Of a stretch of 37,774 nucleotides of DNA, positions 1 to 37,774 are shown one piece after another (position 1 is the first letter of the stretch; each line of letters begins with the position of its first letter). The notes beneath the pieces are model-generated. The model saw only the letters and a list, made by a program, of their open reading frames with translations. It did no database searches and was not told where the DNA came from. Source of the DNA: Pseudomonadota bacterium. Its GTDB lineage: Bacteria > Pseudomonadota > Gammaproteobacteria > Burkholderiales > Rhodocyclaceae. The DNA is taken from assembly GCA_018241665.1 (NCBI GenBank), contig JAFEDK010000050.1, positions 1 to 37,774 of the forward strand, in the 5' to 3' direction. Position numbers and translations under genes: made by a program.

Positions 1-46
1 TGCCGATGTTGCCCGGGCCGATCAAGGCGCATTTGATTTTCTTCAT
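1..46 (-). CDS. Acetaldehyde/propanal dehydrogenase (acylating), N-terminal fragment
   Basis: Only the first 15 codons lie in the window; the gene runs off the left edge. They translate to MKKIKCALIGPGNIG, which matches the start of acylating acetaldehyde dehydrogenases of meta-cleavage pathways (MhpF, BphJ, TesF, HsaG). The GPGNIG stretch is the nucleotide-binding turn of the Rossmann fold. An AAGGAT ribosome binding site precedes the ATG. The family oxidises the aldehyde released by the partner aldolase to acyl-CoA using NAD and CoA. In steroid degradation the aldehyde is propanal and the product propionyl-CoA. It lies just downstream of the hydratase gene, the expected E-F order of these pathways. 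The call rests on a short fragment plus context. Confidence 0.75.
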   Translation of the reverse strand, partial: MKKIKCALIGPGNIG

Positions 47-103
47 GGCGAATCCTTGTTGGGGCTTGGGGTGCAGGACGCGCGGCGGGGCAGGGGAGGG
101 AGG

Positions 104-137
104 CGGGCCGAAGGCCCGGGGGTTGGGAGCCAACCCC
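104..137. repeat. Two adjacent perfect hairpins between the hydratase and aldehyde dehydrogenase genes
   Basis: Positions 104-118 form CGGGCC-GAA-GGCCCG and positions 119-137 form GGGGTTGG-GAG-CCAACCCC. They lie in the 114-bp gap between two genes expected to be co-transcribed. There is no T-run, so simple intrinsic termination is unlikely. mRNA stabilisation or processing is possible but not shown. Confidence 0.5.
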
Positions 138-160
138 GCCGCGCGGCTGCAAGCGGAAAA

Positions 161-949
161 TCAGCGGAAGCGGACCGAGCAGCCGCCCAGCCCGTCGATG
201 TTCAACGTGAAATGGTCGCCGGCATGCACCGGGACCAGCGGCGCCAGCGCGCCGGACAGGATCAGTTCGCCCTTGTGGAACGGGATGCCGAAGCGGCCCA
301 GGGTGTTGGCCAGCCACGCGACGGCCTCGGCGGGGTGGCCCTGGACTGCGGCGCCGGTGCCGCTGCCGGCCGGCTCGTCGTTGCGCTGCATCTCCATGCG
401 TACTGCCGCGAGGTCGAGGCTGCGCGGATCGGTATGGCGCTGACCGACGACGAACACACCGCAGGACGCGTTGTCCGCGACGGTGTCCTGGATGCGGATC
501 TTCCAGTCGTGGATGCGGCTATCGACGATTTCGAAGCAGGGTGCCACCCAGGCCGTGGCGGCGAGCACGTCGTCACGGGTGATGCCCGGTCCGTGCAGAT
601 CGTCCTTCAGCATGAAGGCGATCTCGCCTTCGGCGCGGGGCTGGATCAGACCAGCGCGGGCGATGTCGATGTCGGCGCCGTCCGGGTAGTGCATCGCATC
701 GGTGAGGAAACCGAAATCGGGCTGATGCACGTTCAGCATGTCCTGCACCGGTTTGCTGGTGACGCCGATCTTCTTGCCGATCAGCTTCTCGCCCGCTGCC
801 TGCCGTAAGCGCAGCAGGTGGAGGGAGATGCGATAGGCGTCGTCGATGCTGATGTCGGGGTGGCTATCGGTAAGAGGGGCGATGGTGCGCCGTTCCCGCA
901 GGGCCGTGTGAAGGGTGTCGCCGAGGCTGGCGATCAGGTTGTCGTTCAT
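161..949 (-). CDS. 2-keto-4-pentenoate hydratase-type enzyme (TesE/HsaE/MhpD family)
   Basis: This 262-residue protein of the fumarylacetoacetase-fold hydratase family adds water to a 2-hydroxy-2,4-dienoate to give a 4-hydroxy-2-oxo acid. In steroid pathways the substrate is 2-hydroxyhexa-2,4-dienoate, made by the TesD/HsaD hydrolase. Family signatures are visible: IGKKIGVTSKPVQ near residue 57, an acidic metal-site segment RAEGEIAF, and CFEIVDSRI. The ATG at 949 was chosen over one 17 codons upstream because GGAG sits a few bases before it and it matches the usual N-terminus. The SDR gene ends 16 bp upstream and the acylating aldehyde dehydrogenase follows, so these probably form one operon. 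The family is certain. Assignment to steroid rather than another aromatic substrate comes from the neighbouring ketosteroid genes. Confidence 0.88.
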   Translation of the reverse strand: MNDNLIASLGDTLHTALRERRTIAPLTDSHPDISIDDAYRISLHLLRLRQAAGEKLIGKKIGVTSKPVQDMLNVHQPDFGFLTDAMHYPDGADIDIARAGLIQPRAEGEIAFMLKDDLHGPGITRDDVLAATAWVAPCFEIVDSRIHDWKIRIQDTVADNASCGVFVVGQRHTDPRSLDLAAVRMEMQRNDEPAGSGTGAAVQGHPAEAVAWLANTLGRFGIPFHKGELILSGALAPLVPVHAGDHFTLNIDGLGGCSVRFR

Positions 950-965
950 CGCGGGGCTCCGTCGC

Positions 966-1739
<774 letters not shown>

Positions 1740-1781
1740 GCGAGGTCCTTCCGAGGAGAAGAGGTGTCCGTTGCCGTGGGC

Positions 1782-2777
1782 TCAGGCCGCGGCGGCGGGT
1801 TGATTCGTCGGCGCCCACAGGTCGGGCAGGCCGGGGTCGGTATTGGCGATCAGGTGCTTGAGCAGCATCTTCAGGGCCATGATCTCGCCAGCCCCCAGCT
1901 TGTCCGCGAGATCCTCTTCCAGCGCCTTGGCGTGGGCGATGTGGCGCAGGGACGCCTCACGCCCATCGGCGGTGAGGACGTAACGGCCCTTGCCTGCGTG
2001 GAATTCGCGGGCAATGAAGCGCTGGCCCTCGAGGGCCTTCATTTGCGCCTCGGTGGCCAGCATGCCGGTGTAGCCGATGATGCTGTTGAGTTCATCCAGG
2101 CTCAGGCGGTCACGGACAGCCAGGGTGGACAGGATGAAGAAGGTGGGTTCGTCGAGGGCCTGGCTGGCCAGCATCTGGCGTACCGAATTCAGCATCTGGT
2201 AGTGGGCGCGGCCCAGCAGATAGCCCAGCAGGTCTTCCGTATAGCTGCATTCGGGCGGAGGGTTGGCGCCGAGGCGCACTTCCTGGCGCGGCTTGCGCGC
2301 GGCGATGGCGTACTGGCCGGACTGGAAGACCAGCGGGGGATGCTCGCAGCGGTCGTAGGCGAGCACCTCGCCGACGAAGATCAGGTGGTCGCCGCCTTCG
2401 TAGCTGAAGGCCGTGCGGCACTGGAAGCGGGCCGTGCAGGCCGGGATCAGTGGTGCGTCGGAGATTCCCTCGTCCAATACGATGTCGGCGAACTTGTCGG
2501 CCCCTTGGGATGCGAAGCGGCCGGACAACGCCTCCTGGTCGGCGGACAGCACATGCACGTTCCAGTGCCGGCTGCTTTCGAATACCGGCCGGCTGCGGGC
2601 GGATTTCGCCAGGCTCCACAGCACCAGCGGCGGGTTGAGGGAGACGGAGTTGAAGCTGTTGGCGGTGATGCCGATCGCCGTGCCGTCCTCGGCGCGGGCG
2701 GTGATGATGGTGACCCCGGTCGTGAAGGTGCCGAGAGCGGCGCGGAAAGCCTGGGGATCAAAGCTCGCTTGGGTCAT
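1782..2777 (-). CDS. Flavin reductase with C-terminal MarR-like domain (reductase of a two-component monooxygenase)
   Basis: This protein has 331 residues from the ATG at 2777, which is preceded by GAGG. The N-terminal half (about residues 5-165) is a flavin reductase domain of the HpaC/HsaB type, with [28 protein letters not shown] and [12 protein letters not shown]. It would supply reduced flavin to a partner oxygenase. The C-terminal half (about 185-320) resembles a MarR winged helix, with [31 protein letters not shown] and [12 protein letters not shown]. This two-domain layout is known from the C1 reductase of Acinetobacter 4-hydroxyphenylacetate hydroxylase, where the tail is an effector-sensing autoinhibitory domain. 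Context suggests it serves a 3-HSA hydroxylase (TesA/HsaA type), whose oxygenase subunit is not in the window. It is the first gene of the leftward unit. Confidence 0.82.
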
Positions 2778-2837
2778 GGGAAGCCTCACTGGGGCGTTGG
2801 TCTGTGGAGCCAGTATCGACACGGCTCCGGCGCGCAA

Positions 2838-2857
2838 CATCGTCCCAACGGACTAAC
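2838..2857 (-). promoter_or_regulatory. Putative operator, site 1 (flavin reductase side)
   Basis: The plus strand reads CATCGTC-CCAACG-GACTAAC, one copy of the 20-bp imperfect palindrome CATCGTC-N6-GACGATG. Its better half-site faces the flavin reductase gene, whose start lies 60 bp away. It is paired with site 2, 50 bp to the right. Confidence 0.55.
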
Positions 2858-2887
2858 GACGGGATCGGCGCGGAAACCGCCGCAGGG

Positions 2888-2907
2888 CCTCATCCAATCG
2901 GACGATG
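2888..2907 (+). promoter_or_regulatory. Putative operator, site 2 (chemoreceptor side)
   Basis: The sequence CCTCATC-CAATCG-GACGATG has its conserved half-site towards the chemoreceptor start, 62 bp downstream. A GCTAGTGT stretch about 20 bp downstream could act as a -10 element. It shares CAATCG in the spacer with the minus-strand reading of site 3. Confidence 0.55.
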
Positions 2908-2968
2908 GGCGGCGCGGCGGGGCTTGCTAGTGTGCGCATCCATCCGGGCTTCCCATGTATGCAACGCC

Positions 2969-4621
2969 ATGTTCGAGAAGATCACCATTGCCCAGCGCCT
3001 GTGGCTGTGGGCCCTGCTGTCGACCGCCCTGTTCCTGGCCGCCGTGGCCTTCGGTTGGTATGGCCTGTTCGAGGCCCGCGAGACCTTGCGTGTCGTCCAT
3101 GAGGAGCGGCTGGCGGCGCTGGGCCGTTTCGAAACCATCCAGCAGAAGCTGCAGGCCAACCGGCGCCTGGTGCTGCTGGCTTTCCAGCTCGATCCGGAAG
3201 GGGGCTTTGCCCGCGCCCACAGCCGACCCTTGAGCCATTATCTGGACGAGATCGAACGCAACAACGGGCAGATCGACGCGCTGTGGAAGCAGTACGCGGC
3301 GACGCCGCACGGCACCGAAGAGGCCCGCCTCGAAAAGGCCTATGTCGAAGCCTATCGGCGCTGGCGCAGCGAGCTCGACGAAGTGCTGGCACCGCTGCGG
3401 ATGGAGAGTTTCCGCCTCAACAATATGACGGCCTTCGTGCAGGGCGGCGAGCCCGCCGGCGAGGCAGCCGCCGTTGCGCTGGGCGCGCTCCACGACTACC
3501 AGGCGGCCGTTACCGCCCAGGACTACAAGGCCGCCGGCGAACGTTACGACTCGACGGTGCTGGCCTACATCACGCTGGCCGTCATCGGAGCGCTGGCCGG
3601 TTCGCTGATGGCCTTCGGTACCCTGCGCCGGATGCGCACCGCCTTCGGCGTGGCGTCCGGCGTGGCGCGGGCGATTGCCGACGGCGATCTGGCCCGGCCC
3701 GTTCCGGTCATGGGCAAGGATGAATTCGGCGTGCTGCTCACCGACGTCGGGCAGATGCGCGACAACCTGCATCGCCTGGTGGATGAAATGCGCGGCCAGG
3801 TCGAGCAGCTGGGCGTCGAGGCGCAGCAGATGGCCGGCACGGCAACCGATGCCTCCGCACATGCGACGGCGCAGGCCGAGGCGGTGAACAGCATCTCGGT
3901 CGCGGCGGCCCAGCTGGCCCGCTCCATCGAACAGGTCGAAGCCCATGCCGACGCGTCCCTGCGCATGAGCCGGGAGTCCTTTGGCCGCTCGGAGGAGAGC
4001 GAGCGCTACATCCAGCGCATGGCCGAGGAGATGGGCGGCGTCGCCCAGGTGGTGACGCAGACGGCCAGCCATGTGCGCGAACTGGACAACCTGTCCGACC
4101 AGATCAGCGGTGTCGTTCGGGTGATCCTCGAAGTGGCCGACCAGACCAATCTGCTGGCCCTCAACGCGGCCATCGAGGCGGCCCGAGCCGGCGAGCAGGG
4201 GCGCGGTTTCGCGGTGGTAGCGGACGAGGTACGGAAGCTGGCCGAGCGCACGTCCTCGTCCACCGCAGAGATCTCGGCGACGATCGCCGACATCCAGCGG
4301 CGCACCCGCAGCGTGTGCGCGACGATGGAGTCCGCCGTCGAGCGGGTGCGCAGTGGCGCGGAGCTGGCTGCCCAGGCCGGCGAGTCGGTGGTCGGCATCC
4401 GCGCCGGCAGCGGCCAGGTGATTGCCGCGGTGGATGGCATCGGCGATGTGCTCAAGGAGCAGGCCGCCGCCACCCGCGAGATCGTCCGCCGCGTGCAGAG
4501 CGTTTCCGACGGCACCACGGCCCTGTCCACGAGCGCCGCACGGAGCGCAGAATCGGCGGCGGGCCTGGACCGGCTGGCCCGGACGCTGGAACGTCTTTCC
4601 GCCCGTTTCCGCTTGGCTTGA
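2969..4621 (+). CDS. Methyl-accepting chemotaxis protein
   Basis: This is a 550-residue chemoreceptor. A first membrane segment lies at about residues 10-32 ([20 protein letters not shown]). A periplasmic helical region of about 150 residues follows, then a second membrane segment ([18 protein letters not shown]), a HAMP linker ([22 protein letters not shown]) and the signalling domain. The highly conserved hairpin tip is intact ([20 protein letters not shown] followed by [17 protein letters not shown]). No C-terminal CheR-binding pentapeptide is present. The ATG at 2969 was chosen because the first membrane helix follows directly; the longer upstream reading adds an unlikely 55 residues. It is the first gene of a unit leading into aldehyde and acyl-CoA dehydrogenase genes and shares an operator-like motif with the steroid genes. 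A role in taxis to steroids is therefore plausible but inferred. Confidence 0.9.
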
Positions 4622-4693
4622 GTTTTTCCGAGCAATTCCTGACAGCCCGATCGTTCGCGGCCGTTCCACCAACCCTGAGGTGAATCGAAGACC

Positions 4694-6124
4694 ATGAGTA
4701 CTCCCAACAGCACTCCGGCCCTTGCCAATATCCTGTCCGCCCAGCAGGCAGCCTTTGCGGCCGCCGGCGCCGTCGATGCGGACACGCGCCGGCGCCGCCT
4801 GCAGACGGCCATCGACCTGCTGGTGAAGTACCACAAGCCGCTGGCGGCGGCGATGGACGCCGATTTCGGCGGCCGCCATCCGGGCTTTTCCTTGATGAAC
4901 GATGTGCTCGGTTCGCTGGCGTCCCTCAAGCATGCCCGCGATCACTTCGAGCCGTGGATGGCACCGGACAAGCGGACGCCCTTTGCGCCCTATGATCAGC
5001 TCGGTGCGGAAGCCTGGGTGATGGTCCAGCCCAAGGGCTCGGTGGGCATCATCGGCACCTGGAACGCACCGCTGTTTACCTTGTTCGCGCCGCTGGCCTA
5101 TGTGCTCGCGGCGGGTAACCGGGCCATCCTGAAGCCATCCGAGGTCGTGCCTCGCACCGCGGCGCTGGTGGCGGAAGCGGTTAGCGACCTGTTCGATCCC
5201 CTCGAAGTGGGGGTCGTGACCGGTGGCCCGGACGTGGGTGCGGCTTTTGCGGCGCAGCCCTTCGATCATCTGGTATTCACCGGCAGCACGGCGGTCGGCA
5301 AGGCCGTGATGCGGGCCGCCGCCGACAACCTGGTGCCAGTGACGCTGGAGCTCGGCGGCAAGTCGCCGACGATCATCGGCCGCAGCGCCGACCTGGCGAC
5401 CGCCGCCTTCCGCATCGCGGCGGGCAAGGGGGCGAACGGCGGCCAGCTGTGCGTCAATCCGGACGTGATCTACGTGGCACGCGAGCAACTGGAATCCTTC
5501 GTCGCCAGCCTGAAGACGGCCTTCGCCGGCTTGTTCCCGACGGCGGCCGGCAACCCGGATTTGACGGCGGTCGTCAATGAACGCCACCTGACCCGTATCG
5601 ACGGCTATGTGGCACAGGCTGCCGCCGCGGGCGCCCGTGTCGAGACCTGTCCCGATGGGGTGATCTCCGGTGACGGTGAGCGCCGTCGCCCGCTGCGCAT
5701 CGTCATCGACCCGCCGACGGATTCGGCGATCATGCGCGAGGAGATCTTCGGGCCGGCGGTCGTTGTGCTCGGCTACGACGACATCGACGCGGTGATTGCC
5801 GACATCAACGGGCGCAGCCGTCCGCTGGCCCTGTATTACTTTGGCGAGGATGCGGCCGAACAACAGAAGGTGCTGGCGCACACGCTGTCCGGCGGCGTAA
5901 GCATCAACGAGGTGATGTTCCACGCGGCCATGCACGACGCGCCCTTCGGCGGTGTCGGCGCCTCCGGCATGGGGCGCTACCACGGCCGCGAAGGCTTCCT
6001 CGAGTTCAGCCACCTGCGCACCGTGTTCAAGGCGCCGGCCTACGATCCGCGCCGGGAGTGGGGCATGCTGCCGCCCTACGGCGAGCATTTCCTGGCGGCG
6101 ATGGAAGCGCAGGTCACACCGTGA
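4694..6124 (+). CDS. Aldehyde dehydrogenase, coniferyl-aldehyde dehydrogenase-like subgroup
   Basis: This is a 476-residue NAD(P)-dependent aldehyde dehydrogenase. Visible catalytic elements are Asn124 (GTWNAPL), Glu219 (LELGGKSP) and the nucleophile Cys253 (GGQLCVNPD). FTGSTAVGK (about 195-203) is the cofactor-binding loop, and EEIFGPAVVV and APFGGVGASGMGRYHG are typical late motifs. The length and the C-terminal SHLRTVFKAP fit the coniferyl aldehyde dehydrogenase-like branch. It follows the chemoreceptor by 72 bp with a GAGGTG ribosome binding site, and its stop overlaps the GTG start of the next gene. With two acyl-CoA dehydrogenase genes downstream, it could oxidise a steroid side-chain aldehyde to an acid before CoA activation, like Sad in bile-acid degraders. 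That substrate is inference. Confidence 0.85.
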   Translation: MSTPNSTPALANILSAQQAAFAAAGAVDADTRRRRLQTAIDLLVKYHKPLAAAMDADFGGRHPGFSLMNDVLGSLASLKHARDHFEPWMAPDKRTPFAPYDQLGAEAWVMVQPKGSVGIIGTWNAPLFTLFAPLAYVLAAGNRAILKPSEVVPRTAALVAEAVSDLFDPLEVGVVTGGPDVGAAFAAQPFDHLVFTGSTAVGKAVMRAAADNLVPVTLELGGKSPTIIGRSADLATAAFRIAAGKGANGGQLCVNPDVIYVAREQLESFVASLKTAFAGLFPTAAGNPDLTAVVNERHLTRIDGYVAQAAAAGARVETCPDGVISGDGERRRPLRIVIDPPTDSAIMREEIFGPAVVVLGYDDIDAVIADINGRSRPLALYYFGEDAAEQQKVLAHTLSGGVSINEVMFHAAMHDAPFGGVGASGMGRYHGREGFLEFSHLRTVFKAPAYDPRREWGMLPPYGEHFLAAMEAQVTP

Positions 6125-7254
6125 GCGCCTTCGCCATTCCCACCGATGAGCAGCGCGCGCTGCGGGAAACCGCGACGGCCTTCCTGGCCGGGCACGCCAA
6201 TGCGCGCAGCGGCCGCGATAGCGACGCTGCCTTGTGGCAGACCATGGCCGAATTGGGCTGGCCGGCAGTGCTGGTGCCAGAGGAATTCGGTGGTCTGGGC
6301 CTCGGCATCGCGGAAGCTGTCGTCTTGCTGGAAGAAATGGGGCGCAGCCTGACGCGCTCGCCATTCTTCTCCACGGTGGCGCTGGCTCAGCCCCTGTTGC
6401 TGCATGCGGCCACTGAAGAGGCCTGCCAGCGCTGGCTGCCCGGGCTGGCGGAAGGTTCGGCGACAGCGACGGTTATCGCGGCCGCCGGCCTGTCGCCGGC
6501 GTTTCGCCACGAAGAGCTGGCGATCCGCGCCTGTCGCCGCGGTGACCGCTGGGAGCTGCAGGGCTGTGCGGAGCAGGTTCTTGATGGCGACGGCGCCGAC
6601 ATGGCCTTCGTCGTCGCCGCGCTGGAGGACGGCGTCTGCGGGCTGTTCCATGTTCCCGCTGACACACCGGGTCTGCAGCGCAGCGCGCTGGAAAGCTGGG
6701 ACTCGACCCGCCCGCAAGGCCGCTGGTGTTTCGACGCTGTGCCGCTGCCGCTGGAGGCGCGCATCGACCGGCCGGCTGGTTTCGTGGCTGGCGTTGTCCA
6801 TGCGCTGCAACTCGCTGCGCTGCTGCTGGCGGCGGAGCAGGTCGGCGGCGCGGCCCGTTGCCTGGAGCTGACCGTTGCCTATACCGGCGAACGTCGCCAG
6901 TTCGGGCGTGTCATCGCCGGTTTCCAGGCCGTCAAGCATCGCTGCGCGCAGATGATGGTGAAGCTGGAGACGGCCCGCTCGGCGCTGCAAGGTGCGTTGG
7001 CGGCGCTGGAACTCAATGAACAGGCCGTGGCAAGCGAGATCGCCGTGGCGCGGGTGCTGGCCACCGAGGCTTATCGCTTCTGCGCGGCCGAGGCTATCCA
7101 GCTGCACGGCGGCGTGGGTTTTACTTGGGAATACGATCCCCAGCTGCATTTCAAGCGCGCCCAATGGGCTTCCCACTGGTTCGGCGACGCAGACACGTGG
7201 CGCGACGCGGTAGCCGACGGTGTGCTGGGTGGCGTGACGGAGAGACATCAATGA
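6121..7254 (+). CDS. Acyl-CoA dehydrogenase, subunit 1 of a probable heteromeric pair
   Basis: This is a 377-residue acyl-CoA dehydrogenase. Motifs include a PEEFGGLGLG N-terminal helix region, GERRQFGRVIAGFQAVKH (about 278-295) and, near the C-terminus, AIQLHGGVGFTWEYDPQLHFKR. The Glu of WEYD aligns with the catalytic base position of medium-chain enzymes. The central FAD-contacting region is poorly conserved compared with the next gene. The GTG at 6121 overlaps the previous stop (GTGA), so translation is probably coupled. Its own stop overlaps the next start (ATGA). Such tandem pairs in steroid degraders form alpha2beta2 complexes sharing FAD at the interface (ChsE1-ChsE2 type). It probably desaturates a steroid side-chain or ring-fragment acyl-CoA. 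Confidence 0.85.
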   Translation: MSAFAIPTDEQRALRETATAFLAGHANARSGRDSDAALWQTMAELGWPAVLVPEEFGGLGLGIAEAVVLLEEMGRSLTRSPFFSTVALAQPLLLHAATEEACQRWLPGLAEGSATATVIAAAGLSPAFRHEELAIRACRRGDRWELQGCAEQVLDGDGADMAFVVAALEDGVCGLFHVPADTPGLQRSALESWDSTRPQGRWCFDAVPLPLEARIDRPAGFVAGVVHALQLAALLLAAEQVGGAARCLELTVAYTGERRQFGRVIAGFQAVKHRCAQMMVKLETARSALQGALAALELNEQAVASEIAVARVLATEAYRFCAAEAIQLHGGVGFTWEYDPQLHFKRAQWASHWFGDADTWRDAVADGVLGGVTERHQ

Positions 7255-8414
7255 ACAAGGCGATGCCCGACGAACAGCAATTCCGGGCCGAAGTGGCCGA
7301 CTGGATGGAGCGCCACCTGTGCGGCCGCTTCGCGCCGCTGCGCCACCGGGGCGGCCCGGGGGACGAAATGGCCTATCCCGAACTGCGCCGCGAGTGGGAA
7401 GCCGAGATGGCCGCCGGCGGCTGGATCGGTCTCGGCTGGCCGCAGGCCCACGGCGGCCGCGATCTGCCGCTGGCGCTGCAGGTGGCTTTCCATGAGGAAT
7501 ACGCCCGCGCCGGCGGCCCCGGCCGCATGGGGCACATCGGCGAGACGCTGCTGGCACCGACCTTGATCGCCCACGGCACGCCGGAGCAGCAGGCGCGCTT
7601 CCTGCCCGGCATCCGCGACGGGCGGGTGTTCTGGTGCCAGGGTTACTCCGAGCCGGGCGCCGGCTCTGACCTGGCCGCCATCTCCACCCGCTGCTGGCTG
7701 GAGGACGGCGAATGGCGGCTGCGCGGCCAGAAGTTGTGGACCTCGCTGGCCCACGAATCCGAGTGGATCTTCGTGCTGGCCCGCAGCACGCCCGGCAGCG
7801 TCGGGCGGGAAGGGTTGAGCTTCCTGCTGGTGCCGCTTGATCAGCCTGGCGTGGAGATCCGCCCGATCCGCCAGATGACCGGCGAAGCGGAGTTCAATGA
7901 AGTCTTCTTCGACGACGCCCGCACGGCCGCCGACTGCATTGTCGGCAAGCCCGGCGACGGCTGGCGCATCGCGATGGCGCTGCTCGGCTTCGAGCGCGGC
8001 TTGTCCACGCTGGGCCAGCAGATGCACTTTGCCCATGAGCTGCAGTTGCTGGTGGCGGCGGCCCGCAGCTGCGGCGCCGACCGGGACGTGGGGGTGCGCC
8101 GGCGTATCGCCGATGCGTGGATCGGCCTGCGGGCGCTCCGCGCCAACGCGCTGCGCATCTTCGCTCGCGGCGAAAACGCCACCGGACCCGAAGCGCTGGT
8201 CTACAAATACGCCTGGTCGAACTGGCACCGGGATCTGGGCCAGCTGGCGATGGACGTGATGGGAATTGCGGGGGACGTGCCGGCCAGCGAAGACCCGTGG
8301 CGCCGGCTGCAGCAGGTGTTCTTCTTCTCCCGCGCCGACACGATCTACGCCGGGACCAACGAGATCCAGCTCAACATCATCGCCGAGCGCGGCCTGGGGA
8401 TGCCCAAGGGCTGA
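7251..8414 (+). CDS. Acyl-CoA dehydrogenase, subunit 2 of a probable heteromeric pair
   Basis: This 387-residue protein carries the FAD and substrate-binding middle domain that its partner lacks (WCQGYSEPGAGSDLAAI near residue 125, then GQKLWTSLAHESEWIFVLAR). It also has the C-terminal ADTIYAGTNEIQLNIIAERGLG. The latter is the FadE17/FadE26-like ending common among mycobacterial and proteobacterial steroid enzymes. The start at 7251 overlaps the upstream stop by ATGA, strong evidence of co-translation with the first subunit. A 12-bp-stem terminator follows the stop. The acyl-CoA dehydrogenase call is certain. Heterotetramer formation and a steroid substrate are inferred from pairing and context. 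Confidence 0.87.
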   Translation: MNKAMPDEQQFRAEVADWMERHLCGRFAPLRHRGGPGDEMAYPELRREWEAEMAAGGWIGLGWPQAHGGRDLPLALQVAFHEEYARAGGPGRMGHIGETLLAPTLIAHGTPEQQARFLPGIRDGRVFWCQGYSEPGAGSDLAAISTRCWLEDGEWRLRGQKLWTSLAHESEWIFVLARSTPGSVGREGLSFLLVPLDQPGVEIRPIRQMTGEAEFNEVFFDDARTAADCIVGKPGDGWRIAMALLGFERGLSTLGQQMHFAHELQLLVAAARSCGADRDVGVRRRIADAWIGLRALRANALRIFARGENATGPEALVYKYAWSNWHRDLGQLAMDVMGIAGDVPASEDPWRRLQQVFFFSRADTIYAGTNEIQLNIIAERGLGMPKG

Positions 8415-8453
8415 GCGGAGCGGGCTTCGGCCTGCTTGACCTCAAAGCCCACT

Positions 8454-8490
8454 CGCCGCCAGCCGTGTACCGGCTGGCGGCGTTTCCATT
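8454..8490 (+). terminator. Rho-independent terminator
   Basis: A perfect 12-bp stem (8454-8465 with 8471-8482, CGCCGCCAGCCG and its complement) has a 5-nt loop and is followed by TTTCCATTT. It lies between the convergent acyl-CoA dehydrogenase and ketosteroid dehydrogenase genes and most likely ends the rightward transcript. Confidence 0.8.
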
Positions 8491-9963
8491 TCAGCGCTGG
8501 GCGGCCGAGCGTCCGGCCTTGCGCCCGAAGAAGGTCGAATCGCCGAGGGACAGGCCGGAGCTGTAGCCCTCGCCCCAGCGCGGCAGGCCGCAGGCGGTAC
8601 GCCCTGCAGCGAACAGGCCGGCGATCGGGCGGCCGTCCGCATCGAGCACCTCGCCACCCGGCAGCGTGTGGAGGCCGCCGAGGGTGAAGGCATGGGCCTC
8701 CAGATCCTCGCTGCAATAGCTGAGGGCGGCAAAGGGCGGCACGCTCAGCGGCCGCAGCCACGGCGCAGCCTTGTGGAAGTAGGGGTCCTGGCCTTCGGCG
8801 GCGCGCGCGTTGAATTTTTCGACCGTGTGCTGCAGCGCGCCGGCGGGAATGCCCAGCTCCTGCTCGATCTCCGCCCACGTCTCGCCGACCGCGGCGATGT
8901 CGACGTCGGGCTTGATGACCGGCCGGCCGAAGATCTCGTTGTCCACCAGCAGCCAGGCCCGGCCGCCCGGCTGGCGCAGCACGTAGTGGCCGACACGGCC
9001 GTGGTAGGCGTCCTCGTTGATGAAGCGCTCGCCGCGCTCATTGACGAAGATCCCCTTCACCAGCGATTCGGGCGGAAAGAAGGGCACCGTCGCAAAGAAC
9101 TGATCCATGTGGATCGCCGTTGCGCCGACCGCCATGCCCATGCGGATGCCCGAGCCGTCGTCGTTGCCGCCGCTCACTTCCTTCACGCAGGCCAGTGCGG
9201 CCGGGGCGAAGCGGGCCACCATGTCCCGATTGACGATGAAGCCGCCGGCCGACAGCACCACGCCCTTCAGCGCGCGGACGAAGCGCACTTCACCGTCGAT
9301 GCGCGCCACCACGCCAGCCACGCCGCCGTCGCGATCCACCACCAGCGTCAGCGCACGGGCGTTGTAGCGGATGTCGGCACCAAAGGCTGCGGCCTGGGCG
9401 CACAGGTGCTCCATCAGCACCTTGCCGCCGCCCCAGCCCTTGAACTGCACCGTATGCCCGCGCGGTGCCGGTTTGGCGGTGGCGCTGAAGGGCCAGGCCA
9501 ACTCGTTGCCGGACCACAGCAGGGTGTCGTCGGTGGTCGGCTCGATCCACTTGCCGGGTAGGTAGCTGCCCTTGAAGGGCACGCCGAGTTCCTGCAGCCA
9601 GCGGAAGTGGGCTTCGGCGCCTTCCGCATAGACGCGCACGCGCTCGCCGTCGGCGCCGGGGCCGCCGCTCAGGGTCAGGTAGGCGGCCAGGTCCTCGGTG
9701 CTGTCCTCGAAACCGTTGGCGCGCTGGACGGAGGTGCCACCGCTGCCGCCCACGTAGACCTCGCCGCCCGACAGTGCGGCACTGCCGCCCCCGGCCGAGG
9801 CGACTTCCAGCACGCACACACGGGCGCCAGTTCGGCGGGCCTCGATGGCTGCACAACTGCCGGCGGCGCCGAAGCCGACGACGAGCACGTCGGTCTCGAT
9901 GTCCCAGGCCGGGACGTCCTCGACGCGGCAGGGACGGGAAGGGGTGTAGGTGACGTTCTGCAT
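8491..9963 (-). CDS. 3-ketosteroid Delta4-(5alpha)-dehydrogenase-like flavoprotein (TesI/Kst4D type)
   Basis: This is a 490-residue FAD-dependent oxidoreductase of the fumarate-reductase/KstD superfamily. The N-terminal dinucleotide motif is VVGFGAAGSCAA (about 28-39), with SGGEVYVGGSGG after it. In the Rhodococcus RHA1 Delta4-(5alpha) enzyme, Tyr319, Tyr466 and Ser468 are the described active-site residues. Here Tyr320 (NEDAYHG), Tyr467 and Ser469 (GEGYSSGLSLGD) occupy the same relative positions, each shifted by one. The YPGAG signature of Delta1-dehydrogenases is absent. The enzyme would introduce the C4-C5 double bond in 5alpha-3-ketosteroids. It is transcribed divergently from the Delta1-dehydrogenase gene, a neighbour pairing like TesI/TesH of Comamonas. 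A related FAD-binding dehydrogenase with another steroid substrate is the alternative. Confidence 0.8.
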   Translation of the reverse strand: MQNVTYTPSRPCRVEDVPAWDIETDVLVVGFGAAGSCAAIEARRTGARVCVLEVASAGGGSAALSGGEVYVGGSGGTSVQRANGFEDSTEDLAAYLTLSGGPGADGERVRVYAEGAEAHFRWLQELGVPFKGSYLPGKWIEPTTDDTLLWSGNELAWPFSATAKPAPRGHTVQFKGWGGGKVLMEHLCAQAAAFGADIRYNARALTLVVDRDGGVAGVVARIDGEVRFVRALKGVVLSAGGFIVNRDMVARFAPAALACVKEVSGGNDDGSGIRMGMAVGATAIHMDQFFATVPFFPPESLVKGIFVNERGERFINEDAYHGRVGHYVLRQPGGRAWLLVDNEIFGRPVIKPDVDIAAVGETWAEIEQELGIPAGALQHTVEKFNARAAEGQDPYFHKAAPWLRPLSVPPFAALSYCSEDLEAHAFTLGGLHTLPGGEVLDADGRPIAGLFAAGRTACGLPRWGEGYSSGLSLGDSTFFGRKAGRSAAQR

Positions 9964-10034
9964 GGGCTTGGCTCTCCGTTCTGATGGGCAGGGTTTTCTC
10001 CAGCGTGATCGTGGCGGCAGCGCGGGAGGCGCCG

Positions 10035-10054
10035 CATCGCCCGATTGAACGATG
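10035..10054 (-). promoter_or_regulatory. Putative operator, site 3 (Delta4-dehydrogenase side)
   Basis: The sequence CATCGCC-CGATTG-AACGATG is the most symmetrical copy of the 20-bp palindrome, with CATCG and CGATG as perfect outer arms. It lies 71 bp upstream of the Delta4-dehydrogenase start. Site 4 begins 51 bp to the right. Confidence 0.55.
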
Positions 10055-10085
10055 TCGTGCGCCCGCCGGGGGATGCCCGGTTCGG

Positions 10086-10105
10086 CCTAGTCCGCCTTGA
10101 CGATG
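10086..10105 (+). promoter_or_regulatory. Putative operator, site 4 (kstD side)
   Basis: The sequence CCTAGTC-CGCCTT-GACGATG has its conserved half towards kstD, 59 bp before its GTG start. Its left half-site CCTAGTC is identical to that of site 6. Confidence 0.55.
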
Positions 10106-10164
10106 GCCGGCCGCCGGGCAAGCGGGAACATCCGCTGCGGCTAACCATTTCCGAGGACCCCAGC

Positions 10165-11889
10165 GTGAGTGCACAAGAACAGAACCAGACCGCCTTCGAT
10201 GTCATCGTCGTCGGTTCCGGCGCCGGCGCGATGACGTCCGCCGTGATCGCCGCCGACCACGGCCTGTCGGTGCTGGTGGTGGAGAAGAGCGACAAGTTCG
10301 GCGGCACGTCCGCCATTTCCGGCGGCGGCATCTGGATTCCCAACAACCCGCACTTCAAGCGCATCGGCGGCAAGGACAGTTTCGACAAGGCATTGCAGTA
10401 CGTGCGTGCCGCGACGGCCGGCCGGGTGGACGAGCGTCGCCTGCGGTCCTACCTCGACAACGCGCCGAAGATGATCACCCACCTCGAGACCAAGGGCCGC
10501 TTGCGCTATGCGGTGGCCGACAAGTATCCCGATTACTACCAGCATCTCCCAGGCGCGCTGCCCGGCGGGCGCACGCTGGACCCGGAGCTCTTCGACACCA
10601 GCCTCCTCGGCGACGAGCTGCGCCATCTGCGCACGCCGTCGCCGTCGACGCTGCTGATGGGGCGCATCGCATGGACGGCTCGCGACGCCCACAAGGCGAT
10701 GGCCAAGGAGCACGGCTGGCGCCTGAAAGTGATGGGCCTGATGCTGCGTTACCAGCTGGACCTGCGCTGGCGGCGCAAGACCCGCAACGATCGCCGTGCC
10801 GCCCTCGGCAGCGCGCTGGTCTGCGCGCTGCGCCGCACCCTGATGGATCGCCAGGTGCCCCTGTGGCTTAACACCGATTTCCAGGACCTGATCCGCGACG
10901 GCGAGCGCGTGACCGGCATCCGCGTCAAGCGGGATGGCCGTGAGCTGCATCTGCAGGCCCGCCGCGGCGTGATTCTCGGCGCCGGCGGTTTCGAGCAGAA
11001 CCAGGCCCTGCGCGACAAGTACCTGCCCAAGCCGACCCGCACCGGCTGGAGCGCCACGCCGCCCGGCAACAACACCGGCGCGGCGCTGGAAGCCGGGCTG
11101 GCGGCCGGTGCGGCCACCGACCTGCTCAACTGGTCCTGGTGGGCGCCGACCATCACGGTGCCGAAGGAGGAGAAGCCCCGCGGCGTGTTCGCCGAGCGGG
11201 CCTTTCCGGGTGCCATCGTCGTCAATGGTCTGGGCCGGCGCTTCGTCAACGAGGCCACGCCCTACCTGGAGTTCGTGGACGCCATGTACCGCGACAACGG
11301 CGCCAGCGGCGGCAAGTCGATCCCGGCGTGGGTGATCTTCGACGCCCACTTCCGCTTCCACTACGCGATGGGCCCGCTGATGCCGGCCCAGGTGATGCCG
11401 GACGGCCGACTGCGCAAGGAATGGCTCAATACCGTCTACTGGAAGGCCGACACCCTGGCCGACCTGGCGCGCCAGATCGGCGTCGATGCGACCGGCCTGG
11501 AAACCACCGTGCGGACCATGAACGACTACGCCCGGACCGGCGTGGACAAGGATTTCGCCCGCGGCGGCAACGTCTTCGATCGCTACTACGGCGACGTGAA
11601 CGTGAAGCCCAACCCGTGCCTCGCGCCGATTGCCAAGGGGCCGTTCTACGCGATGCGCCTGGACGCCGGCGACATCGGCACCAAGGGCGGCCTGCTCACC
11701 AACGAGCATGCCCAGGTCGTCCGTCCGGACGGCTCGCCGATCAGCGGCCTGTACGCCATCGGCAACACCTCGGCGTCGGTGATGGGCACCAGCTACCCGG
11801 GCGCCGGCGCCACCCTCGGCCCGGCGATGACCTTCGGCTACATCGCGGCGAACCACATTGCGGCTAACCATATCGCCTCGGGCAACTGA
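10165..11889 (+). CDS. kstD: 3-ketosteroid Delta1-dehydrogenase
   Basis: This is a 574-residue FAD enzyme that introduces the C1-C2 double bond in 3-ketosteroids, setting up ring opening. The FAD motif VVGSGAGAMTSA lies at about residues 15-26. TSAISGGGIWIPNN (48-61) follows, a hallmark of the family. Close to the C-terminus, Tyr544 and Gly548 in TSYPGAGATLGPA correspond to Tyr487 and Gly491 of the Rhodococcus KstD1 active site. YPDYYQHLPG near residue 121 is also conserved. The GTG at 10165 is preferred over an earlier ATG because GAGGAC lies about 9 bp upstream and the N-terminus then fits family length. It heads an operon with the SDR and CoA ligase genes. A near-perfect duplication gives AANHIAANHI at the very C-terminus. 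Confidence 0.93.
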   Translation: MSAQEQNQTAFDVIVVGSGAGAMTSAVIAADHGLSVLVVEKSDKFGGTSAISGGGIWIPNNPHFKRIGGKDSFDKALQYVRAATAGRVDERRLRSYLDNAPKMITHLETKGRLRYAVADKYPDYYQHLPGALPGGRTLDPELFDTSLLGDELRHLRTPSPSTLLMGRIAWTARDAHKAMAKEHGWRLKVMGLMLRYQLDLRWRRKTRNDRRAALGSALVCALRRTLMDRQVPLWLNTDFQDLIRDGERVTGIRVKRDGRELHLQARRGVILGAGGFEQNQALRDKYLPKPTRTGWSATPPGNNTGAALEAGLAAGAATDLLNWSWWAPTITVPKEEKPRGVFAERAFPGAIVVNGLGRRFVNEATPYLEFVDAMYRDNGASGGKSIPAWVIFDAHFRFHYAMGPLMPAQVMPDGRLRKEWLNTVYWKADTLADLARQIGVDATGLETTVRTMNDYARTGVDKDFARGGNVFDRYYGDVNVKPNPCLAPIAKGPFYAMRLDAGDIGTKGGLLTNEHAQVVRPDGSPISGLYAIGNTSASVMGTSYPGAGATLGPAMTFGYIAANHIAANHIASGN

Positions 11890-11930
11890 ACGCGCAACCC
11901 ATAAGAAACGACCCAAAAAGGAGACGCAGC

Positions 11931-12692
11931 ATGGCAGGACGTGTGCAGGACAAGGTGGCGCTGGTCACCGGCGGGGCGAGCGGCGTGGGGCAGGCCACCG
12001 CCCGGCTGCTGGCCGCCGAGGGCGCCCGCGTGGTGATCACCGACATCAACGAGGCCGCCGGCCGTGCACTGGCCGACGAGCTGGGGCCCGAGGCGCTGTT
12101 CCTGCGCCACGATGCCGCTTCCGAGGCCGACTGGCGCACCGTCGAGGATACGGTTCGGGAACGCTTCGGCGGTCTCGATGTGCTGGTGAACAATGCTGGC
12201 ATTCTCATCAAGGGCAGCATCGAGGAAGCCAGCCTGGACGACTGGCAGCGCCTGATGCGTGTGAACGCGGACAGCGTCTTCCTCGGCTGCAAGGCCGGTG
12301 TCGCGCTGATGAAGGCACGCGGCGGCGGCTCCATCGTCAACATGTCGTCGATCGCTGGCATCGCCGGCAAGGACGACTACGCGGCCTACTGTGGCTCGAA
12401 AGGCGCCATCGCCGCGCTGACCCGTGCCGTCGCCGCCCATTGCCGGCGCAGCAAGTACCGCATCCGCTGCAACTCGGTGCACCCGGACGGCATCCTGACC
12501 CCGATGAGCACCGCCGCCTATCCGCCGGGCATCGACCCGGCACGGCTGACCATCGACGTCGACCCGATGTTCCGGGCCTGCCTGCCGGAAGACGTGGGCA
12601 ACGCCATCCTGTTCCTCGCGTCCGACGAGTCCCGTGCGGTCAACGGCATCGAGCTGCGCGTGGACAGCGGCCAGTTCGTGATGAGCATCTAA
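11931..12692 (+). CDS. Short-chain dehydrogenase, 3beta/17beta-hydroxysteroid dehydrogenase-like
   Basis: This is a 253-residue SDR with a perfect AAAAAGGAG ribosome binding site, 41 bp after kstD. Motifs are TGGASGVG (13-20), NNAG (87-90), Ser140 and Tyr153-xxx-Lys157 (YCGSK). The stretches VALVTGGASGVG, TDINEAAG, NNAGIL and NSVHPDGILTPM closely resemble the 3beta/17beta-HSDH of Comamonas testosteroni. The expected reaction is NAD-dependent oxidation of 3beta- and/or 17beta-hydroxyls to ketones, feeding the adjacent ketosteroid dehydrogenases. The family is certain. Positional specificity is inferred from similarity and from co-transcription with kstD. Confidence 0.87.
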   Translation: MAGRVQDKVALVTGGASGVGQATARLLAAEGARVVITDINEAAGRALADELGPEALFLRHDAASEADWRTVEDTVRERFGGLDVLVNNAGILIKGSIEEASLDDWQRLMRVNADSVFLGCKAGVALMKARGGGSIVNMSSIAGIAGKDDYAAYCGSKGAIAALTRAVAAHCRRSKYRIRCNSVHPDGILTPMSTAAYPPGIDPARLTIDVDPMFRACLPEDVGNAILFLASDESRAVNGIELRVDSGQFVMSI

Positions 12693-12725
12693 GCCGTCGT
12701 CCGCAACTTTCAAATCCATTCCGCC

Positions 12726-14327
12726 ATGCCAGCCTCCATGCCCGACCTGCCGATCCCGGCCATTGCGCCGACCATTCCCGCGCTGCTGTTTTCCGCCGCC
12801 CGTCACCACGCGTCCCGTATCGCCATCGAGGAAAACGGCCAGCGCATCGCCTACGCCGAGCTGCCCGACCGGGCGCTAGCGGTGGCGCGGGCGTTGATGG
12901 CCTGCGGTGTAGAGCCCGGTGACAAGGTGGCAATCTGGGCGCCGAACTGCAGCGAGTGGGTGCTAGCGGCCCTCGGCGTGCACTGCGCCGGCGCCGTGCT
13001 GGTGCCGATCAATACCCGCATGAAGGGCCAGGAGGCCGCCGACATTCTGGCCCGCAGCTACGCGCGGGTGCTGGTTTGCATCGGCGAATTCCTCGGTGCC
13101 GACTATCCGGCCATGCTGGCACCGCACCGTCCGCCAACGCTGGAACGGGTCGTGGTCCTCGGTGACGGGCATCCGATCGGGGAGGGCGCACAGACTTGGG
13201 CGGATTTCCTGGCCGGCGGCGCCCAGGTGGCCGGGTCGCTCGCCCGCGCCCGTGCGGAGGCGGTGCAGACGCGGGACACCGCCGACCTGATGTTCACCTC
13301 CGGCACCACCGGCAAGCCGAAGGGCGTCATGCACGCCCACGGGCCGACCTTGCGGGCCTTCGCCGAGTACGTGCGGATCATCGGTCTGCGCCCCGGCGAT
13401 CGCTACCTGATCGTCAATCCCTTCTTCCACACCTTCGGCTACAAGGCCGGCTGGGTGACCTGCCTGATCGCCGGGGCGACCATCCTGCCGCACCCGGTTT
13501 TCGACGCGGAAGCCGTGTTCCAGCGCATCGAGGCTGACCGCGTGACGGTGCTGCCCGGTCCGCCGACCCTCTACCTGTCGATGCTGGCCCATCCGCGGCT
13601 GGCCGAGGCGGACCTGTCCAGCCTGCGCATCGCCGTCACCGGCGCCGCGACCATTCCGCCGGTGCTGGTCGAGCGCATGCGCAGCGAGCTGGGCTTCGAG
13701 GTGGTGACCACCGCCTACGGCCTCACCGAATGCGGCGGGCTGGCGACGATCTGCGACCCGGACGATGATGCCGGGACCATCGCCGGCACCAGCGGCAAGG
13801 CCATCCCAGGCACCGAGTTGCGCATCGTTGACAGCCATAACCAGCCCTTGCCGGCGGGCGAGGCGGGTGAAATCTGCCTGCGCGGCTTCCACGTGATGCA
13901 GGGCTACTTCGAGAATCCCGAAGCCACCGCCGAGACCATCGATGCCGACGGCTGGCTGCACACCGGCGACATCGGCACGCTGGACGCACGCGGCTACCTC
14001 CGTATCACCGACCGCCTGAAGGACATGTTCATCGTCGGCGGCTTCAACTGCTATCCGGCCGAGATCGAGGCCGCGCTGACGGAGCACCCGGCCATCGCCC
14101 AGGTGGCGGTGATCGGTGTGCCAGACGAGCGGATGGGGGAGGTGGGCTGTGCCTGCGTCGTGCTGCGCGCTGGCGCTGCGCTGGATGAAGCCGGCCTCAT
14201 CGCCTGGTCGCGCAACCGCATGGCCAACTACAAGGTACCGCGCCTGGTGCGTTTCTTCGATGCACTGCCGGTGAATGCGTCCAACAAGGTGGCCAAGAAC
14301 GAACTGCGTGGTCGTATGGCGGTCTGA
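12726..14327 (+). CDS. FadD3-like acyl-CoA synthetase (steroid C/D-ring acid CoA ligase)
   Basis: This is a 533-residue adenylate-forming enzyme that activates an acid to acyl-CoA with ATP. The P-loop [10 protein letters not shown] is at 191-200, YGLTECGG at about 339, the hinge GWLHTGDIG and [20 protein letters not shown] follow, and the catalytic lysine is near residue 521 (NKVAKNEL). [13 protein letters not shown] recalls FadD3, which activates the indanedione propionate (HIP) left after rings A and B are removed. It is third in the kstD operon. No clear Shine-Dalgarno sequence precedes 12726 or the alternative ATG at 12738, so the start is uncertain by four residues. Another steroid or fatty acid substrate remains possible. 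Confidence 0.83.
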
Positions 14328-14412
14328 GCGGTCGGGATCTTTCTTTGAAAGGGCCGTCGGCAGGCGAGGAACTGCCGGCCCGGTGGAAATACTTCACTGT
14401 TCCTCATTCGTG

Positions 14413-14475
14413 GATGAATTAGAGTACGAATTAAAAATAACTATAAAAATTATAAAATCGATACTCGGAGGCGTT
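14413..14475 (+). promoter_or_regulatory. AT-rich putative promoter region of the sensor kinase gene
   Basis: About 50 bp of strikingly AT-rich DNA (AATTAAAAATAACTATAAAA and following) interrupts the GC-rich surroundings just before the sensor kinase, ending in a CGGAGG ribosome binding site. TATAAA or TATAAAAT could serve as a -10 element. No operator palindrome of the steroid type is present. Confidence 0.4.
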
Positions 14476-14476
14476 C

Positions 14477-16836
14477 ATGTCTGGTGTGACGGCAGGCTGG
14501 TTGCCCGGAAGGGGCAGGATCGCGCTGATCCTGTTGCTCGTCGCCCTATTGACCAGCGCATCCTGGCTCACTGCGTCGGTCGTTACCGACCGCATGATGG
14601 ACGTGGCCTACCGGCAGCAGCTCCAGTTGGCACAGCAGCAGCTCGACAGCCTGAACGACAGCATCGACGATGCGCTGTCGTCCCTGGCTGGCATCCCGGC
14701 GGTCCTGGGGGTGGATGGATTCATCGGTGCCGAGCTCGCACGTCAGGGGGCGCGGGCGGAAGAGTCTGAGCTGCCGGTCGCCGAGCGGAAGCGCCGCTGG
14801 GAGCGTGACCCTTTCCTCTTGCGCGTCGGCAAGAGGCTTGATTCGGCGGCGACCAGCCTTAAGGCTGATGCCCTGTGGGCGCTGAATGCGCGGGGCGATT
14901 GCGTTGCGTCCAGCAATTTCGATCAGCCGGTCAGTTTCATCGGGCCCAATTATTCGGACCGTGCCTACTTCCGCGATGCCATTCAGGGCAGGCAGGGCCG
15001 GCAGTATGTGGTTGGCAAGCTGAGCCGGGTTCCCGGCCTGTACTTCTCCTCGCCAGTGATTCTGGATGACAAGGTCGTCGGGGTCATTGTGGTCAAGCGG
15101 GATCTCACCCACCTGGAAGGCTGGACACGCTATATCGATGCCTTCATCACCGACGCGCATGGTGTTGTTGTGCTGGCCCGCAACAAGTCCCTCGAGTTCC
15201 GCACCCTGCCGGGGATGGACCTGTCGCGGATGCCAGAGCGCGAGCGCAGCGAAGTCTATTCGCGCACTGACTTCAAGCCCCTCGCATTGACGCGTTTCGA
15301 CGCGAAGAACTATGCGCAGCTGATGGTACTCGACGGCGACCGGGCGACCCCTTACCTGTTTCTCAGTGCGCAGGAAGCCCGTTACGGATTCACCGTGCAC
15401 CTGCTGCAGCCTGTGCCTGAAATGCAGCGGCTGGCAACCCAGCGTGGCTCCTTGTTCATCCTGCTGGCGGTGTCGGCCAACCTGCTGGTGGTGACGGTGC
15501 TTTCCATCGCCTTGCACTTCTCGTCCCTCAACAAGGCACGGCGCGAAGCCTTGCGGGTCAATCAGGAGCTCGAAGGGCTGGTGGCGCAGCGGACCTCGGA
15601 ACTCCGGCAGGCCAAGGACATGGCAGAGGCCGCCAACGAGGCCAAGAGTAACTTCATTGCCAATATGAGCCACGAGATCCGTACGCCAGTGAACGCCATC
15701 ATCGGGCTGTCCGGCATCCTGCGGCGTCGCCACGAGGACGACGAAGCCGCCGACAAGCTCGGCAAGATCGAGGCGGCCGGCAAGCTCGGCAAGATCGAGG
15801 CGGCCGGCAAGCATCTGCTGTGCATCATCACGACATCCTGGACATCTCGAAGATCGAGGCCGGCAAGCTGGTGCTTGCCGAGGAGCATTTCGCCATCCGC
15901 ATGCTGGCGTCGTCGGTTGTCGCCATGCAGGCGGATCTGGCACGAAGCAAGCACATCCGTCTCGAGACGGAAGCGGATCCATTGCCCGACTTCGTGGTCG
16001 GCGACCGCACGCGGCTGATCCAGGCCTTGCTGAACCTGGTGAGTAATGCGGTCAAGTTCACCGATACGGGTTCGGTGACGGTACGGATGCTGCGGGAGGA
16101 TGAGGACGAGACGGGGGTCCGGATCCGCTTCGAGGTCGTCGATACCGGTATCGGTATCGCGCCCGACGTATTGGCGACCCTGTTCAGCCCCTTCAGCCAG
16201 GCCGACTCGTCCACCTCCCGGCGATATGGTGGCACGGGCCTCGGGCTAGCGATCACCCGGCGACTGGCCCAGCTGATGGGCGGAGACGCTGGCGCCGAGA
16301 GCCAGCCGGGGGCCGGCAGCACCTTCTGGTTTACGGCACGTCTCGCCAAGCCGGTGGCCGACTGTGCCGAGCCGGCGGCACATATCCCGGAGAACGCCGG
16401 TGACGCCGTACGCCGCCGCTTCGCCGGCTGCCGGATCTTGCTGGTCGAGGACGAACCGGTCAATCAGCTCGTGGCCGAGGAGAACCTGCTGGAGTTCGGA
16501 CTGGCTGTCGATATCGCACCCGACGGTGTCGAGGCCCTGGACATGTTGGCGCGGGCTACTCCCGATACCTATGCGCTGATTCTCATGGACATGCAGATGC
16601 CGCGCATGGACGGCCTGGCAGCAACGCGGGCGCTCCGGCAAATGCCGGGGTTCAGCGGCATCCCGGTGATCGCGATGACCGCGAATGCTTTCATGGAGGA
16701 CCGGACGCGCTGCCTCGATGCGGGCATGAGCGACTTTCTCGCCAAACCGGTCGATCCTGCCGTGATGGGCGGCGTCCTGCTTCAATGGCTGCCGCACGCA
16801 AGCGCCGGCCGTCCGACGACGCGACCGGAGTTCTGA
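14477..16836 (+). pseudogene. Hybrid sensor histidine kinase with a frameshift (periplasmic sensor, kinase, receiver)
   Basis: Two overlapping frames (14477-16018 and 15820-16836) together give one hybrid kinase. The first carries a membrane helix (about 13-35), a periplasmic region of about 280 residues resembling dCache domains, a second helix ([21 protein letters not shown]), a coiled coil and the HisKA box with His399 ([13 protein letters not shown]). The second carries the end of HisKA ([12 protein letters not shown]), the ATPase with [19 protein letters not shown], and a receiver with [10 protein letters not shown]. The frame changes at about 15830, where ATCATCA-CGAC lacks one base compared with the IINDILD codons expected there. 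A 27-bp perfect tandem duplication lies just before it. Either the gene is broken or the sequence has an error. It stands alone after the CoA ligase. Confidence 0.8.
15755..15808 (+). repeat. 27-bp perfect tandem duplication inside the kinase HisKA region
   Basis: Positions 15755-15781 and 15782-15808 are identical, each encoding KLGKIEAAG. Related kinases have this segment once. The duplication is in frame, but a one-base loss follows about 22 bp downstream. Confidence 0.92.
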
Positions 16837-16844
16837 AGCCGCCG

Positions 16845-17648
16845 TCAGCGCCCCTCGAAGCGGGGCGGGCGTTTTTCGATGAAGGCCTGCATGCCTTCCT
16901 TCTGGTCGCGGGACGCGAAGAGCAGGGCGTTGGCGCGCCGCTCCAGCGCCAGCGCGGTGTCGAGGGAGGCGTCCACGCCGGCCAGGATCACCTCCTTGAT
17001 CTGCTCGGCGGCCAGCGGCGGCATGGCGGCGATGCGTCGGGCCAGCGTGAGGGCGGTGTCGTGCACTTCGGCATCCGGCACCACGTCGCTGACGAGGCCG
17101 GCCACCCACGCCTCGTGGGCGTTGATCGGTTCGCCGGTCAGCGCCATGCGCATCGCCTTGACCTTGCCGACAGCCCGCACCAGGCGCTGGGTGCCGCCGA
17201 TGCCGGGCATGATGCCGATGCGGATTTCCGGCTGGCAGAAGCGCGCCCCTTCGCCGGCGACGATCAGGTCGGCCAGCATCGCCAGCTCGCAGCCGCCGCC
17301 GTAGGCATAGCCGCACACGGCGGCGATCACCGGCTTCGGGCAGTGCTGGATCGGCGCCCACACCCGTTCGGTGTGACGGCGCAGGATGTCGATGGCGCCG
17401 ACGCCGGCCATGCTCTTGATGTCGCCGCCCGCCGCAAAGACCTTGTCGCCGCCGGTGAGCACGATGCAGCGCACGCTGTCGTCGTCGGCCAGTTCGGCAA
17501 AGTGGCGGGCGAGCAGGGCCTGGAGCTCCAGGCTGAGGGCGTTGGTGGCATCCGGGCGGTTGAGGCGCAGCACGGCGATGCCGTCTTCGGGGCGTTCGAG
17601 GAGGACCGGCGGCGCAGCGGTGAGGTCTGCGCTGGAAGCGTGGGACAT
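16845..17648 (-). CDS. Enoyl-CoA hydratase/isomerase (crotonase family)
   Basis: This is a 267-residue crotonase. The oxyanion-hole segment AAGGDIKSM (72-80) and the two catalytic glutamates are present: Glu121 in YGGGCELAMLAD and Glu141 in QPEIRIGIMPGIGGTQRL. It would hydrate a 2-enoyl-CoA during beta-oxidation of a steroid side chain or ring remnant. The ATG at 17648 is preceded by AAGGAAA. The open frame continues far upstream through the transporter gene, but only as a GC-rich antisense reading. It lies 29 bp after the MFS transporter gene on the same strand and probably shares its transcript. Substrate is inferred from context. Confidence 0.9.
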   Translation of the reverse strand: MSHASSADLTAAPPVLLERPEDGIAVLRLNRPDATNALSLELQALLARHFAELADDDSVRCIVLTGGDKVFAAGGDIKSMAGVGAIDILRRHTERVWAPIQHCPKPVIAAVCGYAYGGGCELAMLADLIVAGEGARFCQPEIRIGIMPGIGGTQRLVRAVGKVKAMRMALTGEPINAHEAWVAGLVSDVVPDAEVHDTALTLARRIAAMPPLAAEQIKEVILAGVDASLDTALALERRANALLFASRDQKEGMQAFIEKRPPRFEGR

Positions 17649-17677
17649 GGGGTTTCCTTCGGGAAGAGTCGGTGGGG

Positions 17678-18985
17678 TCACACCACGGCGGCAGCCAGGC
17701 TGCGCTGCTGGCGGAAACGCGGAATGGCCATCAGCAAGCACAGCACCGTCACGCCGTAGAGGCTGACGATCGCCGCCAGCGCGTAGCGCAGCGCGTCGGC
17801 GCCGAGGCCCGGCGTCAGCAGGTCGCTGAGGCCGCCGGCGAGGATCGGCCCAAGGCCGACGCCGAGCAGCGTTATCGACATCACGAACAGGGACGTGGCC
17901 TGGGCCAGGCGCTGGGGCGGAAAGAGGTGGCTCATGGCGCCGAAGCAGGGCACCGACCACCAGGTCGCCGTGAAGCTGAAGGCCAGATAGAACAGGAACG
18001 CCTCGGGCACCGGCAGGCCGCCGACGTGAAAGGCAATGCCCGCCGGCCACAGGTAGAAGGCCACGCCCAGCGGCACGCTGAGGCTGCACGCGATGGCCGC
18101 AACACCGAGCTGCCAGCCCCGGTCGCGTCTGATGAGGCGGTCGGTCACGGCACCGCAGGTGAGGGTGCCGATGGTGGACATCAGCCCGCCGCCGAGGCCG
18201 ACCAGCAGGCCGGCCTGTTTCACGTCGAGGCCGTGGCTGCGGATCAGGAAACTGGGATTCCAGGTGCCCATCGCGTAGCCGGTGACGGCTGCTGCCGTGC
18301 CGGCGGCAATCACCCACAGGAAGGACGGCGTGCGCAGCAGCGTGGCGAGGGTGGTGGTCCACGCCTCGCCGTCGTCGGTTTTGCGTCGAGCGGCCGGGCG
18401 GGCCGTACGTACCGTCAGTGCCAGCAGGGCGCCGAGCAGCACGCCCGGCGCGCCGATGGCGATGAAGGCGATGCGCCAGCCGTAGGTCTGCGCGATCCAG
18501 CCGCCGAGGCCGAGGCCGATCACCGCGCCGAGGCTGGGGCCCATCATGAACACCGCCAGCGCCGTCGAGCGGCGCCGTTCCGGATACAGCTCCGACACCA
18601 TCGCCACCGACGGCGCCGTGCCGCCGGCTTCGCCCACCGCCACGCCGATGCGGCACAGGAGCAGCAGCGCGAAGCTGGTGGCCAGCCCGCACAGCATGGT
18701 GGTGGCGCTCCATGCGATGCAAGCCAGCGCCACCACCGGCTTGCGGCCGATGCGGTCGGACAGGCGGCCGAGGGGAAAGCCGAACAGCGTGTAGAAGATC
18801 GCGAAGGCGACGCCGGACAGCAGCCCGATCTGGGTGTCCGAGATGGCGAACTCGGCCTTGATCGGCTCGACGAGGATCGAGATCACCAGCCGGTCGATGT
18901 AGTTGAACACGTAGATGGTGGCGAGCACCGCCAGCGCGTAATGGGTGCGCCAGGTGACGGGCGGGTGGGGGAGGTCTGGCTTCAA
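17678..18985 (-). CDS. MFS transporter (spinster-like)
   Basis: This is a 435-residue membrane protein with about 12 hydrophobic segments. Family marks are YIDRLVISILVEPIKAEF after helix 1, GRLSDRIGRKP (the loop 2-3 MFS motif) and GVAVGEAGGTAPSVAMVSELYPERRRSTAL. These fit the spinster-like MFS branch often linked with aromatic or steroid catabolism. It is the first gene of a leftward unit with the enoyl-CoA hydratase and lies opposite an SDR gene across a shared promoter region with two operator-like sites. Uptake of a steroid or export of an intermediate is plausible. The substrate cannot be determined from sequence. Confidence 0.88.
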   Translation of the reverse strand: MKPDLPHPPVTWRTHYALAVLATIYVFNYIDRLVISILVEPIKAEFAISDTQIGLLSGVAFAIFYTLFGFPLGRLSDRIGRKPVVALACIAWSATTMLCGLATSFALLLLCRIGVAVGEAGGTAPSVAMVSELYPERRRSTALAVFMMGPSLGAVIGLGLGGWIAQTYGWRIAFIAIGAPGVLLGALLALTVRTARPAARRKTDDGEAWTTTLATLLRTPSFLWVIAAGTAAAVTGYAMGTWNPSFLIRSHGLDVKQAGLLVGLGGGLMSTIGTLTCGAVTDRLIRRDRGWQLGVAAIACSLSVPLGVAFYLWPAGIAFHVGGLPVPEAFLFYLAFSFTATWWSVPCFGAMSHLFPPQRLAQATSLFVMSITLLGVGLGPILAGGLSDLLTPGLGADALRYALAAIVSLYGVTVLCLLMAIPRFRQQRSLAAAVV

Positions 18986-19038
18986 GGCTGCGCTCCGACA
19001 GGAAGAGTGCCCATGCTGTGGCGCCGGCCGCCGGCCGG

Positions 19039-19058
19039 CATCGTCCGTTCAGACCAGC
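19039..19058 (-). promoter_or_regulatory. Putative operator, site 5 (MFS transporter side)
   Basis: The plus strand reads CATCGTC-CGTTCA-GACCAGC. The perfect half-site CATCGTC faces the transporter gene, whose start is 53 bp away. Site 6 begins 26 bp to the right, closer than in the other two pairs. Confidence 0.55.
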
Positions 19059-19064
19059 CCGCCG

Positions 19065-19084
19065 CCTAGTCTCCTCGGACGATG
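19065..19084 (+). promoter_or_regulatory. Putative operator, site 6 (SDR side)
   Basis: The sequence CCTAGTC-TCCTCG-GACGATG has its conserved half towards the SDR gene starting 102 bp downstream. Its left half matches site 4 exactly. Confidence 0.55.
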
Positions 19085-19186
19085 TTGCGGCATGGCCCGG
19101 CGGGGAATGATCGGTGCCGTCAGGGCGTTGCGGCCGTTTGCCGGGCGCCCCTTCCGACCCCACCACATTCGCTGAAGGAGATCCGC

Positions 19187-19921
19187 ATGAAGTTCGACAA
19201 CAAGGTGGTATTCGTCACCGGCGCCGCCCAGGGCATGGGCCTCGCTATCGTTCGCCGTTTTGCCGCCGAAGGCGCCTCGGTGGTGGCCACCGACATCAAC
19301 GCCGAAGCCGCTGCCCGTGCGGTTGCCGACCTGGGCGAGCGCGGTCTCGCGGTGGCCTGCAATGTGGCCGACAGCGCCTCCGTGGCGGAAGCCTTCCAGG
19401 CTGTGGAAAGCCGCTTCGGCCGCGTGGACGTGGTGGTGAACAGCGCCGGCATCGGCTCGATGGACAGCTTTGTGGATACCCCCGACGAAGCCTGGGCGCG
19501 CGTCCTCGGCGTCAACCTCACCGGCACCTTCCTGTGCAGCCGCGAGGGTGCCCGCCTGATGCAGAAGTGCGGCGCCAAGGGGGCGATCATCAACGTGTCG
19601 AGCACCGCCGCGATGTCCGGCGAAGGCCCGGCCCACTACTGCGCGTCGAAGGCCGCCGTGATGGGCCTGACCCGCAGCGCGGCCCGAGAACTGGCGCCGA
19701 GCGGTATCCGCGTGAACACCATCGTCCCCGGCCCGACCAACACGCCGATGATGGCCGGCATCCCCGACGAATGGACCCAGGCCATGATCCGCGCGATTCC
19801 CCTCGGCCGCATGGGCGAGCCGGAGGAGATCGCCGGCGTGGCGGTCTTCCTGGCCAGCGACGACGCCGGTTTCGTCACCGGCCAGAACATCGCCGTCAAT
19901 GGCGGCATGGCCTTCATCTGA
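19187..19921 (+). CDS. Short-chain dehydrogenase/reductase
   Basis: This is a 244-residue classical SDR with a GAAGGAG ribosome binding site. Motifs are TGAAQGMG (11-18), a TDIN motif near 36-39 suggesting NAD(H) use, and Ser139, Tyr151 and Lys155 (YCASK). The usual NNAG is NSAG here (85-88). The C-terminus (GRMGEPEEIAGVAVFLASDD, then GQNIAVNGG) is FabG-like. It heads a tightly spaced unit with a SnoaL-like and an EthD-like gene and faces the MFS gene. It probably oxidises or reduces an alcohol in the steroid pathway; the step is unknown. Confidence 0.83.
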   Translation: MKFDNKVVFVTGAAQGMGLAIVRRFAAEGASVVATDINAEAAARAVADLGERGLAVACNVADSASVAEAFQAVESRFGRVDVVVNSAGIGSMDSFVDTPDEAWARVLGVNLTGTFLCSREGARLMQKCGAKGAIINVSSTAAMSGEGPAHYCASKAAVMGLTRSAARELAPSGIRVNTIVPGPTNTPMMAGIPDEWTQAMIRAIPLGRMGEPEEIAGVAVFLASDDAGFVTGQNIAVNGGMAFI

Positions 19922-19933
19922 GGCGCCGCCGCG

Positions 19934-20563
19934 ATGACCGACAACGCACTCCTGGCGCGGCTGGACCGCCTCGAATCCATCGAGGAGATTCGCCAGCTCG
20001 CCGGCAAGTATTCCCTGTCCCTCGACATGCGCGACCTCGACGCGCATGTGAATCTCTTTGCGCCGGACATCCGCGTCGGCCGTCGTGGCACCGGCCGCGC
20101 GGCCCTCAAGGGCTGGGTGGACGAGACCCTGCGAGAGCAGTTCTCCGGCACCTCCCACCACGTGGGCCAGCACATCATCGAGTTCGCCGACCCGGACCAC
20201 GCGGTCGGCGTGGTGTACTCGAAGAACGAGCATGAGACCGGCCCCGAGTGGGTAATCATGCAGATGCTCTACTGGGACGACTACGAACGCATCGACGGGC
20301 GCTGGTACTTCCGCCGCCGCCTGCCGTGCTACTGGTATGCCGTGGATCTCAACAAGCCGCCGATCGGCGAGCGCAAGATGCGCTGGCCCGGTCGCGAGCC
20401 CTACGACGGCAGCTTCCATTCGCTGTTCCCCTCCTGGCAAGCCTTCTGGGCCCAGCGCCCGGACAAGGACAGCCTGCCCGAAGTGGCGCCGGCCGCACCG
20501 CTGGAAGGCTTCCTCGCCAATCTGCGGCGCGACGCGCCTGATCCGCGCATCCGGGTCCGCTGA
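19934..20563 (+). CDS. SnoaL-like (NTF2-fold) protein
   Basis: This is a 209-residue protein. The N-terminal two thirds have the pattern of SnoaL-like/NTF2-fold domains: ALLARLDRLESIEEIRQLAGKY, then DMRDLDAHVNLFAPDIRV, and later a HHVGQHIIEFAD strand and GRWYFRRR. These domains form a small cone-shaped pocket used by dehydratases, isomerases (including ketosteroid isomerase) and hydroxylase-like enzymes. No specific catalytic set can be assigned. The C-terminal 60 residues, including a WPGREPYDGSFHSLFPSWQAFW stretch in broken form, are unusual. It starts 12 bp after the SDR and its stop overlaps the EthD-like start by one base (TGATG), so the three are co-expressed. Confidence 0.7.
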   Translation: MTDNALLARLDRLESIEEIRQLAGKYSLSLDMRDLDAHVNLFAPDIRVGRRGTGRAALKGWVDETLREQFSGTSHHVGQHIIEFADPDHAVGVVYSKNEHETGPEWVIMQMLYWDDYERIDGRWYFRRRLPCYWYAVDLNKPPIGERKMRWPGREPYDGSFHSLFPSWQAFWAQRPDKDSLPEVAPAAPLEGFLANLRRDAPDPRIRVR

Positions 20564-21258
20564 TGAGCTGGAAGATGATCTACCTCGCCAGGCGCAACCC
20601 CGCCCTGGCGGCGGAGGACTTCCCGCAGGCCTGGCGGGAGCACTCGGCCCTCGGCAGCCGGTGCACCAATGTGCGCGACAAGGTGCTGACCGTTACCCAG
20701 TGCTCCCGCATCCTCGACCGGCCGGCCACGCTGGCCGGTGCGTCGGCGGACTACGACGGCGTGAATCTGCTCGGCCTGCGCGACCGCCAGGCCGCCGACG
20801 ATATCTGGAGCGACGAGGAAACCCTGCGCATCATGCGGCCGGACGAACCGCGGGTGTTTTCCACCTATGTGCGCGATTTCACCCTGGTCGCCCACGAATC
20901 GCTGTTGCACTGCGGGCCGGTCAGCGGTACTTGCGTCATCGGCTTCCTGCGCCTGCGCAGCGGTGTGAACTGCGGTGACTTCGCCCGCGCCGTTCACACC
21001 AGCACTCCATCTCTGTGGCGCACCTCGCCAGCACTGGCCCGCGCCAGCCGGCTGGTTTTCAACAAAGTGCACGGTGTACCGCCGCCCGGCTACGAATACG
21101 CCGCCGTGCTCGAAGCCTGGTTTGCCTCACCGGACGAGATTGCCGAAGTCTTCGACGGCTCGACCCTATGGCAGAGTCTGCCGGCGCCGATCCGCGCCTG
21201 CCTCGACCTGGAGGGCTCGGTATGCATGCTCACGCGGGTGACCCACAAGCGCCCCTGA
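20563..21258 (+). CDS. EthD-domain-like protein
   Basis: This is a 231-residue protein. The opening MSWKMIYLARRNPALAAEDFPQAWREHSAL is typical of EthD/dimeric alpha-beta barrel proteins, where a strand is followed by a helix carrying a W-R-x-H pattern. A weaker second repeat starts near residue 115 (CVIGFLRLRSGVNCGDFARAVHT). Many members have an unknown function and occur beside catabolic oxidoreductases. Its start overlaps the SnoaL-like stop, so translation is coupled. It is the last gene of the unit. Function in steroid metabolism is open. Confidence 0.65.
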   Translation: MSWKMIYLARRNPALAAEDFPQAWREHSALGSRCTNVRDKVLTVTQCSRILDRPATLAGASADYDGVNLLGLRDRQAADDIWSDEETLRIMRPDEPRVFSTYVRDFTLVAHESLLHCGPVSGTCVIGFLRLRSGVNCGDFARAVHTSTPSLWRTSPALARASRLVFNKVHGVPPPGYEYAAVLEAWFASPDEIAEVFDGSTLWQSLPAPIRACLDLEGSVCMLTRVTHKRP

Positions 21259-21457
21259 GCGGCCCGTGGGCCGACGACGACGTGCCAGCCGTCATGCTTG
21301 CCCACCAGGGCTGGGCGTCGCATGGGGTTTTACAAGGGCAGCCACGCCATCTTTGATTTTTCCGGATTTAACGAAGTCAAGTAATTGCTTCATTTTCGTC
21401 GGCTGTCGATCGGCCCAACATCTGATCCCATCCAAACATCGTGCTGGGGTGCCCTCG
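21259..21457. other. Intergenic region without a clear gene
   Basis: This stretch begins with a small hairpin (CGGCCC-GT-GGGCCG) without a T-run just after the EthD-like stop, then a more AT-rich segment around 21350-21400. No operator-like palindrome or convincing coding frame was seen. Confidence 0.4.
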
Positions 21458-21973
21458 TTGTCCGCCGCTACGCTTCCGACCCGCCCATCCACCGAAATTG
21501 TGCCCAGCGACTACCTGGCGGTGCCGGTGCTCCTGAATCTGCGCACGTCATTCACCTTGCCACTTGCGCCGGATTTCATCGATGGGCCGCTGGCATGGAT
21601 TCCCTGTGGGGTCAGCCTGCCCCTGCCGCAGGCGCCGCCGCCTCTTCCCGAGGGTGAAACGGCGTGTGTCATCGCTCTCTATCCACGCAATGCCACGGAA
21701 GAGGCGCCAGGAGAGCTCCAGCTGGGTTTGCCGCTGACGCCGGCCTGGTTGCGCGCGGCCTTGCTGCGCAGCGAATGGGACGATGCGATCGCCGTCGGGC
21801 CCGTGCTTCCGCTCGATGCCGCCCAAGTGGCCGGCCAGCTCATGCATGCCATCGCGGCGGGGCACGAAGCCGCATACGAACTGGCCCGAACCCTGTCCTC
21901 GGAAGCGGTGGACGTCGCCGAGCGGGCCGCAAGACGCTTCCGTGCCGAAGTCCAGGTCCTCGCGCTCATCTAA
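21458..21973 (+). CDS. Hypothetical protein
   Basis: This is an unrecognised product of about 171 residues if translation starts at the TTG at 21458, which has GGGGTG about 8 bp upstream. A GTG at 21500 is an alternative. The protein is leucine- and alanine-rich and proline-containing, with an amphipathic C-terminal helix region (AAYELARTLSSEAVDVAERA). There is no signal peptide or obvious motif. The minus-strand frame here is arginine/glutamine-rich and looks like a shadow. It may be paired with the next ORF, since both lie in the same orientation between identified genes. Confidence 0.45.
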   Translation: MSAATLPTRPSTEIVPSDYLAVPVLLNLRTSFTLPLAPDFIDGPLAWIPCGVSLPLPQAPPPLPEGETACVIALYPRNATEEAPGELQLGLPLTPAWLRAALLRSEWDDAIAVGPVLPLDAAQVAGQLMHAIAAGHEAAYELARTLSSEAVDVAERAARRFRAEVQVLALI

Positions 21974-22086
21974 CTCAAGCCGTCCATGCGACCTAAGGGA
22001 CATCTCTTTGTAATGTCCCTGCGCTAGTCTGACAAATCGAACGAAAAGTGGCCTCTCAAATGCAGACAGGCGCTTACGCGTAAAAG

Positions 22087-22647
22087 GTGTTCATCCTGCA
22101 AGTCTTTTCCGTTTCTGTTCCTTTACTTGATCGACCGGCCCGGTTGGTGCAAGCCTTCGATGCCTTTGAAGCGGCGCAGCGTGTGGCGCGTCAACTGCCG
22201 ACCCCCGCGCCCGTCGTGGTGGCATGCCGGTGCCACGCTGCACCCAAGGAGCTGGCTGCACATGTGCAGGGCGAAGCCCTTGCCCCTGTGTCGGGCAATG
22301 CCTTCCAGGCAAAGTCCGTGACATTCCATTTCCTCGCGGGAGCGCCTGACGGCGTGGCGCGCGTTGAAGTTCTCGGCCCCCGGTGCAGCATCACGGTGGA
22401 CTATCGCATCGGCGCCGACGGCGTCGTCGCAGGCCTGACGACCGAAGGGGCTGGCCAACTGCTGCTGCACCTCAAGGGCAAGACCTGCATCCAGGAATTC
22501 ACCGAGTATCTGGCAAGAACGGTCGAACGCGCCTTCGCGGCCGGTGACCTCTTGCCGGTCAGGGCGAGCAACGCCCTGCGCAGCGACGTCTCGCCGGTCG
22601 CCGCGACTCCGAACCAGGATGTCCGCCCAGGGCTGACGCCGGGCTGA
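22087..22647 (+). CDS. Hypothetical protein
   Basis: This is an unrecognised protein of up to 186 residues. The frame opens at a GTG just after an in-frame TAA and lacks a good ribosome binding site, so the true start may be later. The middle part alternates strands (VTFHFLAG, VARVEVLGPRCSITVDYRIG) and helices (IQEFTEYLARTVERAFAAG), which suggests a folded domain. A competing minus-strand frame exists but is less protein-like. No domain name can be given. Confidence 0.4.
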   Translation: MFILQVFSVSVPLLDRPARLVQAFDAFEAAQRVARQLPTPAPVVVACRCHAAPKELAAHVQGEALAPVSGNAFQAKSVTFHFLAGAPDGVARVEVLGPRCSITVDYRIGADGVVAGLTTEGAGQLLLHLKGKTCIQEFTEYLARTVERAFAAGDLLPVRASNALRSDVSPVAATPNQDVRPGLTPG

Positions 22648-22751
22648 ACGTTCCACGCCCTCGGGCTCTGTGGAACTGTATTTTTATTCAATACTCTGCC
22701 ACCATTGCGCCCCTTCGGTTTTCCCGTGCGGGAAAAGAACGTCGTCGAGCA

Positions 22752-23282
22752 ATGGCTTCAAACAAAGCGCACCACGCCACCGGCTGGGCCGCGGCGGTGA
22801 TCGCGGCTGCCGTCGTCGCCCATGCAGGCGCCGGCGGTCCTTATCAGATGTGGAGCGCCTTGAGCTTCGTGATGGGCCTGGCAGGCAGCACTGCGCCCGA
22901 CTGGCTGGAAGTGGCATGGTGGTCGCGGTCGCGCCGCCTGTGGATCACCCATCGAACCCTGACGCACTGGGGGCTGGCCTGGATCGCGCTCCTTTTCTAT
23001 TCCTATGAACAGCTTGGAAAGCACTCCCTGGCAGCGCTTGGTGTGGGTTTTGCCATCGGTGGGTTGATGCACCTGCTGGCGGATTGGCCCAACCCGCTCG
23101 GTGTGCCCTGGCTGTGTTGCCGCCATTCCCTGAAGTGGTGGAAGAGCGGGCGCTGCGACCTGATCGTCGTCGCCGCCTCGTGGATCGGCGCCTTCGCCTG
23201 CGCGGACTACGTCTGGTTCCACGGGGTCCACTGCGCGTGGATCATGGAGTGCGTGCGTTCGGCGGCGCGCGATAGCTTGTAG
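22752..23282 (+). CDS. YdjM-type membrane-bound metal-dependent hydrolase (DUF457 family)
   Basis: This is a 176-residue membrane protein. Family landmarks in order are an N-terminal HHATGWAAA, an acidic PDWLE after the second helix, WITHRTLTHWGL in the middle and GGLMHLLADWPNPLGVPWL later. These histidines and aspartates form the presumed metal site of the YdjM family, which includes a LexA-regulated inner membrane protein in E. coli. About four hydrophobic segments are visible. The gene is isolated between hypothetical ORFs and a convergent kinase. The biochemical substrate of the family is poorly known. Confidence 0.78.
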   Translation: MASNKAHHATGWAAAVIAAAVVAHAGAGGPYQMWSALSFVMGLAGSTAPDWLEVAWWSRSRRLWITHRTLTHWGLAWIALLFYSYEQLGKHSLAALGVGFAIGGLMHLLADWPNPLGVPWLCCRHSLKWWKSGRCDLIVVAASWIGAFACADYVWFHGVHCAWIMECVRSAARDSL

Positions 23283-23364
23283 CCGGCAAATTCGCGATTC
23301 GCTCTGTGCGGCGTTCTTGAAACCACTGCAAACGGGCCATTCTCGTCACGTCGGCATCAATTCG

Positions 23365-25281
23365 CTACGCCAGCCATTTCAGCAACACACCATAGAGCCT
23401 GTCGGGGGCGACGGGCTTGGAGACGAAGTCGTTCATACCGGCCTCCAGGCACCGTACTTCGTCGTCGTTGAAGGCATTGGCGGTCATGGCGACGATGGGA
23501 ATCTTCTTGCCGCTTTCCAGCTGGCGGATGAGTTTCGTCGCGGTGACGCCATCCATCCTGGGCATCTGAATGTCCATCAGGGCCAGGGCGTAGGTTCCTG
23601 GCTGGGCGTCGCGGATCTTTCCGACGGCAATCTCGCCGTCTTCCGCGAAGTCGCACACCAGGCCGACCTCTTCCAGCATCGCCTGGGCGACCATCTGGTT
23701 TACTTCGTTGTCCTCGACCAGCAACACTCGCGTTCCGCCATGCCGTTCGCGCAACAGCTCGGCCATCGCGGCTTCCGAAGCCGGCATGGAAGCGGGGCTG
23801 TCGCCTTCCACCTTTCGCAGGCGCACCGTAAACCAGAAGGTGCTGCCTTCGCCCACGACGCTGTCCACCCCGGCGTCTCCGCCCATCAGCTGGGCCAGTC
23901 GCCGGGTGATCGCCAGGCCGAGTCCCGTGCCGCCATAACAGCGGACCGTCGATGCGTCAGCCTGCTCGAAGGGCGTGAACAAGCGGCCCATGGTCTCTGG
24001 GGAAATGCCGATGCCCGTATCGATGACCTCGAAACGCAGCGCGACGCTGTGCGCGTCCTCGTCTTCCTGGATGGCGCGTATGGTGACGGAGCCGGTCCGG
24101 GTGAATTTGATGGCGTTGCCTACCAGGTTGAGCAAGGCCTGGGTCAGCCGTGTCGAGTCGCCCAGCAGCTTGGGCGGCAGGCTGTCCACGTCGGTCTTGA
24201 GCTGGAGTCCCTTGGCTGCGGCGCCCTCGGCGACCATCGAGCAGACATTGAAGGGCAGGACGCGGACATCCATTTCCTCTTCGGACAGCTGGAACTTGCC
24301 GGCCTCGATCTTCGAGAAGTCGAGAATGTCGTTGATGATGGACAGCAGGTGCCTGGCCGAGGCCTTGCTGTTGTTGAGCCAGCCGAGCTGTTTCGGATCG
24401 GTCGCGCGGTGGGTCGCCAGTTCGATCATGCCCATGATGCCGTTCATGGGGGTGCGCAGTTCGTGACTCATGTTGGCGAGAAAGGCGCTCTTGGCGCGAT
24501 TGGCGGCCTCGGCCGCTTCGGCCCGGTTGGCGAGATCCAGCTGCATCGCGCTGATCTTGATCGCCATCTCGTTGAACGAGTGGGCCAGATCGGAGAACTC
24601 ATCGGCGCCGCCATCCTCGATCCGGTATTCCAGATTGCCATCGGCGATCATCTGCGCGCCATCGTGCAGGGGCAGCAGGCGCTGCTTCAACAACCTGCTC
24701 AGATGGAGGGTGAGCATGATGGAGCCGATGCCGAGGGTGAAGGCAAACAGGATCACCGTGATGCTCAGGCGTCGATAGGTGGCCTCGACGCGCTCATCCG
24801 TGGCGCTTTGCAGGGCCAGGGCCGCATTCTGCAGGCTGGTGGCCTTCAGCAGGAGCTGGCTGTACAGCCGTCTGTCGAGCTCTTCATGAATGAGTTTGTT
24901 GGTGCCCGGGGTTTTCAGGGCTTCGGTGTTCTGGACAATGCGCTGGAACAGCTGCGTGGCGTCGTCCGTATTCCTGCGCAACTGTTCGAGGAGGCGCTTT
25001 TCCCGCTCCCGCGTAAATTTTTCGGTAGCCTCACCCAGCAATTCATCGGCGAGTCTTCTCTTCTTTTCCCATGAGGCACGCAGGTGAGCCTCGCGGAACA
25101 GGAAGTACTGGTCCCGAAACGCGGCACGCTGGAAATAATTGTCGCTGATCGCATTGGCCAGCGTTGCATTGCTCTTGGCAAAGTTGAATTCGCGGAAAGT
25201 GCCGACAAGGATCCCCCCCAGCGCAAGCAGGGCCGCTGCCGCAAGGGCAGAGATGATTCTTAGCCTGGCAGAAACGCTCAT
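23365..25281 (-). CDS. Hybrid sensor histidine kinase (HAMP, kinase, receiver)
   Basis: This is a 638-residue membrane kinase. Helix 1 spans about residues 8-28; a periplasmic mainly helical sensor spans 30-170; helix 2 ([21 protein letters not shown]) is at about 174-194. A HAMP domain ([19 protein letters not shown]) follows. The HisKA box has His273 ([11 protein letters not shown]). The ATPase contains [18 protein letters not shown] and [19 protein letters not shown]. The C-terminal receiver has [10 protein letters not shown] and the phospho-acceptor in [10 protein letters not shown]. It begins only 6 bp after the stop of the binding-protein lipoprotein gene, so the two are probably translated together. 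The lipoprotein may present ligand to the kinase. No dedicated response regulator or Hpt gene is nearby. Confidence 0.92.
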
Positions 25282-25287
25282 GCAGCT

Positions 25288-26289
25288 CTACTTGCGGATC
25301 AGTACGGCATCCGGCTTCACCGCCATCAGCCCATCCAGATAGACGTAGCTCGCAAAGTCCGGCATATCCGATTGTTCGGTGAGCCTGTTCTTCAGCGCCC
25401 ACCGGGTCTCATCCTCCAGGGTCAGCAACAGTGTCTGGTCGAGGACGACCTTGTAATTGAACGCATCCCAGACCTCCTGCACCAGCTTCTTGTCGATCCC
25501 TGCCGCCGTCGCAACGATGTCCTGCGCCTCGGCCGGATGCTTCTCCACAAATTCCTCGGCCTTGATCAACGCGCGGAGAAAGCGCCTGACCGTTTCCGGG
25601 TGCTTGCCGACGAAGTCCTGCTGGGCCGCGATATTGAAGGTTTCAGTGTAGATCTGCCGGTCATAGAAGACCACGCCGCTCGGGCCAAGCTGATGCTTGA
25701 TCTGGGTGAGGGGGTAATTCCAGGTCGAAACCGCATCCACCTGCCGGGCCTGCATGGCCTGCTGCATTTCGTCCGGCTTCAGCGCCACCGCGTGTATGTC
25801 GTTCTTGGCAAGACCCTTGGCGGTCAGCATCGAATCGAGAAAGAACTCGGAGGTGGTGCCGGGGGTATAGCCGATGCGCTTGCCTTTCAGGTCTTCCGCC
25901 GTCTTGATGCCGGCGTCCGTGTTGGCGACGATGGCGTTGTTGAGGGTGCTCGACTCGATATTGGCCAGGACGAAGATCCGGGCGCCGCTGAGGATGCTGA
26001 ACATCACCGGCGTTTCCGCCACAGTGGCCACGTCCGCCTTTCCATCCAGAACCGACTGCAGCGCCGCCTTGCCATGGGTGTGCTGCAGCAACTGCGCATC
26101 GAGGCCCTCGTCCGCGAAATAGCGTTTCGCGACCGCCACATGGATCAGCGTGCTTTGCGGTTGGTAGGTATAGGCAACCGATATCTTGTGGGGGGCTTCC
26201 GTCGCCGCTCGGGGCGGGGTCGATGGTGTGGAGTTGTCACAGCCCGCAATGATCAGCAGGGTGACAATGGCCATCACTGTTTTCCACAT
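25288..26289 (-). CDS. Periplasmic substrate-binding lipoprotein (NMT1/SsuA-like)
   Basis: This is a 333-residue protein with a lipoprotein signal peptide: a hydrophobic start and lipobox IAGC with Cys17. The mature part follows the NMT1/THI5/SsuA-type binding-protein pattern. Examples are VAYTYQPQSTLIHVAVAKRYFADEGLD, VLDGKADVATVAETPVMF, DLKGKRIGYTPGTTSEFFLDSMLTAKGL and MQARQVDAVSTWNYPLTQ. Such proteins normally feed ABC importers for sulfonates, nitrate or pyrimidine precursors, but no permease or ATPase gene is adjacent. Instead a hybrid kinase follows after 6 bp. AAGGATGTC precedes the ATG. A sensory role is inferred; the ligand is unknown. Confidence 0.87.
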   Translation of the reverse strand: MWKTVMAIVTLLIIAGCDNSTPSTPPRAATEAPHKISVAYTYQPQSTLIHVAVAKRYFADEGLDAQLLQHTHGKAALQSVLDGKADVATVAETPVMFSILSGARIFVLANIESSTLNNAIVANTDAGIKTAEDLKGKRIGYTPGTTSEFFLDSMLTAKGLAKNDIHAVALKPDEMQQAMQARQVDAVSTWNYPLTQIKHQLGPSGVVFYDRQIYTETFNIAAQQDFVGKHPETVRRFLRALIKAEEFVEKHPAEAQDIVATAAGIDKKLVQEVWDAFNYKVVLDQTLLLTLEDETRWALKNRLTEQSDMPDFASYVYLDGLMAVKPDAVLIRK

Positions 26290-26550
26290 GACATCCTTCT
26301 TTCTTTATCAACCGCTGGCGCTTGCATGCATCCTGCGCCCTGGGGCAGCGTCTCACCTCAAGATGGGCACTCGCTATGAAGTGCTGCACTCGCCGCCGGA
26401 TTCCGCGCAAGCTCGGAACTAGCCGGACTAAACGGACTCTGCATTCTCAGGCGACGACGTTTGCGGCACCCATCGCCGCGGCCGGCGTCATACATGCCAT
26501 GACGTTCCGCCCGGAGCGCCGTTTTTTCCACCCCAGTCAAAGGAGCAATC

Positions 26551-26967
26551 ATGGGTCTGTTCGATCAAGTCGTCGGGGCTGTCATGTCCGGCCAAACTAC
26601 CGATGGCGCAGCCAGTCCGCTGCTCGCCGGCATCATGCAACTCGTCAACGACCCGCAGATCGGCGGCCTGGCCGGCCTGGTCCAGGCCTTCCAGAACGGC
26701 GGCCTCGGTGAGGTCGCCAAGTCCTGGGTGTCGACGGGCCAGAACCTGCCGATCTCAGCCGAACAGATTCAGAGCGTGCTCGGCAGCAGCGGCATCCTGC
26801 AAAACCTCGCCAGCCAGTTCGGCCTCAGCAGCGAGCAGGTTTCCGGTCAGCTCGCTGAACTGCTCCCGCAGGTCGTGGACAAGTTGACCCCCAACGGCGC
26901 CATTCCCGACAGCAACGACCTGGTTGCACAGGGCATTGATTTGCTGAAGGGCAAGCTCTTCGGCTGA
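26551..26967 (+). CDS. YidB-like protein (DUF937)
   Basis: This is a 138-residue soluble protein with an AAAGGAG ribosome binding site. It is glycine- and glutamine-rich and helical. It shows the YidB/DUF937 pattern: MGLFDQVVGAV at the start, FQNGGLGEVAKSWVSTGQNLPIS in the middle, and LAELLPQVVDKLTPNGAIP near the end. Members are widespread and their function is unknown. It stands alone between divergent and convergent neighbours. Confidence 0.85.
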   Translation: MGLFDQVVGAVMSGQTTDGAASPLLAGIMQLVNDPQIGGLAGLVQAFQNGGLGEVAKSWVSTGQNLPISAEQIQSVLGSSGILQNLASQFGLSSEQVSGQLAELLPQVVDKLTPNGAIPDSNDLVAQGIDLLKGKLFG

Positions 26968-27007
26968 ACGCCATCGCGGGCGGTGTCTTGCCGTCCGTCA
27001 CCCCACG

Positions 27008-27658
27008 CTAGCGGGTGCGCTCGTCCGCCGTTTTGTCCTGGCAGCGCGTCCGCAGCCCCCATGCCGTCACGAACACCCACAGCGTCAGCACCCCCGAAGC
27101 GAGTCGTTCATACAGACCCGCGTGGCTGCGTGTGGCCTCGCTCGCCGACATCAGCGACAGAAATACCAAGCCGGCGCACCCGGACGCAAAGGAATAGGCA
27201 CTGAGCGGCCGCAATCTTGCATCGTGGCGAAAGAGGAGGGGGCCGAGCAAAGCCGCGGCGGCGAGTGACAGGAAAGCGATCGTTGCCGACAGGCTATGCA
27301 GCCGCTGGCTGAGTACCTCCGGTGCAGCGCAGCCGGGTTCGCAGGGGAAGACTCCGGCGCCGACGCGGCCGATACCGTCCAGCGCCACGAGCACCGCGAC
27401 GAGCAGCGTGAGCCGGGGGCGATCGGCAAGGCGGGCCACCGTCGCGTGAAACGCCGCCGCGTAGCCGACGATCAGCAGTCCGCTTCCAACGAAGCCGCCG
27501 AAGCGCATCAGACCCCCGGTGGAACTGCCACGCTCGCCGAGCTCGCTGATGTACTGGCTGACATGATCGAAGCCGGGACGCAGCTCGCCGGCGACAATGA
27601 TCGCGGTCGCCCACAGCACGGGGGCAACAAGGCCACAGAACAAGCCGGCACGGGTCAT
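27008..27658 (-). CDS. DUF998-family membrane protein
   Basis: This is a 216-residue integral membrane protein with about six hydrophobic segments. The first helix GLVAPVLWATAIIVAGELRPGFDHVSQYISELG contains the conserved D-x-x-S-x-x-I-S-E-L pattern after helix 1. GIGRVGAGVFPCEPGC in the third to fourth segment is also typical of DUF998. The function of the family is unknown. It lies 58 bp downstream of the DapB-like gene on the same strand. The ribosome binding site is weak. Confidence 0.8.
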   Translation of the reverse strand: MTRAGLFCGLVAPVLWATAIIVAGELRPGFDHVSQYISELGERGSSTGGLMRFGGFVGSGLLIVGYAAAFHATVARLADRPRLTLLVAVLVALDGIGRVGAGVFPCEPGCAAPEVLSQRLHSLSATIAFLSLAAAALLGPLLFRHDARLRPLSAYSFASGCAGLVFLSLMSASEATRSHAGLYERLASGVLTLWVFVTAWGLRTRCQDKTADERTR

Positions 27659-27716
27659 CGGTGGTAGTGGCAGAGGGGGCGCATGGAAGCCGCAATTCAG
27701 CCCGGCAGGGGAGGGA

Positions 27717-28391
27717 TCACAGCCAGCCCTTGGTAATGAACTCCATTACAGGATAGACCCGGTTTTCCAGACGTCGCGCATGCACCGCCTCGACGATGCG
27801 CGCCACGCCGCTGGCGTAAGGCGTATCCCCATAGACGCGCGTCTCCATCTGCACGCTGCACGCGCCATCCTCGATGCGAATGCGGTGGAAGGCGTGACGG
27901 GCGAGCTGGTTCTCCGGGATGTGCAGCGTATCGTGCTGCACCGACGGCTTGCGGACGGACTGGATCGCCTCCGGCGCCAGCCCCAGTGCATGGGCCATGC
28001 TCACCGCCGTGCCCGGCACCGACGTCTTCGACGCCTGGTGGGATTCCACCAGTTCGATCCTGTAACCCCGGAAGAGCGGCCCCGACGCCTCCAGCATCGC
28101 CATGAACTTCAGCATCAGGATGTTCGTGTTGGGGCACAGCACCACCGGAAAGCCGAACTCGCCCCCCTCAACATCCGACCCCGTGGACAGCTCGATGAGC
28201 GGTGACCCCGTCTCCGCGCAGAACGCACTCACCGCCTCCAGCTCCCGCCCCGACCCCGCATGGACCACGATGGCTTGCCCATCGCCCGAAGCCCGTTGCT
28301 CCCACGAAACCACCTGATACCGCGTGTCCAGCTCCAGCGAACCGAGCAACTCCTTCGCCAGCTTGCCGGCTCCAACGATGATGACTTGCAT
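27717..28391 (-). CDS. Dihydrodipicolinate reductase-like protein
   Basis: This is a 224-residue protein. MQVIIVGAGKLAKELLGSL is a Rossmann nucleotide-binding start. The central ELVESHQASKTSVPGTAVSMA resembles the catalytic E-x-H-x-x-K-x-x-x-PSGTA loop of DapB. It is shorter than true DapB (about 270) and lacks the usual GATGRMG start. It may be a paralogue acting on another imine or keto substrate rather than the lysine-pathway enzyme. The ATG at 28391 was preferred because the Rossmann strand starts there; the in-frame 37-codon extension is low-complexity. It follows the PAS hybrid kinase by 73 bp on the same strand. Confidence 0.72.
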   Translation of the reverse strand: MQVIIVGAGKLAKELLGSLELDTRYQVVSWEQRASGDGQAIVVHAGSGRELEAVSAFCAETGSPLIELSTGSDVEGGEFGFPVVLCPNTNILMLKFMAMLEASGPLFRGYRIELVESHQASKTSVPGTAVSMAHALGLAPEAIQSVRKPSVQHDTLHIPENQLARHAFHRIRIEDGACSVQMETRVYGDTPYASGVARIVEAVHARRLENRVYPVMEFITKGWL

Positions 28392-28464
28392 GTATGTGTA
28401 TGGCGTCGAGATTGAAAGCGGGGAATTGTGAGGGAAGGGGGCGGGGTTGTGGCGGGGAGAACGC

Positions 28465-30471
28465 TCACCGCGTGCGTTCCAGCCACCTGAGCAGGGTCTC
28501 AAAAAGCAGATCGGGATCTACCGGCTTCGTGATGAAGTCGTTCATGCCGGCTTCCAGGCATTGCGCCTTGTCCTCGGCAAAGGCATTGGCCGTCATGGCG
28601 AGGATGGGCACCGTCGTGCCACGAGGCGATCGCCGGATCGTCTGGGTCGCTTCCAGACCGTCCATCCGCGGCATCTGCACGTCCATCAGGATCAGGCGGT
28701 ATGCGTTTTTCTCTGCCAACTGCACTGCCTCGATGCCATCCACCGCAATGCTCACGTCTTGCCCGATGTCTTTCAGCAGCTCCAGCATCACCTCACGGCT
28801 CACCAGGTCATCCTCGACCAGCAGGAGGCGGCAACCGGAATGGTGTTCCAGCAGCGTCGCTTTGGCCGCGCCGGCTTGGGGTATAGGGATCGGCTCGTCG
28901 GCATGCTCTCCCTTCTTGAGCCTCGCGGTAAACCAGAACGAGCTACCACGGCCCTGCGTACTGACTGCGCCAGCGTCGCCGCCCATCAAACGGGCAAGCT
29001 TACGGGTGATGGCCAGACCGAGGCCGGTACCACCGTATTTGCGGGTGATGGAGTTATCGGCCTGCTCGAAGCTGGAAAACAGTCTCGAAAGCGTGTCTGT
29101 CGGAATGCCGATACCGCTATCTTCGACCTCGAAGCGCACCAGGACGTCGTCGGCGGTCTCTTCCTCCGCGCGCACCCGCAGGATGACCGCACCCGTTTCG
29201 GTGAACTTGAGGGCATTGCTCGCATAGTTGAGCAGGGCCTGTTGCAAGCGGGTGGGGTCGCCCAACAGTCGGGGTGTCGAGGCGTGGCTTTCGACGATCA
29301 GCTCGAGCTTGCGGGCCTGCGCCTCCTCCTGAAGTATCGAGGCGACGTTGGCCGCAATGCCACCGATGTTGACCGCGCTTTCTTCCAGGACCAGCTTGCC
29401 GGCCTCGATCTTGGACAGATCGAGCGTCGCATTGATGATTGCCAGCAGGTGCTGGCCAGCGGCATCGATCTTTACCAGCCGTTCAACCTGATCCGGCGGC
29501 AATCCCGAACGCCGCATCAGGTGCACCATGCCCGTGATGGCGTTGAGCGGGGTACGAATCTCGTGGCTCATATTGGCCAGGAACGTACTCTTGGCGATGT
29601 TTGCAGCCTCGGCGGCTTCCTTGGCGCAGGACAGCTCGTGCGTGCGCAGCTTGACCACTTCTTCCAGGTGGTCGCGATGACGCTTCAACTCGGCTTCGTG
29701 CTTCTTCAGTTCGGTAATGTCATGCACGGTGCCGATCAGCTGCGTGCAGACGCCATTGCCGTCAAAGACCGGGACCACGCAGACCTCGCCGACCTTCAGG
29801 CCGGCAGGGTAGGGGGTCGTCTCCTCCCAATGGACGGCCCTGCGTTCGTTGATGGCTCGCAGGTAATTGCCGATAACCATTGTGCATGACGGCTCGGGGA
29901 TGACCTCGTGCACCCGCTTGCCGACAATATGCTCGGCAGGCACATTGATCGCCTCGACAAAACGCCTATTGACCGAGGCAAAGCGGAATTGCGCACCTTC
30001 TTCCACGGCGATCACGAAGACCACGTCATGAACGTTGTCATAAATGGCGGCCAGCTGGTTTTCCCGCGCATGCAGGCGGATCTCAGCCTCTTTGCGCAGT
30101 GTGATGTCGCGGCTGATGACGACGAAAAAATCCCGACTCCCCACGCGTACCAGGCGAACGGTGACATCAACCGGGAATGCCGAGCCATCGGCGCGCCGAT
30201 TCTCCCATTCGAAATGGGCCGTTTCTCCGGCCCGGACCCGCGCGAATATCTCGCCCGCCATATCGGTGCTCGACCGTCCGTTCGGCTGGAATTCCGGTGA
30301 CCAGTCCGCCGGCGAGGTAGCGATGATCTGTTCCTGGGTACAGCCAAACAAATCCAGCGTAGCCGGATTGCACTGAACCGCTGTGCCTTGCTCCGAACAG
30401 ATGATGATCGAATCCGCTGCAGCATCGAAGAGCGCACGGAACAAATGCGGGTCGAGGTCTGAAGAATCCAT
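28465..30471 (-). CDS. PAS-containing hybrid sensor histidine kinase with receiver
   Basis: This is a 668-residue protein from the ATG at 30471. There are no membrane helices, so it is probably cytosolic. Two PAS domains are visible: [20 protein letters not shown] onwards with a PAC segment ([16 protein letters not shown]), and [21 protein letters not shown] with [16 protein letters not shown] coiled coil leads to HisKA with His303 ([13 protein letters not shown]). The ATPase has DSGIGIPTD and [19 protein letters not shown]. The receiver has [11 protein letters not shown] and [10 protein letters not shown]. In-frame starts further upstream (ATG at 30531 and 30516, TTG at 30549) are possible because no strong Shine-Dalgarno sequence decides. 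It lies downstream of the giant CheB-CheR kinase gene on the same strand. Confidence 0.88.
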
Positions 30472-30622
30472 GCTGTCGGTCAAATTACTGGCTCCAGGGC
30501 GGGCATGGCCAATCATACGGATCTTTCGCATCCCGCCCAGGGTTTTCAACTGACTGGAGGTGTCTTCAAACTGCGTGCTCTCCCGCTGGCTGTTCTCTAC
30601 TTACGAAATGTTGGCTGCGTAG

Positions 30623-33600
30623 CTATCGCTTGCTACGGGTTAGCGCATGCAGCAACACAGCGAAGAAGGTAGGCACATCCAGTGGTTTGGCGACGAAATC
30701 GTTCATGCCTGCCTGCAGGCAACGTACCCTGTCTTCGTGAAATGCGTTTGCGGTTAATGCAATGATCGGGACTGTCGCGCCATCCGGCAATTGACGAATT
30801 TGCTGAGTGGCATCCAGACCGTTCAGGTTGGGCATTTGCATGTCCATCAAGATCAGGTCGTAACGACGGGCTTTTGCTTTGGCTACAGCTTCGCTCCCGT
30901 CATTGGCGATATCAACCTCAAATCCGAGTTCGGAAATGATCATCTTCAGTATTTCTTGGTTGACTATCTCATCTTCTGCTACCAGGATTCGCGAATGGGC
31001 GAAATCATGCTTAAGCATCGCCTCGGTCGCTGATTGATCGAGAAGGTCGCTTGACACGGCCGACGTACCGTTTTTCAGCAAACGAACCGTAAACCAGAAG
31101 GTGCTGCCACGTCCGGGGACGCTGTCTGCGGCAGCATCGCCGCCCATCAGTGTGGCAATGCGTTTGGTAATGGCGAGACCAAGGCCAGTGCCGCCGTATT
31201 TTCGAGTCATCGTATTGTCGGCCTGTTCAAACGCCGTAAACAAACGCTTCAGAGCATCGGGCGCGACCCCGATCCCGGTATCGGTTACCGAGAAACGCAA
31301 AAGCGCCTCGGAATCCGATTCGCTGATCAGTTCGACGCGGGTGGAGACACAGCCCGCATCGGTGAAACGGATGGCATTGGTGATGTAGTTCAGCAGCGCC
31401 TGCTGAATACGCAACTCGTCTCCGTGCAAGCCGGCCGGCATCGGATCAATCTCGCTAATCAGACTGAGTTGTTTGGCCTGGGCTCGTTCCATCAGGATTG
31501 CCGTACATGTCGAGACGATTTTCTCGATATCGACCCGTTCGTCCTCGAGTTCGAACTTTCCGGCCTCGATTTTTGAGATATCGAGGATGGAATTGATGAC
31601 ATCGAGCAAGTGCGTCGCGGAGGCTTCAAGTTTGCCGAATCGCTCGTTTTGCAGACTTGTCAGCCCCGATCTGCGAATCAAGTGCGACATCCCCATGATC
31701 GCGTTGAGCGGCGTCCGTATTTCGTGCGACATGTTGGACAGAAATGCACTCTTTGCGATCGTCGCGGCTTCGGCCACGGCTTTGGCTTCGGCCAATTCCT
31801 TCGTACGTACGGCAACCAGTTCCTCGAGGTGTTCGCGGTAATTGGCCAGCTCCCGGTCGTTTGCCACGCGCTCAGATATGTCGATGGCAAACGCCGCTCG
31901 GGCCAACGGTATGCCTTCCTCGGAACGGGTAACCGTAATGTCGAGCAGGACCGGAAATCGGTCGCCGTATTTGGTGAGATGTAGGCTTTCGAAGACACCA
32001 TGGCCGGTACGGTCAACTTCTGAAATACGTTGTTTGACCTCTGCATGCAATTCAGGCGGAAAGACTGAGATGACGGACTTACCGACCATTTCCTCAGGCT
32101 CATATCCACGCCGCCGTGCGAAGGCCGGATTGACGGCGACGAATACGTTGCGCTGCGGGTCGGCCAAGGCTAGTCCAAACTCCGCCTGTTGAAAGGCGTT
32201 GGCCCATTCCAGCAACCGCCGCTCCATGGCGCGCCGTTCAGTCAGATCTTCAAAGGTTGCCGCCCGGAAAACGATCTCACCACTCTCGTCTCGGAACGCA
32301 GAAATGGAAACGTGGCAGGGGAAAGTTGTCGCATCCTTGCGCACGCGAACCGACTCGAATGCATGGTGCCCGTCACGATTGACCCTGGTGATCTTGTCGG
32401 TAATGGTGTTGAGGGCTTCCGGTGCATAGAAGTCGCGGAAACTACGCCCGATCACTTCGGCAATCGTATAGCCGTGCATCTGCGCAAATGCCAGGTTGGT
32501 GTGTGTCACCAGATTGGTGGCCGCATCGACGACCAACATGCCCCAGCCGGCGTTTTCGAAGAGCGTGACATATTTCTGCAACTCGCGCTCAGCCTGCTTG
32601 CGTGCTGTGATGTCAAGCACTATCCCATGATAACTCGCCAGCTCTCCCTGTTCATCGAGCGCCGGCATGCCACGCGCGAACAGCCATCGTGCTTCGCTTC
32701 CCGGCGCTGTATTGACCTGCCATTCGATATCGAATTTTTCGCTACGCGATGCTGCGTCGGACACCATATGTGCCAACGGGGCGCGGTCTTCGGGTCTGAC
32801 GGCGTTGAGCCAAGTATCGAAGTTGGGCACGACGGAGCGGTCATTGATGCCATAAAGCGACCAGAGGTTGTCTGACCACTGGTTATTGTTGGTCTTTACG
32901 TCCCAGGTCCAGACGCCGGCGTTAGAGGCGTTGAGCGCAAATCGTAATTGCTCCTCGCTGCGGCGTAGTGACATTTCTGCAATCTTGCGGGCAGAAATAT
33001 CGTTGAGGGTGGCAAGAGCGTAACTCTCGCCATCCAGTTCGAAACCGCTCAGGCTAATCTCCACGAAAAATTCGTTGCCGGAGCGGTGGCGGCCGCAGAC
33101 ATCTCGAACGCGTGCCCGGCGGCCGCCTTCGCGTCGGGAAAAGAATTCTGTCCGCAATTTCTCGTGGACGATGCGTCTGGACTCCGGAACCAGCAGTTCG
33201 ATTGGCTGGCCGATGAGGTCTATTGGCGCATATCCGAACATCTCAGACAGGGCGGGATTGATCATTTCGATCATGCCCTGCGAATTGATGACTGTCATTC
33301 CCTCTATGCTGGCATCCCAGACCAGGCTGAAGCGTTGCTCGATGTTGGCCTTGGCGCTTTCTACCTGATGCAGCTCGGATATATCGGTAAAGGTCAGGAT
33401 CGCACCGGCAACCTCGTCCGTTTCGTTGCGATAGGGGTCGATCTGCATCAGGTAATGGAACTCCCGGTGATCCACTCGCTCCTTGATCGATAGGTTGCTC
33501 TGAATAACGCGGTTGACCTGCTCGCGTAGTTCAGTAAGTTGAAGGTGGCAGGGAATGCCATACAGCGACTGGCCGATGTCGCTCGCGACGATGCCGAAAA

Positions 33601-35839
33601 TCCGGCTGGCCAGACCGTTGAAACGGGCGATCTTGCCGTCGCGATCGAGTACGATCAAACTGGAGCGCAACGAATTCTGGATGTTGGCGAGCGTGGTGTT
33701 CAACTGGATCGTTTCGATCGACTTGGAGCGCAACTCGTCGTTCAGCGTGGTAAGTTCCTCGTTGGAGGATTGCAACTCCTCATTGGATGCCTGCAATTCC
33801 TCGCTCGAGGACTGAACCTCCTCATTGAGTGATTGCAGTTCCTCGTTCGATGTTTCCAGTTCCTCGATCACCGACTGCAGATGTTCCCGCGTATCGGCCA
33901 ACTCTTTGCGTAAAACTGCGGTTTCGTTTGTGGCTGCCGCATTTACGGTGGTCGAAAACGTTTCGGTTTCGGTGCTGATGCCAACAGCTAGCTCTTCAAA
34001 GCAGATGAGCAATGAAAAGTCGCTGTTGCCATCGTTATTGTCGACACGGCGCAACAGTGGACGAATCTGTTCCGGCAGACCAGACCGCTTCAGGTAAATG
34101 CTGCCGCCTTGCAGAATCTCGGCGTTTTCTTGCAGCAATCGGTAACACAGTGCTTTCAGCTCGGAACGCAACTCCGGCAGGCATAGGGAAAACACCGCGA
34201 AATCCGGGTTATCCTCGGCCAGGGAGAAGTAGCGTTGCGCGCGGCCAAAGAAACGGATGGGTTCGAAATTCGCGTTGACCAGTACCGACGGCGGTGCGTA
34301 ATGGGCAACCAGCGAAACCATTGCCGCATCGATCTGAGTCTGGCGCTGGGCGTTGGCAGGTGAGCGGGGCAGGCTGGGCATCTGACTGACGCGATTGCTG
34401 CGAAAACGCAGATGGCGCAGCGGGTATGCTTCGGCGCTACCACCTCGGCGATACAGCTTTGTATCGGCTTCGACGGAAGAAAACAGAGTGTTACCGAAAC
34501 CCACCGACTCCGAACGACCGAGCAGCAGAAGTCCATCTGGATTCAAGCTGTAATGGAAAGTGCTGATCAACTCCAGTTGCTGCTCGGGTTTCAGATAAAT
34601 CAGCAAATTCCGGCAGCTGATCAAATCCATGCGGATGAATGGCGGATTTGCGGTGACATCATGTAGGGAAAAAACGACCAGATCGCGGATTGATTTGTTG
34701 ATTCGCCAACCGCCATTACAAGCAGTAAACCAGCGATCGCGCCGTTCTGGTGGCATCTGCGCAATCGCTTCGCCAGAGAATATTCCAGAGCGGGCACGTT
34801 CGAGCGCGCGCTGGTCAATGTCTGTGGCAAAAATCCGCAGATCGAGACTCTTGTGCGTCTTGTCTAGCTGCTCAGTAATTTCAATCGCGATGGAGTACGC
34901 TTCTTCGCCAGATGCACACCCGGCGATCCAGACCCGAAAACCGTCTCCGTCCCGCCGTCTTGCGATGGCATCGCCTAATGCACGGCGCAGGGCGGAAAAA
35001 ACTTCGGCATCGCGGAAAAACGCGGTAACCGATATCAGGAAGTTTTGGTACAGGCAGAGAATTTCACCGCCGTCCTGATCAACCTTCTGAAGGTACTCAG
35101 ACAGGGAATCCAATCCCAGATTACGGTAACGCCGGACAATCTGGCGGCGAAGCGTCTGCTCCTTGTATTGGCTCAGGTCGAGATTGGTTGCCTCGGCGAC
35201 GCGCTGCAGCAGTTCGCTGAAACGCTTGTCCTCCATTTCATTGCTGGCGATTTTTTCGCTGATGAATTGTTCCGGGTTATTGAGCCAGGCCGCGATCTGG
35301 GCTGTGTCGCCGATCAAGTCCGCAACGTCGGCGTTAAGTACCGACTCCGGCATCGAGGGATGAACCGCTTGGTCCGGCGACTGAGCAATTACAAAACCGC
35401 CGGCGGCGGCTATTTTGCGGGCACCCTCCGTGCCGTCCTGGCCGGAACCCGAGAGTACGACGGCTACGGCACGCTCGCCGAACGTCTCGGCGAGCGATGA
35501 GAAAAAGCGATCGATCGAGGGCGCAATGGTGGATTTTTCCAGGGGCTTGACCAGGCGTACCCGATCATTCTCGATGATGACATCACACCCCGGAGGGCAA
35601 ACAAGAATCTGCCGCGGCTCAAGCAAGCAGCCGTCGGTAGCAAAGCTCACTGCGATGGAGGACTGTGTCGCCAGGATTTCAGCGAGACTGCTCGGCTGGT
35701 GGGGTGACAGGTGATGGACGATCAGAATCCGGTGGGGTGTCTTCGGGTCGATGTCCCTTGTCAGCAAACGCAGGCTCTGCAGCCCGCCGGCGGATGCGCC
35801 AATACCGATGATCAGTTCCTGCCGGACATTCTTTTTCAC
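30623..35839 (-). CDS. CheB-CheR-PAS-histidine kinase-receiver fusion protein
   Basis: This is a giant protein of about 1,738 residues. The CheB methylesterase domain (about 8-185) has the triad Ser16 (GIGASAGG), His43 (VHHLSPH) and Asp135 (SGSGQDGTEGA). The CheR methyltransferase (about 205-480) has YKEQTLRRQIVRRY, GCASGEEAYSIAI for AdoMet, FATDID and DLISCRNLLIYL. A long glutamate/serine-rich coiled coil with repeats of S-N-E-E-L follows, then about five PAS domains, HisKA (His near 1372, [15 protein letters not shown]), an ATPase with [19 protein letters not shown] and a receiver (MDMQMPNLNG). GTG at 35839 follows GGGGGA; GTG codons at 35857 and 35860 are alternatives. There is no membrane helix. 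GC content appears lower than in the steroid region. No stand-alone che genes are nearby. Confidence 0.9.
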   Translation of the reverse strand: MKKNVRQELIIGIGASAGGLQSLRLLTRDIDPKTPHRILIVHHLSPHQPSSLAEILATQSSIAVSFATDGCLLEPRQILVCPPGCDVIIENDRVRLVKPLEKSTIAPSIDRFFSSLAETFGERAVAVVLSGSGQDGTEGARKIAAAGGFVIAQSPDQAVHPSMPESVLNADVADLIGDTAQIAAWLNNPEQFISEKIASNEMEDKRFSELLQRVAEATNLDLSQYKEQTLRRQIVRRYRNLGLDSLSEYLQKVDQDGGEILCLYQNFLISVTAFFRDAEVFSALRRALGDAIARRRDGDGFRVWIAGCASGEEAYSIAIEITEQLDKTHKSLDLRIFATDIDQRALERARSGIFSGEAIAQMPPERRDRWFTACNGGWRINKSIRDLVVFSLHDVTANPPFIRMDLISCRNLLIYLKPEQQLELISTFHYSLNPDGLLLLGRSESVGFGNTLFSSVEADTKLYRRGGSAEAYPLRHLRFRSNRVSQMPSLPRSPANAQRQTQIDAAMVSLVAHYAPPSVLVNANFEPIRFFGRAQRYFSLAEDNPDFAVFSLCLPELRSELKALCYRLLQENAEILQGGSIYLKRSGLPEQIRPLLRRVDNNDGNSDFSLLICFEELAVGISTETETFSTTVNAAATNETAVLRKELADTREHLQSVIEELETSNEELQSLNEEVQSSSEELQASNEELQSSNEELTTLNDELRSKSIETIQLNTTLANIQNSLRSSLIVLDRDGKIARFNGLASRIFGIVASDIGQSLYGIPCHLQLTELREQVNRVIQSNLSIKERVDHREFHYLMQIDPYRNETDEVAGAILTFTDISELHQVESAKANIEQRFSLVWDASIEGMTVINSQGMIEMINPALSEMFGYAPIDLIGQPIELLVPESRRIVHEKLRTEFFSRREGGRRARVRDVCGRHRSGNEFFVEISLSGFELDGESYALATLNDISARKIAEMSLRRSEEQLRFALNASNAGVWTWDVKTNNNQWSDNLWSLYGINDRSVVPNFDTWLNAVRPEDRAPLAHMVSDAASRSEKFDIEWQVNTAPGSEARWLFARGMPALDEQGELASYHGIVLDITARKQAERELQKYVTLFENAGWGMLVVDAATNLVTHTNLAFAQMHGYTIAEVIGRSFRDFYAPEALNTITDKITRVNRDGHHAFESVRVRKDATTFPCHVSISAFRDESGEIVFRAATFEDLTERRAMERRLLEWANAFQQAEFGLALADPQRNVFVAVNPAFARRRGYEPEEMVGKSVISVFPPELHAEVKQRISEVDRTGHGVFESLHLTKYGDRFPVLLDITVTRSEEGIPLARAAFAIDISERVANDRELANYREHLEELVAVRTKELAEAKAVAEAATIAKSAFLSNMSHEIRTPLNAIMGMSHLIRRSGLTSLQNERFGKLEASATHLLDVINSILDISKIEAGKFELEDERVDIEKIVSTCTAILMERAQAKQLSLISEIDPMPAGLHGDELRIQQALLNYITNAIRFTDAGCVSTRVELISESDSEALLRFSVTDTGIGVAPDALKRLFTAFEQADNTMTRKYGGTGLGLAITKRIATLMGGDAAADSVPGRGSTFWFTVRLLKNGTSAVSSDLLDQSATEAMLKHDFAHSRILVAEDEIVNQEILKMIISELGFEVDIANDGSEAVAKAKARRYDLILMDMQMPNLNGLDATQQIRQLPDGATVPIIALTANAFHEDRVRCLQAGMNDFVAKPLDVPTFFAVLLHALTRSKR

Positions 35840-35860
35840 ATATCCCCCGTTACACACCAC

Positions 35861-36184
35861 TGGACAGGTTGAACATACTTTGCCTGCCCGTCCCGCTGTC
35901 TATTGTTTGCTCGCGCATGCGATTGTATTCCTTCTCCCAAGACTGCCAGTACTGAAGTAGCCGAGCAACTCATTCTTGACCAAAGCCCAGGAGTGGCCAA
36001 TAGGGGCCGAAATAAACATCAATCCTCTTGATTTTGCATATTCAAAATTCTCGGCTGACGGTGTAATGCGTGTATCCGATTTCCAGACCGAGGGAAACCA
36101 ATTTCCGTGTCAGCCCTGCATGTGCCTTGGCGGACTGGTGGACGGCAGGCGCCGGTTCCCGCACCTGCCATCGTCACAACGCTC
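35861..36184. other. 324-bp intergenic region, no confident gene
   Basis: This is a mixed-composition stretch between the fusion kinase start and the end of the 98-codon ORF. Short open frames exist on both strands but none has a ribosome binding site and recognisable protein character. It must contain the promoter of the fusion kinase, though no clear -35/-10 pair could be picked out. Confidence 0.5.
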
Positions 36185-36481
36185 CTACACGTGCTCGATT
36201 TCCCTTTGGCTTTCAACTCCAGCAAACCCACGCCCCTCGACCAGCCTCATCAAGTCCCGGGCCTCGTCCGCGATCATTCCGCAGGCCCACAGGTAGTGCT
36301 CCTGGTACTCCGCATCCATGCGCCGGAACATCTCGCCGGCATTGCTGCGCGTCATCGCGAGCATGGCCTGCAACTGCGCGAGGCGGGCGCTGAGCTGATC
36401 GACGAGAGTGAGGGTGTCCACGTCGTTCGCCAGCACATAGAGCGGCGCAGCGGGGGCAGGGAAGTTCAAGGGTGTATTCAT
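36185..36481 (-). CDS. Small helical protein downstream of a C4-like RNA, unknown function
   Basis: This protein has 98 residues from the ATG at 36481, which overlaps the stop of a 36-codon ORF (ATGA) and has GGAGG-like purines upstream. After a proline/alanine-rich N-terminus the sequence is helical (LTLVDQLSARLAQLQAMLAMT, then EEARDLMRLVEG-like end; the window shows ADEARDLMRLVEG). No known domain is certain. The frame stays open upstream to 36733 through the RNA structure, but that reading lacks protein character. Its place corresponds to the icd/ant position of phage P1-type C4 operons. A role as a phage-derived effector is inference. Confidence 0.55.
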   Translation of the reverse strand: MNTPLNFPAPAAPLYVLANDVDTLTLVDQLSARLAQLQAMLAMTRSNAGEMFRRMDAEYQEHYLWACGMIADEARDLMRLVEGRGFAGVESQREIEHV

Positions 36482-36588
36482 GCCGCCGCCCTCCGCGCGC
36501 TGTATATCGAACGGGAAGAGGGGCAAACAGGGAAAGCAGATGCAATCGGCACGCGCGGACGCGCACGCCTTTGGACTTGAATGGTCAT
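36478..36588 (-). CDS. 36-codon leader ORF (orfx-like) with RBS targeted by the C4-like RNA
   Basis: The sequence AAAGGAGC-ATTAACC-ATG gives an excellent start at 36588. The frame encodes 36 arginine/alanine-rich residues starting MTIQVQRRARPRVPIA and stops in ATGA, overlapping the next start. Its ribosome binding site GCAAAGGA is exactly complementary to a loop in the upstream structured RNA. In P1/P7 a short ORF in this position is the C4 target and its translation controls the downstream genes. Confidence 0.55.
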   Translation of the reverse strand: MTIQVQRRARPRVPIASAFPVCPSSRSIYSARRAAA

Positions 36589-36628
36589 GGTTAATGCTCC
36601 TTTGCGGTTGAGTCTCCGCAGCCCCCGT

Positions 36629-36720
36629 TCCAATGAGGGCGGCGGAACCGTGCAGGGTTGGAACTACCGGGCAAAGGAACCGGCCAGCCTTGCGGCTGCC
36701 CTGCACGGCCCGCCATTGGA
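36629..36720 (-). ncRNA. C4-type antisense RNA candidate
   Basis: Read on the minus strand, this folds as a three-way junction. A perfect 10-bp stem pairs CCGTGCAGGG (36708-36699) with CCCTGCACGG (36657-36648). Inside it are a CAGCC-GCAA-GGCTG hairpin with a GNRA loop (36698-36685) and a CCGG-TTCCTTTGC-CCGG hairpin (36683-36667). Outside, TCCAATG (36720-36714) pairs with CATTGGA (36635-36629). The 9-nt loop contains TCCTTTGC, the complement of GCAAAGGA at 36605-36598, the ribosome binding site of the following ORF. This arrangement matches the C4 antisense RNA of phages P1/P7 and prophages. The family call is from structure and logic, not from a covariance search. Confidence 0.6.
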
Positions 36721-36744
36721 CAGGCGTAACCATGCAACCGAAGT

Positions 36745-36766
36745 AAAAAGCCGCGAAAAACGCGGC
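36745..36766 (-). terminator. Intrinsic terminator or attenuator upstream of the C4-like RNA
   Basis: On the minus strand, GCCGCG-TTTTT-CGCGGC is followed by TTTTT. It would end transcription arriving from the 217-codon gene, or act as an attenuator before the C4-like RNA starts 25 bp downstream. Confidence 0.7.
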
Positions 36767-36784
36767 CCTATCGGCCTTTGCTTA

Positions 36785-36822
36785 TCCGGGGTTCCAATCC
36801 CGGTCACCACTGTCTAGGTGAC
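36785..36822 (-). repeat. Two adjacent inverted repeats upstream of the C4-like cassette
   Basis: On the minus strand GTCACC (36822-36817) and GGTGAC (36808-36803) form a perfect 6-bp inverted repeat with an 8-nt spacer. It is followed at once by CCGGG-ATTGGAAC-CCCGG. The second loop contains TTGGAAC, complementary to GTTCCAA within the C4-like RNA. Confidence 0.5.
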
Positions 36823-36874
36823 GGCGGCGAGTATCGGCTGCTCATCAAGGGGGCGTCAAGATGCTCCTTCACTT

Positions 36875-36907
36875 GTAACGACTGTTCCAACGTAGGCTGG
36901 TCGTTAC
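36875..36907. repeat. 8-bp inverted repeat downstream of the 217-codon gene
   Basis: GTAACGAC (36875-36882) and GTCGTTAC (36900-36907) are perfect inverted repeats with a 17-nt spacer. There is no T-run. It could be an operator or part of a factor-dependent end. Confidence 0.5.
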
Positions 36908-36928
36908 TTGCATAGCAACATTGATATG

Positions 36929-37582
36929 TCAGGCCTCGACACCTTCAGAAGCTAGATCCATAGAGAACTGTTGTTGGGCAGCAACAACAATTTTCTCAAA
37001 AATCGGATATGTAATTTCGATGGTCTTCAAGGCTTCCCTGATAGGGTCGAGGGAGTTTTGAATCGCATCATTGACGTAATTTTCCGCAAGAGACTTAGCA
37101 TCGATTGTCCAAGGAAGAAACCAAGTTCCATCAGATGGCTCAAATTGAAATCCAGCTTTTTCAATTTCAGGAAATGCTTGGTTTTCTTGCAAGGTAAAGG
37201 CTCGCCATGGTCTTTGTCTTGTCGCTCCAGAAAGGTGCCTGCGGTCAATTGAGAATCTGAACCCGGTTCGGCCTGCATGGGCTCCAAGAGCGTATGTCAG
37301 CCAGTATTTTTCATCGTCTGGATTGATTGCATCCAGCTCAAACTTGGCCGTCCACTCGTCTAAGCTATTGTCGCTCCCCCATTGAGGGGAAGTGAAGTAG
37401 GTTGTGCTCTTTTCGCCCCAGAAATCAAAGACTCCTTTCCATTTAAGATCAACTGCCCATCTTTCTATGACTTTATCGACTGCCGAGAACAGATTTTTGC
37501 AGATTTCGTGTTCAATCAATTTCACAGCTTCTTCTATCGCGGCAATGTTCTCAATGATAAGCGCTGCAGCAGCTTTAGACAT
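36929..37582 (-). CDS. Hypothetical protein in an AT-richer operon
   Basis: This is a 217-residue protein not recognised. It is rich in aromatic and acidic residues and begins with a helix (AAAALIIENIAAIEEAVKLIEHEI), followed by a tryptophan-rich mixed region (WAVDLKWKGVFDFWGE, YWLTYALGAHAGRTGFRFSI) and ends in helices. There is no signal peptide or membrane helix. AAGGA precedes the ATG, which lies 12 bp after the stop of the upstream gene, so the two form an operon. GC content is visibly lower than in the rest of the window, pointing to recent acquisition. A defence or phage-related function is possible from location only. Confidence 0.7.
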   Translation of the reverse strand: MSKAAAALIIENIAAIEEAVKLIEHEICKNLFSAVDKVIERWAVDLKWKGVFDFWGEKSTTYFTSPQWGSDNSLDEWTAKFELDAINPDDEKYWLTYALGAHAGRTGFRFSIDRRHLSGATRQRPWRAFTLQENQAFPEIEKAGFQFEPSDGTWFLPWTIDAKSLAENYVNDAIQNSLDPIREALKTIEITYPIFEKIVVAAQQQFSMDLASEGVEA

Positions 37583-37594
37583 GGTGTTCCTTTT

Positions 37595-37774
37595 TCAGAA
37601 AAACGAAATATGTTGAGAAAACTGAAGTATTAATTTGCTTGCAAAAGATGCTGGTGATATTTGAGCATATTCTCTAAGTGACTCCGCTACGTCCGACCAT
37701 GCGAGCGCTTTGAGATTGCGAGGTGGGTTATCGCGGAATCGTATTGGCAATTTGAATCGCCCCGGGTTTCCTAG
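37595..37774 (-). CDS. C-terminal fragment of an unidentified protein
   Basis: The minus-strand frame is open from the window edge for 59 codons and ends with TGA at 37595. It reads like protein (RFKLPIRFRDNPPRNLKALA, then WSDVAESLREYAQISP and a SFF-like hydrophobic end). It has no start in the window. The short spacing to the next gene and the shared AT-rich composition suggest one operon. No family is recognised. Confidence 0.6.
   Translation of the reverse strand, partial: LGNPGRFKLPIRFRDNPPRNLKALAWSDVAESLREYAQISPASFASKLILQFSQHISFF

Follow-up and report, generated by a model that had tools for sequence, protein, structure and literature searches.

Operator-like sites in the divergent promoters of a Rhodocyclaceae steroid gene cluster and a TesR/TeiR-type LuxR regulator as their probable reader

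Sites and genes in the window

The window analysed here, a stretch of 37,774 nucleotides from the Rhodocyclaceae assembly GCA_018241665.1 (contig JAFEDK010000050.1, here C45), contains three divergent gene pairs of a steroid cluster, and two copies of a 20-bp imperfect palindrome lie between the genes of each pair (Table 1). By pattern search the six copies were located at 2838, 2888, 10035, 10086, 19039 and 19065, with spacings of 50, 51 and 26 bp within the pairs, exactly as an earlier note on this DNA had claimed. The distance from motif end to gene start, which had been given as about 55-105 bp, is 54-103 b for all six sites, the starts being those of an ORF caller, a simple script which could place them some codons off.

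The pattern proposed for the sites, CATCGTC-N6-GACGATG, describes them only roughly: all six match it with 2 or 3 mismatches in 14 positions, and the oriented consensus given below fits better. With up to 3 mismatches this pattern finds 15 matches in the window, against a mean of 2.65 and a maximum of 6 in 100 shuffles. Eight of the nine remaining matches are situated within ORFs, and the ninth, at 26346, is intergenic and lacks the GAC core. Under a matrix of 121 sites from other genomes the six sites are the six best-scoring placements of the window (scores in Table 1), a ranking which is not fully independent because these 121 sites were chosen with a pattern from the host genome. The next placements reach 9.3 bits (2888 read in reverse) and 8.8 bits (at 30389). 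Because no further placement in the window exceeds 8.8 bits, the kinase genes and YidB have no site upstream, in line with the earlier observation. Five of the window sites are strong and 10035 is weak; its highest-scoring reading points away from its own gene, the reading that faces this gene has no -10, and the site may be non-functional.

Table 1. Sites, -10-like hexamers and putative target genes in the window (matrix scores in bits).
Feature	Position	Strand	Remarks
Predicted operator, faces flavin reductase gene	2838..2857	-	30.6 bits; gene strand TTAGTCCGTTGGGACGATG, exact refined consensus
-10-like hexamer GATACT for site 2838	2812..2817	-	conserved distance
Predicted operator, faces chemotaxis receptor gene at 2969	2888..2907	+	17.0 bits
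-10-like hexamer TAGTGT for site 2888	2928..2933	+	-10 scan
Weak site near FAD-dependent oxidoreductase gene	10035..10054	-	10.7 bits, on the other strand; no -10 toward this gene
Predicted operator, faces 3-ketosteroid 1-dehydrogenase-like gene at 10165	10086..10105	+	25.0 bits
-10-like hexamer GAACAT for site 10086	10126..10131	+	-10 scan
Predicted operator, faces MFS transporter gene	19039..19058	-	19.7 bits
-10-like hexamer CAGCAT for site 19039	19013..19018	-	-10 scan
Predicted operator, faces SDR gene at 19187	19065..19084	+	25.9 bits
-10-like hexamer AATGAT for site 19065	19106..19111	+	usual distance plus one base
Putative target: flavin reductase domain protein	1782..2777	-	domain and NCBIfam search; p-hydroxyphenylacetate 3-hydroxylase reductase model first, HsaB third, all under cut-off
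Putative target: methyl-accepting chemotaxis receptor	2969..4621	+	TarH, HAMP, MCPsignal
Possible target: FAD-binding dehydrogenase	8491..9963	-	domain and NCBIfam search
Putative target: 3-ketosteroid 1-dehydrogenase-like	10165..11889	+	NCBIfam 3-oxosteroid 1-dehydrogenase first, below its cut-off
Putative target: MFS transporter	17678..18985	-	domain search
Putative target: short-chain dehydrogenase	19187..19921	+	domain and NCBIfam search

Refined consensus and promoter geometry

Read toward the gene, the refined consensus is YTAGTCC-N4-GGACGATG. The divergent pairs possess one site per direction, each oriented to its own gene. A -10 signature (A39/T43) is found at one offset in 95 of 134 non-redundant sites, while the next best offset has 36 and all others have at most 12 (median 4). 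In the host 14 of 20 sites carry this signature, the median over offsets being 0, and six are without the exact signature. In the conserved arrangement the -10 starts 20 b past the motif end, and no -35 consensus is seen. The -10 is of the sigma70 type and its distance is fixed; therefore the centre of the site, with the start deduced from the -10, comes to lie near -41.5, the position of a class II activator. The LuxR box of quorum sensing is also a 20-bp imperfect palindrome, located about 42 b before the start, and serves class II activation.

Distribution in the host genome

Because chance matches swamp the counts at 2-3 mismatches (at 3 mismatches the host has 1082 matches versus 994 in the control), the genome tally was limited to at most one mismatch. 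Thirteen of the 18 matches of this kind belong to C45 or to positions 1-92 kb of a second contig, C53, which together make up 2.4% of the genome, the limits of the C53 stretch having been drawn after the sites were known. The C53 stretch harbours steroid-type genes and three LuxR-type genes. Four of the five matches elsewhere fall within ORFs. Of 22 examined placements, 20 have an ORF start ahead of them at 54-156 b; the exceptions are the reverse reading of 10035 and C53:66152, which lies within a gene. A one-mismatch match at C3:4825 is positioned between convergent genes.

LuxR-type regulator genes

The candidate regulator, a protein of 381 aa, is encoded outside the window by two similar genes on C53 whose products are 66% identical. 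Both exceed the PF00196 cut-off for a C-terminal GerE helix-turn-helix. Apart from GerE and a sub-threshold HTH_30, the Pfam search (E 0.001) assigned nothing to them, neither an autoinducer-binding nor a kinase domain; every match to NCBIfam models was below cut-off, and the regulator profile had 0 matches among PDB sequences. The predicted fold of a Zoogloea homologue (pLDDT 70.6) comprises GAF/PAS-like parts and the HTH. Because the similarity in a fold search was restricted to the domain level (TM by query 0.18-0.39 among the 50 matches listed), no function was assigned from it. The host regulators would thus differ from quorum-sensing LuxR by a GAF/PAS-like sensor part in place of the autoinducer-binding domain.

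Site C53:392 heads the same-strand run 552-1336-2476, which includes one of the two similar LuxR genes, and site C53:87971 heads the run 88072-88824-89881 with the other (C53:89881-91026). The circuit would therefore contain a feedback loop. A third LuxR paralogue (C53:60962-62104) is 38% identical. The recognition helix reads IRRNTARAH in the two similar copies, as it does in the tesR-position proteins of Zoogloea, Thauera, P. fragi, Vibrio and a genome of the same order (G093), and SSRHTVRSQ in the third paralogue.

Recurrence in other genomes

Among the matches listed, the loci of regulator relatives (80 loci, 1.50 Mb) contain 42, 137 and 98 sites at 0, 1 and 2 mismatches, and the reversed pattern gives 0, 0 and 23 in the same loci. 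All 17 genomes examined carry the motif (210 matches versus 49 reversed), a co-occurrence which is by design, because all were reached via the regulator and their ancestry is shared. The comparison that is independent of this choice comes down to one genome of 199: among the 199 other genomes of the order, G093 is the only one with a regulator at 45% or more (its protein is 50% identical) and also the only one with two exact motif copies. At 2 mismatches G093 is barely above its control (48 versus 43). It possesses a run of 18 same-strand ORFs (counted from ORFs of at least 80 aa by greedy picking), with the HsaC/TesB gene first, an operator-like site before it, and the LuxR gene last.

The earlier note had made its regulon depend on conservation at orthologous promoters, and this is found in Zoogloea, Pseudomonas and G093. 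The host, Zoogloea dura and P. fluorescens PS910 have TAGTCTCAACGGACGATG in the hsaC/tesB promoter, and G093 has TAGTCTCAATGGACGATG. Upstream of the best matches of the 10165..11889 gene, both Zoogloea dura and P. fluorescens PS910 carry TAGTCCGCTTTGACGATG. On the other side, for only 90 of the 193 sites of relative genomes with a match is the best host match itself a site-bearing gene. That the genes form a regulon of their own, under a specific operator, is well supported by the clustering, the fixed -10 and the recurrence at orthologues.

Which protein reads the sites

We consider it very probable, at about 0.8, that the sites are operators of a LuxR activator of the TesR/TeiR type. TesR/TeiR of Comamonas testosteroni and the host regulator have in common the LuxR-type HTH and the location in a steroid cluster; the likeness is drawn from HTH class, cluster location and the gene order of G093. 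The G093 homologue closes an 18-ORF run opened by the HsaC/TesB gene, as in tesB-tesR of C. testosteroni, which by the title of a 2004 paper on strain TA441 is reportedly an 18-gene run. The host regulators sit elsewhere in the cluster and do not close such a run. Because the motif occurs together with a LuxR-type regulator in this layout, the type of regulator is probably known already, and of the "dedicated, possibly undescribed regulator" in the earlier note the first attribute stands and the second is probably wrong.

A dimer of this regulator would bind YTAGTCC-N4-GGACGATG near -41.5, covering the place of the absent -35 box, and would recruit sigma70 RNA polymerase to the -10. From this geometry we infer activation rather than repression. 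The trigger sensed by the regulator would be a steroid or one of its breakdown products; divergent putative operons would each be served by their own site, and the regulator would act back on its own gene runs.

The core of the KstR/KstR2 operator differs from the window motif. A regulon of scattered steroid operons is shared with KstR/KstR2, which are TetR-family repressors, unlike the LuxR-type activator proposed here (described in part of PMC6678751). Since steroid catabolism is under TetR repressors in actinobacteria (PMC6678751) and in Caenibius (PMC8700777), according to passages of these papers, and a TetR gene is present inside the C53 steroid region (C53:72476-73123), such a repressor might keep the promoters shut in the absence of a steroid ligand. 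Yet the site is near -41.5, not on the -10 or the start, in promoters that have no -35 consensus. EdcR of Caenibius tardaugens, a TetR repressor with a palindromic operator in steroid promoters, covers the -10 with TnnCnnTACnAnTnGTAnnGnnA (as far as described in PMC8700777), whereas the window motif has another sequence and the -10 begins 20 b beyond it. The genome distribution also disfavours TetR: a close orthologue of the C53 protein (at least 64%) is present in just 6 of 18 motif-bearing genomes, and of the other 12, three have weaker TetR matches (at most 37%) and nine, G093 included, have none at E 1e-20. In Zoogloea dura the TetR gene is on contig C12, the clustered sites on C11 and C16. 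We regard a TetR reader as very unlikely.

Some response regulators carry GerE domains, and with hybrid kinase genes in the window one of these might be driven by them to read the operator. The description of TeiR as a kinase in passages of PMC6678751 and PMC8399759 would lend itself to such a reading. Against it, the kinase genes have no site upstream, and no receiver-GerE regulator was found on C45 or C53:1-110 kb; GerE genes are missing from C45, and both of those on C53:1-110 kb are without a receiver domain. This reading we hold to be very unlikely. That the third LuxR paralogue is the main reader and the two similar proteins serve other promoters is likewise very unlikely: it shares the C53 region, and several relatives also hold extra copies at 37-41%, but its helix differs from that of the tesR-position proteins.

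Passages of PMC6678751, PMC6895838 and PMC8700777 present TesR/TeiR as a positive regulator of steroid genes, and the last of these also mentions a LuxR-type repressor from C. testosteroni. Part of PMC6678751 attributes kinase activity to TeiR and describes it as a polar membrane protein, an account at odds with simple class II activation; the host regulators have no Pfam kinase domain, and a Zoogloea homologue is predicted to consist of GAF/PAS-like parts and an HTH. No operator for TesR/TeiR-like regulators was present among the literature matches listed. According to passages of PMC8399759, Pseudomonas stutzeri Chol1 has two TeiR-like genes in its steroid cluster (e.g. C211_RS11295), and deleting one delays cholate degradation (cited there as unpublished data). 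The host likewise has two such genes in a steroid cluster; those passages give no operator.

The sites represent a testable control sequence for steroid degradation, a pathway with poorly known regulation. Site, geometry and probable reader together would permit sequence-based regulon prediction in Zoogloea, Thauera, Aromatoleum, Pseudomonas and a Vibrio plasmid. Whether TeiR is a direct activator or a kinase becomes testable by gel shift, and site-bearing promoters could be parts for steroid biosensors.

Spread and variation of the circuit

A wider reading is put forward tentatively, at somewhat less than even odds: one old self-feeding circuit of a GAF/PAS-LuxR regulator and a 20-bp box may run steroid catabolism in beta-, gamma- and, in altered form, alphaproteobacteria, having been moved by plasmid (Vibrio alfacsensis), with the box shifting along with the recognition helix. 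If this is true, TeiR would be a direct class II activator whose main role is not that of a kinase, with a chemotaxis receptor also under its control. In the Burkholderia arboris relative (44.6%) the motif is barely over its control (2 versus 1 at up to 2 mismatches). A Cupriavidus relative has a different recognition helix, yet similar sites, which speaks against the proposed LuxR reader. In a Sphingobium with the helix IAENTVRAH, the box is mostly the symmetric GGACTATG, and in genomes with IRRNTARAH it is mostly GGACGATG.

Sites and genes in the window and the genome

Six 20-bp imperfect palindromes of the pattern CATCGTC-N6-GACGATG had been described in the window, in pairs spaced 50, 51 and 26 bp. 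All six could be found, each with two or three mismatches in 14 positions; the spacings are correct and the motif ends lie 54-103 b from the gene starts. With up to three mismatches the pattern matches 15 times in the window, compared to a mean of 2.65 and a maximum of 6 in 100 shuffles; eight of the nine remaining matches lie inside ORFs. When the window is scored with a matrix built on 121 sites taken from other genomes, the six sites take ranks 1-6 (30.6 to 10.7 bits), followed by 9.3 bits (reverse reading of 2888) and 8.8 bits, a ranking which is not fully independent because the 121 sites were chosen via a consensus derived from the genome studied here. The lowest of the six scores belongs to 10035, whose better-scoring reading points away from its own gene. 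Zoogloea dura has, at a similar distance from the site of the 3-ketosteroid 1-dehydrogenase (KstD) gene, a site (TAGTCCGATCGGCCGATG) that points the other way. The ORF behind it has no match among the proteins of the window contig (C45) and of C53, the second steroid-gene contig, and therefore 10035 is not assignable as a decayed orthologue.

The genome (5.43 Mb, 55 contigs, C45 being the whole window) was searched with NTAGTCC-N4-GGACGATG. Six exact matches (one on C45, five on C53:1-92 kb) and twelve one-mismatch matches (seven in these stretches) were obtained. Thus 13 of 18 matches share 2.4% of the genome, a fraction for which the C53 boundaries were chosen once the sites were known. Four of the five matches outside lie within ORFs and the fifth (C3:4825) is flanked by convergent genes. 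When three mismatches are allowed, the number is barely higher than that of the reversed control pattern (1082 vs 994). We compiled 22 placements, namely all listed matches with up to two mismatches on C45 and C53:1-92 kb plus both readings of 10035. Twenty face an ORF start at 54-156 b and share the asymmetric element YTAGTCC-N4-GGACGATG; the exceptions are the reverse reading of 10035 and a match within a gene (C53:66152). As the oriented elements face their own genes, each divergent pair represents two promoters pointing in opposite directions.

Behind the sites on C45 are genes for a flavin reductase domain protein, a chemotaxis receptor, a KstD-like flavoprotein, a second FAD dehydrogenase, an MFS transporter and an SDR. 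Among the genes scanned on C53 these are SDRs, an alpha/beta hydrolase, an AMP-binding (CoA ligase type) enzyme, an MFS transporter, a DUF1329 protein, a YCF48/BNR protein, an acyl-CoA dehydrogenase, an ETF subunit, a thiolase and, as first gene of a long same-strand run, an HsaC-like extradiol dioxygenase. The names HsaC and KstD rest on similarity, since in both cases the corresponding NCBIfam model comes first in its list but stays below its cut-off. The operator before the receptor gene may mean that movement towards steroid is co-regulated with its breakdown.

Coordinates of sites and neighbouring features
Feature	Location	Observation
Window site	2838	exact -10 signature
Window site	2888	exact -10 signature
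Window site	10035	no -10 signature at the conserved distance
Window site	10086	exact -10 signature
Window site	19039	exact -10 signature
Window site	19065	-10 signature shifted one base further
Pattern match	window 26346	intergenic, without GAC core
Chemotaxis receptor gene	window 2969-4621	behind one operator
Site	C53:392	heads same-strand run with a LuxR gene
Site	C53:87971	heads same-strand run with a LuxR gene
Single palindrome	C53:4752-4771	between two divergent SDR genes, TAGACT on either side at the conserved distance
MFS gene	C53:64747	preceded by ACGTCCAAAAGGACGATG
Near-symmetric motif copy	C3:4825-4844 (another contig)	between two convergent genes, away from steroid regions
dCache-HisKA part	window 14477-16018 (+)	overlapping frame
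HATPase-receiver part	window 15820-16836 (+)	overlapping frame

Promoter geometry

From 228 distinct contexts with up to one mismatch (relatives, the present genome and G093, another genome of the same order; coding ones kept) we retained 134 with flanks less than 60% identical. With the initial T of the motif numbered 0, position 39 is A in 104 and position 43 is T in 96 of these 134 non-redundant sites, jointly in 95; the next offset reaches 36, all others at most 12 (median 4). A and T at these spots are the two key bases of the sigma70 -10 element. In the present genome both occur in 14 of 20 sites (median 0). A -10 element there would set the start at about position 50, with the motif centred at about -41.5, and no TTGACA-like -35 was seen. 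This predicted arrangement is that of a class II activator site and unlike that of a repressor covering the -10. The single palindrome between the SDR genes may be one operator serving both promoters.

The predicted regulator

In C53:1-110 kb two genes with a GerE domain above cut-off (66% identical, HTH near-identical), a distant third LuxR-type gene (38% identity) and one TetR gene are encoded. Each of the two similar LuxR genes lies in a site-headed run, which we infer to be an operon. A LuxR regulator of the TesR/TeiR kind is the likely reader of the sites. GerE is the only Pfam domain above cut-off in the two similar 381-aa proteins; the predicted fold of the Zoogloea dura homologue (pLDDT 70.6, pTM 0.47) comprises an alpha/beta part, a PAS-like part and an HTH, and among the Foldseek matches listed GAF and PAS proteins prevail, with low whole-chain TM.

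A TetR repressor reading the sites is disfavoured, since the site position speaks against it and a close orthologue of the TetR gene occurs in only six of 18 genomes. A two-component response regulator is likewise disfavoured because there is no receiver-GerE protein nearby, on C45 or C53:1-110 kb. That the third LuxR paralogue is the reader is possible, but its recognition helix differs. The helix IRRNTARAHLRSIFSKTGV is shared by both similar copies and by the proteins from Zoogloea, Thauera, P. fragi, Vibrio and the tesR position of G093; another helix is found in the third paralogue, the second G093 copy, Cupriavidus, Burkholderia and Sphingobium. As Cupriavidus combines an altered helix with some GGACGATG sites, the idea that helix and box vary together is no more than suggestive.

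P. stutzeri Chol1 has two TeiR-like genes, and deletion of one delays cholate degradation (unpublished data cited in PMC8399759), the regulatory mechanisms being called largely unknown there. No operator for TeiR-like regulators was found among the matches listed in the literature searched; the original TeiR or subscription papers may describe one.

Conservation in other genomes

A collection of 84,980 species was scanned with the regulator and yielded at least 80 loci. A passage of PMC6895838 repeats the claim that tesR-like genes are exclusive to C. testosteroni; this distribution speaks against it, if the proteins are of the TesR type. Among the loci listed identities are 83-84% in Zoogloea, 72-77% in Aromatoleum, Azoarcus, Thauera, Parazoarcus and some MAGs, and 60-68% in Pseudomonas. 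The 80 listed loci span 1.50 Mb and contain 42, 137 and 98 copies of the motif with 0, 1 and 2 mismatches, compared to 0, 0 and 23 copies of the reversed motif. With up to one mismatch it is present in 17 of 17 whole genomes (210 vs 49 control), each exceeding its own control (G201 by only 6 vs 5); all 17 were reached via the regulator, so that co-occurrence there is not an independent test.

As an independent test 200 genomes of the order were used, the present one and 199 others. Among the 199 only G093 has the regulator at 45% identity or above (12 others at 24-31%), a close HsaC (64%; one other at 38%) and two exact motifs. Four more genomes have one exact motif each, one of them (G052) together with a 27% regulator homologue; the exact reversed control gives three matches over the 200-genome set. 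In G093 the HsaC and LuxR genes form the two ends of a run of 18 ORFs on one strand, like the 18 putative genes from tesB to the regulator gene tesR named in a 2004 title on C. testosteroni TA441 (listed among the references of PMC6678751 and PMC13101464). With up to two mismatches G093 has 48 matches overall, near equal to the control (43), of which 16 lie within 2.756-2.927 Mb (4% of the genome). This clustering agrees with the 120-kb mega-cluster described in PMC13101464.

Conservation at orthologous promoters, whose absence the earlier note would have taken as refutation, is seen for HsaC and KstD. The HsaC promoter carries TAGTCTCAACGGACGATG in the present genome, Zoogloea dura and P. fluorescens PS910, and TAGTCTCAATGGACGATG in G093, so that the spacer too is nearly unchanged; the KstD promoter carries TAGTCCGCTTTGACGATG in Zoogloea dura and P. 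fluorescens PS910, and TAGTCCGCCTTGACGATG here. The site sequence before the C53 MFS gene also occurs in one Aromatoleum locus, one Azoarcus locus and G093, the match concerning the site alone. In total 193 of 216 distinct relative sites have a downstream ORF similar to a C45 or C53 protein, and for 90 of these 193 the gene of the best match in the present genome carries a site itself. Of the other groups, the biggest match C53:98529 (49), the SDR gene at position 966 of the window (30) and C53:62133 (14); these three lack a site of their own.

Wider distribution

On the Vibrio alfacsensis plasmid NZ_CP140104.1, whose source is turbot gut, TAGTCTCAATGGACGATG precedes a run of genes for ETF beta, an FAD-binding protein and, behind these, a 55% regulator homologue; two further sites have up to two mismatches (control 0). 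The plasmid looks like a bearer of a steroid or bile-acid catabolic cluster, and the homologue with the same operator suggests that such clusters move between bacteria. Five sites with up to two mismatches (control 0) lie on a Cupriavidus necator replicon that encodes a 42% homologue. On a Sphingobium plasmid a 34% homologue lies about 5.5 kb from a gene annotated as 3-oxosteroid 1-dehydrogenase; there the symmetric TAGTCC-N4-GGACTATG occurs twice, plus two GGACGATG forms.

Within the window, the two overlapping kinase frames look as if a single hybrid kinase gene (14477-16836, +) had been split by a frameshift.
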